In this document: piece by piece, positions 1-51,320 of the stretch | Numbering within the stretch: position 1 is the first letter of the stretch | How the letters are laid out: each line of letters begins with the position of its first letter | The notes under the pieces: model-generated | Database searches by the model: none | Seen by the model: only the letters and a program-made list of their open reading frames with translations | What the model was told of the DNA's origin: nothing | Translations under genes and position numbers: made by a program | From: Candidatus Bathyarchaeota archaeon | Lineage (GTDB): Archaea > Thermoproteota > Bathyarchaeia > 40CM-2-53-6 > RBG-13-38-9 | Direction of reading: 5' to 3' | Assembly: GCA_026015185.1 (NCBI GenBank) | Contig: JAOZGX010000044.1 | Location: forward strand, 1-51,320 | Length of the DNA: 51,320 nucleotides

Positions 1-12
1 AGCGCGCGCGCT
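1..12. repeat. Alternating GC palindrome
   Basis: Perfect palindrome AGCGCGCGCGCT at the window edge. It abuts copy A of the duplicated promoter segment and replaces what would be the seventh and later codons of the divergent DUF883-like gene found at copy C. It is one of about a dozen such elements in the window. Confidence 0.7.
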
Positions 13-256
13 TCTTTTCCTCACTCATGAAATTTTAGCAACTCTCAATATGCATGTTTTTTGGGGACAGAATCGTAAACTCCAAAGTAATTCCAGTAAG
101 TATTTCGGAGGTGATGGTTAAAGGTGAAATCTATGCACTGAAAACGAAATCTTACGATTCTGGCTTTCCCAATAACCTATTCATGTAGACATACAGGTAA
201 ATGCTATAGATAAGGATTATCATTAATAGTGTCATTAATAGTTGTCATCAACTTTA
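12..256 (+). repeat. Duplicated promoter segment, copy A
   Basis: About 245 bp, closely similar throughout to 6697-6942 (copy C). Its right third, from AATAACCTATT onward, also matches the reverse complement of 2552-2655 (copy B). It contains an inverted pair AGAATCGTAA (69-78) and TTACGATTCT (152-161), and a tandem motif CATTAATAGTGT/CATTAATAGTTGT just upstream of where copies B and C have their TATA box. On the minus strand the left end still reads as the first codons of the gene at 6526-6726, but with a TGA at codon 6, so a gene start was duplicated and then decayed. Confidence 0.85.
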
Positions 257-289
257 TTAGGTAGTCTGCCTAAATTAAATGTTAGAAAT

Positions 290-613
290 ATGTTCAGCAC
301 TTATTATCAGTATGTGAGGCCTGCTGTATATAGCCTCAAATTAAGAGCTGGAGTGACCAACATCATTATTGATTTTAAGTGGGATGGAGGCGGCTCTGTG
401 AGATTAGAGCTTGTAAGCCCAATAAAGACATATACAGAGGACCAGATGAAGATAACGGATAAGACCTCTATCTCTTCAGATGGGTTCGTTGTTTGTAAAT
501 ATCTAAGACGCTATGAGCTTACGATACCTGAGCTATTAAAAGAAGAAATCTGGACCGTAAAATTAAATATCGAAAATATTTTCAGATATCAGCTTGATAT
601 AGAAGCGTCTTAA
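290..613 (+). CDS. Hypothetical beta-rich protein
   Basis: The family is not recognised. The frame is open from a TTG at 242, but that codon lies inside the promoter repeat, so the ATG at 290 (about 107 residues) is the better start. The sequence alternates hydrophobic and polar residues. Its last part, WTVKLNIENIFRYQLDIE, resembles the closing strands of the beta-sandwich modules appended to secreted archaeal proteins. No signal peptide or membrane segment is present, so it may be a surviving piece of a larger secreted protein or a small cytoplasmic protein. It is transcribed from copy A of the repeated promoter segment, whose TATA region is altered here (ACTTTATTAGG instead of TTTATATC). 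Product unknown. Confidence 0.45.
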   Translation: MFSTYYQYVRPAVYSLKLRAGVTNIIIDFKWDGGGSVRLELVSPIKTYTEDQMKITDKTSISSDGFVVCKYLRRYELTIPELLKEEIWTVKLNIENIFRYQLDIEAS

Positions 614-980
614 ACGCATACACCAAAATCCATTAAATTATGGGAAAGGAATAAAATTAGGTCACTTCTGTGTGTGTGGGTACCTTGGTGAGCGATGACG
701 ACGAAAAAATAGTGAAAGTTCCTAATATAGAAAAATTGATAATTTTGAGAGTTAAAAAGAGTATTTAGGATGAAACGAGTAAGATTTCTATTTATTACAA
801 TTACATTTAGCATAATTATTGGAAATTACTATAGCGCACGCTACACAAATTAGGGAATAGAATGAATGGTTGGCTGTGATTTCTTAATGCTTTCCTTCTT
901 TTTGAACCATCTGTCCCAAAATGCCATTAATTCTTATTTGGAATTATGAAGATAAATAGATGAATGGCATCCAATTGAGC
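614..980. other. Intergenic stretch with a possible gene remnant
   Basis: No convincing full gene lies here. A 27-codon open frame at 770-853 on the plus strand encodes a signal-peptide-like segment (MKRVRFLF, then a hydrophobic run to SIIIGNYYSA) and ends at once in TAG, as expected for the stub of a lost secreted protein. The pair ATGCCATT/AATGGCAT around 924-970 could form a stem beyond the end of the minus-strand pseudogene. The rest is featureless AT-rich sequence. Confidence 0.4.
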
Positions 981-1499
981 TTATTTACGTAATTTGCGTG
1001 CATAGATGAGTGCAGCGATAGGGACAGGAATATAGAGTGCAGCACTAATTAATGACGTGGGAACTGCTGCTGCGTTTTCTATAGCGTGTAACCCAAAGGC
1101 AATAATTGATGTGATTCCGCTTAGCAACAGTGCTATTCCTCCCCAGCGCCATATACCCAGCTGATGGACCAGTCCAATAGAGATGAAAATAGCTCCCACT
1201 CCTAATATACAGTATGCCAGGAGATCCATTGTGAGCGGTATAGAATTTGGGCTTGAAAAATACCATAGCTTTGCTGCTTCAGGCCCCTAATCACGTAGCA
1301 GCATTGGCACGATCGTATACTGCGAAGCATACGCCGCAGCTGAAAGGGGAAAATATGCGGCAGTAAATAGTACACCGATGATTCTCGCCGGATTAGATAT
1401 TTGCCTCGTCCCAAACGGAACAAACAGGCCAATTATGGCAAGTAATGGGAGTGTGGTAACAGGCACAAGAGAGGCGAAAACAAAGCCTAATTGAATTTT
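981..1499 (-). pseudogene. Decayed polytopic membrane protein gene
   Basis: One minus-strand frame runs from 1499 to 981, broken only by a TAG at 1287-1289. Upstream of the stop it encodes hydrophobic segments (LGFVFASLVPVTTLPLLAII, then LFTAAYFPLSAAAYASQY). Downstream it continues through a polar loop (GPEAAKLWYFSSPNSIPLT) into three more hydrophobic segments ending YARKLRK. The two halves read as one protein. The 5' end is also missing: the frame opens after a TGA at 1500-1502, directly against the neighbouring SRPBCC gene, with no start codon. The stretch is visibly more G+C-rich than its surroundings, suggesting acquired DNA. The family is a general multi-spanning membrane protein of unknown function. 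Confidence 0.7.
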
Positions 1500-1531
1500 T
1501 CATTTAGTAAAAGCAAGCAGGAGGTGAAGAA

Positions 1532-1984
1532 ATGGATAAGATTGATAAGTCGATTGTAATTCAAGCTCCAATAGAGAAAGTGTTTGAGTTCGTTACAAAA
1601 CCTGAGAATTTTGCTAAAGCTCAACCACCTGAGGCTGAAACTAAAATTATTATTAGTTCCAAAGGACCGCCTAAAGTAGGAAATGTTTGGAAGATGGGTA
1701 TGAAAGCAGGTGGGCAGGCATATGAGTGGGAAAATGAAGTTACAGAAGTTATAGATAATAAGAAAGTCTCTGGACGCCAGAAAGGTGGACCGTTTAAAAA
1801 ATTGGAATGGACTCAATCTTTTGAGGCTAGCGAAGGTGGAACAAGATTCTCTATGAAATCCGAGTATGAGATGCCATACTCAATTCTAGGTAAGATTATA
1901 GACAAACTCAAGATTGAGAAGGAAATGGATAAGAATTTTGACCACTTTATGAAGAAAATGAAGGAGCTAATCGAAAAGAGCTGA
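1532..1984 (+). CDS. SRPBCC (START/Bet v1-like) domain protein
   Basis: 150 residues, the usual length for a single SRPBCC helix-grip domain. The N terminus DKSIVIQAPIEKVFEFVTKP is the classic first strand and helix (polyketide cyclase/CoxG/AHSA1-like). The long C-terminal helix is seen in MDKNFDHFMKKMKELIEKS. Such proteins hold hydrophobic ligands in a deep cavity, and the ligand cannot be told from sequence. The ATG is preceded by AGGAGGTGAAGA, a strong ribosome binding site. The gene sits between a decayed membrane-protein gene and a small membrane-protein gene, inside the stretch bounded by inverted repeat copies A and B, with no functional partner nearby. Confidence 0.85.
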   Translation: MDKIDKSIVIQAPIEKVFEFVTKPENFAKAQPPEAETKIIISSKGPPKVGNVWKMGMKAGGQAYEWENEVTEVIDNKKVSGRQKGGPFKKLEWTQSFEASEGGTRFSMKSEYEMPYSILGKIIDKLKIEKEMDKNFDHFMKKMKELIEKS

Positions 1985-2160
1985 ATTATCCACTATATTT
2001 TTAATGGTAAATATGTGCGGGAATCCCACTCTTCATCCTGGAAGCTTTCAATATTAATTCTTAATTATAACATACTGACTATACCTATTCATTGATTGTA
2101 AAATGCACACTTCTTCTAAGATTGGTGCTTTATCTGGGCTAATTGCTGAAATTGTCTTAT

Positions 2161-2514
2161 CTATTTGAGTTCCTTGTAGGATTTGTAACTGAAGTATATG
2201 CCAGCTAATGAGACCAAATAGAATATGACTATTAAGAAGTGGAATACTGGATAAGAGAACGTGTACCATGGCGGTGTACCAGGCAACGCTACGAGTCCAA
2301 CTAAACAAATGATCCACACAATTATTATCATAATGTAACTCCATCTAATTCGCTTAACGTATAGTGGAATACCTATCCAATCTATGATTTCTAGTGTAGC
2401 GAAAACCATCAAAGAAGATGCTGCTTGGCTCTCTGTTAGGAGGATAGTTACAATGGCCACGACTGCCCAAAGACTGCCTGCGAGTAAACAAGCAATGGCA
2501 CCAATTTGATTCAT
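2161..2514 (-). CDS. Small four-helix membrane protein
   Basis: About 117 residues with four predicted membrane spans: IGAIACLLAGSLWAVVAIV; the segment around SSLMVFATLEIIDWIGIPL; YIMIIIVWIICLVGLVAL; and YPVFHFLIVIFYLVSLAGIYF. It ends in a short charged tail, YKSYKELK. The family is not recognised. The frame extends six codons upstream to a TTG at 2532, but the ATG at 2514 is preferred. Its promoter is copy B of the repeated segment, in which TTTATATC (reverse strand, about 2562-2570) is a clean TATA box. It shares control sequences with the genes after copies A and C but shows no sequence similarity to their products. Confidence 0.65.
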   Translation of the reverse strand: MNQIGAIACLLAGSLWAVVAIVTILLTESQAASSLMVFATLEIIDWIGIPLYVKRIRWSYIMIIIVWIICLVGLVALPGTPPWYTFSYPVFHFLIVIFYLVSLAGIYFSYKSYKELK

Positions 2515-2551
2515 AGTATAATTCTTTGGCAAAATTCTCTACTTACTTTAG

Positions 2552-2655
2552 ATCACTTCGAGAGATATAAAATTGATGACAACTATTAATGACACTATTA
2601 ATGATAATCCTTATCTATAGCATTTACCTGTATGTCTACATGAATAGGTTATTGG
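2552..2655 (-). repeat. Duplicated promoter segment, copy B (inverted)
   Basis: The reverse complement nearly equals the right part of copy A (AATAACCTATT to GTCATCAA). It extends past the end of A through TTTATATCTCTCGAAGTGAT, which it shares with copy C. It carries the tandem CATTAATAGT motif followed by the TATA box and drives the membrane protein at 2161-2514. Copy B lacks the left part, including the AGAATCGTAA/TTACGATTCT inverted pair. Confidence 0.85.
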
Positions 2656-2783
2656 AAAAGCGGAATCTTGAGTTTCGCCTCCAACATTATAAGGCGTTTT
2701 TATCTCAATCTCCAGCTAAGAACTGCTAGTTTTCCTACCGAATCCGATTCCGCCCCAAAAATAACTGTTGCCATGGGAAAAAT

Positions 2784-3020
2784 ATGCTTACGGCTTTTGC
2801 ATTCATAAGCACCGAATTGGGAGAAGAAAAAAATCTCCTCAAACAAATAAGAAGCATCAGCAATGTAAAAGAAGCTCACTTGGTTTATGGTGTTTATGAT
2901 ATAATAGTAAAGATCGAAGCTGAAAACATGGACAAGTTGAAGAAAATAGTGACTCGTAATATTCGAAGTCTAAGTGAGGTAAGAAGTACCATAACAATGA
3001 CCGTTGCTGAAGGAGTCTAA
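2784..3020 (+). CDS. Stand-alone Lrp/AsnC ligand-binding (RAM) domain protein
   Basis: 78 residues covering only the effector-binding beta-alpha-beta-beta-alpha-beta module of Lrp/AsnC regulators, without the helix-turn-helix. Typical features are the first strand TAFAFISTELGEEKNL, the VKEAHLVYGVYDIIVKIEA core with the conserved VYGxYD turn, and a last strand TITMTVAE. In this family such stand-alone domains bind amino acids and form oligomers, sometimes with full-length regulators. The ATG at 2784 is chosen because an upstream ATG at 2773 is out of frame. A TATA-like TTTTTATC lies near 2697. The AbrB-like gene follows after 28 bases, so the two may be cotranscribed. Confidence 0.85.
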   Translation: MLTAFAFISTELGEEKNLLKQIRSISNVKEAHLVYGVYDIIVKIEAENMDKLKKIVTRNIRSLSEVRSTITMTVAEGV

Positions 3021-3048
3021 AAATACCTACGAAGAAGTTGAGTTTATC

Positions 3049-3222
3049 ATGGTAAACCAAGGCGTAGGAAGCATCTTCAGGAGGAAAGATGGTAAGTACT
3101 TTGTCTATTTACCAATGGCGCTTGTAAGAGATACCGCATTTCCATTCAAAATTACAGAATCTATCAAAGTTAAAGTTCGATTCAGACCTAATGAAAAAAG
3201 ATTAGTGATCGAGGAAATCTAG
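3049..3222 (+). CDS. AbrB-like small regulatory protein
   Basis: 57 residues from the ATG at 3049. The frame is open to a TTG at 3004, but that would overlap the preceding gene. The pattern GSIFRRKDGKYFVYLPMALVRDT, then FPFKITESIKVKVRF and KRLVIEEI, is that of a compact swapped-hairpin AbrB/MazE-type DNA-binding fold, here in the form common as single-domain proteins in Thaumarchaeota-like archaea. It lies directly after the RAM-domain gene and before a tfb gene, so a transcriptional role is plausible. A GC palindrome begins four bases after its stop. The assignment rests on fold-level similarity. Confidence 0.6.
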   Translation: MVNQGVGSIFRRKDGKYFVYLPMALVRDTAFPFKITESIKVKVRFRPNEKRLVIEEI

Positions 3223-3226
3223 ACAA

Positions 3227-3240
3227 GAGCGCGCGCGCTC
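3227..3240. repeat. Alternating GC palindrome
   Basis: Perfect 14-bp palindrome GAGCGCGCGCGCTC between the AbrB-like gene and tfb. Together with the element at 4224-4237 it brackets the tfb gene. Confidence 0.8.
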
Positions 3241-3262
3241 AAAAGATTGGGGTTGAGAAATT

Positions 3263-4216
3263 TTGCAAAAAACTGACCGGAATGCGAGGGACGTCGCTTC
3301 GGTAAAAAGTAAAACGAGGGCCTGTCCCGAATGTGGCAGCTCGGATTTGATGAGGGATTATGATATTGCAGAAATTGTCTGCATCGATTGTGGCTATGTA
3401 ATCGATGAAAAGATAGCTGACGCTGGGCCTGAGTGGAGAGCTTTTGACGATGAGCAGAAAACTAAAAGAACACGTGTAGGTGCGCCGATAACTTACACCA
3501 CTCATGATAAAGGCCTATCGACTACTATTAACTGGGGTGATAAGCGATCAATAGGCGGAAAAATATCTTCTAAGCAGAGATTGGAGCTTTATGCTCTCAG
3601 AAAGCGGCAGAGAATAGTTCGTGTTCTTGATGCTACTGAGAGAAATCTGTCAATAGCCTTGTCTGAGCTGTGTAAGCTTTCTTCTGCCTTGAATCTTCCA
3701 AGGAGCATAGTGGAAACGGCTTCCGTGATATACCGGAAAGCCATTAAGAATGGGCTAAGCCGCGGCAGGTCCACCCGCAGTATAACAGCCGCTGCTATTT
3801 ACTTGGCATGCAGGAAGTGCGGGATCCCAAGAACGTTGAAGGAGATAGCCGCTGCTTCCAGCTTAAATAGGAAAGATTTAGCAAGAAGTTATAGGTTCAT
3901 AATCAAAGAATTGGATTCTTTTGTACCACTATTGACAAGCAGCAGTCACGCTTCCAGACTTTCAAATAAATTGGCAATTTCAGGTAGGGCTGAGATTATA
4001 GCTATAAAGATACTTGAAGTTGCTAAGAAAATGAAGCTAACCAGCGGTAGGGGTCCTCAAGGCATGGCAGCTGCGGCCACCTATCTTGCAACAACACTCA
4101 CCAATGAAAGAAAGACGCAGAGAGAGATAGAAAAAATTGCCAACGTCACTGAGGTAACTATTAGAAATCGATATAAAGAGCTCTTAGAAAAGCTGTTAAT
4201 TGAGATAGAACTATGA
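3263..4216 (+). CDS. tfb: Transcription initiation factor B (TFB), first copy
   Basis: 317 residues, normal TFB length. An N-terminal zinc ribbon has Cys21, Cys24, Cys40 and Cys43 (CPECGSSDL...CIDCGYVIDE). It is followed by the B-reader/B-linker segment (GPEWRAFDDEQ, THDKGLSTTI) and two cyclin-like repeats (about 115-205 and 215-310), the second ending in the helix-turn-helix of TQREIEKIANVTEVTIRNRY. TFB bridges TBP on the TATA box and RNA polymerase and sets the start site. The start is TTG at 3263 and no ATG lies nearby. It is a paralogue of the TFB at 19251, from which it differs most in the B-linker (NWGDKRSIGGKI). GC palindromes stand within 30 bases on both sides, giving a single-gene cassette appearance. 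Confidence 0.97.
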   Translation: MQKTDRNARDVASVKSKTRACPECGSSDLMRDYDIAEIVCIDCGYVIDEKIADAGPEWRAFDDEQKTKRTRVGAPITYTTHDKGLSTTINWGDKRSIGGKISSKQRLELYALRKRQRIVRVLDATERNLSIALSELCKLSSALNLPRSIVETASVIYRKAIKNGLSRGRSTRSITAAAIYLACRKCGIPRTLKEIAAASSLNRKDLARSYRFIIKELDSFVPLLTSSSHASRLSNKLAISGRAEIIAIKILEVAKKMKLTSGRGPQGMAAAATYLATTLTNERKTQREIEKIANVTEVTIRNRYKELLEKLLIEIEL

Positions 4217-4223
4217 AGCGCGT

Positions 4224-4237
4224 TAGCGCGCGCGCTA
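4224..4237. repeat. Alternating GC palindrome
   Basis: Perfect palindrome TAGCGCGCGCGCTA, eight bases after the tfb stop and seven before the end of the convergent nfeD-like gene. The stem could act as a shared bidirectional terminator. Confidence 0.8.
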
Positions 4238-4243
4238 TTGTGC

Positions 4244-5572
4244 TTACTTTACGTTTTCAATAGGTTCAACGATTAACAACGACCCTTCTTTATCTTTTAT
4301 AATCGCTTTCATTCCAGGCTTTAGTTTCTCTTTTGACTTTGCTTTCCAGTATTCTCCTTTATACCTTACATAACCAATACTGTTAGAGTTTACTTCATCA
4401 ATTACCTCAACAGTTCCCCCTATCAATGAACCAATAACTGGCTTTCTCCTGCGTGCTTGTAAGATTTTATAGACCATGAACAGAGTGAAAGCGCCTAAGA
4501 TCACCGCTATGCCCAAAACAATCGATATGAAATAATAGTACCACTCAAGTGATATTAACCACTTAGTCCCCTCAAAGGGTATGATAAATATGCTTCCAAT
4601 AACAAGACATACCAAACCAGCCCCACCAAAAATGCCAAACCCAGGAGAGTAAGCTTCAACTACCATTAAACCCATTCCAAGGCCAATCAGAAGTATCGAT
4701 GCTAAGCTCAGACTGAAGCCAAGACCAATTAGACCAATTATAAGAGATATAGCGCCCAAAACTTCAGATCCATAGCCCGGACTAGCTAAGCCGAATATTA
4801 ATGCATACATTCCTATAGAGAAAAGTAGGAAAGCTAAAATTGGATCAGAAATAAAATTGAGAAAAGCCACTTTAACACTTTGAGAATATTCTATGTAATG
4901 AGAGTTTTTAGTCCTCAAGGTCGATGTCCCATAGGCAGTTTTAACTTCTACCCCATCTAACTTCTCAAGGAGCTCTTCAATACTTGACGCCACTATATCT
5001 ATTGCTCTGAATTTAAGTGCAGAATCGCTATTTAAGTTAAGATTCTCCTCTATAAAGAGCCTTGCACAAGTTTCGTTTCTCCCATGCATCTTCGCCCTTT
5101 CAGAAATATATGCTGAAAGAGCATTAATTATCTTTGCATCTTGTATAGGTTCTGAACCTTGAATAGGAGAATAGCTTACAGGCTGGGCAGACCCTATTAT
5201 CGTGTATGGCGCCATCGCTGCTACATGCGAAGATGAGAGAATAAAAGTCCCTGCAGACCATGCTTTAGCTCCAGAAGGGTAAACAAAGGAAATCACAGGT
5301 ATTCTTGAGTCCTCAATGAGTTCTATTATCTTAAAAGTTGCTTCAAGCTGTCCTCCTGGGGTATCTAGTAAGATTACAATAGCTTGAGCATCCAACCTGT
5401 TGCCAGCCTTCAAAGCTTCATCTACAAGTTCTATACTAGCCGAGGTTATAGTTTGGTCCATCTTAATAACTAGTATAGGTGCATTTGATTCCTTTGCATG
5501 ATTTGCAACAGTAAGAGAGCTTAGCGGTAATGTAAGCAGCAACAAGAAAATTAGGGGCTTTCCCTGTTTCAC
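4244..5572 (-). CDS. NfeD-like membrane serine protease
   Basis: 442 residues, the long form of NfeD. It has an N-terminal signal/anchor (PLIFLLLLTLPLSSLTVA); a ClpP-like serine protease domain (about 30-225) with the nucleophile region GAKAWSAGTFILSSS and QPVSYS further on; four to five membrane spans (about 235-375); and a C-terminal OB-fold NfeD domain (GGTVEVIDEV...YWKAKSKEKLKPGMKAIIKDKEGSLLIVEP). Archaeal homologues cleave the hydrophobic C terminus of their partner stomatin. The GTG start immediately follows the stomatin stop codon, so the two form a tightly coupled operon. The gene is convergent with tfb. The catalytic lysine is probably in ERAKMHGRN but was not pinned down. Confidence 0.93.
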   Translation of the reverse strand: MKQGKPLIFLLLLTLPLSSLTVANHAKESNAPILVIKMDQTITSASIELVDEALKAGNRLDAQAIVILLDTPGGQLEATFKIIELIEDSRIPVISFVYPSGAKAWSAGTFILSSSHVAAMAPYTIIGSAQPVSYSPIQGSEPIQDAKIINALSAYISERAKMHGRNETCARLFIEENLNLNSDSALKFRAIDIVASSIEELLEKLDGVEVKTAYGTSTLRTKNSHYIEYSQSVKVAFLNFISDPILAFLLFSIGMYALIFGLASPGYGSEVLGAISLIIGLIGLGFSLSLASILLIGLGMGLMVVEAYSPGFGIFGGAGLVCLVIGSIFIIPFEGTKWLISLEWYYYFISIVLGIAVILGAFTLFMVYKILQARRRKPVIGSLIGGTVEVIDEVNSNSIGYVRYKGEYWKAKSKEKLKPGMKAIIKDKEGSLLIVEPIENVK

Positions 5573-6394
5573 CTATTTCTTTTTCTCCTTAGGTTTTAAG
5601 GCCTTCACCATGGCAGCAATTTTGGATACGTCGATCGCTTCGCCTGTCGTTGTAACCACTACCATATTCTTCTCCCTAGCTATATCAGTCAATGTTTGAA
5701 GCTCTCTCAAGCGCAGTGCGTATGGGCTCTCAAGATAACGTTTAGCAGCTGATGCTATCTTCTCTGCAGCAAGGAACTCCCCATCTGCAATGATAATCCT
5801 GGACCTCTTTTCTCTCTCTGCTTCAGCTTGTTTCGCGATAGCTCTTAACATAGTTTCATCAATACTTACATCTTTTATCGCGACAGTCGATACCTTGATA
5901 CCCCAAGGATCTGTGTAAGTATCAAGTATTTCCCCAATTTTCTTGCTCAATGCTTCGCGTTTAGTGAGTAGATCGTCCAACTCAACTTGCCCCAGAACGT
6001 CCCTCAAAGTAGTTTGGGCAAGCAGGTTTGTAGCTTCCACATAATTCTCAACTTGAATTACAGCTTTTGCTGGGTCAAAGACTCTGTAATAGACAGCCGC
6101 GTCTACATCCACGCTTACATTATCCTTCGTTATGACTCGTTGTTTTGGAATGTCGATAGCCACTACACGAAGATCTATCTTTACAAACCTGTCGGCAATG
6201 GGGATAACTAAGAAGAGTCCAGGGCCTTTTGCTCCTACGAAACGTCCGAGTCTGAATATCACTCCTCTCTCGTATTCCCTAACGACTTTAATTGCTGACG
6301 CCAGTATAAATAGAATAATAATAGCTAGAAAGATGTAGTATAGTATTGTTAGTGAAGGCGTTTCAGCCTGTAAGGCCAAACTCATTAAATTCAT
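5573..6394 (-). CDS. Stomatin/SPFH-domain membrane protein
   Basis: About 273 residues from the ATG at 6394; the frame is open to a TTG at 6484. A single N-terminal membrane span (LTILYYIFLAIIILFILASA) is followed by VVREYERGVIFRLGRFVGAKGPGLF, the signature start of the SPFH/band 7 domain. Then come DLRVVAIDIPKQRVITKDNV and a coiled region rich in charged residues (AKQAEAEREKRSRIIIADGE). Stomatins assemble as rings in membrane microdomains. In archaea they are the partner and substrate of the adjacent NfeD-type protease, and the two genes abut here. A TATA-like TTTTTATG lies about 25 bases upstream of the ATG, consistent with a nearly leaderless transcript beginning at this start. Confidence 0.95.
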   Translation of the reverse strand: MNLMSLALQAETPSLTILYYIFLAIIILFILASAIKVVREYERGVIFRLGRFVGAKGPGLFLVIPIADRFVKIDLRVVAIDIPKQRVITKDNVSVDVDAAVYYRVFDPAKAVIQVENYVEATNLLAQTTLRDVLGQVELDDLLTKREALSKKIGEILDTYTDPWGIKVSTVAIKDVSIDETMLRAIAKQAEAEREKRSRIIIADGEFLAAEKIASAAKRYLESPYALRLRELQTLTDIAREKNMVVVTTTGEAIDVSKIAAMVKALKPKEKKK

Positions 6395-6525
6395 AAAGTA
6401 TCGCTTCTTGTATTCTGCATAAAAATTAAGCTTGGTGTGAATTAAACCTTTTTTTTGAATAACAAAGATTCTTTGAGAACTCACTGCTCAGAGCGAACGC
6501 ACTCACTTTGTTTATTGACATCTTC

Positions 6526-6726
6526 CTATCTTCGTCTTGACGAAGCCCCTATCAAAAGTCCCAATACCAAACCTGCAATGAAAATGATTCCAGCGGATTC
6601 CATAGGTCTACGTTTCATTGTCTCTTCAAGCTCGCCTCTGTACTTGTTCACTAATTTCCTTACTTCTTCTGATCGTTTCTCTAATTTTTCTACCCTTTCT
6701 TTTCCTCGCTCATAAAATTTTAACAA
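6526..6726 (-). CDS. DUF883/YqjD-like glycine-zipper membrane protein
   Basis: 66 residues. An amphipathic, highly charged N-terminal helix (YERGKERVEKLEKRSEEVRK), likely coiled coil, is followed by MKRRPMESAGIIFIAGLVLGLLIGASSRRR-type ending: an RP-containing hinge, one membrane span with small-xxx-small spacing, and a terminal arginine cluster. This is the layout of the ElaB/YqjD (DUF883) family of inner-membrane proteins that bind ribosomes or respond to stress in bacteria. The start must be TTG at 6726 because a TAA lies in frame four codons upstream. It is divergent from the gene at 6988, and both start within copy C. A broken copy of its first codons is visible at the left edge of copy A. 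Confidence 0.7.
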   Translation of the reverse strand: MLKFYERGKERVEKLEKRSEEVRKLVNKYRGELEETMKRRPMESAGIIFIAGLVLGLLIGASSRRR

Positions 6727-6958
6727 CTCTTAATATGCATATTTTTTGGGGACAGAATCGTAAACTCCAAAGTAATTCCGGTAAGAATTTCGGAGGCGAA
6801 GGTTAAAGGCGTAACCATTGCACCGAAAACAAAATCTTACGATTCTGGCTTTCCCAATAACCTATTTATGTAGAATATGTAGGTGAATGGCATAGATAAG
6901 GATTATCATCAATAGTGTCATTAATAGTTGTCATCAACTTTATATCTCTCGAAGTGAT
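6697..6958 (+). repeat. Duplicated promoter segment, copy C
   Basis: The most complete copy. It begins inside the 5' end of the DUF883-like gene (minus strand), includes the inverted pair AGAATCGTAA (6754-6763) and TTACGATTCT (6837-6846), then the tandem CATCAATAGTGT/CATTAATAGTTGT motif, and ends in the TATA box TTTATATC (6939-6946) and CTCTCGAAGTGAT. It is a divergent promoter region serving both 6526-6726 and 6988-8391. Confidence 0.85.
6939..6946 (+). promoter_or_regulatory. TATA box and upstream operator-like tandem repeat
   Basis: TTTATATC lies about 45 bases before the ATG at 6988, which has its own GGTGAT ribosome binding site at 6979-6984. Immediately upstream, two 12-13 base tandem motifs (about 6908-6932) occupy the position where an archaeal regulator would act. 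The same arrangement is kept in copy B. Confidence 0.6.
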
Positions 6959-6987
6959 TTTTTATTTGGATAAAATAAGGTGATGTA

Positions 6988-8391
6988 ATGTCTAAAGGAA
7001 TTTTGAAGCTTTGCGATGAATGCGGAATAGAACTCAAGATTCTACAAGATACCGGTGAACCATATTGCCCTAATTGTAAAACTGTATTTTCTAAGGATAT
7101 TTTAAAAAGTAAGGCGGAAATATCCACTGAAGAGGAAATTAAGGTAACTCATTGCCACAAATGTGGAAGTAAAAAAACAATTAATCAAACATTATGTATT
7201 AAGTGTGGGGCAGGGCTTCAAAGCAAAATACCTATTGTGAAAGAGAGTAAAAGTCCGTCTCACTACAAATTTGCTGGAGCTATGCTTGCAATGTTAATAA
7301 TTGCTGCCATGGTTGGACACTCGATGCTTTCGGAAAATCAAATTTCTAAACCTGAGACGCCTTTAGTTACTCATCCTTTGCCAACCGTTGAAAATACAAC
7401 TGAGATAATATCTAAAGGTAAAATTCCTTCACCAACGCCAGAAATATCACAAGAACCATTAAATGAAGATGTAAGAGAATATGCATTATACGCATTAGAT
7501 TGGTTCTCAGAAAAATATAGTGAAGAAAAATATGCTTCAATTGATGATGAAGTCTATAAAACTACAGCCATATTCTGTTACGTCTACAAAAATGTTGAAT
7601 ATGTAGCTGATCCGCATGATTATAGCTATTGTCAATCACCTTCTGAGACATTAAGGCTGCAGAAAGGGGACTGTGAGGATCAGGCCTTACTCATGGCAGC
7701 AATGTGTGAATCTGTAGGTTTGGATTCGATTTTATCTTTCGTGGATACGGATCAAGATAATGAAAAAGATCATGCTTTATGCGCAACTTATTATCCAAAA
7801 ACTCCACAAGAATTTATTGATAATCAACTAGAAATTTGGGCCAGTTTTAATATCTACTTTGAAGAGTATCAGATTTTGTCCATAAATGAACCATTTATGA
7901 TCTATATTAGAAGTGAAGATAATTGGACTCTTAGGAATAAATATAATCAAGGAACTTGGGTGATACTTGAAAACTGGGAACATTGTACTTCATTAGATGC
8001 TATTGATGTTGAATATTTGGATTTCACTTCTAGTGAGAAATTAAAAGGAGTCATCAAAACCATAAATTATGGTGTTCGACCAATTATCGGCTTTGAGTGG
8101 AATTATTATTGGTCTGGAAAATTCAATGAACCAATGGCTGTAAATTTAACAGTATTCAACAATGGAACTACGGCGGCCAGGGATGTTATAGTCTGGGCGG
8201 GATTATATTCTAGTCCAAACAAAGTATATGATCAACGACAAACTAATGCCTTTAATTTAGAAGCTGGAAAACAAGTCGAAGTAAGAATATATCTTGAAGT
8301 TCCAATGAAAGTAAATACTAGGGTTTGGATCAAGCTGTCAGGAATGAACTTTGAGCATTTAGAGACTTATGATGATTGGTTCCAAACGTAG
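6988..8391 (+). CDS. Membrane-anchored transglutaminase-like protein with N-terminal zinc ribbons
   Basis: 467 residues. Two zinc-ribbon-like pairs lie at the N terminus (CDECG...CPNC, about 9-32; CHKCG...CIKCG, about 51-71). A single membrane span follows (about 90-112, FAGAMLAMLIIAAMVGHSML), then a Pro/Thr-rich stretch. A transglutaminase/cysteine-peptidase-like core carries Cys in LQKGDCEDQALLMAAM and His in EKDHALCATYY. A C-terminal beta-sandwich (about 360-467) contains NLTVFNNGTTAARDVIVW, a typical CARDB-like strand pattern. The topology puts zinc ribbons inside and the catalytic-like domain outside. Substrate unknown; related archaeal proteins are suspected to act on cell-surface proteins. 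ATG with GGTGAT ribosome binding site; promoter in copy C. Confidence 0.8.
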   Translation: MSKGILKLCDECGIELKILQDTGEPYCPNCKTVFSKDILKSKAEISTEEEIKVTHCHKCGSKKTINQTLCIKCGAGLQSKIPIVKESKSPSHYKFAGAMLAMLIIAAMVGHSMLSENQISKPETPLVTHPLPTVENTTEIISKGKIPSPTPEISQEPLNEDVREYALYALDWFSEKYSEEKYASIDDEVYKTTAIFCYVYKNVEYVADPHDYSYCQSPSETLRLQKGDCEDQALLMAAMCESVGLDSILSFVDTDQDNEKDHALCATYYPKTPQEFIDNQLEIWASFNIYFEEYQILSINEPFMIYIRSEDNWTLRNKYNQGTWVILENWEHCTSLDAIDVEYLDFTSSEKLKGVIKTINYGVRPIIGFEWNYYWSGKFNEPMAVNLTVFNNGTTAARDVIVWAGLYSSPNKVYDQRQTNAFNLEAGKQVEVRIYLEVPMKVNTRVWIKLSGMNFEHLETYDDWFQT

Positions 8392-8584
8392 AGCGAATAT
8401 AATTACTAACAAAAATGAATTTGAATTAAATTAAGAAAACAACTAATGAAAGAAAATTGGAATGTCGTAATTTTAGACATTTCTTAACTCTGGGTACGTT
8501 TTATATAAAAAATAAAATTTTACAGTTTTGATATGTTTATAGAGATGAACTTTATGATTCAGTTAAATATTAATTCGGTTCAAA

Positions 8585-8594
8585 AGCGCGCGCT
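8585..8594. repeat. Alternating GC palindrome
   Basis: AGCGCGCGCT in the gap before the small zinc protein at 8654. With 8974-8989 it brackets that gene. The surrounding 8392-8653 stretch is AT-rich and shows no other gene. Confidence 0.7.
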
Positions 8595-8653
8595 AAAAAA
8601 ATAAGGAAAATATTTTAAATCGGTTTTTACATCGCTATATTTGAAGGACTCGC

Positions 8654-8920
8654 GTGCCCGTAATAAGATTGTTTGTCAATAAACGTTTAGTAGAACAATT
8701 GAAAAAGGCATTGAAGAAAGGTTATTGGGATACTTATTGTGTGGGTTGTAACTATGAATTTCGTCCACTTAAATTTTCTAAATTAGAGCGTACCAGAGTT
8801 GATGGAGAATATACACTAATATTCAGATGCGTAGATTGCGGATTCGAAAATGAAATTCCAATCAATAGGGTCGAATTGAAGCTAATTAAGAATTTATTAA
8901 AAAAAAATAGGGAAATTTAA
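8654..8920 (+). CDS. Small zinc-binding protein, function unknown
   Basis: 88 residues with two CxxC knuckles: CVGCNYEF at about 29-32 and CVDCGFEN at about 58-61, separated by a beta-rich stretch, as in a zinc ribbon. A basic N-terminal helix (KRLVEQLKKALKKGYW) and a basic C terminus (KLIKNLLKKNREI) suggest nucleic-acid contact, but this is inference. The start is GTG at 8654. A BRE/TATA-like AAAATATTTTAAAT lies about 40-45 bases upstream. GC palindromes stand on both sides. The family is not recognised. Confidence 0.65.
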   Translation: MPVIRLFVNKRLVEQLKKALKKGYWDTYCVGCNYEFRPLKFSKLERTRVDGEYTLIFRCVDCGFENEIPINRVELKLIKNLLKKNREI

Positions 8921-8973
8921 GTGTCGCACTTAAGCACGCGCTATTACTAATTTTGAGTAGACAACTCTTCAAA

Positions 8974-8989
8974 AAGCGCGCGCGCGCTT
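8974..8989. repeat. Alternating GC palindrome
   Basis: Perfect 16-bp palindrome AAGCGCGCGCGCGCTT between the small zinc protein gene and the end of the response-regulator gene. A degenerate relative, AAGCACGCGCTATT, lies just before it at about 8932-8945. Confidence 0.8.
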
Positions 8990-9040
8990 ATCAAACAGAA
9001 GTTATACATTTTTTAATATTTAACAATATTGAAGAACTTA

Positions 9041-9910
9041 TCAAGTTAATTTGATAACTCTTAATCCATCTTTATCAAAAGTTATCCTATTACTGAATAG
9101 ATTTCTGATACTATTGGTTTCATTTTTAGAATGAGCCGCTGGGTTGAATAAAAATAGTGATGTGGAATTGTATTCCGCTAGTAACTCTAACATCTTTCTT
9201 GTAAAATTATGGGCTTGTTTAAAACCGATCGAAACTATTAATTCTGATATATTATCGTAAATTAGCGCTATATCTTTTCTATTCTGATCTTCTAGAATAG
9301 GCGAAATAATCATTTCAGTAGTCTGATAGAATTCAATTCCTTCTTCGTCTTTAAGTAGTTTATGAATTACACCTGATTTTGGAGTTATAGTAATTATCGC
9401 CTTCCTATTAGAGTGTGCTTCGACTGTAAAATCTCTTATTGATCTCTCATATTGGGTATCTGGATCAATTTCAAGGAGAAAATTATGATTTTCAATTGAT
9501 TTGTGACTTAATTCTAATAACCTTGAGAATTTATCTAGTCTTACCCTTTCTAGTTGCTTGTTGATTTCAGATATTAAACTAGTATGAGTAAAAGGCTTTA
9601 TGAGATGCCCATCAGCACCTGCATCTTCACATAATTTTTTGTCAACATCTCTACCTAATACAGTAAAGATTATTATTGGAATCAATTTTGTTCTAGGATT
9701 GCTTTTTAATGCATTACATAGTTCTATTCCACTTTTAATGGGCATAACCAAATCTGAAAGAATAAGATCAGGCCATTCATTGATTACTTTTTTTAAACCC
9801 TCTTCCCCATTTGATGCTGTAATAGTATCAAAACCTTCACCTTCTAAAATCATTTTAGCTAAATTCAATGTATCAATTTCATCCTCTACGATTAAGATTT
9901 TATCAGGCAA
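9041..9910 (-). CDS. Response regulator with C-terminal degenerate KaiC/RecA-like domain
   Basis: 289 residues from TTG at 9910. The frame is open further into the kinase gene, but the paralogue at 38318-39190 begins at the equivalent TTG-CCT-GAT (LPDKIL), which fixes this start. Receiver domain (about 1-120): acidic pair ED in ILIVEDE, phospho-acceptor Asp in DLILSDLVMP, Thr in IIFTVLG, Lys in LIKPF. A C-terminal domain (about 140-289) runs from LLEIDPDTQYERSIRDF through a Walker-B-like strand (DIALIYDNISELIVSIGF) to SLFLFNPAAH and RITFDKDGLRVIKL, with no P-loop. The same domain occurs in 20820-23021 and 38318-39190. It lies seven bases after the kinase stop, so the two are cotranscribed. 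The output is likely protein-protein signalling. Confidence 0.9.
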   Translation of the reverse strand: MPDKILIVEDEIDTLNLAKMILEGEGFDTITASNGEEGLKKVINEWPDLILSDLVMPIKSGIELCNALKSNPRTKLIPIIIFTVLGRDVDKKLCEDAGADGHLIKPFTHTSLISEINKQLERVRLDKFSRLLELSHKSIENHNFLLEIDPDTQYERSIRDFTVEAHSNRKAIITITPKSGVIHKLLKDEEGIEFYQTTEMIISPILEDQNRKDIALIYDNISELIVSIGFKQAHNFTRKMLELLAEYNSTSLFLFNPAAHSKNETNSIRNLFSNRITFDKDGLRVIKLT

Positions 9911-9917
9911 TTTTATT

Positions 9918-12044
9918 CTACCTACTACGAACGAATCTTGGTATTGTAAAAATAAATGTAGATCCTTTTCTTTCACCCGGAGACTCGGCCCATATTTTAC
10001 CATAATGACCTTCGATTAATCCTTTAGATACGCTTAGGCCAAGACCTGTTCCTTTAACAAAGGTTTCTTTTTTTATATCAGCGAACGGCTGAAATATTTT
10101 CTCTATATCTCCTTTTTTAATGCCCATCCCTGTGTCCGATACTTCAATTTGGAAATATCTTTTCTTTTCTTTTACATTTAGCGATATTTTACCCTTTTTA
10201 AGAGTGAATTTGGTGGCATTATGAAGTAAATTCATTAATACTTGACTTAATCTATGGTAGTCTCCTCGTACTTTCAATTTTTTATTGGGAATTTTCGTAT
10301 CGAAGACTTGGTTTTTTCCAGCAATGAAAGGTTTTATTTCAATTAAACAATGATTCAAAACATCTCTTAAATCCATTGGCTTCATATTTAATTGGATCTT
10401 CCCCGATTCAATTCTACGAATGTCTAGTAAATCCTCAGTCAAATTAATGAGCCGATTGGTGTTGCGCCTAACAGCATCCAGACTTGATTTCATTCTTGCT
10501 GAAATTGGACCTAACTTTCCTGCTAGAATATAATCGACATAGCCTTTAATTGAAATTAAAGGCGTTCTCAATTCATGCGAAGCTATTATTATAAAGTGAT
10601 CTTTCATCTTCGTACGCGTCTTCTCTTGCTCAACCCTTCTAAGTGCTTCTTCAGTTTTTTTTTCGTCTGTGACATCTCTAACTACCGATATCACAGCTTT
10701 TTTACCGTCAGATGTTTTCGTGGGTTTTGCTCGGACATGCGATATCTTTCCAACTTCATCAGCCATGCGAGTATCTTCAAAATAATCCTTTCCATTTTCA
10801 AGTATTTGCTGTACTTCACAAGGAACACCCTTATAATGGCACGGTCTTTTCAGATTTCTAACTGCTTTATAGCATTTCTCTCCGATGATATCACCATGGA
10901 TATTCCTTGCAGTTTCATTGATAAACTGAAGGGTGTAATCCTCATCAATTACAAATAACCAATCTGACATATTTGAGAGAATATTATCTAGGAATGTTGA
11001 TGTATTTCTATAAATTTCTTCACTTTTTTTAAGTTCTTCCTCAATCTTCTTTCTATCAGAGATGTCATTAGCAATTACTTGAAAACCAACTATTCTACGA
11101 TTTAGAATATATAATGTTGGGCTAGAATGCATATGAACCGGGTGACCATCTTTATGCATAACCCTGTATTCTAGATCATACTTCCTTCTGGGATGTCTCC
11201 ATGCGCCTAAAAATTTTTTGACTAACTCTTTCTTATCGTCTGGATGGAGAAATTCATAGAAATTTTTTCCAATCATTTCTTCTTCTGAATAACCTATCAT
11301 TTTACAAAGCGCTTTATTAATATATGTGAATCTTCCTCTCATGTCAGTAACTGCTACACCAGAACCTGCATCTTCAATCAGGCTTCGATATTTAGCCTCA
11401 CTTTTTCTTAACTCCTCTTCAGTAATGTTTGCTTTTGATTTATCTTCAATCATCTCTAACGCAGTTGATATGTGAGAAGCAAGATTTCTTACAGTAGGAA
11501 CAAAGTAATCAGACAAATAGGGTGCGACTATCCCAATAATACCGCATACTTTTTTCTTCATATATATTGGAGTGAGTATAATCGATCTATCTATATATCC
11601 TAAAACTTTTGCTACTGGGATTGACAATCGTTTAGAGAGTATATTATTCAAAACATCGATAAGTGGAATGCAAACAGTCTTTTTTTTCTTTACGACTTCA
11701 TGAATAATACCCATACTATCTAGATCGCTCACAGACTCCATTATTTTGGTTCTGATGATTTTCTCAACAGATTTTAATCTTTTAGTTGGTGTTGAGATCT
11801 TGGCTACTTTTATTTTTGTTCCATCATCGCTTAATTTGAGGATAGCTATGGTATAGCCTTCTAGAGCGCGAAATTCATCTGCTATCATATCAAATAAAGC
11901 AGTCTCATTTTCTTGGCCATGTAACTTCGTAGAAACTCTTTCTATGAATTGTATAATATTAATTAAATTTCTTATTTGGACTTCATCAATGTCTTCTAGA
12001 CTCGGTTCTTTTAATTTAGTAAAGACCGCTTTCAAATTATACAA
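9918..12044 (-). CDS. Soluble sensor histidine kinase (GAF-PAS-PAS-HisKA-HATPase)
   Basis: 708 residues with no membrane span. A GAF-like sensor occupies about 30-205. The first PAS (about 215-335) includes GYSEEEMIGKNFYEFLHPDD. The second PAS (about 345-465) has a Cys-containing stretch (CYKAVRNLKRPCHYKGVPC) that could bind metal or sense redox. The H-box is SHELRTPLISIKGYVDYI (His near 485). The ATP-binding domain has N-box NLLHNATKF, G1 VSDTGMGI and G2 KGTGLGLSVSKGLIEGHYG. It autophosphorylates and should pass phosphate to the response regulator encoded seven bases downstream. TTG start. Its kinase core is close to that of the kinase at 36416-38173, so the two pairs are duplicates with different sensors. 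Confidence 0.95.
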   Translation of the reverse strand: MYNLKAVFTKLKEPSLEDIDEVQIRNLINIIQFIERVSTKLHGQENETALFDMIADEFRALEGYTIAILKLSDDGTKIKVAKISTPTKRLKSVEKIIRTKIMESVSDLDSMGIIHEVVKKKKTVCIPLIDVLNNILSKRLSIPVAKVLGYIDRSIILTPIYMKKKVCGIIGIVAPYLSDYFVPTVRNLASHISTALEMIEDKSKANITEEELRKSEAKYRSLIEDAGSGVAVTDMRGRFTYINKALCKMIGYSEEEMIGKNFYEFLHPDDKKELVKKFLGAWRHPRRKYDLEYRVMHKDGHPVHMHSSPTLYILNRRIVGFQVIANDISDRKKIEEELKKSEEIYRNTSTFLDNILSNMSDWLFVIDEDYTLQFINETARNIHGDIIGEKCYKAVRNLKRPCHYKGVPCEVQQILENGKDYFEDTRMADEVGKISHVRAKPTKTSDGKKAVISVVRDVTDEKKTEEALRRVEQEKTRTKMKDHFIIIASHELRTPLISIKGYVDYILAGKLGPISARMKSSLDAVRRNTNRLINLTEDLLDIRRIESGKIQLNMKPMDLRDVLNHCLIEIKPFIAGKNQVFDTKIPNKKLKVRGDYHRLSQVLMNLLHNATKFTLKKGKISLNVKEKKRYFQIEVSDTGMGIKKGDIEKIFQPFADIKKETFVKGTGLGLSVSKGLIEGHYGKIWAESPGERKGSTFIFTIPRFVRSR

Positions 12045-12084
12045 CTCTATATGTGAGTTAGAAGCATATCTTTCAAAGTAATAT

Positions 12085-12100
12085 TTAGTGCACGCGCTAA
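12085..12100. repeat. Degenerate GC palindrome
   Basis: TTAGTGCACGCGCTAA, with TTAG/CTAA ends and an imperfect GC-rich centre, between the kinase start and the end of the metallo-hydrolase gene. It is a weaker relative of the perfect elements. Confidence 0.5.
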
Positions 12101-12759
12101 TAATTGTATTCTAACATTTTCAAGACATAATCGAAATTATTTTTTACATTAATCTTATCTTTTATAATGTTTCCATGTCCGGGAAGTAAGTATTCTATAT
12201 CCATTTTAGATACATCTTCTATGCTTTTTTTAATTAGAGAAGCATCTCCGCCTGGAAGATCTGTTCTTCCAAAACTATATGCAAAAATAAGATCGCCACA
12301 GATCAAAACCTTCTTTTCAGGCCAATATACACAAATACTTCCTGGAGAATGGCCTGGCGTATAGATAATTTCCAATTTTAATCCATCGAGTTCAAATGAT
12401 TCTTCAAGAAAGAAATCAATATTAAAATCAGGGATTTCTAGCTCAAACATTTTGAATAACATTCCTCCATCGTTTTGAAGATACTTAGCTTCCAATTCAT
12501 GCATTGAAATTTTTACATTAGAAGATTTTGATAGAATTTCATTACTTTCACAATGATCTGGATGAGAATGGGAGTTGAATATGAAATCAATATTTTTTAG
12601 GTTGATTTTATCCTTTCTTATCTTTTGAAGTAGATTTTCTAAATTCCACGAATGCCCAGGATCTATTAATATGCAACGCTCATTTTTTATTACAATTGTG
12701 TTGCAATTATTTTTGAAACCTTCATAGTAGTACCAATAGAGATTATCAGATAATTTCAT
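12097..12759 (-). CDS. Metallo-beta-lactamase-fold hydrolase
   Basis: 220 residues. Metal-binding motifs are HSHPDHCE (HxHxDH), GHSPGSICVY, the bridging Asp in LICGDLIFA, and the last His in LPGHGNII. These define the glyoxalase II-like branch of the MBL fold, which hydrolyses thioesters and related substrates with two metal ions; the exact substrate is not evident. The ATG at 12759 has no clear ribosome binding site, as in leaderless archaeal transcripts. It lies upstream of the histidine kinase gene on the same strand (about 50 bases apart, with a degenerate GC palindrome between), so cotranscription is possible but not certain. Confidence 0.92.
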   Translation of the reverse strand: MKLSDNLYWYYYEGFKNNCNTIVIKNERCILIDPGHSWNLENLLQKIRKDKINLKNIDFIFNSHSHPDHCESNEILSKSSNVKISMHELEAKYLQNDGGMLFKMFELEIPDFNIDFFLEESFELDGLKLEIIYTPGHSPGSICVYWPEKKVLICGDLIFAYSFGRTDLPGGDASLIKKSIEDVSKMDIEYLLPGHGNIIKDKINVKNNFDYVLKMLEYNY

Positions 12760-12965
12760 CTATTGACTCAAGACGTGTTAAGCTTTTAATCTAATAAAGA
12801 TTTTCTATGGAATAGATATTAGAACATGTGTTAATTTTCTATAAGTTAATAATAACTTTAGTGATAAAAAGTAATGAATTTGACATAAATTTTTAGAACA
12901 TGAATAATCGAATATCGAAAATATGATCATGATTTATTGCTTTTTTATTAAAGAAGGAAGTATCT

Positions 12966-14180
12966 ATGGGGTATTTGTTAGGAATCATAGGTAAGCCAAA
13001 TGTTGGTAAATCAACATTCTTCACAGCAGTAACATTAGCTCAAGCACAGATCGCAAATTATCCTTTTACGACAATAGAACCCAATAAAGGTATTGGGTAT
13101 GTTAGAATTAATTGTGTTTGTAAAGAATTTGGAGTAAAGGACGAGCCAATAAATTCAATTTGTATTAACGGTGCTAGACTTATACCTGTGGAGATTGTTG
13201 ATTGCGCTGGATTAGTACCTGGGGCATGGGAAGGTAAAGGACTCGGCAATAAATTTTTGGACGAAATAAGAATGGCTGATGTATTAATTCATATAGTCGA
13301 CGCCTCAGGAGCTACAGATATCGAGGGTAAGATCTGTAAGCCTGGAGAACATGATCCAATTGAGGATATAAAATTCCTTGAAAGAGAAATTGACATGTGG
13401 TTGTTGAGAATTATTAAAAAAGATTGGGATAGGTTAATAAGAAGAGCTGAAGGGGTTGAGAAAAATTTAGTTGATGGATTGGAAAAAATTCTATCTGGTC
13501 TAGCAATCAAAAGGAATGATGTTGTTGATGCTATAAAGAAGACACAATTAGAGATCAAAAGTCCTAAAAATATCGATGATGAACGATTGTTAGATTTCAT
13601 ACATTTACTTAGAGAGATTTCAAAACCTATTCTAATAGTCGCAAATAAAATTGACGTACCTGAAGCTGAGGATAATTTGAATAGGTTAAAAAAAGAAGGC
13701 TATCAGACTATTCCATGTTGTGCAGAAGCGGAATTAGCATTAAGAAGAGCTTCGAATAAAAAAATAATAAATTATGTACCGGGCGAGAAAGATTTTGAAA
13801 TAATTAACCCAGGTATATTGACAGAAGACCAGAACTCGGCTTTATTAAGAATAAAAAATGATATTTTGAAAAAATTTGGAACCACAGGTGTCCAAAAATC
13901 TATTAATACTGCCTATTTTGATTTGCTTGAGATGATAATTGTGTATCCTGTGGTTGATGCGGATAAACTAACTGATCATAAGGATAAAATTCTTCCTGAT
14001 GTTTATCTCATTAAAAAAGGTACTAATGCAAGACAGTTAGCATATATGATTCATACCGATCTTGGCAAGAGTTTTATTTATGCTGTTGATGCTCGTAGAA
14101 AAATGAGAATTGGAGAGGATCACTCAGTAGAAAATAATGATGTAATTTCCATTGTAAGTTCTGAAAGAAGGGGCGCTTGA
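12966..14180 (+). CDS. YchF/OLA1-family GTPase, archaeal type
   Basis: 404 residues. P-loop GKPNVGKST (about 8-16), switch region YPFTTIEPNKGIGYV, G3 DCAGLVPGAWEGKGLG, G4 VANKIDVPE, and a C-terminal TGS domain (about 310-400, ending DVISIVSSERRGA). Archaeal and eukaryotic DRG/OBG-like members keep NKxD, as here, whereas the bacterial YchF core has an altered G4. The protein binds ribosomes and is thought to act in translation or stress response. The ATG follows AAGAAGGAAG, a usable ribosome binding site. The next gene is rpoP on the opposite strand, convergent with this one. Confidence 0.95.
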   Translation: MGYLLGIIGKPNVGKSTFFTAVTLAQAQIANYPFTTIEPNKGIGYVRINCVCKEFGVKDEPINSICINGARLIPVEIVDCAGLVPGAWEGKGLGNKFLDEIRMADVLIHIVDASGATDIEGKICKPGEHDPIEDIKFLEREIDMWLLRIIKKDWDRLIRRAEGVEKNLVDGLEKILSGLAIKRNDVVDAIKKTQLEIKSPKNIDDERLLDFIHLLREISKPILIVANKIDVPEAEDNLNRLKKEGYQTIPCCAEAELALRRASNKKIINYVPGEKDFEIINPGILTEDQNSALLRIKNDILKKFGTTGVQKSINTAYFDLLEMIIVYPVVDADKLTDHKDKILPDVYLIKKGTNARQLAYMIHTDLGKSFIYAVDARRKMRIGEDHSVENNDVISIVSSERRGA

Positions 14181-14222
14181 ATGTTAAGAAGCTCTACATA
14201 AAGATATTTGATCTATGTATAT

Positions 14223-14399
14223 TTATTTCGATTTTGTATGTTTAACTACGGGCGGTCTTATCTTCGTTAAAACTCTATAGCCACACATCGGACATTTTAT
14301 CTCTGGAGTTATTGCAAGCTGTTCAGCTGAAACTCTAGCTTTGCAACTGACACATTCATAAATAATCCCTCTTACATCTGATTCATCATTACTTTCCAA
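14223..14399 (-). CDS. rpoP: DNA-directed RNA polymerase subunit P (Rpb12 homologue)
   Basis: 58 residues. A Rpb12-type zinc ribbon: YECVSCKARVSAEQLA, then IKCPMCGYRVLTKIRPP, ending VVKHTKSK. The CPxCGYR...KxRPP signature is diagnostic for archaeal RpoP. The start must be TTG at 14399, since a TGA lies three codons upstream in frame, and GGTGA stands six bases before it. The subunit sits at the polymerase assembly platform with RpoD and RpoN. The gene lies between ychF and the tRNA methyltransferase, convergent with the former and divergent from the latter, which starts 75 bases away. Confidence 0.93.
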   Translation of the reverse strand: MESNDESDVRGIIYECVSCKARVSAEQLAITPEIKCPMCGYRVLTKIRPPVVKHTKSK

Positions 14400-14473
14400 A
14401 TTTTTTCACCTATTGGATATCTTTCAAGATAATATAATAGAATAAATAGAATTTTTTATTTAATTTAAAGATC

Positions 14474-15259
14474 ATGCCTTCTTTTGATATCATAGGCGAT
14501 ATTGCAGTAATAAAACGATTTTATAAAACTCAGAGTGAAGTTAAAAGGATTGCTGAAGAAATAATCAAAAAAAATAATCACATTAAGACTGTTCTGTGTC
14601 AGACAGCTGGAATCGATGGTGACTATAGAACAAGGCGATTAAAGTGGCTCATTGGTGAAAGAAAAACTTATACTATCTATTCTGAATTTGGATGTAGATT
14701 TTATCTTGATTTAGATTCTGTCTATTTTTCACCAAGATTAAGTTATGAAAGAATGAGAATTGCCAATCAAATTAGAACCCAAGAGACCATTTTGAATATG
14801 TTTGGAGGTGCAGGCAGTTTCTCTTTGATCATTGCCCGTTATGCACCTGCTTTAAAGGTATTCTCTATTGATATTAATCCGATAGCCACTCACTTGACAT
14901 TGATTAATATCAATCTAAACAATATAAGAAAAAAAGTAGTGGCGATTTTCGGAGATGCTGAGAGTTTAACTCAAGCATATTTTTTACAGAAAGTAGATCG
15001 AGTTTTAATGCCATTACCTGAAAAATCATATGAACTCTTAGAGGTTGCAGTAAATGCATTGAAAAATAAGCAAGGACATATCCATTACTATGACTTTATC
15101 CATTCTTATAAAAAAGAAGATCCAATTTCAAAAGGCATAGAAAAAATAACTAAAAAATTATTAGAACATAACATCGCTTTTGAAATCGAATTTGATAGAA
15201 TTGTTAGAAGCATAGGACCTAATTGGTATCAGATAGTTCTTGATATTAGAATACTGTAA
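14474..15259 (+). CDS. Trm5/TYW2-family tRNA methyltransferase-like protein
   Basis: 261 residues. The N-terminal part (IGDIAVIKRF...VLCQTAGIDGDYRTRRLKWLIG) matches the Trm5 D2 region. It is followed by YSEFGCRFYLDLDSVYFSPRLSYER, the SAM-binding Rossmann motif ETILNMFGGAGSFSL, IDINP, and the family motif MPLPEKSYELL in place of NPPY. Trm5 methylates G37 N1; TYW2/Taw2 transfers the aminocarboxypropyl group in wyosine synthesis. The protein is at the short end for Trm5 and lacks a clear D1 domain, so a Trm5a/b-like role is likely but not certain. It is divergent from rpoP; its stop codon abuts that of larB on the other strand. Confidence 0.88.
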   Translation: MPSFDIIGDIAVIKRFYKTQSEVKRIAEEIIKKNNHIKTVLCQTAGIDGDYRTRRLKWLIGERKTYTIYSEFGCRFYLDLDSVYFSPRLSYERMRIANQIRTQETILNMFGGAGSFSLIIARYAPALKVFSIDINPIATHLTLININLNNIRKKVVAIFGDAESLTQAYFLQKVDRVLMPLPEKSYELLEVAVNALKNKQGHIHYYDFIHSYKKEDPISKGIEKITKKLLEHNIAFEIEFDRIVRSIGPNWYQIVLDIRIL

Positions 15260-16060
15260 TTAGCTAGTTATTTTTTTATTGTTCCTTTCTTTGGCTATTT
15301 TATTCGCTATTAAGGCGGCGAATGTTCCTGCAGGTATTCCACCATCGATATTGACTACAGCTAAACCTAATGAACATGTCTGTAACATCGCAGCTAAAGC
15401 ACTAACTCCATCTTTTCCGAATCCATAACTTGTTGAAGTTGGTACACCTATTATTGGGATATCGACCAATCCCGCAACTACTGTTGGCAGAGCACCCTCT
15501 CTGCCTGCGATTATGATTAAAACATCAACATTATTATCTGTAATCTTTTTGAGTGAATCAACAAGTCTGTGTATACCTGCTACACCTACGTCATAAGACG
15601 ATACAACTTTACACCCCATCTCTTCAGCAATCACCCTGGCCTCTTCAGCAATTGGAATATCAGAAGTCCCTGCGGTTAAAATTCCAACTCTGCCGCCGGT
15701 ACTAACTGATTTAAATTCTTTTTTTAGGACGATCAAACCATTTTCTTCGCTTACATACGATATGCGTTCATTAAAGGATTTTTTTATCGATGAAATCTGT
15801 TCATCATTAGCTCTACTAATGAACACTCGCCCACATTTATCCAATATTTTTGATGTTATCTTGGTTAATTGATCATTTTTCTTTCCTTCGGCAAGTACAA
15901 TCTCAGGCATTCCCTTTCTAGACTCTCTATCTAGATCAATTTTAGCAAAATCATTTAACTCAAGAATTCTTTCGCTTTTAATTGATTTCTCAGCTTCTTC
16001 TATTGATATTTTTCCTTTAAGTAATTTCTCTAGAATATCTCTCAAGATACGTTTCTCCAT
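15260..16060 (-). CDS. larB: Nickel-pincer cofactor biosynthesis protein LarB
   Basis: 266 residues. It has an N-terminal helical segment (KISIEEAEKSIK) and a PurE/AIR-carboxylase-like domain with LTAGTSDIPIAEEARVIAEEMG, SYDVGVAGIHRL, IIIAGREGALPTVVAGLVDIPIIGVPTSTSYG and a glycine-rich end around AALIANKIAKERN. LarB carboxylates and hydrolyses nicotinic acid adenine dinucleotide in the first step of making the NPN cofactor of lactate racemase-type enzymes. ATG start. It is divergent from larC 116 bases away, so the intergenic stretch is probably a shared control region. larA and larE are not in this window. Confidence 0.95.
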   Translation of the reverse strand: MEKRILRDILEKLLKGKISIEEAEKSIKSERILELNDFAKIDLDRESRKGMPEIVLAEGKKNDQLTKITSKILDKCGRVFISRANDEQISSIKKSFNERISYVSEENGLIVLKKEFKSVSTGGRVGILTAGTSDIPIAEEARVIAEEMGCKVVSSYDVGVAGIHRLVDSLKKITDNNVDVLIIIAGREGALPTVVAGLVDIPIIGVPTSTSYGFGKDGVSALAAMLQTCSLGLAVVNIDGGIPAGTFAALIANKIAKERNNKKITS

Positions 16061-16176
16061 AGATAATTCTAAGATTCCTACCTAATTTAGGGTCCTAATT
16101 AAGTATTCAACATAATCTATTTCAATACACAAAAAAATAATAAAATCATTATCATGTTAATCTTTATGACTTACAA

Positions 16177-17445
16177 ATGAAAAAAAGTGATAGAAAAGCA
16201 GTATTTGATTGCCAGACAGCAGGGATTTCTGGCGATATGATATTAGGCGCTTTGGTGGATTTAGGCGCGGATATAGAGAAAATTAAGAAAAATCTTAACA
16301 TCGCTAGGAATAATTTCTCCAATTGTAAAAAAGCTCAAATAAGAATAAATGATGTTCTTAGGAAGGAGATCAAAGCTAAGGAAATAAATTTCAAGTTGGA
16401 TGAGTCTGCATCTCACATAATGGGCAGACAACTTATCGATTCAATCAAAGCTACAATAAAAGAATTAGATTTCTCTCTTAGAGCAAAAGAATTAGCATTG
16501 AATTCAATTAATACGCTGGTGAATTCAGAGGCTAAAATCCATAATGAAAGAAGATCAAATGTTCATTTGACAGAAGCAGGATCATTTGATACAGTTGCTG
16601 ATATAATATGTGTAACAACAGCTCTTGAAGATTTAGGCATGTTCAAAAATACTACTATATATTCAACACCTGTAGCTGTAGGAGGCGGATTGCTTAAATT
16701 TTCTCATGGTACGACATCCGTTCCTCTACCAGCGACTCTATTAATTGCACAATTAAAAAAAGTGCCCATTGTAGGAGGTCCCGTTTCATATGAATTGGCC
16801 ACTCCAACGGGTATATCTATTCTGTCTAATTTAGTCAATTCATATGTACAATTTTATCCTACGATGACGCCTCTAAAGATAGGTTACGGGGCAGGAAAGA
16901 ATGATTTCAATGAAATTCCAAATGTTTTGAGAATCACTGTTGGGGAATCTTGGAGCTTAAACATGAATAAATTTGATACAGAGGAAGCTATAATTCTTGA
17001 AACTAATGTTGATGATATAACTGGGGAAGTTATGGGTTATTTGCTAGATAGGCTGCTTGAAGAAGGAGCTAAAGATGTTTACTTCACTCCGATCTCTATG
17101 AAGAAAAATCGCCCAGGACATTTAATTAGTGTAATCACAGACAAAATAAAAGTCAGGCATTTGATTGAGGTTCTGTTTAAAGAATTAGGTACTATCGGTG
17201 TAAGAACCTATCCTTTATGGAGATATGCGCTTCCAAGAGAGTCTATTACTTTGAAAATCAAAATAAATAATAAAATAGAATCTATTAGAATCAAAATATC
17301 CAAAGATCATAGTGGAAAAATAGTCAAAATCAAACCAGAATTTGAAGATTTAAAACTATTAGCAAAGAAATTTGACACCTCATTAAGAGAAGTAACAGAA
17401 GCTGTTAATTCTGAGTTAATAAAAAGAAAAATTGGCAAGCTCTAA
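16177..17445 (+). CDS. larC: Nickel-pincer cofactor nickel-insertion protein LarC
   Basis: 422 residues in one uninterrupted frame covering both parts that in Lactobacillus require a programmed frameshift. Diagnostic segments are FDCQTAGISGDMILGALVDLG at the start; LTEAGSFDTVADIICVTTALEDL; the YSTPVAVGGG and PATLLIAQLKKVPI region; and, in the second half, ETNVDDITGEVMGYLLDRLLEEGAKDVYFTPISMKKNRPG. LarC is a CTP-dependent enzyme that inserts nickel into the pincer ligand. With the divergent larB it supplies the cofactor to LarA-type racemases or epimerases encoded elsewhere. Confidence 0.96.
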   Translation: MKKSDRKAVFDCQTAGISGDMILGALVDLGADIEKIKKNLNIARNNFSNCKKAQIRINDVLRKEIKAKEINFKLDESASHIMGRQLIDSIKATIKELDFSLRAKELALNSINTLVNSEAKIHNERRSNVHLTEAGSFDTVADIICVTTALEDLGMFKNTTIYSTPVAVGGGLLKFSHGTTSVPLPATLLIAQLKKVPIVGGPVSYELATPTGISILSNLVNSYVQFYPTMTPLKIGYGAGKNDFNEIPNVLRITVGESWSLNMNKFDTEEAIILETNVDDITGEVMGYLLDRLLEEGAKDVYFTPISMKKNRPGHLISVITDKIKVRHLIEVLFKELGTIGVRTYPLWRYALPRESITLKIKINNKIESIRIKISKDHSGKIVKIKPEFEDLKLLAKKFDTSLREVTEAVNSELIKRKIGKL

Positions 17446-17456
17446 ATTAAAATATA

Positions 17457-17705
17457 CTAAAGTGGAGAACCAGCACAATCAACTTTGCCTTTTATTCTAC
17501 GTAGGAAATTTTTACAGGTGAAGCACTCGACAAATGATACGCTCTTTTCCATTACAGGGCACTCAACACACTCTTTTTTCATCCTTGAGATCATTTTCTT
17601 ACCAATTCCACCTTTTAATTCTTCAACTTTCTCTTTAGGAACTGGTTTAGCTCTTTCAAGCATCGTTATTTCAACACTATATTTTGCTCTCTTTTCATTA
17701 TCCAA
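17457..17705 (-). CDS. Small cysteine-rich protein, function unknown
   Basis: 82 residues. The first half is charged and helical (RAKPVPKEKVEELKGGIGKKMISRM). The second half carries five cysteines in CVECPVMEK, FVECFTCKNFLRRI and VDCAG, which could bind a zinc ion or an iron-sulfur cluster. The family is not recognised. The stop codon lies twelve bases from the larC stop on the opposite strand. The spacing of cysteines and the absence of a signal peptide point to a cytoplasmic metal-binding protein. Confidence 0.7.
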   Translation of the reverse strand: MDNEKRAKYSVEITMLERAKPVPKEKVEELKGGIGKKMISRMKKECVECPVMEKSVSFVECFTCKNFLRRIKGKVDCAGSPL

Positions 17706-18321
17706 GATCAGATCTCCATTGTACTAATTTCAAAATTCTATTATAAAGTTATATTTATGCTTAGAAGATTAATTTTTTTTATCATTTATGCTTACAGACA
17801 ATATTCTGATCATTTTCTCCATCAAGAATTTATAGAAAAAATTCCAGATCATGAGCATAGTATATAGTACAACAGCCATCATTTATTATCAAATCGACGA
17901 TTGGAGTTCAAAAAGGCAAATTCTTTTTCGTAGGGAAAAAGCGTTACGCAAAGCGGAATCAAATTTTTAAGGTTAATTTATAATAATTTCCAGTTATAGT
18001 GCGCATTTTAAATTATGCATTAATGCTAGAAAATGAGTAATGCCCTCCAAATCTGTGTTTTTTCAGGACTAATAGCTGATTTGATTGCATTTGAACGTGT
18101 TCTCTTATATATCCATAAGAAACAATTTATTTTAGCAATTTTCTCTCAAAGGAAGAGCCATATAAGAAATACATTGAAAACTGGAAAAAATATAAATAGG
18201 GATTCATCAAACTCTTAGAAGATTAAATGTATGTGACTTGATGATAGAAAAAACATTTAATAAAAAACTCTATCTTTTATGTTACAATTATTAAAGTTGA
18301 AAGAATACTCGGTGTTTTATT
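17706..18321. other. AT-rich intergenic stretch
   Basis: No supported gene. A 61-codon frame at 18033-18218 has neither a family signature nor a clear ribosome binding site. GCGTTACGCAAAGC near 17940 is a weak imperfect relative of the GC elements. Promoters for the minus-strand cysteine-rich gene and the plus-strand membrane protein at 18322 must lie here. Confidence 0.5.
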
Positions 18322-18708
18322 TTGAAAAATAAGAATGCTTTAGGAGCGGGTTTAAGCATAGTAGGGTTGATGATATTAAATATTTTACTAGTACTGAAAA
18401 CCCTGCCCTTATTCTATAAAGGCATCCAAATCCCTTTACAGGAATCTGCTAAACCAATTGGAAGTTCTCTATTTTCACTTACCTTTTTCAATTTATTCTT
18501 GATTATGATCAATATTTTGATAATATCTTATGTCTTAAACAAATTTGGCTTCAGTAATAAGATCATTCCCTCAATATTTGAGGAAAAAGTCAGTATTGCG
18601 CTGCTTTTAATATTTTCATTGTCAGGATTGGCAATGTGGTATTATCCAATATTTTTGATTGTATTCGTTTCCATAGGCTTATACCTACTTATTATTGAAC
18701 TGAAGTAG
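18322..18708 (+). CDS. Small four-helix membrane protein
   Basis: 128 residues with four hydrophobic spans: about 8-30 (GLSIVGLMILNILLVLKTLPL), 47-75 (SLFSLTFFNLFLIMINILII), 90-108 and 108-126 (MWYYPIFLIVFVSIGLYLLII). No recognisable family. The start is TTG at 18322. The gene stands alone between an AT-rich gap and the aIF1 gene and its product has no catalytic motif. Confidence 0.6.
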   Translation: MKNKNALGAGLSIVGLMILNILLVLKTLPLFYKGIQIPLQESAKPIGSSLFSLTFFNLFLIMINILIISYVLNKFGFSNKIIPSIFEEKVSIALLLIFSLSGLAMWYYPIFLIVFVSIGLYLLIIELK

Positions 18709-18887
18709 TTAAGAATTAAATTTAAATAGGGTTAAATTTTAGTTAAAGGTTTAGAGACATAGAAAAAAGGATTAGCTATCTGTTATGCTGGGCAACTGTA
18801 CAACAATTACGATATTAAAGTCTTTACAATGCATTACAAAAGCACTGTTAAATTTTAAAAAAGAAATGGGGGGAACTATTTAGCAGC

Positions 18888-19196
18888 ATGGCCGAAATAT
18901 GCGCCATATGTGGTCTTCCAAAGGACCTTTGCGTTTGCGGAACAATAAGCATGGAACAACAAATAATCAAGGTTCGATGCGAGACTAGAAAATGGAATAA
19001 AGCAATGACTGTCATAGAAGGAATCGATTCTAAAAATGTTGATCTAGGCGAGCTTGCGACAAAGCTGAAAAGCTTATGCGCATGTGGTGGAAGCGCGAAA
19101 GATAATATGATACTGCTTCAGGGAGATCACAGAGATAGGGTCAAGCAATTCCTAATAGATTATGGCTTTCCAAGCTCTAGCATCGAAGTTCATTAA
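18888..19196 (+). CDS. Translation initiation factor 1 (aIF1/SUI1)
   Basis: 102 residues. A short Cys-rich N terminus (CAICGLPKDLCVCGTI), common in archaeal SUI1 proteins, precedes the SUI1 fold: IIKVRCETRKWNKAMTVIEGI, then LKSLCACGGSAKDNMILLQGDHRDRVKQFLIDYGF. The CGGSxKD...LQGDHR motif is the family signature. aIF1 binds the small ribosomal subunit at the P site and monitors start-codon fidelity. The ATG follows a purine-rich GGGGGGAAC, and a TATA-like TTAAATTTTAAAA lies about 35 bases upstream. Confidence 0.96.
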   Translation: MAEICAICGLPKDLCVCGTISMEQQIIKVRCETRKWNKAMTVIEGIDSKNVDLGELATKLKSLCACGGSAKDNMILLQGDHRDRVKQFLIDYGFPSSSIEVH

Positions 19197-19250
19197 GGGA
19201 ATATTCTAAGGAAAGCATATATCGAATTGGATTCTGATGAAGGCAATAAA

Positions 19251-20177
19251 CTAAATATTTAACTTTAGCGATTCCTTCAAACCCTTGTATCTGTTTCTGA
19301 CAGTTACTTCTGTTACATTTGCTACTTCAGCGATTTCTTTTTGAGTCTTTTTCACGTCATCTAAGACACATGCTACATATAATGCAGCAGCGGCTAGGCC
19401 CATGGGATCCTTTCCTGATACCACTCCTCTTTTCTTTGCTTCTCCGAGTATCTTTATTGCTGTCCTTTGAGCTTTAATAGGTATTCTAACTTTTGATGCT
19501 ATTTTAGAGACACATCTTACTGGATCCTCAACAGGCATCCTAATATTCAATTCACGAAGTAAAAGCCTATAACATCGAGCAACATCTTTTCTTTTTACAC
19601 TACTAGCGGCAGCGACTTCCTTTAAAGTCCTAGGAGTTTCAGTTGCTCTACAAGCTGCATAGAGAGCAGCTGCGGCTATTGCTGCAATCGATCTTCCCCT
19701 TACTAATCCGCTATCAAGTGCCTTTCTATATATTACTGCCGCCCTTTCCTTAACTTGAGATGGTATATGAAGATTATCTGTTAATCTATCAAGTTCTGCC
19801 ATGGCTTGTGCTAAGTTTCTATCTATAGAAGAATGAACTCTAGTTCTAATCTGCCACTTTCTTAACCTGAGCATTTCTAGCCTGGTTGATATCGGTAATT
19901 GCTTTCCATATGCATCGCGATTTATTCGATCTATTACTGTTGAAAGACCTTTATCATGCATAGAATAAGAGATTGGTATACCGACTCTTCCACGAGATTC
20001 TCTCTCTTCTTTAGTAAATGCTCTCCACTCTGGACCTCTATCCATCACGTTTTCATTTATTACAAGCCCACAAGCCTGACAGATAACCTCTCCACGATCA
20101 TAATCTTCTACAAGGTTGTCGCTTGTACACTCTGGGCATTTTGTTATTTTCCATAATTTTTTTGTGTATGAAGTCAA
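19251..20177 (-). CDS. tfb: Transcription initiation factor B (TFB), second copy
   Basis: About 308 residues. Zinc ribbon CPECTSDNLVEDYDRGEVICQACGLVINE; B-reader GPEWRAFTKEERESRGRVG; SMHDKGLSTVIDRINRDAYG; then two cyclin repeats, with the recognition helix in TQKEIAEVANVTEVTVRNRY. It keeps the canonical B-linker and is closer to the usual general factor than the copy at 3263. GTG at 20186 is in frame, but TTG at 20177 is preceded at proper spacing by GGTGAT and is the likelier start. That ribosome binding site lies in one arm of a seven-base-pair hairpin (20185-20208), suggesting control of translation. Confidence 0.97.
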   Translation of the reverse strand: MTSYTKKLWKITKCPECTSDNLVEDYDRGEVICQACGLVINENVMDRGPEWRAFTKEERESRGRVGIPISYSMHDKGLSTVIDRINRDAYGKQLPISTRLEMLRLRKWQIRTRVHSSIDRNLAQAMAELDRLTDNLHIPSQVKERAAVIYRKALDSGLVRGRSIAAIAAAALYAACRATETPRTLKEVAAASSVKRKDVARCYRLLLRELNIRMPVEDPVRCVSKIASKVRIPIKAQRTAIKILGEAKKRGVVSGKDPMGLAAAALYVACVLDDVKKTQKEIAEVANVTEVTVRNRYKGLKESLKLNI

Positions 20178-20184
20178 AATTATC

Positions 20185-20208
20185 ACCCCTTATCTACTTA
20201 AAAGGGGT
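20185..20208 (-). promoter_or_regulatory. Hairpin sequestering the ribosome binding site of tfb
   Basis: On the minus strand ACCCCTT pairs with AAGGGGT across a ten-base loop. The second arm contains the GGGGT of the tfb ribosome binding site. A base-paired start region like this would slow initiation until melted or bound by protein. Confidence 0.55.
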
Positions 20209-20523
20209 ATTGAGTCTAAAGCTTACGCTAGAATCAGGAAAAATACCTGATTCGTAAGAAAAGCTTATATCTGACCCTTCCCTTTTCCATAGGAAAGCAT
20301 GGAGTTATATTTAAGCTTTTTGTTTTTAGGTTCTATCAAGACCGTATCAGATGTGGATTGTTGTAAAAAATCGCCGAATATTAAATCGCAGTCCTGAAAG
20401 AACGATTCTTCTGTTGAATCTTGTATTAATCTATTACCTTATCAAAAAAATAAAGATTTATGAAAGGTATTATCGACATTAAATAATGGCCCGGGAAAAA
20501 GGGTTGTAGACTTAGAAAGGCAG
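20187..20523. other. Leader/intergenic region between tfb and tRNA-Gln
   Basis: Contains the two hairpins listed separately, a minus-strand TATA-like TTAAATATAAC near 20308-20318, and on the plus strand a TATA-like TTAAATAAT near 20480 that fits the tRNA gene. No protein gene is visible. Confidence 0.5.
20222..20258. promoter_or_regulatory. Inverted repeat upstream of tfb
   Basis: CTTAC-GCTA-GAATCAGG, an AAAAATA loop, then CCTGATTCGTAAG: an eight-base-pair and a five-base-pair stem interrupted by a four-base bulge. If the minus-strand TATA-like TTAAATATAAC (about 20308-20318) starts transcription, this stem and the next lie in the tfb 5' leader; otherwise it could be an operator. Confidence 0.5.
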
Positions 20524-20653
20524 AACCCGGTAGTCTAGCGGCCAAAGTGGGCCTAGAAACGGCTTTGGATAACGGGCTCTGGATCCAAAATATGAGAAGA
20601 TACCCGTAGACGGGAGAAATAGTTCCCGAATTCGAATCTCCCCCGGGCTACCA
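20524..20653 (+). tRNA. tRNA-Gln (anticodon CTG) with three introns
   Basis: A cloverleaf can be built only by removing three short insertions. Acceptor 20524-20530 pairs with 20643-20649 (one A-C mismatch at 2:71), followed by A and an encoded CCA. D-stem GTCT (20533-20536) pairs with GGAT (20567-20570) once about 19 bases near 20548-20566 are removed. Anticodon stem ACGGG/CCCGT (20572-20576, 20603-20607) encloses the loop CTCTGG-A, with an intron at 20583-20601 at the canonical 37/38 site. T-stem GGGAG/CTCCC with loop TTCGAAT is split by 20617-20630. The mature length is 75 bases plus CCA. Exact splice points may shift by a base or two. Confidence 0.85.
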
Positions 20654-20746
20654 TTTTCTAGAATATATTTTACACTCATTTATCATGAGTACGGAAGGAA
20701 GTCCAAGAAAGGGCGATTTAGATTATCTTTTCCTCAATTAGCTCAA

Positions 20747-20754
20747 TTTATATC
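20747..20754 (+). promoter_or_regulatory. TATA box of the beta-propeller receptor gene
   Basis: TTTATATC. Transcription would begin near 20775, which rules out the upstream GTG at 20757 and supports the ATG at 20820. Confidence 0.55.
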
Positions 20755-20819
20755 ATGTGATTAACAATCACATCTACTTCAAAAAAAATTATTATGTTAT
20801 ATCTTTACTAAGATATGGA

Positions 20820-23021
20820 ATGATGAACTTATTGATTACATTCTTCAAATGTGTGTGTTATAGGAATATTGCATCGATCATTAGTGCACACACGCATAAC
20901 ATATTTACGCTTCTAGTAATTTTCAATATAATTTTTGTATCATTGCCAACAGAACTAGCTTACTCTGATTCTCAGATGTTGACTGGCGAGATCGTATTTT
21001 CTAGCGATCGAGATGGCGATTTTGAAATATTTCTAATGAACAGTAATGGATCGAATCAGACTCAACTAACTTATGATGTCTCAAATAACTATAAACCAAC
21101 ATGGTCTCCTAATGGCTCAAGTATCTTATTTGAAAGTTTTAATGGTAGAATATTTGAAATGCATAATCTTAATGAATCTGCATTATTTCAAATTGGACCC
21201 GATATGCATAATGGAGATTTTAGGGAACCAACATGGTCTCCTGATGGGAGCAGGATAGCTTTTATTAGTAACCTAGAAGGTGATTATGAAATTTTTATTG
21301 GAGATACTGCTAATTTATTTAAAACTCAATTAACCCTTAGAGGCATAATACAACTGACGCATAATATAGCTACAGACATTACACCAACATGGTCTCCTGA
21401 CGGAACTAAGATTGCTTTTGCTAGTAACAGGGATGGAGATTATGAAATCTTTGTGATGAACGCAGATGGTATGAATCAATCCCAATTAACTTTTAATGGC
21501 ATAGATGATAATTACCCTGCATGGTCTCCTGACGGAACTAAGATTGCTTTTGCTAGTAACAGGGATGGAGACTATGAAATCTTCACTATAAACATTGATG
21601 GCTCAAATACAACTCAACTTACTGATAACAATGAAGATGATAATGATCCTGCTTGGTCCTATGATGGAACAAAAATTGCGTTTTCTAATCGCCAAAATAA
21701 TGACTATGAAATTTTTACAATGAACGCTGATGGTTCGAATTGGATTCAATTAACTGATAATGAAGCTAATGATCGCGTCCCTTCATGGCACCCTCAATAT
21801 GATATTGGTATTTTTGTTTTAGGCTTACCTTCTAAATATTCAGCAATTATTATTGTTGATGGAAAAGAGATGATTATAGAAGGGGGAGGTTTTCAAATTC
21901 TTTCTTTTGATCCAGGAACGAACCATACTATTGGCATTAAGAAAGAACTAATTGAAGGTGAATTAGGTACAAGATACATGAGCAATGTGTCATCAAGAAC
22001 TTTCAACTCAACTGGAGAAATTACATTTGATTATGTAACTCAATATTATTTGTATATATCATCACCTTATGGTAAAGCTACTGGCTCAGGGTGGTATAAT
22101 GAGGGCTCGATTGTGGATTTTAGCATAATCCCAAGTTTTGTGTCGAATATCTTTGATATTCAATACAACTTTATCGGTTGGAGTGGTGACTTTGTAATTG
22201 ATAGTACTAATGCAACAATTGTTATGGATAAACCGTATGTAATAAAGGCAGAATGGGAAAAAAATAAAACTCAATTTAATATTGCGATAGGATTAATAAT
22301 CGCAATAAGTTTGACCATAGTAGCACTAATATTTGTATATAGAACAGATAGAATTAAATCTAAGAAAATTATATCATCGAAATTATTCGCATCAAAACAC
22401 AATCTATATGCATTGGTTACACGAATAAAACATCAAACTCTTAATATGACAAAATCAAAAATTTCATTTAAAAAATTGCCGCTTGAAGAAGAAGTGAACT
22501 TGAAAAAACCTCAAACAAAAACCTTTAAAGGATTTCTAAAGGTCCTAGGATTGGATCGTAAAGAGCTGCGCGGTCGTAGAATTCTCTTTGAGTTCGACCC
22601 TTCCACCTTATATGAAGAGGTTATTATTAATTTTGTGAAAGAATCTCAAACTGACACAGAAAAAATTATTTTATTTTCACCTAAGTCCAGCATCTTATAT
22701 GAAAAATTAAAAAATGTGAAAGATATCGAGTTTGTTCCATTATCGGAAATGATTTTATCACCTATCTTTGATACCCATTCAGGGAAACATTTGACAATAA
22801 TATATGATAACTTATCAGAATTGATTATATCGATTGGATTTGACTCTAGCTATAGATTCATAAGGAAAACTTTAGAATTGTTAGCTGATTATGATTCTAC
22901 AGCTTTATTCCTTTTTAATCCAAATGCACATGCTTCTAATGAAACTAATAGTATTAGGAGTCTATTTAGCGATCGAATAGTTTTCGAAAAAGAAGGGCTG
23001 AAAATCATTAAACTAGCTTAA
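20820..23021 (+). CDS. Membrane receptor: extracellular TolB-like beta-propeller with cytoplasmic degenerate KaiC-like domain
   Basis: 733 residues. A hydrophobic signal/anchor (NIFTLLVIFNIIFVSLP, about 27-45) precedes five or six WD40-like PD40 repeats of TolB type (xxWSPDGTKIAFASNRDGDYEIFVMNADG..QLT), about 55-345. A beta-rich region with an InlB/List-Bact-like segment (YYLYISSPYGKATGSGWYNEG) runs to about 490. One membrane span follows (FNIAIGLIIAISLTIVALIF), then a basic linker. The last 150 residues (FEFDPSTLYEEVIINFV to RIVFEKEGLKIIKL) are clearly homologous to the C-terminal domains of the response regulators at 9041 and 38318. It probably senses something outside and signals inside. 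The downstream aconitase gene appears independent. Confidence 0.88.
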   Translation: MMNLLITFFKCVCYRNIASIISAHTHNIFTLLVIFNIIFVSLPTELAYSDSQMLTGEIVFSSDRDGDFEIFLMNSNGSNQTQLTYDVSNNYKPTWSPNGSSILFESFNGRIFEMHNLNESALFQIGPDMHNGDFREPTWSPDGSRIAFISNLEGDYEIFIGDTANLFKTQLTLRGIIQLTHNIATDITPTWSPDGTKIAFASNRDGDYEIFVMNADGMNQSQLTFNGIDDNYPAWSPDGTKIAFASNRDGDYEIFTINIDGSNTTQLTDNNEDDNDPAWSYDGTKIAFSNRQNNDYEIFTMNADGSNWIQLTDNEANDRVPSWHPQYDIGIFVLGLPSKYSAIIIVDGKEMIIEGGGFQILSFDPGTNHTIGIKKELIEGELGTRYMSNVSSRTFNSTGEITFDYVTQYYLYISSPYGKATGSGWYNEGSIVDFSIIPSFVSNIFDIQYNFIGWSGDFVIDSTNATIVMDKPYVIKAEWEKNKTQFNIAIGLIIAISLTIVALIFVYRTDRIKSKKIISSKLFASKHNLYALVTRIKHQTLNMTKSKISFKKLPLEEEVNLKKPQTKTFKGFLKVLGLDRKELRGRRILFEFDPSTLYEEVIINFVKESQTDTEKIILFSPKSSILYEKLKNVKDIEFVPLSEMILSPIFDTHSGKHLTIIYDNLSELIISIGFDSSYRFIRKTLELLADYDSTALFLFNPNAHASNETNSIRSLFSDRIVFEKEGLKIIKLA

Positions 23022-23153
23022 AGTCACTAAGGATTACATTTGGTTTTTAATGCATTTATTTTTTTTCTAATTTATTTTAAGCATCTTGTTTGATTTTCAT
23101 TGATATCTTCTTTAAACTTAAATCAATTGATGTTACAGTATCTTTGATGCTAA

Positions 23154-25079
23154 ATGGGAAAGAGCGTCACCCAAAAAATAATAGAAAATCACATTGTTGA
23201 AGGAACTTTTGACTATGACAGAGAAATCGCAATTAGAATAGATCAAACGCTTACACAAGATGCTACTGGCACTTTGGCTTTTATGGAATTTGAAGCATTA
23301 GGAATTAAAAAAGTAAAGACCGAACTTTCTGCAAGTTATGTAGATCATAATCTTCTACAGACAGACTTTAGAAATATGGATGACCATTTATTTCTACAAT
23401 CTGCTGCGAAGAAATTCGGAGTTTACTTTTCAAGACCAGGCAACGGGATCTCACATCATATACACTTAGAACGTTTTTCAGCTCCAGGTAAAACACTACT
23501 TGGTGCTGATAGTCATACATCGACATCCGGTGGTTGTGGAATGCTCGCTATTGGAAGTGGTGGGCTAGATGTTGCAATGGCAATGGCTGGATATCCGTTT
23601 TTCCTCAAGGTTCCTGAAATTATCGGAGTGAAATTAACAGGTGAACTCGATCCTTGGGTTTCAGCAAAAGATGTTATTCTTGAGATGTTGAGAAAACTGT
23701 CTGTTAAGGGCGGTATAGGAAAAATAATAGAATATTTTGGTCCAGGAATTAATACTTTAGAAGTACCAGAAAGGGCATCTATTGCTAATATGGGAGCAGA
23801 ATTGGGTGCAACTTCAACGGTTTTTCCATCTGATTTAAACACGAAAAGATATCTTGAAGCTCAAGGCCGAGGAAAAATATGGAAAGAGATTAAACCAGAT
23901 TCAAATGTGGACTATGATGAGACAATAGAGGTAAACCTAAGGGATTTGGAACCGCTTATTGCTACTCCATCATCTCCTGACAATATAAGGAAAGTCAAAG
24001 ATATAGAAGGGGTAAAGGTATCGCAAGTTGTGATAGGTTCATGCACTAACTCATCATATCGAGATCTAATGATGGTTGCAAGTTGTCTAAAAAAATGGAA
24101 CATTCATGAAAATATATGTTTGGAAATTAATCCTGGTAGTCGCCAAATTCTTGAAAATATTGCCCATTCAAGCGGTTTAACACAGTTGATACACTCAGGT
24201 GCTCGTATTCAGCAATCGGGCTGTCTAGGATGTATAGGAATGGGTCAGGCTCCTGCTACTAATGTTGCTTCATTGAGAACTTTTCCGAGAAATTTTCTGG
24301 GAAGGAGTGGAACAAAAGATGATCAAGTGTTTTTATGCAGTCCGGAAGTGGCGATATCGGCTGCGATTAAAGGAGAAATAAGAGATCCTAGGAAATTAGG
24401 AAAATCTCCTAAAGTGGAAGAGCCTCAAAGATATATAGTAAATGAAGAGATGATTATTCCACCGATTAAAAATTCAGAATATATAGAAATTATAAGAGGC
24501 CCTAATATCAAACCATTTCCAGATTTCAAACCACTACAGAGTGAAATAAAAGGAGAGATAGTACTCAAAGTTGACGACAATATCACAACCGACCATATAT
24601 TACCCGCGGGCAGTAGCATTCTACCTCTTAGAAGTAATATTCCTGCGATAAGCGAATTTACTTTTTCTAGTTTGGATCCCAATTTTTCAAAAAGGGCGAA
24701 AAAAACTAAAGACCCAATTATAATAGGCGGCGAAAATTACGGCCAAGGTTCAAGTAGGGAACATGCTGCAATAGTCTGTAGGTATCTTGGAATCAAAGTT
24801 AAAATAGCTAAAAGCTTCGCACGGATACATAGATCAAATTTGATCAATTTTGGTGTATTGCCTTTAGTCTTTAAGGAATCAGGCGATTATCAAGAACTCG
24901 ATAAGGGAGATAAAATAAACATCTCAAATATAAGAGACCAAATTTCTGGCAATTCAGATTATATATTAATTGGAGCAGGTAATGAGCGGATCAAATGTTT
25001 GAATGAATTCTCAGAAAGAGAAAGAAATATGCTTCTAGCTGGTGGATTAATTAATTTCGTCAAGCAATCGATTCAGTAA
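23154..25079 (+). CDS. Aconitate hydratase
   Basis: 641 residues, the compact mitochondrial-like length. The N-terminal region binds substrate (GADSHTSTSGGCGMLAIGSGGLDVAMAMAG). Iron-sulfur ligand cysteines lie in GSCTNSSYRDL and GCLGCIGMGQAP. A swivelling C-terminal domain has the GGENYGQGSSREHAA loop and the KSFARIHRSNLINFGVLPL active-site segment. It interconverts citrate and isocitrate through a [4Fe-4S] cluster in the citric-acid pathway. A related homoaconitase or isopropylmalate isomerase role is less likely because both domains are fused. ATG start. No other citric-acid-cycle gene is adjacent, but pyruvate:ferredoxin oxidoreductase lies 6 kb on. Confidence 0.95.
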   Translation: MGKSVTQKIIENHIVEGTFDYDREIAIRIDQTLTQDATGTLAFMEFEALGIKKVKTELSASYVDHNLLQTDFRNMDDHLFLQSAAKKFGVYFSRPGNGISHHIHLERFSAPGKTLLGADSHTSTSGGCGMLAIGSGGLDVAMAMAGYPFFLKVPEIIGVKLTGELDPWVSAKDVILEMLRKLSVKGGIGKIIEYFGPGINTLEVPERASIANMGAELGATSTVFPSDLNTKRYLEAQGRGKIWKEIKPDSNVDYDETIEVNLRDLEPLIATPSSPDNIRKVKDIEGVKVSQVVIGSCTNSSYRDLMMVASCLKKWNIHENICLEINPGSRQILENIAHSSGLTQLIHSGARIQQSGCLGCIGMGQAPATNVASLRTFPRNFLGRSGTKDDQVFLCSPEVAISAAIKGEIRDPRKLGKSPKVEEPQRYIVNEEMIIPPIKNSEYIEIIRGPNIKPFPDFKPLQSEIKGEIVLKVDDNITTDHILPAGSSILPLRSNIPAISEFTFSSLDPNFSKRAKKTKDPIIIGGENYGQGSSREHAAIVCRYLGIKVKIAKSFARIHRSNLINFGVLPLVFKESGDYQELDKGDKINISNIRDQISGNSDYILIGAGNERIKCLNEFSERERNMLLAGGLINFVKQSIQ

Positions 25080-25149
25080 CTGATTCACCTTACAGAATCT
25101 TTTAAATAGAATGTCTTTCATTTGCCTTTAATTCAATTTGGGTGGTTCA

Positions 25150-25992
25150 ATGAAAGTCGCAATTATCAAAGGTGCAAATCCTTCCAATATGACTGTTAAG
25201 GCATTAGAGATGATAAATGGGAATAAAGTATTGCCTTTAAAAAAACCAGTTTTAATCAAACCAAATTATTTAAACGCGAATCATCCCTCAACCGGAATCA
25301 CTACAGATAGTAGAATTATTGAAGGAGTAATAAAATTCCTAAAAAAATATGAATTTGAGAATATCATAATTGGGGAAGGGAGTGGATTTGCTGATACTTT
25401 TGAAGCTTTTCACATTGCTGGGGTGGATTTGATATCAAAAAAATTTAATGTAAAAACAGTTGATTTAAATAAAGATGAATTCATTGAAAAGAAACCATTA
25501 CATCCACTCAATTTAGAAAAAGTAAAAATTGCAAAGACAGCTCTTGAAAGCTCGATAATCAGCATTCCTAAACTAAAACCTCATAGAATAGCTGGAGCTT
25601 CCTTAAGCATAAAGAACATGATGGGTGCAATGACACCTAAAGGTTCGATGCATTCTAATCTAAGTAAAAACATAGTTGACTTGGCTTCTATTATTAAACC
25701 AGACTTAGCAGTTATTGACGGTATAATTGCTGGACAAGGACACGAGTCAAGTGGCAATCCCTTGATTATGAATTTGGTTATTGCGGGTATTGATCCTGTT
25801 GCAGTGGATACGGTCGGCGCAAGTATAATGGGAATACCCATAGATGATATCAAACATCTGGCTTTTGCAGAAAAAAAAGGTCTTGGAACTGCTGATTTAA
25901 ATAGAATAGAGATCTTGGGAGAACCTATTGAAAAAGTAAGAAAGAATTTTGAAAGATCAATATTGTCTGGGTTACTACGATACTTTGGTTGA
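25150..25992 (+). CDS. DUF362 family protein
   Basis: 280 residues from the ATG at 25150, which follows GGGTGGTT; a TTG four codons earlier is in frame. Family signatures are VLIKPNYLNANHPSTGITTDSRIIEGVIKFLKK, IIGEGSG, ISIPKLKPHRIAGASLSIKNMMG and GHESSGNPLIMNLVIAGIDPVAVDTVGASIMGI. DUF362 proteins are often fused to or followed by ferredoxin domains; this one has only the core domain. The biochemical role of the family is not established. It follows aconitase on the same strand after 70 bases, with its own AT-rich promoter region. Confidence 0.9.
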   Translation: MKVAIIKGANPSNMTVKALEMINGNKVLPLKKPVLIKPNYLNANHPSTGITTDSRIIEGVIKFLKKYEFENIIIGEGSGFADTFEAFHIAGVDLISKKFNVKTVDLNKDEFIEKKPLHPLNLEKVKIAKTALESSIISIPKLKPHRIAGASLSIKNMMGAMTPKGSMHSNLSKNIVDLASIIKPDLAVIDGIIAGQGHESSGNPLIMNLVIAGIDPVAVDTVGASIMGIPIDDIKHLAFAEKKGLGTADLNRIEILGEPIEKVRKNFERSILSGLLRYFG

Positions 25993-26009
25993 GCATCTCT
26001 TTTTTTCTA

Positions 26010-26774
26010 TTAAATTTTCAATTGAAAGAAATTTATAGCATTTTTAGTTGTGATTTCATCGATTTCTTCAAAATTAGTCTTCTTAATTTCTGCCACTTTC
26101 TTCACAATATAGCTTGTAGAAGTAGGATCATTTCTTTTATTAACGAAGGAATCCGGAGCAAGCCATGGAGAATCAGTTTCAATTAACAGTTTATGTATTG
26201 GACAATCTCTAACCACTTTTTTATGCTTTTTACTTTTAAGAACAATTGAATTCATTGATATATGCCAATTATTTTCGATCACTCTTTTTGTTAATTTATT
26301 AGCTCCAAACATATGCATTACAACATTCTTTGCTTGTTCTTCCTCTAGAATCTCTATTGTATCTTCATAAGCATCTCTAGAATGAATGATTAAAGGCAAT
26401 TCTAATTGCTTTGCTAACGATATGAGTTGGGCAAATAATTCTTTTTGATTCTCTCTTTGATTTTTATTTTTTACCCAAAAATAATCTAATCCAATCTCTC
26501 CAATTCCTACAAATTTCTTCTTGTTTATTCTCAATTTTTCAATAAACGAATTTATCTCTTTGTTTGAAAATTCTTTGATATAGATTGGATGCATCCCAGC
26601 AGTAGCAAATACAAAATTTTTAAATTTTTCAACAATTTCGAGAGTCAAATTAAAATTTTGTGGATGAGCACATGACGTTATGATTGCTTTTAATTGTTTT
26701 TGGCATTTTTCTATTATCGAGTATCGATCGTTATTATAATCCTTTTGTTCAAGATGGCAATGTATATCGATCAT
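26010..26774 (-). CDS. TatD-family metal-dependent hydrolase
   Basis: 254 residues. TIM-barrel amidohydrolase with metal ligands in DIHCHLE (HxH), the GEIGLDYFW glutamate, LIIHSRDAYEDT, VMHMFGA and the final Asp in LIETDSPWLAPD. TatD enzymes are magnesium-dependent nucleases or phosphodiesterases implicated in DNA and RNA quality control. In archaea they appear as single-domain proteins of this length. ATG start. The gene is convergent with the DUF362 gene, 17 bases between stops. Confidence 0.93.
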   Translation of the reverse strand: MIDIHCHLEQKDYNNDRYSIIEKCQKQLKAIITSCAHPQNFNLTLEIVEKFKNFVFATAGMHPIYIKEFSNKEINSFIEKLRINKKKFVGIGEIGLDYFWVKNKNQRENQKELFAQLISLAKQLELPLIIHSRDAYEDTIEILEEEQAKNVVMHMFGANKLTKRVIENNWHISMNSIVLKSKKHKKVVRDCPIHKLLIETDSPWLAPDSFVNKRNDPTSTSYIVKKVAEIKKTNFEEIDEITTKNAINFFQLKI

Positions 26775-26965
26775 ATGAGGACTATAGTCTTTCTATGATA
26801 TATTTATTTTAACTAATTAATCGCTTAAAAATTGGTTCCAATATTTAATGGATTTTATATAAAATTTTATTATATATTTCCAGCAGCCTAGATAAACGCT
26901 GACTAAATGATTCGATCGCTTTTTGTTTTATTGATTTAAAAAAATAGAATCGAATTAATGCCTAA

Positions 26966-27478
26966 CTACTTGTCATAGCATTCTTCGCATAAGAATAATC
27001 CATCACTTTCTTTAAGACCATCAGACCAATTTTCACATTTTTCACATTGGCCCGTTATTCCCAACTCACCTATTGGAGTCTCTATTACAGTAAGATTTGA
27101 TTTTTCAGAGATAATAGCGATAAGCTCAGGTGTTATTCTGGCAATATCATCACTTGAAATAATACCTGCAAGACTTGTACCTTTAATCACTATGAGCCTT
27201 CTTACTCCACGATCCCTCATCTTTTTTGTAGCTTCTGTAATATTTACAGTGGATTCAATCGTATGCAAAGGACTACTCATAATCTCTTTAGCTTTCAAAG
27301 TACTCGGTTTAATATCCTTTGAGACTATTCTGCCAATTATATCTCTTTCAGTTATGATACCTATTGGTCTTCTGCTCTGATCTAAAACTATTACACTTCC
27401 AATTTTCTTAGATCGCATTAATGACGCTATCTTATCAATCTTATCATCGATCTTGACAGTCACCACTGGCGAGGACAT
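26966..27478 (-). CDS. CBS-domain pair protein with C-terminal zinc ribbon
   Basis: 170 residues. Two CBS repeats (about 1-60 and 65-120; VVTVKIDDKIDKIASLM...GIITERDIIGRIV and IMSSPLHTIESTVNITEATKKM...GIISSDDIARI) form a Bateman module that usually binds adenylates or S-adenosylmethionine. The C terminus adds CEKCENWSDGL...LFLCEECYDK, a four-cysteine ribbon. The frame is open upstream (DEIDIEVGDV) without a start codon, whereas ATG at 27478 has GGTGAT five bases before it. The upstream region has a TATA-like TTTTATATAAC (minus strand, about 27562-27572) overlapping a near-perfect inverted repeat, an obvious operator candidate. Confidence 0.92.
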   Translation of the reverse strand: MSSPVVTVKIDDKIDKIASLMRSKKIGSVIVLDQSRRPIGIITERDIIGRIVSKDIKPSTLKAKEIMSSPLHTIESTVNITEATKKMRDRGVRRLIVIKGTSLAGIISSDDIARITPELIAIISEKSNLTVIETPIGELGITGQCEKCENWSDGLKESDGLFLCEECYDK

Positions 27479-27574
27479 TACATCACCGACTTCTATGTCA
27501 ATCTCGTCGTTATTGCTGATATTGATCTACTCCTATTGTCTGAATAATGGTTTGAGCAATCTGTTATATAAAAA

Positions 27575-27600
27575 AATAACTAACGAATTAGTTAGTTATT
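27575..27600. promoter_or_regulatory. Inverted repeat, candidate operator
   Basis: AATAACTAAC-GAATTA-GTTAGTTATT: ten-base arms with a six-base centre. It lies just upstream of the minus-strand TATA-like sequence of the CBS-domain gene and faces the cas1 remnant on the other side. Confidence 0.65.
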
Positions 27601-27657
27601 AGGTTTTAGCACACGCACAATGAAAAAGAAAGAACAGGTCATATTATTGTCTAATGA

Positions 27658-28095
27658 GTTTTATTATCCTTTACTGAAGAAAATTCGTTTAAGAAATCAG
27701 ATTTCTTCTTTACAGATAACTATGTTCTGAGATTAAAGCCAGTAGCTTTTAAGAAATTTCTTGAATCATTAAGAATCCAATTTAATTCCACTACAAATTA
27801 CAAAGGTTTGAATTATCAATGGGATACAATCATATTGCAAAAGACAAGAGAATTAGCAAATTTCATTCTAGATAAAAGTAGAAGCATAAACTTCTCTAGA
27901 CTAATCCCCCATTTAGATAGACAAGATACAAGGGAATTAAGAGAAAAAATACTTTCTTTAACTGTGGCAGATGCTAGAAAAAATGGAATTAATAAGAGTA
28001 CTTTGTGGTATTTACAAAAAAGAGCGAAATTGGAAAAGCCACTGAGAATTAATCAAAACATAAGACATTTACTGAAATTCAATAATTATCCTTAG
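27658..28095 (+). pseudogene. C-terminal remnant of CRISPR-associated cas1
   Basis: The frame is open from just after a TGA (27655-27657), without a start codon, for 145 residues. It reads DNYVLRLKPVAFKKFLESL, then NYKGLNYQWDTIILQKTREL and RQDTRELREKILSLTVADA, ending GINKSTLWYLQKRAKLEKPL. This is the C-terminal helical half of an archaeal Cas1 integrase. The N-terminal half, including the beta domain and the first metal ligand, is absent, and upstream DNA shows no Cas1-like sequence in any frame. No cas2, other cas genes or CRISPR array lie in the window. A start at TTG 27808 would give an even shorter fragment. It is most likely a decayed leftover of a lost adaptation module. Confidence 0.75.
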
Positions 28096-28141
28096 TAATT
28101 ATTATGATAATGAAAAATCTTAGTATAGTCAAGGTACTAAG

Positions 28142-28543
28142 ATGAATTTGAAGAAGAAAAAAATTGTTGGAATACTCATTCTAACAATAATTGTCATAGC
28201 ATTAACAATTTTAGGTTACTTGACCAGTCAAAAAACAGAAGAACAATTAATAGAACAAACTTTTGAACCCATACCACATTCTAAACAAATTGAATGGTCT
28301 GTAATTGATGAATTAATAGGAGAAGTCGAAGATATCAATGTAGATGTCAGAGAGGATCCTTATACTAAAAAAAATAATGTGACAGTGGGTTTTTCAATAC
28401 CTGAATATATGGAAAAAGAGCAAATGAAAAATAAAATTCTAGAAAATTCATTCAATGTATTTGAAAGGTTATTCACTAGTAAACATGAAGTTGGAGTAGT
28501 TGGCATAATAGCTTCTTTTCCCATAGTGGCGCGCGCGCGCTAA
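28142..28543 (+). CDS. Membrane-anchored hypothetical protein ending in a GC element
   Basis: 133 residues. A lysine-rich start and one hydrophobic anchor (IVGILILTIIVIALTILGYLT) precede an outside domain with charged beta/alpha character (VIDELIGEVEDINVDVREDP, VTVGFSIPEYMEKEQMKN). No family recognised. The last codons (VARAR) and the stop are supplied by the alternating GC palindrome at 28524-28542, so the natural C terminus may have been lost. It starts at ATG 28142, 46 bases after the cas1 remnant. Confidence 0.55.
   Translation: MNLKKKKIVGILILTIIVIALTILGYLTSQKTEEQLIEQTFEPIPHSKQIEWSVIDELIGEVEDINVDVREDPYTKKNNVTVGFSIPEYMEKEQMKNKILENSFNVFERLFTSKHEVGVVGIIASFPIVARAR
28524..28542. repeat. Alternating GC element overlapping a gene end
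   Basis: A GCGCGCGCGCGC run (28529-28540) with TAG...CTA-like flanks. It is the only clear element of the set lying inside a reading frame. Confidence 0.7.
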
Positions 28544-28709
28544 CAGAACCTCATATTATTATCAACCGATTTTTTACAGTGTTTTCAATCAACCGAAGAG
28601 TTTACAGCACCATAACATGCAATTATTCACTCTCAAAATTTGAATAAAATGTTTAAGCTAGAATATTAACACAATACATAACTCTAAATGATTTTATGTA
28701 GGTGTTATT

Positions 28710-29672
28710 TTGAAACTAATTTCGATTGCTACTACAGGCGGGGATGCTCCAGGGATGAATGCTACCGTTCGAGCTGTTGTAAGAAAAGCCATGTTAGAAA
28801 ATTTAGAAGTTCTGGGTTTTGAAAACGGTTTCGTTGGACTTCTAAAGAACGATTTCAGGTTTTTAGATGCGAGAGGAGTTGGAGGAATTATGCATCTAGG
28901 AGGAACTTTTTTAAAAACATCCAGGTCGAATGAGATTAAGACAAAAGAAGGAATAAATAAAGCAGTTAAAGTCTTGACCAAAAATAAAATTGAAGGATTG
29001 ATAATTATAGGCGGTAATGGTTCGTTTAAAGCTGCATGTGAATTACATGAAGCCTGTGGGATCCCTGTAATCGGAATACCTGCAACTATAGATAATGATT
29101 TGGCGGGAACTGATACTACGATAGGTTTTGATACGGCCGTAAATACGGCTTTAGAAGCTGTAGATAAAATACGAGATACAGCAACCTCTCACCAAAGAGT
29201 TTTTGTTGTTGAGGTGATGGGCCATACTAGAGGATTCATCGCATTAGAGGTTGGAATATGTTCTGGTGCAGAAGTAATACTGATACCTGAAATAAAATAC
29301 GATATAAACAAAATATGTAAGAGACTTAAAGAAAGTTACAGAAAAGGAAAAGCTTCAGGGATAATAGTCATCGCAGAAGGAGCCGCTGATTGCACAGAGA
29401 TAGTTAAATCTGTCGAAGATAATACCAAATTTGAAGTCAGACTTACGAGATTGGGTCATATCCAAAGAGGCGGTCATCCTACTGCCTATAGTCGACTTTT
29501 AGCATGTAAAATGGGAGCCTCTAGTATAGAGTTTCTACTAGATGGGAAAAAGAAGGATATGACTGGAATCCAAGGAAATAAAATAGTTCCAATAGATTTA
29601 GATTATGCCTCTAAAGAGGAGAAACCATTAGATGAAAAATTATATGATCTAGCTTTAAAGTTGGCAATATAG
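28710..29672 (+). CDS. pfkA: 6-phosphofructokinase (PfkA family)
   Basis: 320 residues, the length of bacterial PfkA. It has TTGGDAPGMNATVRAVVR (phosphate loop), GGNGSFKAACELHEACG, PATIDNDLAGTDTTIGFDTAVNTALEAVDKIRDTATSHQRVFVVEVMGHTRGFIAL (catalytic Asp in TIDND), and LGHIQRGGHPTAYSR at the substrate site. The Gly in GGNGS predicts ATP rather than pyrophosphate as phosphoryl donor, although the usual Asp of GGDGS is Asn here. It commits fructose 6-phosphate to glycolysis. PfkA is uncommon in archaea, where ADP-dependent kinases dominate, so acquisition from bacteria is plausible. TTG start with AGGTG upstream. Confidence 0.93.
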   Translation: MKLISIATTGGDAPGMNATVRAVVRKAMLENLEVLGFENGFVGLLKNDFRFLDARGVGGIMHLGGTFLKTSRSNEIKTKEGINKAVKVLTKNKIEGLIIIGGNGSFKAACELHEACGIPVIGIPATIDNDLAGTDTTIGFDTAVNTALEAVDKIRDTATSHQRVFVVEVMGHTRGFIALEVGICSGAEVILIPEIKYDINKICKRLKESYRKGKASGIIVIAEGAADCTEIVKSVEDNTKFEVRLTRLGHIQRGGHPTAYSRLLACKMGASSIEFLLDGKKKDMTGIQGNKIVPIDLDYASKEEKPLDEKLYDLALKLAI

Positions 29673-29735
29673 GTCATTGCACCAAAAAAGATTTTAATAA
29701 TATATTTGCAATTATGGTCTGAAGGTTGTTGGTTT

Positions 29736-30056
29736 ATGATAACGATAGAAGATTTCAATAATCTCAATATTGTTGTAGGAAAGATTATTGAAATTGAAAA
29801 ACTTCCTAAATCAGACAAACTTTTCAAAATAGTAGTAGATTTGGGCACGAGTAAAAATCAAATGGTGGCAGGAGGGGCTAATATTTACTCGCCTGATGAT
29901 CTAATGGGAAAGCAAGTTGTTGTGTTGGCTAACTTAGAACCAAAGTTAATCCGAGGTATTGAATCTAAAGGAATGTTATTAGCCGCCGATGTCCAAGGAA
30001 AGCCTATTTGGTTAACTGTTGATGAAGAAGTTCCATTGGGGACTAGAGTGAGATAA
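29736..30056 (+). CDS. tRNA-binding (EMAP/MetRS-beta-like OB-fold) protein
   Basis: 106 residues from the ATG at 29736; the frame is open ten codons upstream. It has IVVGKIIEIEKLPKSDKLFKIVVDLG, MVAGGANIYSPDDLMGKQVVVLANLEPKLIRGIESKGMLLAA and VPLGTRVR, the tRNA-binding OB-fold shared by CsaA, Arc1p/EMAP II and the C-terminal MetRS extension. As a stand-alone archaeal protein it is either a trans-acting MetRS beta subunit or a CsaA-like chaperone, and the sequence cannot decide. It follows pfkA by about 60 bases on the same strand. Confidence 0.93.
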   Translation: MITIEDFNNLNIVVGKIIEIEKLPKSDKLFKIVVDLGTSKNQMVAGGANIYSPDDLMGKQVVVLANLEPKLIRGIESKGMLLAADVQGKPIWLTVDEEVPLGTRVR

Positions 30057-30078
30057 ATTATTTCAATATTTCAGCAAC

Positions 30079-30609
30079 TCATACTCTTGCCATTACTCTA
30101 TTTTCTATCATCTTTGTTACTTCATTATCGTTGAATAAATCATTGAATGATTTTAGTAGGATTGATTTGTAAATCTCAGTTTCCTTATCGCTCATATATT
30201 GGAACTGATATGGGCCATCATAAGGAGATGGCTTTCCTTCGCGAGTTATGAACTCAATATGCATGAAAGGATCTCCTTTTTTTATGGTTATCGGCTGTCT
30301 ATCGTTACTAAGGTTCACTATTTCTAATGCTAGTCTTCCAATGAATCCACTATGTATTTTAGCAGCGTTTAGGAAGGACAATCCCATTCTTCCAAATTTA
30401 CTTTTAGCAGTCAAATGTGCTACTATATTTGGAGGAGTAAATACTATCTCATTTGAAATTAGATTTTGATGTTCCAGATATTGTAGTACTGTCTCTTCTT
30501 TAACTGTAAGTACATAACCATCACCGTCCATTAGTTCTTCATTATATGGATATACGCATCTGTACTCATTAATTAGAGAAAGAAGCTTATCTTGCCCAAT
30601 AATACACAT
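30079..30609 (-). CDS. dCTP deaminase/dUTPase-superfamily protein
   Basis: 176 residues. DCD/dUTPase trimeric fold: DGYVLTV near the start, FTPPNIVAHLTAKSKFGRMGL (nucleotide-binding Ser/Arg loop), KIHSGFIGRLALEIVNLS (catalytic strand with Glu in LEI), and IKKGDPFMHIEFI. In canonical dCTP deaminases the catalytic strand reads AGxIDPGFxGxxxLE; here IHSGF replaces IDPGF, so activity on dCTP or dUTP is probable but not proved. It should help produce dUMP or keep uracil out of DNA. ATG start. The upstream gap of about 120 bases separates it from porB. Confidence 0.85.
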   Translation of the reverse strand: MCIIGQDKLLSLINEYRCVYPYNEELMDGDGYVLTVKEETVLQYLEHQNLISNEIVFTPPNIVAHLTAKSKFGRMGLSFLNAAKIHSGFIGRLALEIVNLSNDRQPITIKKGDPFMHIEFITREGKPSPYDGPYQFQYMSDKETEIYKSILLKSFNDLFNDNEVTKMIENRVMARV

Positions 30610-30728
30610 TTTTTACACGCCTTTAGTTAATTTTTGTTGAAGTAGTAATTATTTTCAATTTTTGATTTCATCTAAATTGAATTAAAAAAAAGATTCTAAA
30701 AGAAGTTAAAGTCCATTATTTGTCAAGA

Positions 30729-31655
30729 TTATGAATTTTGCATTTCACATAGTTTTTCTAATCTTCCCCAGTTCTTATTAACTCTATCTTGGATAAGTTC
30801 TAACTCTTTAGAGTGCTCAGGTTTGAAAAGATGTTTAAACCTACCTTGAGGTTTCATATACTCTATTACTGGTAAAGGTTTAGGAATTTTTATATTAATT
30901 TGATATTTTCCATGATCATACTCATAAACTGGGAAATACCTAGTCTGAGTTGCTAATCTCGCAATTCTAAAAGTATCTTTATCTTCATGACGCCATCCTC
31001 TAGGGCAAGGTGCAATAATATGTATTACTGCTGGGCCTTCAACTTCAAGACCTTTTTGTACCTTAGTCATAAAATCGTTCCAATATGCTATATTTGCGGT
31101 TGCAGCATAATCAATTCCATGTGCAATACTTATACCGATTAAATCCTTCTTCCATTCAGGCTTTCCAGGTATCTTCTTTCCTCCCCAGGAAGTGGTAGTT
31201 GATGCACCATGAGGCGTAGCCCCTGATCTTTGAATGCCTGTATTCATATAAGCTTCATTGTCGTAGCATAGGTACAGGAAATCATGTCCCCTCTCTAAAG
31301 CACCTGATAATGCTTGAATTCCAATATCAAATGTTCCTCCATCTCCACCTACGGCGATTATATTGACCTTTCTAGGCTTGGAGCTTCTTCTTCCCATGGC
31401 TTTATATGCCGCTTCAATTCCACTTGCAGTCGCCGCTGCATTTTCAAATGCTGAGTGTACCCAAGGAACTAACCATGAAGTGTATGGATAATATGTAGTC
31501 CCTACTTCGATACATCCGGTAGCAGTAGTAATTATCGTGTTTTTTCCAGCTGCTTTCATCATCATTCGCATTGCGACTGAAGGTCCACACCCTGAACAAA
31601 GCCTATGTCCGGGAATGTATAGCTCTTCTGTAGAAAGTTCTTTTAAAACAACCAT
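30729..31655 (-). CDS. porB: Pyruvate:ferredoxin oxidoreductase, beta subunit
   Basis: 308 residues from the ATG at 31655, which is preceded by GGTGAT and overlaps nothing; a GTG at 31664 would overlap the porA stop. It carries the iron-sulfur cysteine pair GHRLCSGCGPSVAMRM, a further Cys in TTATGCIEV, and the thiamine diphosphate motif GDGGTFDIGIQALSGALERG...YDNEAYMNTG. The HIIAPCPRGW segment is usual for four-subunit POR. It is the last gene of the porC-porD-porA-porB operon. The enzyme splits pyruvate to acetyl-CoA, CO2 and reduced ferredoxin, or runs in reverse for carbon fixation. Confidence 0.95.
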   Translation of the reverse strand: MVVLKELSTEELYIPGHRLCSGCGPSVAMRMMMKAAGKNTIITTATGCIEVGTTYYPYTSWLVPWVHSAFENAAATASGIEAAYKAMGRRSSKPRKVNIIAVGGDGGTFDIGIQALSGALERGHDFLYLCYDNEAYMNTGIQRSGATPHGASTTTSWGGKKIPGKPEWKKDLIGISIAHGIDYAATANIAYWNDFMTKVQKGLEVEGPAVIHIIAPCPRGWRHEDKDTFRIARLATQTRYFPVYEYDHGKYQINIKIPKPLPVIEYMKPQGRFKHLFKPEHSKELELIQDRVNKNWGRLEKLCEMQNS

Positions 31656-31660
31656 TTTTA

Positions 31661-32839
31661 TCACCTTCTAACTCCCAGATATCTTACGGGATCTGCGATC
31701 TTACCTTTCTTCTGAACATCTAAGCCTTCACTGAATATTTCTTCTATTAACGATGGAGTAACATCTCTTCCACCAAGACCCATAATTACATTAAAGACTT
31801 TAAGATCTATGTCCATAGATTGCAATAGAGACATTACATCACTACATAATGGTCCGTAAGGAGCACCAAAACTTATGCATCTATCGATTACAGCTAAAAC
31901 ATCCAAATTCTTAATTGATGAGAAAATTTCTTTTGAAGGGAAAGGTCTATAAAGCCACGGCTTAATTACACCAACCTTTTTTCCCTCGTTCCTAAGTTTC
32001 TCAGCTATAGTGATTGCAGTTCCAGTGCAACTGCCCAAAGCCATGACTCCTATATCCGCATCCTCGATCCCATAGGTTTCTATAAGATCATATTTCCTAC
32101 CAGATACGTCCGCAAATTCATTATTCACTTCTCTCATAACCTCAGGAACTTTATTCATTGCGTCAACTTGTTGCATTTTCAATTCAAAATAGAACTCTGG
32201 ATTATTTCCTGCTCCAACAGTTATCGGGTTTTCAGGGTCAAGCATATATTCAAGCTTTTTTGGCGGTAAGAATTTCCTTACTTCCTCATCATCAAGCATG
32301 TTAATGTCTTGAGTAGAATGACTTATCATGAATCCATCTAAATTTACTGTTGCTGGTAGGAGAACATCCTTGTTCTCTGCTATCTTAAATGCCTGAATGG
32401 TCCAGTCGTATGCTTCTTGGGCATCTTCTGTATATATTTGTATCCAACCGCAATCTCTGGATCCCATCATGTCTGAGTGATCTGCATAAATATTGATCGG
32501 TGCAGATAGAGCTCTATTGGCTACCCCCATAACTATTGGACATCGCAAACTTGAACCTACGTATAGAATTTCATGCATTAAAGCCAGACCTTGACTAGCT
32601 GTTGCTGTAAAAACCCTTGCACCGGTTAGGCTGGCCCCAACACTTGCTGACATAGCAGAGTGTTCTGATTCAACACATACAAACTCTGTATTTACTTCAC
32701 CATTAGCAACAAACTCATTGAATTTTTCAACAATTATTGTTTGTGGAGTAATTGGGTAAGCTGCTACAACATCCACATCACATTGTTTAGCTGCATAAGC
32801 TACAGCTTCATCTCCGTTTAGACCTACTATTTTACTCAT
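31661..32839 (-). CDS. porA: Pyruvate:ferredoxin oxidoreductase, alpha subunit
   Basis: 392 residues, normal for POR alpha. It has AAYPITPQTIIVEKFNEFV (substrate/thiamine pyrimidine domain), ESEHSAMSASVGASLTGARVFTATASQGLALMHE and the C-terminal domain with GSCTGTAITIAEKLRNEGKKVGVIKPWLYRPFP. The specificity loop after YPITPQT matches POR better than 2-oxoisovalerate or 2-oxoglutarate enzymes, although specificity cannot be fixed by sequence alone. The start is ATG at 32839, seven bases after porD. The stop TGA is six bases before the porB start. Confidence 0.95.
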   Translation of the reverse strand: MSKIVGLNGDEAVAYAAKQCDVDVVAAYPITPQTIIVEKFNEFVANGEVNTEFVCVESEHSAMSASVGASLTGARVFTATASQGLALMHEILYVGSSLRCPIVMGVANRALSAPINIYADHSDMMGSRDCGWIQIYTEDAQEAYDWTIQAFKIAENKDVLLPATVNLDGFMISHSTQDINMLDDEEVRKFLPPKKLEYMLDPENPITVGAGNNPEFYFELKMQQVDAMNKVPEVMREVNNEFADVSGRKYDLIETYGIEDADIGVMALGSCTGTAITIAEKLRNEGKKVGVIKPWLYRPFPSKEIFSSIKNLDVLAVIDRCISFGAPYGPLCSDVMSLLQSMDIDLKVFNVIMGLGGRDVTPSLIEEIFSEGLDVQKKGKIADPVRYLGVRR

Positions 32840-32846
32840 TTTTAAG

Positions 32847-33125
32847 CTAACCTTCCACCATCTTTATGCATTTTACAGGGCATTCAGCAGCACATAGACC
32901 GCATCCTTTGCATTGATCGTAATTAATTTCAACTCCATCTTTGGGTCTATCTATTGATGGTTCTGGGCAAAAAATCCAACAAAGTAAGCATTTCGTGCAC
33001 TTTTCATGATCTATGACTGGTTTAAAGACTCTCCAGTCACCTGTTTTGTATTGTGGATCCCCGGGTTTGTATACGTTACCTGCTAATGGAACATCTTTAT
33101 AATTGGGAAATTCAATCTCACTCAT
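32847..33125 (-). CDS. porD: Pyruvate:ferredoxin oxidoreductase, delta (ferredoxin) subunit
   Basis: 92 residues. Two [4Fe-4S] ferredoxin motifs, CTKCLLCWIFCPEPS and CKGCGLCAAECPVKC, sit after an N-terminal extension ending TGDWRVFKPVIDHEKC, exactly the POR delta layout. It wires electrons from the thiamine site to external ferredoxin. The ATG overlaps the porC stop by four bases (ATGA), indicating translational coupling. Confidence 0.96.
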   Translation of the reverse strand: MSEIEFPNYKDVPLAGNVYKPGDPQYKTGDWRVFKPVIDHEKCTKCLLCWIFCPEPSIDRPKDGVEINYDQCKGCGLCAAECPVKCIKMVEG

Positions 33126-33691
33126 AATTCAGTTACCTCTTCATAAGCTTTCTTAATTGCTTCAACATTTTTCTCTCCTATAGCACCATGAAAGCGTTCA
33201 GAAACTGATTTACAAATTGAATCTAATTTAATTAAAGGTTCGACCTTCACTACTGCTCCTAACATCGCTGTATTTGTTATAGGTTTACCAAGGATGTCTA
33301 AGGCAATTCTAGTGGCATCAACCGTATAGGTTTTAGTATTTTTAATATCTAATTTTTTATTCAAATCACTGGAATTTAAATCCGTATTAACAACAAGTTT
33401 ACCATTATCAACTAGCCCAGATTTAACATCAATAGTTCCTAAAAGCGTAGGATCCAAGACAACTACCATATTTGGATTGTAAATTTGGCTATGTATTCGT
33501 ATCTTTTCATCACTAATTCTTGTAAATCCTCGAATAGGTGCTCCGGTCCTTTCCGGGCCAAATTCAGGAAATGCTTGAACATGTTTGCCCTCATCCATTG
33601 CTGCTTGGGCTAGAAGCCTACTGGCTGTAACTACACCTTGACCTCCCCTGCCGTGCCATCTTATCTCGAATTGCAGCCCAAATACCTCCAT
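33122..33691 (-). CDS. porC: Pyruvate:ferredoxin oxidoreductase, gamma subunit
   Basis: 189 residues. EIRWHGRGGQGVVTASRLLAQAAMDEGKHVQAFPEFGPERTGAPIRGFTRIS is the POR/KOR gamma signature (GRGGQG, FPEFGPERxGAP). It is the first gene of the por operon. The ATG at 33691 is annotated, but GGAGG just inside the frame raises a start a few codons later near CTG/TTG (LQFEIRWHG). The promoter must lie in the 195-base gap to the divergent flavoprotein gene. Confidence 0.95.
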   Translation of the reverse strand: MEVFGLQFEIRWHGRGGQGVVTASRLLAQAAMDEGKHVQAFPEFGPERTGAPIRGFTRISDEKIRIHSQIYNPNMVVVLDPTLLGTIDVKSGLVDNGKLVVNTDLNSSDLNKKLDIKNTKTYTVDATRIALDILGKPITNTAMLGAVVKVEPLIKLDSICKSVSERFHGAIGEKNVEAIKKAYEEVTEL

Positions 33692-33886
33692 TGATTTTTA
33701 TTATGAAAAGAGCAGGCTAATATTTGAAAGTTTTGCGTAAAATTAATAACTAATTCGTCACACATCCCAACGCTGCAGATCTATAGGATACCTATACATT
33801 TAACAAACTTCAATTCTTATCATTTCTTTTATCTGCCAAATCAATATTGACTATTGCGTTTGAAATATGAAAATGTGAGAATAAAA

Positions 33887-34459
33887 ATGGTAAAAATTAT
33901 AGGAATATCTGGTAGTCCTCGCTCAGAGGGGAATACTGAGTTTATTGTCAAAGAGGCTCTTAATGAAGCAAAGAAAGAAGGTTTTGAAACTGAATTTCTA
34001 AGCCTTTCTGGAAAGGCTATCAAACCATGCGATGCATGTTTATCCTGTAAAGAAGTTAAAAAATGCATTATACAGGATGATTTTGAGACAATTTTTACAA
34101 AAATGATTGAAGCAGACGGTATAATATTAGGGTCTCCGGTATATTTTGGATCAGCAACTCCGGAGATTAAGGCTCTTATCGATAGAGCAGGATATGTCTC
34201 TTATCAATCAGGAAGAAGGTACTTTGAGAATAAAGTTGGAGGTCCATTAGTTGTTGCACGTAGAGCCGGACAGAATTTTACTTTAGCACAACTTCTATTC
34301 TTTTTCTTACATCAAGGAATGATTGTACCTGGTTCTACATATTGGAATATTTCCTTCGGTAGAGATAAGCTACAAGTCAGAGATGATGAAGAAGGTAGAA
34401 ATACTGCGAAGAATTTTGGAAAGAAAATGGTTTGGATATTAAAGAAATTAAAAGAGTGA
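33887..34459 (+). CDS. Iron-sulfur flavoprotein (Isf-like), NADPH-dependent FMN reductase family
   Basis: 190 residues from the ATG at 33887. Flavodoxin-like fold with the FMN phosphate loop GISGSPRSEGNTEFIV and the compact cysteine motif CDACLSCKEVKKC that holds a [4Fe-4S] cluster in Isf. Then come GSPVYFGSATPEIKALIDRAG and VGGPLVVARRAGQNF. Isf proteins accept electrons from ferredoxin and reduce oxygen, peroxide or unknown partners. Its position divergent from the por operon, which makes reduced ferredoxin, suits this. The frame extends to TTG 33854 without support. Confidence 0.92.
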   Translation: MVKIIGISGSPRSEGNTEFIVKEALNEAKKEGFETEFLSLSGKAIKPCDACLSCKEVKKCIIQDDFETIFTKMIEADGIILGSPVYFGSATPEIKALIDRAGYVSYQSGRRYFENKVGGPLVVARRAGQNFTLAQLLFFFLHQGMIVPGSTYWNISFGRDKLQVRDDEEGRNTAKNFGKKMVWILKKLKE

Positions 34460-34486
34460 TTGTCTAGACTTATCACGATTTTAAAT

Positions 34487-34945
34487 TCAAGCGGTGTATC
34501 TACCATCTTGTTTCTGCTGCACATTGGATTGAGGAGGACCAATTGTAGGTAAAGGTGGTGGCACGCCTATGGTTTTTGATATGAGAATTGCCTCTGCCAT
34601 AGAAGCATTTGATATTGCTTGTACAAGGGGTACTGGAGGTGACTTTTTTTCTTCATATTCTAATAATATTTTATTAATTTCGTTCCTTTCTCCGGAAGCT
34701 TGAGCTTTTCCTTTAATGTTAATCTGGGCTATTGACGGGGTAAAATTGACTGTAAAAACAAAAGGAGCATCTATTGTGACATCAGATCTTTTTTCTATTC
34801 CAAGCACATTTACATTTATAGCTATTTGCATTTGAGGAGGTATGGGTTTATCTGTCTCCCATAATCGTTCTCCAGATACCTGATTAACGAATATTCTTAT
34901 GCCTATCTTAATTCCTGTTGGTTTATTCCCTTGAGCACTCATCAA
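34487..34945 (-). CDS. SecB-like/unknown beta-rich protein
   Basis: 152 residues. An extended beta region (IKIGIRIFVNQVSGERLWE, IAINVNVLGIEKRSDVTID, FVFTVNFTPSIAQINIKGKAQ) is followed by a C-terminal helix (VQAISNASMAEAILISKTIG) and a proline-rich tail (VPPPLPTIGPP). This order resembles archaeal SecB-like small chaperone relatives, with strands followed by helices and a proline-rich end, but no signature residue proves it. The gene is convergent with the flavoprotein gene and follows a two-span membrane protein on the same strand, 23 bases downstream. Confidence 0.6.
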   Translation of the reverse strand: MMSAQGNKPTGIKIGIRIFVNQVSGERLWETDKPIPPQMQIAINVNVLGIEKRSDVTIDAPFVFTVNFTPSIAQINIKGKAQASGERNEINKILLEYEEKKSPPVPLVQAISNASMAEAILISKTIGVPPPLPTIGPPQSNVQQKQDGRYTA

Positions 34946-34968
34946 TCGATACCTTTACAATCTCTCTA

Positions 34969-35298
34969 CTATAGCTTTATTTTTCGTTCTTTAGCTATTT
35001 TCAGGATAATATTTTTAAATTTCTTTCTAGCTCGCCAAGTTACAAGATATCCAACTAAAATGATCACAATACCTACTGTGGTTATTATAACGATTAACCA
35101 TATAAGCTCTGCCAACATTGCTTGTATATAAGCAAAAGGTTGAACTCTAAGTTGAATTATACCTGCCATAATTATAAATAAAGGGGCTATTAAGACAGCG
35201 CCGACAATCATCATGGATTTACCAAGTACTAAACTTGTTGTGAATTGCGACCTGGCCAATGATGTTATCATATCATATTTTACATCTTCTTTTGTCAA
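34969..35298 (-). CDS. Two-span membrane protein, function unknown
   Basis: 109 residues. A polar N terminus (TKEDVKYDMITSLARSQF) precedes two strong membrane spans (MMIVGAVLIAPLFIIMAGIIQL and LIWLIVIITTVGIVIILVGYLV) and a basic, helical cytoplasmic tail (RARKKFKNIILKIAKERKIKL). No family recognised. It is likely cotranscribed with the SecB-like gene downstream. ATG start with AAGAAGAT-like purines upstream. Confidence 0.65.
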   Translation of the reverse strand: MTKEDVKYDMITSLARSQFTTSLVLGKSMMIVGAVLIAPLFIIMAGIIQLRVQPFAYIQAMLAELIWLIVIITTVGIVIILVGYLVTWRARKKFKNIILKIAKERKIKL

Positions 35299-35668
35299 TT
35301 TTTTTCCTCCAAGATTCTATTTTTTCAAAAACTATGAGTTCTAGTAAATAAAGGTTTAATTGTGCGCGCTAGCACGAGCAAGACCTGCTTCTAAGCCGGT
35401 AAATCAATTAATAAGTATAATAATATAGTGGTCTAGTCGAATTTGCATAGAAAGGAATTGGATAATGATGCCGAAATTGGTTTTAGATGTCTAGACAATA
35501 ATGCTGTAGATATGAATAATATTCAACTGATCCTTAGCTTGTTCCTAGCTAGCTACTTACCAGACTCTCAAATTATTCTGCATGATAGAGCCAATAATAT
35601 ATATTACATAAATCGTTCAGCCACGTTAATCTTAAAATTGAAGTTAATGTATATTGTATTGATACATT
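35299..35668. other. Intergenic stretch
   Basis: Contains the GC element variant above and a 79-codon frame (35443-35682) that overlaps the next gene and has no recognisable character. Otherwise AT-rich, with promoters for both divergent genes expected. Confidence 0.5.
35362..35375. repeat. GC element variant
   Basis: GTGCGCGCTAGCAC: GTGC/GCAC arms around GCGCTA, in the gap between two divergent membrane-protein genes. With 36276-36287 it brackets the gene at 35669-36256. Confidence 0.55.
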
Positions 35669-36256
35669 TTGAAAACATTTGATTCGTTCATCATCGGAAT
35701 GATGATTTTAATTTCAGGAATACTCGGTACAATTGTGTTGTTTGTGCTCACTTTAGGGTCCAACTTTATGATTTTTCTTGTAAGAAGAGATCCAGAACTT
35801 ATTCCTAATGAATACATTACGCTTCTTTATGTTATTGTTATTCTGATAATATTCGGTTTAATGGTTTTCTGGGCTATCATTCCTTTGAATAATAAATTTC
35901 GCTTTATTCCGAAATTAAGAAAAAAGGATATTGAACCATCTCCAGAAAAAAAATTCAGTCCATCAGTAACATTAGCTAAAGTTAAGAAGCCACGCAAGCA
36001 AATAAATCTAAATTTCTTCTCCAAAATAAGAAGAAAAAAGAAGCAAACTATACCAGTTAAACAAATAGAGACCTCTAAACCTGAAATCGCAACAACCAAT
36101 ATGCCACAATATTCGGAGCCTGTGATCACTGGGGCAGTAGACAAGTCTCTTACGCCTTCAAAAGCTGAATTATTGAGGGCCGCAATGTTGGCACTTGAAA
36201 AAAGTGAAACTGAGCTTGCAAGAGAATTTGTCAAACATGCTAAAAAAGCAGAATAA
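35669..36256 (+). CDS. Membrane protein with basic linker and C-terminal helical domain
   Basis: 195 residues. Two membrane spans (about 7-38, SFIIGMMILISGILGTIVLFVL; about 50-72, LYVIVILIIFGLMVFWAII) are followed by a long lysine-rich cytoplasmic linker (KLRKKDIEPSPEKK...KIRRKKKQTIPVKQ) and a short C-terminal helical hairpin (SKAELLRAAMLALEKSETELAREFVKHAKKAE). The highly basic linker may contact nucleic acid or phospholipid. No family recognised. TTG start at 35669. The GC palindrome at 36276 follows 20 bases after the stop. Confidence 0.6.
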   Translation: MKTFDSFIIGMMILISGILGTIVLFVLTLGSNFMIFLVRRDPELIPNEYITLLYVIVILIIFGLMVFWAIIPLNNKFRFIPKLRKKDIEPSPEKKFSPSVTLAKVKKPRKQINLNFFSKIRRKKKQTIPVKQIETSKPEIATTNMPQYSEPVITGAVDKSLTPSKAELLRAAMLALEKSETELAREFVKHAKKAE

Positions 36257-36275
36257 ATTAGCGCAAATATCTTTC

Positions 36276-36287
36276 TAGCGCGCGCTA
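36276..36287. repeat. Alternating GC palindrome
   Basis: Perfect palindrome TAGCGCGCGCTA between the ends of the convergent genes 35669-36256 and the histidine kinase. Its position suits a shared terminator stem. Confidence 0.75.
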
Positions 36288-36415
36288 AAAGTTTCTTTCA
36301 GATTCTTCCTACAGGTATATTATGAGGACCCTTTTGTAGGTATTAACCAAATTTAGTACGCTCTTCTGCTCACCTATACTTTTATTTTTACATATCTGGT
36401 ATAGTTGATAATCAG

Positions 36416-38173
36416 TCATTCCATTCTTGGTAAAGTAAAAATAAATACGGCTCCTTTATCTTCCCCTTGCGAGTCTGCCCAAATCTTACCACCATGTCCT
36501 TCTATTAGACCTTTGGTTACACTAAGACCAAGACCAGTACCCTTAATGTAAGTTCTTCTATTAATATTAGCAAAAGGCTCAAATATCCTTTTAAGATCTT
36601 TTTTTCTTATCCCGATACCTGTATCACTTACTTCAATTTTGAAATAATAACTCTTCTTTTCGACTTTTAGTATTATTTCTCCATCTTCTGGCGTAAACTT
36701 AGAAGCATTATTTAGGATATTCATCAGAGCTTGACCAAGCCTAATTTTATCTCCAATTATTGGTAAATGGCCCTTTTGAATTTTTATTTTTAAAGTCTGA
36801 TTTTTTTCTTTAATAAAGGGTCGAATTTCTTTAATACACTGCTCTAGGACCTCTTGAAAATCTAAAGGTTCTAGGTTTACTATGATCTTTCCGGATTCTA
36901 TGCGTCGAATGTCTAATAAATCATCAGTTAGACTAAGAAGACGTTCAGTATTTCGCTTGACTATCTCCAATTCAATTTTTGCAAGTCTAGGGATCCGGCC
37001 ATCTTTTCCATCTAAAATTCGATCCATATAGCCTTTTATTGAGACTAATGGGGTTCTTAGTTCATGTGTAGCTGCAGATATGAATTTATCTCTAATTTGT
37101 AAACGGCTTTTTTCTTCTTCAGCATCTTTTATAGCGTTTTCAATCTCTATTCGATCTGTAATATCTCTTAGAACGATTGTTCGGAGTCCAATTCGGCCAG
37201 TTCCATCAACTATAGGGGAAATAGTAATTTCATAGACGTGACTCTTACCATTTATATCAAGCGTTACTTTATCTAATTTTGTTTTTGATATTCTGGACCA
37301 TTGATTCCATACATGATCTATTTTTTTACCAATAACATCCTTTGTGGATTTGCCAAATAAGCTTTCAGCTGAAGGATTTAGATTCATAACTCGATTACTA
37401 TCATCCAAAACGATTATTGAGTCTTTCATACTTTCAATGATGGCATCATGAGCAACTGGCATGATATCTACAATTTGCAATTTGGATGGATTAATCCATG
37501 TCAAAAAATTAGCTATTATAAGAACTATTACTGGAGTTACATATGTAGGCACAAGTCGTAATACCATCATTAAGAAAATGCTACCGAAAAATGGTATTAT
37601 TACAGATAAAAGAAGAAATAAAGCCCGAAGTTGATATAATTTTTGTGATTTGCTAAGCGAATAAATGGAGAATAATAATGATAGTAAAAGAATCAAATAA
37701 GTATAAAAAATAAAAATCCATAACCATAAGCCAATCGACTCAAAACGTCCAAATGATATCGCTAGAGAGGAATTGTCAAAGTTGAACATGGTTGGAGACC
37801 AGATCCAACCATGAGCTTCGTTAGTGAAGATTAGTAACAAAGTAATTATCGGTATTATACTTAATAAAAACAAGTAACGCCGTATTAAAAATCGTTCATA
37901 ACCAAGATATTGAAGTGTATGGATAAGCCATAGGGTCGGAACAATAGAAACTCCTAAGAATTGAAATTTATGCCAAAATATCTTTAACCATAGTATATCG
38001 CTCCATATTTCAAATACTAATCCTGTTGCCCATATGGAACCGCCGATTAGAAGAAAAGCTAATGTTTTTGATCTAGGATCTGGGCGTTTCCAAAGAAAAA
38101 ATAGCGATATTAATGAAAGAGTTGATAATGCAATTAATATAATCGTATAAATATGGAAAAAATTTTCTAGAAT
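36416..38173 (-). CDS. Membrane histidine kinase (7TM-PAS-HisKA-HATPase) with a non-standard start
   Basis: About 585 residues if extended to 38173. The first ATG/GTG/TTG in frame is a TTG at 37873, but the 100 codons before it clearly encode the missing membrane helices and loops (LIALSTLSLISLFFLWKRPDPRSKTLAF, IWATGLVFEIW, IVPTLWLIHTLQYLGYERFLI). The frame opens after a TAG, and AGGAG/AGAGG precede ATT at 38171-38173, so ATT is the likely start. A seven-span sensor of the HisKA_7TM type is followed by one PAS (SIIVLDDSNRVMNLNPSAESLFG), H-box THELRTPLVSIKGYMDRI, N-box NILNNASKF and G2 KGTGLGLSVTKGLIEGHGG. It forms an operon with the response regulator upstream. Confidence 0.88.
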   Translation of the reverse strand: MLENFFHIYTIILIALSTLSLISLFFLWKRPDPRSKTLAFLLIGGSIWATGLVFEIWSDILWLKIFWHKFQFLGVSIVPTLWLIHTLQYLGYERFLIRRYLFLLSIIPIITLLLIFTNEAHGWIWSPTMFNFDNSSLAISFGRFESIGLWLWIFIFYTYLILLLSLLFSIYSLSKSQKLYQLRALFLLLSVIIPFFGSIFLMMVLRLVPTYVTPVIVLIIANFLTWINPSKLQIVDIMPVAHDAIIESMKDSIIVLDDSNRVMNLNPSAESLFGKSTKDVIGKKIDHVWNQWSRISKTKLDKVTLDINGKSHVYEITISPIVDGTGRIGLRTIVLRDITDRIEIENAIKDAEEEKSRLQIRDKFISAATHELRTPLVSIKGYMDRILDGKDGRIPRLAKIELEIVKRNTERLLSLTDDLLDIRRIESGKIIVNLEPLDFQEVLEQCIKEIRPFIKEKNQTLKIKIQKGHLPIIGDKIRLGQALMNILNNASKFTPEDGEIILKVEKKSYYFKIEVSDTGIGIRKKDLKRIFEPFANINRRTYIKGTGLGLSVTKGLIEGHGGKIWADSQGEDKGAVFIFTLPRME

Positions 38174-38317
38174 AGCCCTCTATTCTCCTAAAACTTTTTC
38201 GAATAATTATATCTTTGCAATTCACTTAGCTAAATTATACTAATCATGATTTCAAAAATTTGATCTTAATGAAAATTAATTAAATAGAGTCATTGATTTT
38301 TATAGTAAAAAAAACTG

Positions 38318-39190
38318 CTACATGATTCTAATTTTCCTCAATCCATTCTTATCGTATGAGATTTGATTGCTAAAGAGCCCTTTTATACTAGATACATCTT
38401 TTGGCTCATGGGCCAAAGGATTCAAAAGAAAAAGTGCGGTTATTCCGAATTCTGAAAGATATTTAAGAGCATTTTGAAAATATCCATATGCAGATTCGAC
38501 ATTTGTTGATAGGGTAATATCGGTGATGCTGTCGTAGACCAGACATAAAGATTCTTTAGAATATTTTTCTAGGACTTCAGATAGAGTTTGTTGATACGAA
38601 ATATTCAGAATTTCGACACCATCATCTCCTTTGAGCGCATTTTGAATTACACTACCTCCATGCGTAAGTACTAAAGCTATCTTATTGTAAAAAACACATT
38701 CATGAACAAAGTCCCTGATGGCTCTTTCATACGGGAATGATGGGTCAAACTCAAGTAGAATTATTCTTCCTATAATGTCTTTATGTTTCAGGTCTAATTG
38801 ATTAGAGAATTTTACAGCTTTAGTCTCTTCTAAGTATCTTTTAATTTCTACTAAAAAATCTTCACTTTCAAAAGGTTTAACAAGGTGGCCATCTGCTCCA
38901 CATTGGATGGAAAGTTTTTTATCAGAATTCCTACCTAGGACTGTAAACATGACAACGGGGATATGTTTGGTTCTATCTTGAGTTTTCAAAACCTTACAAA
39001 CATCTAATCCACTCTTCCCAGGCATCACAACATCTAGAATTATTAAATCAGGTATTTCTAAATTTGCTTTAATTAAAGCTTCATCACCACTGTAAGCTTC
39101 AATAACTTGATATCCTGCTTCCAACAGTGTCTTTCTAGCCAAATCTAGAATGTCTGGTTCGTCATCAACAACAAGAATTTTATCAGGCAA
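38318..39190 (-). CDS. Response regulator with C-terminal degenerate KaiC/RecA-like domain
   Basis: 290 residues. Receiver domain (1-120): ILVVDDEPD, phospho-acceptor in LIILDVVMPGKSG, VMFTVLGRN and LVKPF. The C-terminal domain (about 135-290) has LLEFDPSFPYERAIRDF, a Walker-B-like SLCLVYDSITDITLS, ALFLLNPLAH and NQISYDKNGLRKIRI, and lacks a P-loop. It is a full-length paralogue of 9041-9910. TTG start (TTG-CCT-GAT). It lies upstream of the histidine kinase on the same strand and is divergent, by about 90 bases, from the KaiC-like ATPase, whose Walker-B segment resembles that of this C-terminal domain. Confidence 0.92.
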   Translation of the reverse strand: MPDKILVVDDEPDILDLARKTLLEAGYQVIEAYSGDEALIKANLEIPDLIILDVVMPGKSGLDVCKVLKTQDRTKHIPVVMFTVLGRNSDKKLSIQCGADGHLVKPFESEDFLVEIKRYLEETKAVKFSNQLDLKHKDIIGRIILLEFDPSFPYERAIRDFVHECVFYNKIALVLTHGGSVIQNALKGDDGVEILNISYQQTLSEVLEKYSKESLCLVYDSITDITLSTNVESAYGYFQNALKYLSEFGITALFLLNPLAHEPKDVSSIKGLFSNQISYDKNGLRKIRIM

Positions 39191-39279
39191 AATGATTACT
39201 CCTCTAATGTGAGCTATATATATTATTCATGAAGTATAAATAATATATTTCAAATAGTCTTATTGGAGGTTCTGTAAAA

Positions 39280-40035
39280 ATGGATGAAGAAAAAGTGCCT
39301 ACTGGCGTAAAAGGTCTTGATGATATTTTAAATGGAGGAATTCCACAAGGTAGTTTAGTTTTGATAATGGGTGGGCCAGGAGTTGGAAAAACAATACTCG
39401 CCACTCAATTCTTGGTAAATGGTATTAATAAATTCAACGAGAATGGAATATTTGCAACTCTTTTGGAAAATCCAGTTAACCTCCAAAAGAATATGGCAAA
39501 ATTTGGATGGAATTTAGGGGAACTTGAAAAAACAGAAAAATTCAGATTTATTGATGCTTCACCAACCGCACCTCCACCAATAACACGATTATCAGGAGAA
39601 ATAAGATTAGGAATGCTCTCGATTGGTCGAAGGGAGTTCTCAATGATTAGTTTAATAGAAGCAATTCAATCAGCATCAGAAGAGATCAATGCACAAAGAA
39701 TTGTACTTGATAGCATGGCTTCTTTAATTTTTCAATACACGGATTTGACTCAACGGCGAAAAGCTATCTTAGACTTGTTTGAAGCTTTAATCTCATCTAA
39801 TGCTACATGTTTGGTTACTCAAGAGCAAAGAAATTTAGGTCTAGAAAGAGAGATTCAAGATGAGGAATATCTAGCTGACGGAGTAATAATAATGCAGAGA
39901 TATCAAGTTGGTAAAATATTATTGCGTGCAATTCAAATTGAGAAAATGAAACGCAGTGAAATAGACGATCAACCAAGACCATACAAAATTACTGATAAAG
40001 GAATAGCAATCTTTCCAAAAGAAGTAGTTTTTTAA
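39280..40035 (+). CDS. KaiC-like RecA-superfamily ATPase
   Basis: 251 residues, single KaiC domain. VPTGVKGLDDILNGGIPQGSLVLIMGGPGVGKTILATQFL includes Walker A (GGPGVGKT). Walker B is in QRIVLDSMASLIFQY, followed by CLVTQEQRN and EYLADGVIIMQRYQVGKILLRAIQIEKMKRS. Archaeal KaiC-like proteins act as ATP-driven signalling hubs that interact with two-component proteins. Strong ribosome binding site (GGAGGTTCTG) before the ATG. The divergent arrangement with a response regulator carrying a KaiC-derived domain suggests a shared pathway and shared promoter region. Confidence 0.94.
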   Translation: MDEEKVPTGVKGLDDILNGGIPQGSLVLIMGGPGVGKTILATQFLVNGINKFNENGIFATLLENPVNLQKNMAKFGWNLGELEKTEKFRFIDASPTAPPPITRLSGEIRLGMLSIGRREFSMISLIEAIQSASEEINAQRIVLDSMASLIFQYTDLTQRRKAILDLFEALISSNATCLVTQEQRNLGLEREIQDEEYLADGVIIMQRYQVGKILLRAIQIEKMKRSEIDDQPRPYKITDKGIAIFPKEVVF

Positions 40036-40446
40036 CACATCCGCTTTTTGTTCTTAGCTTATTTAATCCTTACTAGGAAAAACACATCAAATTTTATATA
40101 CATATATTTAAAAAGTTAAAAAGAAAGACCCCGAATTTTATGGAACTTTTTGGTGGTCAAATCTAAATGAAGCAAACAATTTTAATATTCAAATAAATAG
40201 ATTAATAAAAAATTTCATTATTCTGATTTTCGATAGAACAATCTTCGATACATCGTTTTTCTGAATAATTCTTTTTATATTGTAAGGTGAATTCTACATT
40301 GAATAAGCACTTGTAGGTGAAATAGCAAAAATGGTAATTATTGAAATATTCACACACATAGCTACTATTTCTACGATATTTACTATTGTCTGTGTAAAAC
40401 TTCTTTTATTGGAAAGAAATGGTATGCGTTAGCGTGTACTTGGTGC
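40036..40446. other. AT-rich intergenic stretch
   Basis: Apart from the possible short membrane peptide listed separately, nothing is recognised. It lies between the ends of two convergent genes, and a degenerate TTAGCG element is near 40429. Confidence 0.45.
40331..40432 (+). CDS. Possible 33-residue single-span membrane peptide
   Basis: ATG-initiated short frame encoding one hydrophobic helix (IEIFTHIATISTIFTIVCVKLLLL) with a short polar end. TAGGTGAAATAG about ten bases upstream is a weak ribosome binding site. The stop lies in TTAGCG, a trace of the GC element family. No homology is claimed, and it may be chance. Confidence 0.3.
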   Translation: MVIIEIFTHIATISTIFTIVCVKLLLLERNGMR

Positions 40447-41115
40447 TTACAAAGATTTTCTATATCTAATAATCTCATCTGTAAGATAAAATGCAGTACC
40501 TAGTATTATCAGTGTCGATAATATATATCCAATAAACAGAATTGGGTTCTTTAAAAGTAAAAAGAAAGTATTATGTGATAATAATAGTGGTGTTATTACA
40601 AGCAAAGTTCCAATGATAATCTGTAAAAAAATAACATGGTTCATTAAATTGTAGTGATTCAAGATAATGCCTTCTATTATTATGGCGAGTATAATTGTTA
40701 GAAATACCATTGCTTGTAATAGTGTAAGAAGGTACGGCACTCCCTTTAATATGCTAATTGTTATCATCGCTATGATGTTATTAAGGAAGATTATTAGTGA
40801 AAACGTTATCAAACCAAGTACTATTGCTTCACTTGCTTGACGGAACCATTTTATTTTTTGGTATCTATTCTCTGAATTTATAACTATAATGGAAAACGGA
40901 ATAAAAAAGATCATTTTTCCTAATATTAGTCCTAATACACCAAATTTCAAATACAATGAGGCAGCTAATGGATTTGCTTCATTTGCTATACCGGCTGGAT
41001 CATTATAGATTAACCAAGTAGTAGTGATTATATCTCCTGTGACAAAAATAATGTATAATAATAATAAAATAATTATCGTTCTGTGGAGTGAATATTGATC
41101 TTTATCTTTTAACAT
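40447..41115 (-). CDS. Polytopic membrane protein, DUF5658-like N-terminal part
   Basis: 222 residues with about six membrane spans. The first third shows the DUF5658-type arrangement: IIFVTGDIITTTWLI (Asp in the first span, double/triple Thr), then ANEANPLAASLYLKFGVLGLILGKMIFF (EANP motif and a Lys in the second span). The later spans (VLGLITFSLIIFLNNIIAMITI, LLTLLQAMVFLTIILAIIIEG, VIFLQIIIGTLLVITPLLL, ILFIGYILSTLIILGTAFYL) show no known motif. Function unknown. ATG start; the gene stands alone. Confidence 0.7.
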   Translation of the reverse strand: MLKDKDQYSLHRTIIILLLLYIIFVTGDIITTTWLIYNDPAGIANEANPLAASLYLKFGVLGLILGKMIFFIPFSIIVINSENRYQKIKWFRQASEAIVLGLITFSLIIFLNNIIAMITISILKGVPYLLTLLQAMVFLTIILAIIIEGIILNHYNLMNHVIFLQIIIGTLLVITPLLLSHNTFFLLLKNPILFIGYILSTLIILGTAFYLTDEIIRYRKSL

Positions 41116-41273
41116 TTAAGACTCTCTCATCTGAATAAGAAGTTGGTATTCTGCAAATATGTATTAATAAGTTTTCTTATTTCAATTATTAAATAATTTC
41201 TATAGATTCAAAAAAAATTTCTTGTCAGCAGATATTCTATAATATAGAATCGAAAAACCCTAGAAAGAGTTTG

Positions 41274-41480
41274 CTAAATAAGGCTTATGAGTATTAGGAT
41301 TAGACCAATACATAAGATAATTCCGATAACAAAACCTGTATTAAAGGACGGTTGAGTACTTTCTTTTCTTGCTAATAATAGGATTACAACAGCAAGAATC
41401 ACTAAGAGAAATCCGACAAATAAGAACGTGAAATTAAATCCAAGCAAGTTCATCAGCAGAAAAAAGATAATTTTATACAT
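41274..41480 (-). CDS. Small two-span membrane protein
   Basis: 68 residues from the ATG at 41480 (TTG at 41489 also in frame). Two hydrophobic spans: LLGFNFTFLFVGFLLVILAVVILLLAR and FNTGFVIGIILCIGLILILISLI, separated by a short polar loop (KESTQPS). Family not recognised. The clean two-helix pattern and the positively charged residue after the first span favour a real gene. Confidence 0.5.
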   Translation of the reverse strand: MYKIIFFLLMNLLGFNFTFLFVGFLLVILAVVILLLARKESTQPSFNTGFVIGIILCIGLILILISLI

Positions 41481-41489
41481 AAAATACAA

Positions 41490-41829
41490 ATTTTAATAAA
41501 TATCAGATTATTGATTTGGTGACCGACAATTAAATATTAATAATGAGCTTCATTGCAGAATATAATTACTAACACTCACTTAAATGAGATGTCAAACTTC
41601 TAGAATTTATAGAACTGGTGTAGAATACAGAAATTGATCATATTTTTAAAATCAATTAAATCAGTAATTAGTATGCTCATTCTTCTTGCTATAAGCACAA
41701 TTTCTATACTATACTTCTTTATTTTCCTTTTTCCGAAAAGATACATTACACTCATAAAAAAATGAAAAATTATTGCTTTGCTAATGGGTATACTCACTAT
41801 TAAAAAAAGTTGGAATATGATGATACATG
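41490..41829. other. AT-rich intergenic stretch
   Basis: A minus-strand 65-codon frame (41600-41797) is basic and partly hydrophobic but has no family feature or clear ribosome binding site, so it is not called. Nothing else is seen. Confidence 0.45.
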
Positions 41830-43251
41830 CTAACTAGAATCCTGGTTCCTTTTGCAATGTGGGCATGTGGACGCCCTTCTGGATATTTCTTTTCCACAGT
41901 TAATACAATAGACATTATCTGACTTTTTTCTACCGCGCATTGTTACGATTACGATAGCAGCAATGCAAACAATTATGGCCACCAAAATTAAAGGTAGAGA
42001 TAAGGAAGGTATTTGGATTTTAGATTCTTGAGTCTCAGGCAATGTAGTCTCAGGCGTTATAGTTTTGTCCTCGTCTGTTGAACTGGTTGGTTCAGTCGGT
42101 GTAGCCTCAATAGTGGGGGTTGTTGTTGGAGTTGGTGTTGGGGTAGATTCATTATAACTAACAAGCTCGTATAATGAAATATCGTCGAAATTGGTATTTG
42201 GCGGAGTTGAAGTTACACTGGCTTGTTCTATGATTATAGATACATCATTAAAGTTTCTTAAAGCACCGAAATTTTGATAAAAATCATCTGTAACATTTCT
42301 ATCTATGAATTGCCAATCACTGCTTGGTTCCGCTACTACAATATTAGCTTCATTTTCCAATTTTTTTCTATAATACATATCATCTGGATTTTCTGTAATT
42401 ATATAATTTATTCTGTGCGTATCTCCAAATTGTATGGATATCTGTGTCAATGTTCCTGGCGTAATTATTTTATCTGCCTCTTCAAAAGTAATATTTTGTC
42501 CAGTTGCTGAAATCGGCATAAATGTCTTTGTTTTGAAAGAGAAATCTAATTCAGGTGTAATTGGTTTATTAATGGTTTGCATTACCCCTGAACTTATTGG
42601 CGTACTTTCTGTATGTTCAAGTTGAGCAACAACAAGACCCTTGCCTTTATAACCGATATTGGTATCCACTTTTACGGTCATATTGTGCCCAACTATTCGC
42701 CAACCCAACGCACCCAATTCAAATCCACCATTGACGACTAGACCCCAATCTTCTTCATTCTCTTGAGGAATAACCGTTATCGGCATCTCCTTTGTAAAGC
42801 AGAGCTTATCAATACTACAGGGGTTTCTTGGTCTATCACTATCCCATACCACGCTATATGTATCTAAAATTATTGCCGCTTCACCGAATAGGTAAGTTGG
42901 GATTGGAAATTGCAAAGTGAAATTCTCATAACCTTCTCGTCCGGCGGTCTTCCATGTACGGCCTATGTGAGTACTTGGCAATTCTGATGGTTTATGTTCA
43001 TCCCACATTTTATCCATTTGCAGACCTTCGAATGTATCTCTTTCATTCTCAAGTTGCGCAACGATGATAAAACCATAAGCAGGGGTAACTAAATCATAGT
43101 CCAAAGTAATAATTAGGGACAATTCCTGTCCCATCCATGGTGTTTTAGGATAATCAACGGCTGCAATATCTAACTTTGGAATGGATTCTTCAGCAAAAAC
43201 ATAAGGAGTGATTAAAAGAAATATGAACATTAAGATTAGAATCTTCTTCAT
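41830..43251 (-). CDS. Secreted/membrane-anchored envelope protein with carbohydrate-binding-like domain and cytoplasmic zinc ribbon
   Basis: 473 residues. An N-terminal signal peptide (KKILILMFIFLLITPYVFA) precedes a beta-sandwich (about 25-155). A galactose-binding/CBM-like domain (about 165-365) begins VVNGGFELGALGWRIVG and ends TNFDDISLYEL. A Thr/Pro-rich stalk (STPTPTPTTTP...) follows, then one membrane span (LSLPLILVAIIVCIAAIVIVTM) and a C-terminal zinc ribbon inside (CINCGKEISRRASTCPHC). It resembles an S-layer-associated surface protein. The zinc ribbon at the cytoplasmic end mirrors, in reverse order, the zinc-ribbon-TM-outside layout of 6988-8391. Isolated gene. Confidence 0.8.
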   Translation of the reverse strand: MKKILILMFIFLLITPYVFAEESIPKLDIAAVDYPKTPWMGQELSLIITLDYDLVTPAYGFIIVAQLENERDTFEGLQMDKMWDEHKPSELPSTHIGRTWKTAGREGYENFTLQFPIPTYLFGEAAIILDTYSVVWDSDRPRNPCSIDKLCFTKEMPITVIPQENEEDWGLVVNGGFELGALGWRIVGHNMTVKVDTNIGYKGKGLVVAQLEHTESTPISSGVMQTINKPITPELDFSFKTKTFMPISATGQNITFEEADKIITPGTLTQISIQFGDTHRINYIITENPDDMYYRKKLENEANIVVAEPSSDWQFIDRNVTDDFYQNFGALRNFNDVSIIIEQASVTSTPPNTNFDDISLYELVSYNESTPTPTPTTTPTIEATPTEPTSSTDEDKTITPETTLPETQESKIQIPSLSLPLILVAIIVCIAAIVIVTMRGRKKSDNVYCINCGKEISRRASTCPHCKRNQDSS

Positions 43252-43407
43252 TTTATTTCACTATCATGATTTTAATTATAAATCGATGTCAGAAATTATT
43301 TTTCTGACTATATTTTTAATCTCTTAACATATTTAATAATTAAGCAACCGATTGGAGTACCAAATAATATAAAAATTACTTAAACCTGATATTAATGGAA
43401 GTCGACC

Positions 43408-44043
43408 ATGGATAAGTACGAACTAAAGAAACTCAGAAGAATGGAAAGAAAAAAGAAAAAGAATCGCCGCCTAATAGTATCATCTATTCTGATATTTATT
43501 ATTGCAATCTCGGGCGTGTATCTTTACAGCTCGTCAAAACCACAAACAGTAGATGGAATAGAAGCAAACAGGATAGCAGTGATAGAAACGAATGTGGGCA
43601 CTATAGAATTTGAGCTTTTTGAAGATAAAGCACCAATAACCACCAAAAATTTTATCGATTTAGCCGAGAAAGGATTTTACGACGGTCTCATTTTTCATCG
43701 GATTGTTGGAGGATTCGTAATTCAAGGTGGTGATCCTACTGGCACAGGTACAGGAGGGACTGGATACACTATTCCTGATGAATTCCATCCTGAACTGAAG
43801 CATGATTCGATTGGAATCTTGTCTATGGCAAATTCCGGTCCTGATACAGGTAGTTCACAATTCTTTATTACTTTGGCTCCAGCGACACATCTAGACAATA
43901 AGCATGCAGTCTTTGGTAAACTAATCAAAGGTGAAGATGTATTGTTAGCGATAGGATCTGTTAAGGTTGATGAAAACGATCGCCCTTTGACTGAAGTAAC
44001 TATGACAGTTAAGATCATAGAAAACAATGAAGTAATTGATTAA
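43408..44043 (+). CDS. Membrane-anchored cyclophilin-type peptidyl-prolyl isomerase
   Basis: 211 residues. A very basic N terminus ([14 protein letters not shown]) and one membrane anchor ([19 protein letters not shown]) hold a cyclophilin domain (about 55-208) outside the cell. Active-site residues are present: [22 protein letters not shown], then [18 protein letters not shown] and [14 protein letters not shown]. It catalyses proline isomerisation and probably helps fold exported proteins. It is divergent from the envelope protein gene across a 156-base control region. Confidence 0.95.
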
Positions 44044-44122
44044 TTTACATTAATGCTTACGCAATTAACATGTTACAAACTAATGCTAAGAATTAAATCT
44101 CAATTATTAATAATTAATATTC

Positions 44123-44392
44123 ATGAATGAATTCATGAGTTTAATAGCACCAATAGGAGCTACTTGCCTAGGTATTTTGATAGGTTATCTTGTAGGTTTT
44201 TTTATCCGACGTTTTAAGGAGTTCACTCCTGGCACTCTAAGCTCTGTTATATCGGTCATTTTAGGAGTTGTAGTGATAAGGTTCTTAGAAGCTGAGATAG
44301 TTGTCTGGTGGTTCTATCCTATAGGGCTATTGATAGGTTTTATTGCACAAACAATCGTCTGGAAGCTTGAAGGTAAACCTTTGAGTGTATAA
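44123..44392 (+). CDS. Small three-span membrane protein
   Basis: 89 residues: three spans (about 5-30, IAPIGATCLGILIGYLVGFFI; about 38-58, LSSVISVILGVVVIRFL; about 62-80, WFYPIGLLIGFIAQTIVW) and a short end. No family recognised. ATG start, following the cyclophilin gene by 80 bases on the same strand. A perfect GC palindrome lies 22 bases after the stop. Confidence 0.6.
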   Translation: MNEFMSLIAPIGATCLGILIGYLVGFFIRRFKEFTPGTLSSVISVILGVVVIRFLEAEIVVWWFYPIGLLIGFIAQTIVWKLEGKPLSV

Positions 44393-44414
44393 CTATTGCA
44401 TGCTTGTAAGAATC

Positions 44415-44434
44415 ATTTAGCGCGCGCGCTAAAT
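44415..44434. repeat. Alternating GC palindrome (longest perfect arm)
   Basis: Perfect 20-bp palindrome ATTTAGCGCGCGCGCTAAAT. A degenerate copy, AAGCGGGCGCTAAAT, follows at 44451-44465. Confidence 0.85.
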
Positions 44435-44580
44435 TTAATTGCAACCTGGTAAGCGGGCGCTAAATAAACAATAGATTATTATCATGCTATATAAAAACGC
44501 ACTTAATAATTACTAATTTAAATTTTTCAAATATTAAATTAAACTTTAGAACAAGATTCTAATTATTTGGGTGAAGTCCC

Positions 44581-45000
44581 ATGCAGAAGAAAAACCATCT
44601 TAATAAAGTTAAGGGATCAAGTCGGACAGAAAATCCATTATTTCAGTACCTTGGCATTATTCCAGAGCACATATCCCCTGAGAAAGCCATATTACGTTTA
44701 CCTATTAAATATGAATTCAATCAAGATGCAGGCGTGGTTGCAGGAGGTATTCTTGCAACTATTGCTGATGAGGCTATGGCCCATGTGGTTCTAGCCAACC
44801 TTAATGAAGACCAATCTACCGCAACGATCGAAATGAACATACGATATCTACGCTCAATACAGGAAGGAGAGATCAGTGCGGAGGGACGGATTATCAAAAA
44901 AGGACGCAAAATCATCACTGTTACTGCTGATGTTTGTGATGGGAAAAAATCCCTCCTTGCTCATGCTGGAGCTTCGTTTATAATCATTGAATCAAAATAA
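44581..45000 (+). CDS. PaaI-family hotdog thioesterase
   Basis: 139 residues. Hotdog fold with the PaaI pattern: KNHLNKVKGSSRTENPLFQYLGI, then LPIKYEFNQDAGVVAGGILATIADEAMAHV (catalytic Asp/Glu helix) and ATIEMNIRYLRSIQEGEISAEGRIIKKGRKIITVTADVCDG. Such enzymes hydrolyse acyl-CoA thioesters, often of aromatic or short acids; the substrate is unknown here. ATG start after GGTGAAGTCCC. Confidence 0.9.
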   Translation: MQKKNHLNKVKGSSRTENPLFQYLGIIPEHISPEKAILRLPIKYEFNQDAGVVAGGILATIADEAMAHVVLANLNEDQSTATIEMNIRYLRSIQEGEISAEGRIIKKGRKIITVTADVCDGKKSLLAHAGASFIIIESK

Positions 45001-45080
45001 ATGGAAAAAAGTTTAAAATTGGGAAAGCATTATCTAAAAGTATTCTTGAAATGATTCTATAATTAATCAATTGATATACT

Positions 45081-45977
45081 ATGAACAATAAATTTCCAAT
45101 AATTGCTTTGATCATTCTAACTTTAATTGTCTTAGGTGGCTGGTTTTATGCAATTCAACCTCATTTATTCTTGACATCAGAAATCCCAACTTCTGAGATA
45201 TTTACTACGCCAACGTCAACTCCTACCACTAATCCAGCGATAATTATCGGCCCCGAAAGAGCATATATTACGATTCAAGAAAATAAAATGAATCAGAGTT
45301 TTATAATTATTGATGTTAGAACCCCAGAGGAGTTTGAGGATGGACACATAGAGAATGCCATTAATATTGATATTCGTTCAGAGACTTTTCAGGATGAAAT
45401 TAATGAACTTGATATGAACAACAGCTATCTAGTTTACTGTGCAGTTGGAGTACGTAGCGGATTAGCTACTGATATTATGGAGGAATTGGGCTTTCAAGGC
45501 GTTTATGATATGAAAGGAGGATTCATAGAATGGATGGCAGAAGGACTGCCTGTAGTAAAAAGCAAAACACCTCAAATCCTTGATCTTGAATTGAACAATA
45601 CTGAATTGGTAATGAATACATGCGATTCTTATTATCAGCTACTACAAAAATTAGCATATGAACACTGTAATCCATGTAGAGAAAGATTGCTTGATGAAGT
45701 AATGGAATTTTTTGTAGAAGATTCTATGCTTGTAAAAAACTCGGCTAGATATAGCGGCCGAGAAGAGATAAGATCACTCTTTTCCAATACAATTCGCTCT
45801 GATATAACAATCGATGGAGTACTTATTGAAGTCGAAATTATGGAAAGCCAAGCTTACGCTAGCTATAATGTTACAATAACCAATAGGTATGACGACCAGC
45901 GTCTAGAGAACATTAACTTAAAGCTTTCAGATGGTCAATGGAAGATTACAGAAGTAGAAATTTTGAAGGGATACTAG
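45081..45977 (+). CDS. Membrane-anchored rhodanese fused to a SnoaL/NTF2-like domain
   Basis: 298 residues. An N-terminal signal anchor (FPIIALIILTLIVLGGWFYA) and a Thr/Pro linker precede a rhodanese domain (about 60-160) with active Cys in YLVYCAVGVRSGLATDIM and GGFIEWMAEGLPV. A C-terminal SnoaL/NTF2-like cone fold (about 190-298) follows, with LDEVMEFFVEDSMLV, REEIRSLFSNTI and VNLKLSDGQWKITEVEIL-type strands. Rhodanese transfers sulfane sulfur; the second domain often binds small molecules. The domain order is unusual. The protein should face the outside of the cell. Confidence 0.85.
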   Translation: MNNKFPIIALIILTLIVLGGWFYAIQPHLFLTSEIPTSEIFTTPTSTPTTNPAIIIGPERAYITIQENKMNQSFIIIDVRTPEEFEDGHIENAINIDIRSETFQDEINELDMNNSYLVYCAVGVRSGLATDIMEELGFQGVYDMKGGFIEWMAEGLPVVKSKTPQILDLELNNTELVMNTCDSYYQLLQKLAYEHCNPCRERLLDEVMEFFVEDSMLVKNSARYSGREEIRSLFSNTIRSDITIDGVLIEVEIMESQAYASYNVTITNRYDDQRLENINLKLSDGQWKITEVEILKGY

Positions 45978-46003
45978 CACACTATAGAGTTAAGGATTTA
46001 AGA

Positions 46004-47110
46004 TCATATGAGTTTTCCCCATGTGTGCTCAAAGTTGCTTGCACTATCTCCAAGATCATCTTTTTTCACCTTCAAAGATCCATCTATTGTCGAAAAATAA
46101 AAGTTCTCAACCTCTGCCGGGTATTCGTTGTAGTAAAGGATTGATTTCATCCCCCATCGTTTAGGCTGTTGGAATCTCCAATAAGCCCTAGCATAAGCTT
46201 TCAGTTGTAAATGGACTTCCTTTTCCTCATCTCTTCCCCTTACATCGAATATAGGGAGCCCATTCTTTACTGAATGCTTTATCTTGATACTTTTTGTTTT
46301 GAAATTATACTCAGTATTTGTATCCTGATGGTAGAAACGGATACCTTTGTATAGAGAGATATCGCCCCAATCTAATAGTGATTTAGGATTTTCTGTTTTC
46401 CTGAATATTTGAGGGCCAATAAATGGATTTGAGTAACTAATGAAACTCCCATCGGCCCAATGCACCAATCCCCAGTACCAGGGTGCACCCGGTGCGTTTA
46501 CTGTGACTCTTTGATGGTAGGCCGAGCCCTCCACATCAAGCCCGCTGATACGCCCCTTCATCTTCATGCCATAGATTTGCAGAATATTGTGGTTATATTT
46601 CTTTGTATAATCTTTCTCCCTGAACCTATGCTTCTGTAAGTAGTTATTCCATGGCGTTAGCTCAAAATGAAAATCATTCTTGGGATCTTGTACATTCACC
46701 ACATATTTCTCTGGGCTACCATAGAACCTATAATCCGTGCCTTCCTTTATGGGGTGAAGCTCCCCCTTATCCCCATCATTACTAACTTCAAAGTCCATCT
46801 CTTCTAGTAGCAATGGGTCATACATTTTCTTATTATCGTACCACCATACTGCTGTCATTCCATTGAACTTGAGTACATTATCTTCCCATGTAGGCAGCTG
46901 CTTAACAGACCATTTCTTATTCATGATTTTGATGTTGTTGGTGTACTTTGTTGACCACAGGATCATCAGTTGTTTAGTTCTATTTGGCCTGTCAGGATCC
47001 TTAACAAAGAATATCCACCACCACCAATACCATGTCAAGTTCGGCATCATGTTGTCTGTCTTGAGAACCCAAAGATTCTGGTACGGTTTGGTTTCATCAG
47101 GATTCATCAT
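46004..47110 (-). CDS. AttH/CrtC-like lipocalin-fold protein
   Basis: 368 residues, rich in Trp and Tyr. Candidate features of the hydroxyneurosporene synthase (CrtC)/AttH family are TWYWWWWIFFVKDP near the start, VEGSAYHQRVTVNAPGAPWYWGLVHWADGSF (a buried His and repeated Trp), SYSNPFIGPQIF, and a second beta-barrel half ending RAYWRFQQPKRWG. Related enzymes hydrate carotenoid double bonds; others are unassigned. No signal peptide. The coding sequence is visibly more G+C-rich than its neighbours, suggesting recent transfer. No carotenoid gene is nearby. The assignment is by overall pattern, not a proven motif. Confidence 0.6.
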   Translation of the reverse strand: MMNPDETKPYQNLWVLKTDNMMPNLTWYWWWWIFFVKDPDRPNRTKQLMILWSTKYTNNIKIMNKKWSVKQLPTWEDNVLKFNGMTAVWWYDNKKMYDPLLLEEMDFEVSNDGDKGELHPIKEGTDYRFYGSPEKYVVNVQDPKNDFHFELTPWNNYLQKHRFREKDYTKKYNHNILQIYGMKMKGRISGLDVEGSAYHQRVTVNAPGAPWYWGLVHWADGSFISYSNPFIGPQIFRKTENPKSLLDWGDISLYKGIRFYHQDTNTEYNFKTKSIKIKHSVKNGLPIFDVRGRDEEKEVHLQLKAYARAYWRFQQPKRWGMKSILYYNEYPAEVENFYFSTIDGSLKVKKDDLGDSASNFEHTWGKLI

Positions 47111-47285
47111 GTGGCATCACTTACAAAAACGTTCTCTTATTATAAAATCTTATACATAACAGCATTAGCGTAGTGCGGGTTAATCTTGTTTAAAACAAGA
47201 GAAAACAAGAATTGTGAAAGAGTTCTTTATATTATACAAGAATGAAGTGAATACCTCTGTCTGCAATTGAAAATGAGGTAAAAAT

Positions 47286-47690
47286 ATGATCGATGACAAG
47301 GGGCTCATAGAAATCTTAAGGGAATCAAAGACGATAGCGGTAGTTGGATGCTCTAGAGATCCTAAGAAAGCTGCGCATACTGTTCCAAAATATTTGAAAG
47401 ATCAGGGTTACAAAATAATTCCTGTAAATCCTTTTGCAGAGGAGATCTTAGAAGAAAAGGTTTACAGAACTCTTTCCGAGATTAAGGACCCTGTCGACAT
47501 TGTAAATATTTTTAGACCAAGTGAGGAATGCCTGGAAGTGGTAAAGAACGCCATTAAAATAAAGCCCAAGGTAATATGGATGCAGCTTGGAATCAAAAAT
47601 ACAGAAGCCGCACAGTTAGCAGAAAAGTACGGAATCAAAGTTGTTATGGATAAATGCATGTATATTGAGCATAAACATCTAGTCAAATAG
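47286..47690 (+). CDS. CoA-binding domain protein (YccU-like)
   Basis: 134 residues. Rossmann-type CoA-binding domain: KTIAVVGCSRDPKKAAHTVPKYLKDQGYKIIPVNPFAEEILEEKVYRTLSEI, then VDIVNIFRPSE and VIWMQLGIKNTEAAQLAEKYGIKVVMDKCMYIEHKHL. It corresponds to the single CoA-binding module found alone in YccU-like proteins and fused in ADP-forming acetyl-CoA synthetases. Ligand use is not known. ATG start with AATGAGGTAAAAAT upstream; GNAT gene follows in the same direction. Confidence 0.92.
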   Translation: MIDDKGLIEILRESKTIAVVGCSRDPKKAAHTVPKYLKDQGYKIIPVNPFAEEILEEKVYRTLSEIKDPVDIVNIFRPSEECLEVVKNAIKIKPKVIWMQLGIKNTEAAQLAEKYGIKVVMDKCMYIEHKHLVK

Positions 47691-47736
47691 TGAATGCTCT
47701 CAATCAAAGTTACAGGATATTTAAGGTAACTCAAAA

Positions 47737-48246
47737 ATGATAGTCAGAAGAGAAAAAGAAGAAGATTTCAAAAGCATATACGAAATCAATGAACAGGCAT
47801 TCAAACAAAAGGACGAAAGCGAACTGATTGAACGGATAAGAAATAATAAGAATTTTATTCCTGAGCTTTCATTGGTTGCAGAAGAAAACGGGAAGATCAT
47901 AGGACATATTCTGTTCTCAAAAATCAAAATCATTGGAGAAAAAAAATACGAATCGCTCGCGCTTGCTCCTATGGCTATTCTACCTGAATTACAGAGAAAG
48001 GGGATTGGAGGAAGACTGATTAAAGAAGGATTAAATAAAGCCAGAGAACTTGGATTCGATTCTGTGATTGTTTTAGGTCACAAAGACTATTATCCAAGGT
48101 TTGGATTTGAAAGAGCATCTAAATGGGATATCAAATGTCCTTTTAAAGTCCCAGATGAAGCATTTATGGCAATTGAATTAAACATTGGAGTTCTTGCAAA
48201 TAAATCGGGAATCGTAGAATATCCCGAAGAATTTGGAAATGAATAG
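47737..48246 (+). CDS. GNAT-family N-acetyltransferase (YhbS-like)
   Basis: 169 residues. GNAT fold with REEDFKSIYEINEQAFKQ in the first strand/helix, LSLVAEENGKIIGHILFSKI, and the acetyl-CoA-binding motif LAPMAILPELQRKGIGGRLIKEGLNKARELGFDSVIVLGHKDYYPRFGFERAS. The GHxxYYxRFGFxxA ending is characteristic of the YhbS group; the acceptor is unknown. ATG start 46 bases after the CoA-binding-protein gene, so the two may share a transcript. Confidence 0.93.
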   Translation: MIVRREKEEDFKSIYEINEQAFKQKDESELIERIRNNKNFIPELSLVAEENGKIIGHILFSKIKIIGEKKYESLALAPMAILPELQRKGIGGRLIKEGLNKARELGFDSVIVLGHKDYYPRFGFERASKWDIKCPFKVPDEAFMAIELNIGVLANKSGIVEYPEEFGNE

Positions 48247-48288
48247 TATTAATGGATAAAAAAGCTCTCATTGAAGTGCGCGTTAAGG

Positions 48289-48909
48289 TTAAATCCTAAT
48301 TGGCAAGTTTATTTTAAATCGTATAGAGAATAATCTAAGCGTAACTGTACAGATTATTCCCACCATAATCGCGATCCATATTGGAATAGGAATAAATCTC
48401 GTAATTAGATAGAAGACAATAGCCCCAAGAATCGAAGCTGAAGCATAAATTTCTTTTTGAAGTACAAAAGGAATCTCTCCTCTTAAAATATCACGAATCA
48501 TCCCGCCGCCAATGCCAGTAATCATTGCAAGAATAATTATTGCTGGAAATGAATAACCGGACTGCATCGCTTTCTGTGCTCCAATTATTGTAAACACTCC
48601 TAATCCCAGCGCATCAAAAATAATCAAAGATTTCTTTTGCCTTTGAAAAAGACTGTGGCCCATAAATACCAATAGAGCTGTAACTAATGCTACTACAAGG
48701 TAGGAGTATTGAACAAAGTAAAAAGGAGGCATTTCACCCATAAGCAGATCTCGCATTGTACCTCCACCTAGGGCGGTAATCAGTGCTAGAACCGATACTC
48801 CAAAAATATCCATCTTCTTTTCGATCGCAGCCAATGCACCGGTTACAGCAAATATAGAAGTGCCTACCAAATCTAAAATGTAGACTATGGCCTCAATTTG
48901 AATTACCAT
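48289..48909 (-). CDS. TRIC-type cation channel (UPF0126)
   Basis: 206 residues, seven membrane spans built from two tandem three-helix units. Each unit carries the glycine motif: ALITALGGGTMRDLLMGEMPPFY and AMITGIGGGMIRDILRGEIPFVL, the family signature GGGxxRD. Trimeric bacterial and archaeal TRIC proteins conduct monovalent cations. ATG start. The gene is convergent with the GNAT gene; a degenerate GC element (GTGCGCGTTAA, about 48276) lies between their stops. Confidence 0.95.
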   Translation of the reverse strand: MVIQIEAIVYILDLVGTSIFAVTGALAAIEKKMDIFGVSVLALITALGGGTMRDLLMGEMPPFYFVQYSYLVVALVTALLVFMGHSLFQRQKKSLIIFDALGLGVFTIIGAQKAMQSGYSFPAIIILAMITGIGGGMIRDILRGEIPFVLQKEIYASASILGAIVFYLITRFIPIPIWIAIMVGIICTVTLRLFSIRFKINLPIRI

Positions 48910-48963
48910 ATTTAGGTAAACTGGTTTTTTAATAAATAATGTTTTTCTTTCTATGAGTTATCA

Positions 48964-48972
48964 TAGCGCGCT
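48964..48972. repeat. Short alternating GC palindrome
   Basis: TAGCGCGCT, in the divergent gap between the TRIC gene and the Tat-exported protein gene; a second element follows at 48978. Confidence 0.5.
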
Positions 48973-48977
48973 CTTTT

Positions 48978-48996
48978 AATTGACGCGCGCGCAATT
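48978..48996. repeat. Alternating GC palindrome
   Basis: AATTG/CAATT arms around ACGCGCGCG. It marks the boundary before the more G+C-rich accessory tail of the window. Confidence 0.7.
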
Positions 48997-49100
48997 ATCG
49001 ATGAAACGCCATAGTAAACCAATTATATTTAATCTGGGGATAGAATAAGATTCAATCTTTTCGTCATAATTGTTGAAGAGGATATAGGTGAATTTAAAAA

Positions 49101-50339
49101 TTGAAAAATAGGAAAGTCAATCGTAGAAGCTTCCTTCATAAGATTGTGGGCATAACGGCTCTTGGAGGCATTGCTAGCTTAATTCTGGGGCAAAAAGTGG
49201 AGAAGGTTAGAGGTCTAGACGGTACTGGCTCAGCTAATCAGATCGCATACTGGTTTGATTCAGATACGATAACAGGTGGTAGTGATCTCAAGTTTTTGAC
49301 TACTATTGCTTCATTACAGGTAGGCAACAACTGCACTGCCAGCGGACAATATTCAGCAGTTTGCGGCGGTGAGAACAACAATGCCACTGGATCACGCTCA
49401 AATGTTGGCGGGGGTAAAAACAACAATGCTAGTGGTTGGTATTCAACGATTAGTGGCGGCCAAGACAATGATGCCAGCGGTAGTTCATCAGCAGTTGGGG
49501 GAGGTTACAACAATAAAGCTAGTGGGAGTGGATCATCGATTAGCGGGGGCTATACTAACACTGCCAGCGCAGATTATTCAACCGTTAGCGGAGGCTACTC
49601 GAACTATGCCACTGGATTGTATTCAACAGTTATTGGAGGCTTTGTTAACAAAGCGGAAGGTGATTACAGCCTTGCTGCAGGCAGACATGCCGAGATCCAT
49701 CCTAACCATGAAGGTACTTTCCTCTTCGCTGATTCAACCAATGCAGACTTCAATTCTGCTAGGGCAAAGGAGTTTGCTGTTCGATGTACTAACGGAGCCA
49801 GATTCATTGCTGGCTCAAGCTATCCGGCAGTAAAAGGAGAGAATTCCGGTAGCGGACAAGGCATATACGGCAAATCAACCAGCGGAACTGGTGTAAAAGG
49901 CGAGAGTTCAAATAGCGCAGAATATGGAGTTTCAGGTATTAATTCATCCGGGACTGGAGTCTATGGCGAGACCAGTTCAAGCAATCCAGCAATAAAAGGC
50001 AATAACACTGGAAGCGGTAATGGCTTGCATGGGGAATCTAATGGTGGCAATGGTATTTATGCTAAGAGTACTTCAGGTGCTGCTTTACATGTGGAGGGTA
50101 AGAGTTACTTCAAGTCTGCTCAAAGAGCAACCATACCAACAGGCGTAAGATCACATGATATAACCGTTCCAAGCGGGATTACCATAAGAAGCGATGCGAT
50201 GATATTCGTTACCATAATGAACAACTCCAGCAACATAGGCGTTAGATGGGTTCAGAGGTTATCCAGCGATGAATTCCGGGTACATCTGACCGGGCTTTCA
50301 AGTAATGATATGAACATAGGATACTTCATAGTCAACTAA
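49101..50339 (+). CDS. Tat-exported protein with YadA-head-like repeats
   Basis: 412 residues. A twin-arginine signal (NRRSFLHKIVGITALGGIASLILG) precedes a spacer. At least seven tandem repeats of 14 residues of the form NNxASGxYSTVSGGxxN (about 75-185) follow; this is the left-handed beta-roll repeat of YadA-type trimeric adhesin heads. Then comes a HEGTFLFADSTNADFNSARAKEFAVRCTNGARFI segment like the phage-tail/adhesin collar. Gly/Ser-rich repeats (GTGVKGESS, GTGVYGETS) and a compact C-terminal beta domain (GVRSHDITVPSG...GYFIVN) complete it. It has no outer-membrane anchor, so a surface fibre or extracellular matrix role is likely. Higher G+C than the genome background; TTG start with AGGTG upstream. 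Confidence 0.85.
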   Translation: MKNRKVNRRSFLHKIVGITALGGIASLILGQKVEKVRGLDGTGSANQIAYWFDSDTITGGSDLKFLTTIASLQVGNNCTASGQYSAVCGGENNNATGSRSNVGGGKNNNASGWYSTISGGQDNDASGSSSAVGGGYNNKASGSGSSISGGYTNTASADYSTVSGGYSNYATGLYSTVIGGFVNKAEGDYSLAAGRHAEIHPNHEGTFLFADSTNADFNSARAKEFAVRCTNGARFIAGSSYPAVKGENSGSGQGIYGKSTSGTGVKGESSNSAEYGVSGINSSGTGVYGETSSSNPAIKGNNTGSGNGLHGESNGGNGIYAKSTSGAALHVEGKSYFKSAQRATIPTGVRSHDITVPSGITIRSDAMIFVTIMNNSSNIGVRWVQRLSSDEFRVHLTGLSSNDMNIGYFIVN

Positions 50340-50360
50340 TTATCAGCATGAGTGAAGATA

Positions 50361-51320
50361 ATGCGACTAAATAGACAAAAATTTGGAGCTTCATTAACTG
50401 TAGCTATAATAGTCCTGGTTCTAATGTTCCCATCAACAAACGCTCAACCAACAAATTCTGGATTTGAAACCGGAGATTTAAGTGGATGGTCTTCCCAAGG
50501 TAGCGTTGAAGCTCTTCAAGCTTCCGAGTTCACACCAGCGATAACGCCTCCTGAGGGACAATACTTTGCCTTACTATCTACTGGCCCAGGTGACCAGAGT
50601 CCAGCTCCTGATGATGGAGACCTGGACGGAGATGGGAATAACGACTTTGACATAACTATTCTATCTCAAACATTTACATGTGAAACAGGGACTTTCTCCT
50701 TCAGCTGGTCGTGGCTTACTGATGAGGAGATTACCCCTTCTCAGTATGATGATTTTTTCTTAGTAAAACTTGATGGGGCGATTATTCTATCTGGTAGTGT
50801 TGATAAGACTTCTGGACCATCATCTTTTCCGAACATCTCCACTGATGATGTCGCATACTCGGTGGATAGTTCGGGTGGATTAACCGATCAATCCTACTTT
50901 AGTGATGGAAGGAGTGCCTTTGAGACCTTCGCACAACCTATCTCATATGGGACCCATACGATTGAGTTTATCGTTGCGGATGCAGGAGATGATGGCGTCG
51001 ATTCAGGATTGTTAATAGATAATATTAGATCGATGATGGGTCGGACTACCGACTCTTCTGGAAAGCCTAGAGATGATTTCCTCACTCGCGAGACTGTCTA
51101 TGCAGTAGGTAGTGGTTTTCCTTCAAGCACATCAATTAATATCCATATTGTTCCCGATTCTAACTGGTTCGATGGAATGGCAATTCCATCTAATGTTTCA
51201 AATTATGGAATAAATACAGTTTTTTCAGATCCCTTTGGAGAGTTTGGTCCTGTGATCGTATGGCCAAGTTCTTTAATGATAGGTGCTTATGATATTGTTT
51301 TTGATACAAACCAGAATAGC
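50361..51320 (+). CDS. Secreted calcium-binding-like protein, cut by window end
   Basis: 320 residues seen; the frame is still open at 51320. Signal peptide (ASLTVAIIVLVLMFPSTNAQ) precedes a choice-of-anchor-type domain starting NSGFETGDLSGWSSQGSVEAL, with an acidic loop DDGDLDGDGNNDFD that resembles calcium-binding dockerin/EF-hand repeats and the closing segment GLLIDNIRS. A second domain (about 235-320, FLTRETVYAVGSGFPSSTSINIHIVPD) is immunoglobulin-like. The ATG at 50361 is chosen because upstream ATG at 50348 is in another frame. It follows the YadA-repeat gene by 21 bases, so both may be exported parts of one surface structure. Confidence 0.8.
   Translation, partial: MRLNRQKFGASLTVAIIVLVLMFPSTNAQPTNSGFETGDLSGWSSQGSVEALQASEFTPAITPPEGQYFALLSTGPGDQSPAPDDGDLDGDGNNDFDITILSQTFTCETGTFSFSWSWLTDEEITPSQYDDFFLVKLDGAIILSGSVDKTSGPSSFPNISTDDVAYSVDSSGGLTDQSYFSDGRSAFETFAQPISYGTHTIEFIVADAGDDGVDSGLLIDNIRSMMGRTTDSSGKPRDDFLTRETVYAVGSGFPSSTSINIHIVPDSNWFDGMAIPSNVSNYGINTVFSDPFGEFGPVIVWPSSLMIGAYDIVFDTNQNS

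Follow-up and report, generated by a model that had tools for sequence, protein, structure and literature searches.

A C-terminal domain of about 165 residues, which is common to two response regulators and a propeller membrane protein encoded within 51,320 nucleotides of a Candidatus Bathyarchaeota genome (contig JAOZGX010000044.1, hereafter the window), is a KaiC homologue that has lost its ATPase motifs and is fused to signalling domains, as described for inactivated KaiC (iKaiC). In many relatives among the archaea, the dead domain and a live KaiC ATPase are encoded side by side, which suggests signalling through the docking of the dead copy onto the live one. The reading favoured here, to which a probability of roughly 0.6 is assigned, is that the dead iKaiC domain, fused to its inputs, docks on or joins a live KaiC ring, that the input alters this docking, and that KaiC constitutes the output.

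The genes concerned are collected in Table 1. The PAS kinase gene is situated immediately upstream of the first regulator and is co-directional with it, and the 7TM-PAS kinase gene lies downstream of the second regulator; truncation of the latter kinase was ruled out, as its frame stays open upstream to about position 38180 and completes the 7TM part. An ATG at 10003 is a possible start of the first regulator gene, and the homologues agree with a start at the TTG at 9910. The receptor is composed of an N-terminal hydrophobic segment, a PD40/TolB-like propeller (~20980-21795), an InlB-like repeat (~22068-22265) and a TM segment (~22266-22322), with hydrophobic segments detected at residues 38 and 504. 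As read from the sequence, the iKaiC domain is fused either to a receiver that is probably fed by the neighbouring histidine kinase or to an extracellular propeller across one TM helix, and its use as the C-terminal part of both response regulators and a one-protein receptor agrees with the original prediction. The KaiC-like ATPase, which had been described as intact and divergent from one regulator, was found to be both, its start lying 90 nt from the second regulator, and it is regarded as a candidate partner of the iKaiC domain.

Table 1. Features of the window that bear on the iKaiC domain, with Pfam matches given as E-values
Feature	Position	Strand	Content	Pfam matches
REC-iKaiC response regulator	9041..9910	-	REC ~9551-9898; P-loop-less KaiC-like domain 9041-9547	REC 4e-22; DUF7090 3.8e-6; DUF835 0.028
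Degenerate P-loop position	9446..9469	-	IDPDTQYE in the loop from strand 1 to helix A (consensus FDPxxxYE)	
PAS histidine kinase	9918..12044	-	PAS	HisKA 1e-11; HATPase_c 2.5e-24
One-protein propeller receptor (gene at 20820-23021)	20757..23021	+	TM helix; iKaiC domain inside (22515-23018)	PD40 4.5e-46; Flg_new_2 3.6e-4; DUF7090 5.5e-5; DUF835 0.0057
7TM-PAS histidine kinase	36416..37873	-	HisKA, HATPase_c	HisKA_7TM 2.3e-16
REC-iKaiC response regulator	38318..39190	-	iKaiC domain 38318-38827	REC 6.4e-25; DUF7090 6.3e-4; KaiC 0.055 (Walker B part only)
AT-rich intergenic region	39191..39279	.	Separates the divergent regulator and KaiC genes; read from sequence	
Intact single-domain KaiC-like ATPase	39280..40035	+	P-loop GGPGVGKT	PF06745 1.7e-58

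Domain copies and predicted fold

The three window copies are 38-51% identical. With the domain of the regulator at 9041 as the query, the whole domain was recovered from the receptor at 20820 (50% identity, E=2e-49) and from the regulator at 38318 (38%, E=1.7e-34). Another contig carries one more copy, the fourth, likewise behind a receiver (C51:59820-60308; 52% identity, E=1.2e-54); judged by ordinary sequence search, the homology of these copies is far beyond chance. The block order that had been read in the three window proteins was recovered in full, comprising FDPxxxYE, a hydrophobic strand ending in DN or DS, LFLxNPxAH and a closing GLxxIK. The domain is carried by three of the four receiver (REC) domains of this genome, which also harbors roughly six to eight KaiC genes and, on contigs C8 and C85, separate true DUF835 proteins. 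Two TFB genes were also observed in the genome of this archaeal host.

A scan of genome contigs with a single full-length regulator returned only three matches, all of them to receiver domains in Flavobacteria, and the family was therefore collected through whole-genome searches. The AlphaFold2 model of the domain, built with 16 natural sequences (pLDDT 90.6, pTM 0.88), displays the order strand-loop-helix, strand, helix, strand, helix, Walker B strand, two helices, strand, helix and hairpin. Foldseek comparison of this model with the PDB gave FlaH/ArlH (4yds, E=3.9e-7) as the first match, followed by KaiC, sso2452 and PH0284, and the KaiC and FlaH matches show E of about 1e-6 and TM-scores of 0.6-0.7 by query. 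In its predicted structure, the domain is a KaiC/RecA fold with a RecA-like alpha/beta core and KaiC-type strand order, and the KaiC mimicry of the original prediction, which presupposed a RecA-like fold, is borne out by the model.

Sequence profiles pointed in the same direction. Alignment of the domain by hhalign with the KaiCs of the same neighbourhoods yielded E=7e-4 with 16 sequences and, once 53-57 sequences were used, about 8e-5 (7.4e-5 with 53 rows; 8.4e-5 when the KaiC set had 31 rows), versus 0.16 for a receiver-domain control; all of these are local alignments, a global alignment being meaningless. An unrelated Rossmann domain or a duplicate of the receiver was ruled out by this control together with the Foldseek match. 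A sequence search of the PDB with 16 rows gave no relevant match, and with 53 rows it gave only weak KaiC matches (E about 0.5, not significant alone) and ubiquitin noise. Moreover, two bridge proteins, L137 (KaiC 8.9e-24, DUF7504 1.1e-11, domain profile 6e-13) and L006, a receptor encoded in this genome whose P-loop is intact (KaiC 2.4e-27, DUF7504 2.1e-11), link the domain, KaiC and the neighbouring family DUF7504 at the level of sequence.

KaiC neighbourhoods and the proposed docking

The domain is present in 50 of the 257 genomes of the class, and it occurs in the architectures REC-iKaiC, PD40 propeller-InlB-like-TM-iKaiC (as in the window), CARDB or LamG ectodomain-TM-iKaiC, 7TM-MEDS-iKaiC and soluble MEDS-iKaiC. 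The model of a tandem MEDS-iKaiC (pLDDT 73, domain packing uncertain) found its best match in full-length two-domain KaiC (E=3.8e-11, ~460 alignment columns), and it suggests that the MEDS-iKaiC receptors carry a dead double KaiC.

From a sample of 53 domain genes, in which one over-represented family was thinned, 20 have a KaiC gene with an intact Walker A no more than 500 nt away; counted by genus, this applies to 18 of 27, versus about 0.35 expected from KaiC density, with a formal P of about 1e-31 that assumes independent genera. The gene order is operonic, divergent or convergent: in fourteen genomes KaiC precedes a 7TM or single-TM receptor gene and is read in the same direction, whereas it is divergent from or convergent with REC-iKaiC genes in the window and three other genomes, and divergent from a receptor in one. 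The KaiC tree places the neighbour-protein architectures in separate clades (7 changes versus 21.7 in shuffles), at least two KaiC clades being involved, and the KaiC at 39280 groups in one clade with the KaiCs that neighbour REC-iKaiC genes in relatives. In a small control, KaiC adjacency was found for 4 of 12 REC-iKaiC genes versus 1 of 10 other REC genes, which is not a significant difference. The adjacency is a functional association and not proof of contact. With regard to the KaiC partnership that had been predicted, the gene neighbourhoods across the class lend this reading independent support, and physical partnering is a conjecture drawn from them; in this genome, only one of the four copies (38318) is beside KaiC, hence two of the three window copies are not, the distances being 29 kb for 9041, 16 kb for 20820 and ~16 kb for the copy on C51.

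Under the docking reading, the iKaiC domain would dock on, or take the place of a subunit in, the ring of a cytosolic KaiC such as that encoded at 39280-40035. Phosphorylation of the receiver or ligand binding by the ectodomain would change this docking, and the changed docking would set the ATPase, autophosphorylation or partner-binding state of KaiC, which would serve as the output for both the two-component and the one-component routes. The target of the copies at 9041 and 20820 may be this same KaiC or a different one among the KaiCs of the genome.

It is possible, albeit rather unlikely, that iKaiC is instead a general protein-interaction adaptor with a target other than KaiC, and that the adjacency stems from a common regulon or from signalling islands. 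Such an adaptor would be consistent with the majority of domain copies not being adjacent to KaiC, with the abundance of KaiC in these genomes (up to 20 per genome) and with the clustering of signalling genes, as in one region of a relative (G006, contig C39) where several histidine kinase, REC and KaiC genes are gathered; however, the adjacency recurs in 18 genera in all three orientations, and the KaiC clades sort by partner architecture. In addition, proteins of the KaiC type, to which the domain belongs by homology, tend toward mixed oligomers, which likewise argues for KaiC as the target.

Docking onto KaiC may be extended to a general archaeal architecture, in which 7TM, propeller, CARDB and LamG receptors, together with the majority of a lineage's response regulators, would have as their C-terminus a dead KaiC that would plug into a dedicated, next-door KaiC ring, with KaiC rather than DNA binding as the output; the chances of this wider proposal are considered to be about even. 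Makarova et al. 2017 reportedly put forward the iKaiC concept and proposed KaiC as a signalling hub. Since three of four receivers here end in a dead KaiC and a live KaiC is found next door in relatives, the hub proposal can be tested directly on small soluble proteins whose partner is defined. For archaeal response regulators, DNA-binding outputs are mostly missing and the mode of action has been named as an open question in a survey of these proteins (PMC5847659).

The altered ATPase site

The original prediction had pointed out that no GxxxxGKT loop is present in the window proteins, and the Walker A motif GxxxxGK[TS] was indeed absent from all 59 domains collected. In the model, the P-loop position, that is, the loop between strand 1 (E23-28) and helix A (H34-47), is occupied by the conserved FDPxxxYE. 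A HMMER alignment to KaiC CII, starting three residues later, brings Y-E to the position of the Walker A K-T, which we take to be K294/T295; this alignment (E about 0.5) is not significant alone, and the register is therefore derived mainly from the model. The catalytic YEES of KaiC CII aligns with TrkgS, where T and S are conserved and no Glu pair is found, and the Walker B Asp (D250) is kept in 56 of the 59 domains. By alignment and model, the domain preserves a RecA/KaiC core together with the Asp of Walker B, but neither the Lys/Thr of the P-loop nor the catalytic Glu pair. Because the P-loop position is occupied, the Glu pair replaced and the Walker B Asp retained, the domain corresponds to a dead ATPase of the iKaiC type rather than to one whose first half is simply missing.

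A nearly invariant Walker B Asp, and a best fold match to ATP-bound FlaH, would also be compatible with a domain that senses a nucleotide or ligand by itself, or that homodimerises, acting like ArlH and without a live KaiC partner, and ArlH is known to bind ATP and not to hydrolyse it (PMC8978795). This role is judged improbable, as the P-loop Lys/Thr are missing from all 59 domains and a conserved FDPxxxYE stands in the loop instead, which makes classical ATP binding unlikely. A decayed relic that accompanies the receiver or receptor parts and is devoid of a function of its own is very improbable in spite of the lost catalytic residues, for the loop motifs remain conserved across 53 sequences with 22-51% identity to the first and the domain has been retained in several different architectures.

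Relation to known families

DUF835 (PF05763) has been described as inactivated KaiC, including REC-DUF835 response regulators, and REC-DUF835, iKaiC-REC and MEDS-REC are found in Table 2 of the same article among archaeal signalling proteins (Galperin et al. 2018, PMC5847659). The iKaiC concept is already known, and P-loop-less KaiC domains are established in archaeal signalling. The present domain resembles DUF835 as a P-loop-less KaiC-like domain fused to REC in archaea, for which protein-protein contacts have been proposed there, and differs from it in the FDPxxxYE and LFLxNPxAH motifs, the recurrence of a KaiC neighbour and the architectures with a propeller or with 7TM-MEDS, none of which appears in the portion of that survey consulted. 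Furthermore, the DUF835 cut-off of 33.1 bits was not reached by the window proteins, two of which scored 16.9 and 14.6 bits, the third not being among the matches, and hhalign of the domain family against the pair of DUF835 copies in this genome gave an E of 0.008, which is no more than suggestive.

The features that appear new are a divergent branch that lies between DUF835, DUF7504 and DUF7090, the propeller-TM, 7TM-MEDS and CARDB/LamG-TM receptors, and the recurrent pairing with KaiC. In the literature searched, neither the pairing nor these receptor architectures were encountered, although Makarova et al. 2017 may mention some of them.

With KaiC/ArlH/FlaH (PF06745), the domain shares the fold, the strand order and the Walker B strand with its Asp, whereas it is devoid of the Walker A Lys/Thr and the catalytic Glu pair; unlike KaiC, it comprises only ~165 residues, lacks the N-terminal GxxGLD segment and is fused to input domains. 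MEDS (PF14417), which is counted as iKaiC in PMC5847659, is similarly a sensory domain of archaeal signalling that resembles KaiC and has no P-loop, and it directly precedes iKaiC in the 7TM relatives; it is nevertheless a separate family and is absent from the three window proteins.

The best Pfam scores of the domain were obtained with DUF7090 (PF23365) and DUF7504 (PF24336), two families of unknown function of which no mention was found in the literature searched. Most of the matches observed span only the Walker B half, and single Pfam matches mostly lie at or under the curated cut-offs; against the DUF7090 cut-off of 27 bits, the copy at 9041 scored 27.2 (just over), that at 20820 23.4 and that at 38318 20.0. 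Among the 53 family members, matches at E<=1e-3 were obtained by 35 with DUF7090, 26 with DUF7504 and 24 with DUF835 (best E 2.5e-12), and these sequence scores place the domain between the three families.

Receptor with a P-loop-intact KaiC domain

The P-loop of the KaiC domain in the receptor L006, encoded in the window's own genome (G000), is intact (GAPGSGKT), and its gene is convergent with that of a cytosolic KaiC (L003; contig G000:C113). Gene coordinates suggest that such pairing of a receptor-KaiC with a free KaiC also occurs in many relatives, e.g., G018:C52, G023:C47, G105:C10, and G006:C43.

P-loop-less (iKaiC) proteins in the window's genome and relatives

A KaiC neighbour was absent at all five soluble MEDS-iKaiC paralogues of the relative G118. 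L069 and its adjoining protein constitute another dead-KaiC pair in the window's own genome. The genes of the signalling island in the relative G006 lie within ~30 kb.

Features in the window, its genome and relatives
Feature	Location	Content
L006 receptor	94-2025 (G000:C113)	signal-peptide-like start, ectodomain, one TM helix, KaiC domain
MEDS-iKaiC paralogues, soluble (n=5)	L101-L105 (G118)	scattered over one genome
L069, PAS-GAF-DUF835 protein	2802-5076 (G000:C85)	adjoins MEDS protein
Signalling island L056-L057	G006:C39:258000-294000	4 REC-iKaiC genes, 2 KaiC genes, several histidine kinases
Adhesin-like protein	49101-50339	leader, then repeats similar to those in the heads of trimeric adhesins (UspA1_rep, 1e-6)

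Kinase start and adhesin-like repeats

The frame of the 7TM histidine kinase (36416-38180) is open upstream of 37873, its first ATG/GTG/TTG, and this upstream stretch completes the 7TM region, which implies that the start codon is unusual or mis-sequenced. The trimeric-adhesin-like head repeats are unusual in an archaeon.

Follow-up and report, generated by a model that had tools for sequence, protein, structure and literature searches.

A three-intron tRNA-Gln(CUG) gene in a Bathyarchaeia genome and predicted four-intron glutamine tRNA genes in that genome and its relatives

Gene Identity and Detection

Positions 20,524 to 20,653 on the plus strand of the window, by which the whole 51,320-nucleotide stretch analysed here is meant, almost certainly hold a functional tRNA-Gln(CUG) gene whose three short introns are predicted to be spliced out, with all exons collinear within 130 nt. 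The locus was parsed with an intron-aware scanner that requires a cloverleaf with the conserved positions and removes introns only where the sequence allows a bulge-helix-bulge (BHB), defined as a 4-bp helix whose cuts follow the second base of the bulge. On the author-set scale of this scanner, which is uncalibrated on known genes, the top parse is tRNA-Gln(CUG) with introns at 21/22, 37/38 and 53/54 and scores 81.4–81.9 in two scanner versions; the best of 1000 dinucleotide shuffles reaches 43.6–44.2, and the runner-up place in the window, across 852 tiles on both strands, scores 39.7. A covariance model (A1), built from nine tRNA-Gln of other Bathyarchaeia (uninterrupted, or single-intron and spliced) and one spliced three-intron relative, matches exactly 20,524 to 20,650 with 45.8 bits and E = 2.4e-8. 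ARAGORN and Rfam, the latter also at a relaxed threshold, detect no tRNA in the window, so that tRNAs of this kind escape ordinary annotation.

The gene is laid out as AACCCGGTAGTCTAGCGGCCAA, 21 nt, GGATAACGGGCTCTGG, 19 nt, ACCCGTAGACGGGAG, 14 nt, TTCGAATCTCCCCCGGGCTA CCA (Table 1), and the predicted mature tRNA is AACCCGGTAGTCTAGCGGCCAAGGATA ACGGGCTCTGGACCCGT AGAC GGGAGTTCGAATCTCCCCCGGGCTA(CCA). The spliced form has U8, A14, G18G19, A21, U33 and TTCGAAT, and a single acceptor mismatch. Its identity as tRNA-Gln(CUG) follows from the CTG anticodon, U33, A1-U72, A73 and the similarity to known tRNA-Gln; 64 of 73 positions are identical to the tRNA-Gln(UUG) gene of an uninterrupted relative. The collinear exons show no split or permuted arrangement.

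Three introns of about 19, 19 and 14 bases, in the D-loop, at the canonical 37/38 site and in the T-arm of a tRNA-Gln, had been proposed in the initial annotation. This is still the best reading after the scan, the shuffles, the covariance model and the relatives that keep all three introns; the sites lie at the end of the D-loop (21/22), at 37/38 and at 53/54, and the lengths of 19 nt (37/38) and 14 nt (T-arm) stand, whereas the D-arm intron is 21 nt. A BHB can form at each junction, with four of four pairs at 21/22 and 53/54 and, in relaxed form, three of four at 37/38.

Table 1. Coordinates of the window tRNA-Gln(CUG) gene, its neighbour and the predicted four-intron tRNA-Gln genes
Feature	Sequence	Positions	Strand	Description
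TFB gene	window	19251..20186	-	transcription factor B; divergent neighbour, synteny anchor across Bathyarchaeia
Exon 1	window	20524..20545	+	acceptor 5' strand, positions 8-9, D-stem 5' strand, D-loop to 21
Intron 1	window	20546..20566	+	21 nt, position 21/22; BHB central helix GGCC/GGCT
Exon 2	window	20567..20582	+	positions 22-37, anticodon CTG
Intron 2	window	20583..20601	+	19 nt, canonical 37/38; outer helix 5 bp, central helix CTCT/GAAG
Exon 3	window	20602..20616	+	positions 38-53
Intron 3	window	20617..20630	+	14 nt, position 53/54; perfect central helix CGGG/CCCG
Exon 4	window	20631..20650	+	T-loop, T-stem 3' strand, acceptor 3' strand, discriminator A73
CCA	window	20651..20653	+	encoded
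tRNA-Gln(UUG)	L164 (G000:C51:23709-23862)	210-363		four predicted introns
tRNA-Gln(UUG)	L166	183-333		four predicted introns
tRNA-Gln(UUG)	L179	1386-1541	-	four predicted introns
tRNA-Gln(CUG)	L176	1397-1541	-	four predicted introns; other genome of the order
tRNA-Gln(CUG)	L173	1388-1546		four predicted introns; other genome of the order

Pairing at the Splice Sites

Against shuffled introns, the central and inner helices together are better than chance at all three sites (P = 0.003 at 21/22, 0.02 at 37/38 and 0.0001 at 53/54), while the 37/38 central helix alone is not significant (P = 0.14). Exon 1 agrees with the D-arm of relatives whose gene has no intron, L073 and L103 among them (GTCTAGCGGTCAAGGAT). 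The window helix at 21/22 is replaced in sister genes by GGTC paired with GACT, GATC or GATT: an exon C goes with an intron G in the window, L057 and L060(+), and an exon T with an intron A in the rest, the L031 entry being read from its 19-nt parse. The exon change from T to C is compensated by the intron change from A to G, which supports the 21/22 BHB. At 53/54, the two genera of the family with an intron there share the perfect helix. The central helix at 37/38 has one C34-A mismatch that is kept throughout the family. Since the T34 isoacceptor pairs fully with a GAAG intron and C34 does not, the sequences suggest that this intron took its form in a UUG gene, ahead of the change in anticodon.

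Alternative Readings

The borders of intron 1 are the least certain, because the minimum-energy fold of the whole precursor lacks the 21/22 BHB and prefers a CCAAAG/CTTTGG hairpin, although this fold was deemed uninformative. Three introns with other D-arm borders, for example at 24/25 with CAAA/TTTG, would agree with that hairpin and give a parse scoring 76.3. Such borders are nevertheless improbable, as splicing at 21/22 restores the D-arm that uninterrupted relatives have, and every relative can pair at this site, with a covarying base pair. A larger departure would be a fourth intron at 9/10 together with an acceptor strand further upstream (GGCCCGGGA, 20,488–20,496), which would remove the A2-C71 mismatch and takes second place in the scanner (80.3 vs 81.9). 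It would do so at the cost of the universal U8, would put G1-U72 in place of A1-U72 and would depend on a self-complementary CCGG; moreover, the sister species has the mismatch and no such upstream strand. This arrangement is very improbable.

Equally hard to credit is a degenerate tRNA-Gln pseudogene that has collected insertions. The acceptor mismatch and the failure of general tRNA finders at this locus would fit decay, but every other stem pairs, the insertions occupy sites that are compatible with a BHB and conserved in six or more species of the family, and a search of the genome with the covariance model found no other tRNA-Gln(CUG). A functional gene with introns at 21/22, 37/38 and 53/54 is thus the preferred reading.

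The A-C mismatch at 2:71 is real in the window sequence. It had been regarded as a possible error or a target of editing; an independent assembly of the sister genus carries it as well, so that a sequencing error is unlikely and was rejected as its source. Among the genes compared, A2-C71 occurs only in the window gene and its orthologue in the sister-genus genome G004, and the other resolved tRNAs of the genome, poorly parsed ones excepted, have seven of seven acceptor pairs. A Thg1-like protein (PF04446) for 5' editing has no match in nine genomes of the family. A search for PF00383, the one deaminase family covered for CDAT8-like C-to-U editing, also gave no match. The mismatch weakens the acceptor stem and may simply be tolerated.

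Synteny and Variation in Intron Sites

The TFB gene, with 89% identity to the MAG DVMM_2, places the host genome (G000, 1.81 Mb, 96.6% complete) among Bathyarchaeia. In many Bathyarchaeia a tRNA-Gln gene lies near the TFB gene on the opposite strand. In far relatives (L062, L073, L098, L103 and many others) this gene is uninterrupted, further Bathyarchaeia orthologues have one or two introns, and every orthologue found within the same family has three; all of them, with zero to three introns, would give a nearly identical mature tRNA once spliced. The sister genus (G004, L031/L112) shares all three sites with the window gene. In distant Bathyarchaeia (L065, L071, L097, L105 and L037), tRNA-Gln(CUG) is interrupted at 10/11, which is also one of the sites in the predicted four-intron genes described below. 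The contig of L105 is labelled Deltaproteobacteria and has a TFB gene and tRNA of the Bathyarchaeia type; it is likely misbinned or mislabelled.

The T-arm intron differs within the family. Genera g2, g3 and g6 have it at 59/60, where the helix TTCG/CGAA is perfect (with one G-T in g3) and lies inside an intact T-stem, whereas the 53/54 intron of the window gene also occurs in the tRNA-Gln(UUG) gene of the same genome. When 257 genomes of the class were searched by pattern, tRNA-Gln introns at 53/54 were found in six genomes, all of this order, and at 59/60 in 11. The TFB tree joins the window and G004 (100/99) within a clade in which L060, a more distant neighbour, has introns at 21/22, 37/38 and 59/60. 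The two sites may have arisen by loss and gain, by conversion from the UUG gene or by sliding. A slide from 59/60 to 53/54 inside this family was considered, but as 53/54 is found in other families of the order too, the change may have run in either direction.

Two further observations concern the TFB genes. The host genome has eight TFB-like genes, against one to four in most relatives. In L119 (contig C7, about 2802-2821), 20 nt that exactly match the tRNA-Gln T-arm and acceptor adjoin a second TFB gene, a paralogue with 85% identity; this remnant may come from a duplication of the TFB-tRNA locus that has since decayed.

Predicted Four-Intron Glutamine tRNA Genes

The tRNA-Gln(UUG) gene of the host genome, found with model A1, appears from its sequence to carry four introns: its parse predicts them at 10/11, 24/25, 37/38 and 53/54 and scores 92.2, with 46.9 for the best of 1000 shuffles. 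The same four sites are present in G004 and in G036, a genome of another family. Between the host and G004, both strands of the 24/25 inner helix have changed at several pairs (AAGTCT/AGACTT vs GAGCTT/AAGCTC). Removal of the four introns gives a predicted mature tRNA that agrees with the uninterrupted L080 gene at 72 of 73 positions. The locus is orthologous, with the same upstream neighbours, to a gene with one intron (21/22) in g2 and g6. For tRNA-Gln(CUG), four introns are predicted at 10/11, 29/30, 37/38 and 53/54 in G036 and at 21/22, 29/30, 37/38 and 53/54 in G029.

The tRNAscan-SE 2.0 paper gives up to three introns per archaeal tRNA gene (PMC8450103), and a literature search of partial coverage found no archaeal tRNA gene with four. 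It is reasonably probable that the tRNA-Gln genes of this order, at up to four BHB introns per gene, exceed the stated maximum. The sites 10/11, 21/22, 24/25, 29/30, 37/38, 53/54 and 59/60 are assorted among orthologues, and UUG orthologues with one or four introns, together with 53/54 or 59/60 in close relatives, make stepwise gain and replacement traceable.

Shortly upstream of three tRNA-Gln genes, at 20,488–20,496 in the window and about 20–25 nt before the gene in L164 and L166, there is a GCCCGGGA motif that could pair with the 3' strand of the acceptor. It may be due to chance or be an alternative acceptor strand.

Intron Load of the Genome

By hand tally, 29 of the 36 resolved tRNA genes of the host genome have at least one intron and about 21 have two or more; Lys-UUU, Pro-UGG, Gln-CUG and Gln-UUG have three or more. 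The total of about 55 introns in these 36 genes comes from targeted loci and is a lower bound, with the class II tRNAs the least certain. Apparent 45/46 introns in Ser and Leu tRNAs were rejected as scanner misreadings of class II variable arms and left uncounted. For comparison, Pyrobaculum calidifontis has 71 introns in 46 tRNA genes (PMC8450103), and 92–95% of the tRNA genes of two Asgard lineages have introns, over half of them several (PMC11291895). Three introns in one tRNA are known in Thermoproteales (PMC4390854, PMC4090602), but the earlier view that they are uncommon elsewhere is dated, given these Asgard tRNAs and the many multi-intron genes of the present genome.

Probable Splicing Machinery and Proposed Pathway

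The genome has two EndA-like genes and an RtcB gene. The EndA alpha subunit (186 aa) aligns with the Aeropyrum pernix subunit through FAVY, DHAPF and VRK, the two PDB chains used in the comparison being those of the A. pernix enzyme, and its K39 aligns with Lys44 of the crenarchaea-specific loop. The second EndA-like subunit lacks the His. Two different subunits, one of them with Tyr/His/Lys and the loop lysine, are what a broad-specificity (alpha-beta)2 enzyme would have at the sequence level, and such an endonuclease is therefore likely encoded here. The loop lysine has been tied to broad specificity and to relaxed BHB cutting (PMC6379350).

We infer the following pathway. The window gene would be transcribed with its three short introns, each forming a BHB or relaxed BHB; the putative heterotetrameric (alpha-beta)2 splicing endonuclease, whose genes lie elsewhere in the genome, would cut at every bulge, and ligation of the exons by RtcB would then yield a 73-nt tRNA plus CCA. 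The T-arm intron would have to leave before the T-stem forms, because its BHB uses bases of the 5' T-stem.

Comparison with Known Systems

The window gene adds a little-studied class of archaea to those in which a known oddity occurs; of more interest than the gene itself are the predicted four-intron genes and the mosaic of intron sites. Syntenic tRNA-Gln loci with every number of introns from zero to four provide a handle on intron gain, movement and loss, and four sequential splicings on a 73-nt tRNA would put high demands on the order and fidelity with which a broad-specificity endonuclease works.

One close parallel is in Thermoproteales, where tRNA-Glu(UUC) of P. calidifontis and tRNA-Pro(UGG) of P. 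islandicum likewise have three BHB introns at canonical and non-canonical sites, and 53/54 is among the listed archaeal tRNA intron sites (PMC4390854, PMC4090602). The present case differs in being a tRNA-Gln of Bathyarchaeia with relatives in the same order that reach a predicted four introns. In the Asgard Atabeyarchaeia and Freyarchaeia, too, most tRNA genes are interrupted, over half of them multiply and at non-canonical sites, but these belong to another phylum and the main text of that report gives no per-gene maximum (PMC11291895). Introns in the D-, anticodon and T-arms of one tRNA are also described for tRNA-Ile(UAU) of Cyanidioschyzon merolae (PMC9602550); that organism is a eukaryotic alga with a different enzyme complex. 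The (alpha-beta)2 endonuclease of A. pernix resembles the putative enzyme in an alpha subunit that is alike over its full length, with the catalytic motifs and the loop lysine, and in the second subunit without the His, whereas the predicted beta subunit here keeps an N-terminal domain match.

Follow-up and report, generated by a model that had tools for sequence, protein, structure and literature searches.

A predicted Tat-exported beta-roll protein and its partner: a probable sugar-binding surface fibre of a Bathyarchaeota archaeon

Results

The window analysed here, 51,320 nucleotides, is the whole of one contig (C44, ending at base 51320) from the genome bin of a Candidatus Bathyarchaeota archaeon (1.81 Mb in 118 contigs, 96.6% complete, 2.59% contamination), in which an archaeal 16S gene and TatC are also found. 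At its end lie two genes on the forward strand, an ORF of 412 codons at 49101-50339 (P1) and a partner gene (P2) that is cut by the contig end at 51320. P1 starts with TTG, with an AGGTG 10 nt upstream, while for P2 the ATG at 50361 is a likelier start than the in-frame GTG at 50352, 12 nt after the P1 stop codon. The former lies 21 nt after that stop, the spacing already given in an earlier, sequence-only reading of this DNA. The features of the pair are the following.

49101..49214, + strand: P1, predicted Tat signal peptide, residues 1-38, RRSFL motif (sequence, alignment with the second copy P1', TatC in genome)
49215..49334, + strand: P1, N-terminal cap, residues 39-78, ending in a first partial repeat (alignment with P1')
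49335..49697, + strand: P1, beta-roll of 15-residue UspA1/YadA-type repeats, residues 79-199 (repeats, Pfam, phmmer, model)
49698..49814, + strand: P1, post-roll segment H-x-G-x-FLFxD...FAVR, residues 200-238 (multiple alignment)
49830..50108, + strand: P1, GxGVYG-like repeats, residues 244-336 (absent from P1')
50109..50336, + strand: P1, C-terminal 76-residue domain, residues 337-412, putative lectin-like fibre tip (identity with P1', VIA)
50352..51320, + strand: P2, secreted, Sec-type signal, choice-of-anchor L domain and incomplete C-terminal surface module (sequence, profile)
50607..51020, + strand: P2, choice_anch_L domain (NCBIfam NF038133, E 1.2e-8, above cut-off)
51033..51320, + strand: P2, C-terminal module, incomplete, which in P2' ends in a transmembrane helix and KRR (comparison with P2')

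A DNA search of the own genome revealed a second, diverged pair at the start of contig C16, comprising P1' (433 aa) and the first part of P2'; contig C85, whose first 147 bases are the same as those at the C16 end, carries P2' on to its stop codon. P2' (391 aa from the GTG chosen) is thereby complete and ends in a predicted transmembrane helix followed by KRRI. The two loci share about 76% nucleotide identity with both ORFs intact in each, and P2 and P2' are 75% identical across the shared part. P1 and P1' differ in repeat number and the GVYG-like region is missing from P1'; their most conserved part is the C-terminal 76-residue domain (88% amino acid identity, 74% at third codon positions). 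Upstream of P1 no clear DNA similarity between the loci was seen. Judged from these sequences, the two genes remained a complete unit while diverging considerably, in one genome only.

P1 carries the motif NRRSFLHK, of which RR and FLHK are invariant in P1', and a weakly hydrophobic h-region; with the RRxFL pattern and with TatC in the genome it is a predicted Tat substrate. The signal is likely cut before LDG, the cleavage site of P1' lying between AHA and LDG. No second hydrophobic stretch is present in P1 beyond the signal, which leaves the protein without an anchor of its own.

The roll contains seven full 15-residue repeats (residues 84-188) and further partial ones. At lag 15 the identity reaches 0.50 compared with a shuffle maximum of 0.25 (lags 5-34, 2000 shuffles), so that the repeats are far from chance, and from residue 84 onwards all 8 rows conserve the glycine at repeat position 6. 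Compared with one another, the repeats show 42% agreement at third codon positions and 68% at first and second positions, so that the array has not expanded recently. Pfam UspA1_rep matches P1 with 28.9 bits (cut-off 27), and UspA1 (3pr7) is the best sequence match in the PDB (phmmer E 7e-24); according to the portion of PMC9543794 available, UspA1 head repeats are likewise 15 residues long. The sequence-only reading had described YadA-type repeats on a Tat signal in an archaeon, and with the UspA1_rep match, the RR pair in both copies and the archaeal 16S gene in the bin this description holds.

The AlphaFold model of P1 was computed as a single chain from an alignment of two sequences and has a mean pLDDT of 48, with values of 52-81 in blocks spanning residues 81-200. 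In VIA-align the roll of this model gave Z 14.1 to the ryegrass protein 3ult (114 residues) and Z 12.9 to the Fusobacterium autotransporter head CbpF (9gh5, 143 residues), with LpxD and GlmU below both at Z of about 8.5; rows for 1p9h and 3pr7 are absent from the list although CbpF is present, an absence that excludes nothing. Foldseek of the model against the PDB gave no match at E <= 0.001, and in a BFVD search 5 of 449 matches reached that limit, namely four phage proteins and one Marseillevirus protein. YadA-type roll heads are trimers. For P1 a trimer may be assumed but is not proved by the roll, because 3ult, which matches the roll best, is an ice-binding protein from a plant. That the roll binds ice or is simply structural, with no part in adhesion, as this Z of 14.1 and a weak Pfam LbR_Ice_bind match below cut-off would suggest, is nevertheless very unlikely, as P1 is closer in sequence to UspA1 than to 3ult (E 0.012) and possesses a separate, conserved C-terminal domain.

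With regard to distribution, only its own genome was matched when P1 was searched against the 256 genomes of the class, and the same was true of a two-row P1 profile in a phylum sample of 398 genomes. Used as query, the haloarchaeal relative WP_259532799.1 (see below) matched the roll only in this genome among the 256, and one other genome in residues 385-426, outside the roll. Scans of genome contigs and one viral scan found no relative, but as their patterns were narrow and repeats were perhaps masked, they do not prove absence; a genome search with PF18792 was uninformative, missing even the own genome. Paired homologues in other archaea, as envisaged in the sequence-only reading, were thus not found in other genomes, whereas the pair is duplicated within this one. 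The presence of P1 in only one of the 256 class genomes suggests that it was probably acquired, its roll probably from a phage, plasmid or bacterium. A rise in G+C had also been read as a sign of acquisition. The rise is real, P1 having the highest GC of the 40 window ORFs (0.454), but it is weak evidence: by GC3, P1 ranks 5th and P2 9th, so that much of the rise reflects Gly/Ala/Ser/Thr composition, and with GC3 not extreme we reject G+C as proof of acquisition. The highest GC3 of the 40 ORFs (0.463) belongs to a 367-residue protein without Pfam match at 46004-47110 on the minus strand, about 2 kb upstream of P1; three genomes of the same family encode it at 79-87% identity. An empty-site comparison via this gene found non-syntenic surroundings in the three relatives.

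The choice_anch_L profile NF038133 scores 34.7 bits in P2 and 35.6 in P2' (cut-off 27). A calcium loop that had been noted in P2 is indeed seen there as DLDGDGNNDFD, but its counterpart in P2', DLDGNYNDDYD, is only partly kept. Because the complete P2' ends in a transmembrane helix and a basic tail, P2 itself is very probably membrane-anchored; the full-length paralogue hence supplies the C-terminal anchor for which a check of the downstream gene had been proposed. The model of P2' (pLDDT 34) is too poor for use beyond this helix. A P2 profile matches 29 of the 256 class genomes, nearly always via the C-terminal module from about residue 200, and most of these proteins are unlike P2 at the N-terminus and finish with a hydrophobic segment and basic residues. 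In the same genome, a protein with this module, a terminal helix and RRKKRD is encoded on contig C79 (3288-3977, + strand), adjoining a DUF2330 protein. That the module is common in its class argues that the pair belongs to the archaeon and not to a contaminating contig.

It is solely the adjacency of the genes that suggests a contact between P1 and P2. P1 could instead be released from the cell as a lectin or matrix protein, and P2 be a surface protein linked to it by nothing but co-transcription, which would fit a P1 without anchor, the clean AHA cut site of P1' and the occurrence of the P2 module in 29 class genomes compared with one for P1, meaning that the module does not need P1. We consider this rather unlikely, given that in two diverged loci neither gene has been disrupted or separated from the other.

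Searching plasmids with the P1' roll (tblastn) yielded three records with E values of 5e-22 to 8e-17, from Halalkaliarchaeum sp. AArc-CO (52.7% identity, E 5e-22), Allomeiothermus silvanus and Herpetosiphon aurantiacus, whereas the tail part of P1 matched nothing there. In phages, the same roll fragment matched three records, which come from two phages and bear a tail-fibre annotation; full-length P1 gave an empty result, a false negative for the roll since the fragment matched at a looser limit. A viral scan contributed one relative among eight pattern matches, a 99-kb contig (L087) with two adjacent roll proteins. These two (566 and 610 aa, at 3159-6695 of that contig) contain very many near-identical repeats.

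The closest counterpart is the haloarchaeal plasmid protein, annotated as 'tail fiber domain-containing protein' (WP_259532799.1). Like P1 it is archaeal and has a Tat-type signal (ISRRAALGGLLGLG), its roll has the 52.7% identity to that of P1' given above and its post-roll segment is similar; unlike P1, it ends in a Peptidase_S74 chaperone domain in place of the 76-residue domain and has no P2-like gene annotated beside it. RR signals are hence present in all three archaeal roll proteins found. The Allomeiothermus (WP_013159675.1), Herpetosiphon (ABX07727.1) and L087 proteins share 15-residue repeats of the P1 kind and have no autotransporter barrel, and the N-terminal stretch of P1' resembles ABX07727.1. 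They differ from P1 in that none has an RR motif and no P2-like partner was seen for them; the two bacterial proteins have S74 towards the C-terminus, the L087 pair ends in other sequence. In the alignment, the post-roll segment of P1 recurs behind the roll of the haloarchaeal and the bacterial relatives, so that P1 has the roll plus HDGxFxFxD segment of S74 tail-fibre-like proteins, but the S74 domain itself, present in the three plasmid relatives, was not found by Pfam in P1 or P1'.

These relatives bear on the question of a trimeric autotransporter. P1 shares the beta-roll head repeats of the UspA1/YadA adhesins (heads 3pr7 and CbpF 9gh5), and UspA1 being its best PDB sequence match would favour a true adhesin of this type from a diderm bacterium. 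However, neither P1 nor P1' has a Pfam match to an outer-membrane beta-barrel or coiled-coil anchor domain, both carry an RR-type signal instead of the Sec signal of type Vc systems, the C-terminus is a different one and the relatives found end in Peptidase_S74. Such an origin is therefore hardly credible; only the roll is shared, and a full type V system for P1 is refuted. The absence of an outer-membrane anchor, correctly noted in the sequence-only reading, is unsurprising, since the proteins to which P1 was found to be related are 'tail fiber' proteins lacking an anchor and not autotransporters.

The tip blocks of the P1 model have pLDDT values of 58-79. In VIA-align, the C-terminal domain superimposes on the R2-pyocin fibre foot (6cl6) with Z 6.2 and an rmsd of 2.6 over 75 residues, on AP22 gp53 with Z 5.5 and on Helix agglutinins with Z of about 5. 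These three comparisons cover 73-77 residues at rmsd 2.6-2.8 but only 7-12% identity, with no match at the sequence level. Over all jellyroll comparisons Z is 4.5-6.2, with Foldseek E > 0.1, and Z values of 5-6 lie in a range that the tool calls common. Sequence searches with the tip gave nothing in Pfam, phages or plasmids, and a best E of 0.04 in the PDB. The 21 VIA rows confined to residues of about 330-412 comprise 11 phage or pyocin tail, head or receptor-binding proteins, five H-type or octocoral lectins and five unrelated entries (three ZapD, a fucosidase, VP37); the list also contains Sf6 and phi297. The portions of PMC6363177 and PMC6116203 available describe the R-pyocin foot as a trimeric lectin-like jellyroll and name as its neighbours 4MTM, an octocoral lectin, Helix agglutinin and the Sf6 and phi297 tailspikes. 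4MTM, 3WMP and Helix agglutinin of the P1 rows are among the neighbours reported there for the lectin-like domain, and owing to this agreement we favour a lectin-like tip despite the modest Z. In a model of low to moderate confidence, the C-terminus of P1 thus looks like a fibre-tip lectin domain. As it takes the position of the S74 chaperone domain of the relatives, it may also be a trimer clamp. For the repeats between roll and tip (residues 244-333) no Pfam match was obtained.

Directly upstream of P1', on the minus strand of C16 (1786-4707), lie an intact viral large terminase gene (TerL, 538 aa; phrog_675, E 1e-72), a small-terminase-like ORF and a 294-residue orphan. No portal or capsid genes were seen alongside, and the group is a packaging-gene relic. 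TerL is 29.8-35.7% identical to phage records (among 15 listed of 66) and 63-71% identical, in the best segment, to 12 IMG/VR contigs of 13-52 kb; beyond the own genome it has weak matches in 3 of the 256 class genomes. As TerL is matched in an archaeal genome, archaea of this kind are suggested as the hosts of those IMG/VR contigs, and the relic next to P1' may be a clue to how the fibre was brought in. One could hence suppose that P1 serves an archaeal head-tail virus as its tail fibre, or did so until recently, with the P1' copy in a provirus relic: P1' lies 233 bp downstream of the terminase genes with their IMG/VR relatives, and the roll relatives are phage fibre proteins. Both P1 and P1' carry Tat signals, however, the partner has a membrane anchor, no phage gene is listed upstream of the window copy and in the 12 TerL loci, which are parts of contigs, neither P1 nor P2 was seen, all of which makes a virion fibre improbable. 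A provirus origin of the pair we reject on the basis of those 12 partial contigs.

Discussion

Taken together, a Tat-exported lectin fibre of the tail-fibre-like kind describes P1 better than a trimeric autotransporter does, and the gene pair probably makes a slender sugar-binding surface fibre, comparable to a phage tail fibre or a bacterial adhesin head; the archaeal surface fibre proposed in the sequence-only reading is thus plausible. Tat carries folded proteins. P1 would be made and folded in the cytoplasm, exported in folded form by Tat and freed of its signal, with the roll and the GVYG-like repeats as a rigid shaft of variable length and the conserved 76 residues as a lectin-like tip that would bind glycan and probably clamp three chains. 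P2 would leave via Sec, stay in the membrane by its C-terminal helix and most likely hold or present P1 at the surface, and the pair may serve attachment to other cells or to polysaccharide. That P1 is in this sense a surface lectin, exported by Tat and held or presented by an anchored P2 for attachment, we regard as about evenly poised between right and wrong. More doubtful, though worth considering, is the further step that a captured phage-type tail fibre was turned into an archaeal surface lectin, folding (perhaps as a trimer) in the cytoplasm before Tat export and being held by the co-encoded anchored partner.

Proteins resembling trimeric autotransporter adhesins have been published for archaea before. 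The nanohaloarchaeal SVXNc_0803 is called 'trimeric autotransporter adhesin-like' and stands in an operon with other surface proteins (PMC10266531, in the portion available); by description, not by sequence, it resembles P1 as such a surface protein in an archaeon, but it has 1,693 residues and the authors judge Tat likely inactive there. For Methanomassiliicoccales, the part of PMC7883539 available gives YadA-like domain counts of 0 to 1. The repeats as such are of a familiar type. What is new and unusual is that they occur together with a Tat signal, a lectin-like tip and an anchored partner; full-text literature searches, mostly at listing level, found no publication on a Tat-exported roll protein.

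Little is known of how archaea display adhesive fibres that are not pili. If the proposed explanation is true, P1 and P2 would represent the display of a trimeric adhesin without an outer membrane or type V secretion, in a compact two-gene system in which phage-fibre architecture is reused on the cell surface. The haloarchaeal plasmid protein with its Tat signal suggests that the Tat solution arose more than once. The system would then pose a clear export question, namely if Tat can carry a pre-formed trimeric fibre, for which two diverged copies and a haloarchaeal cousin provide comparative material.
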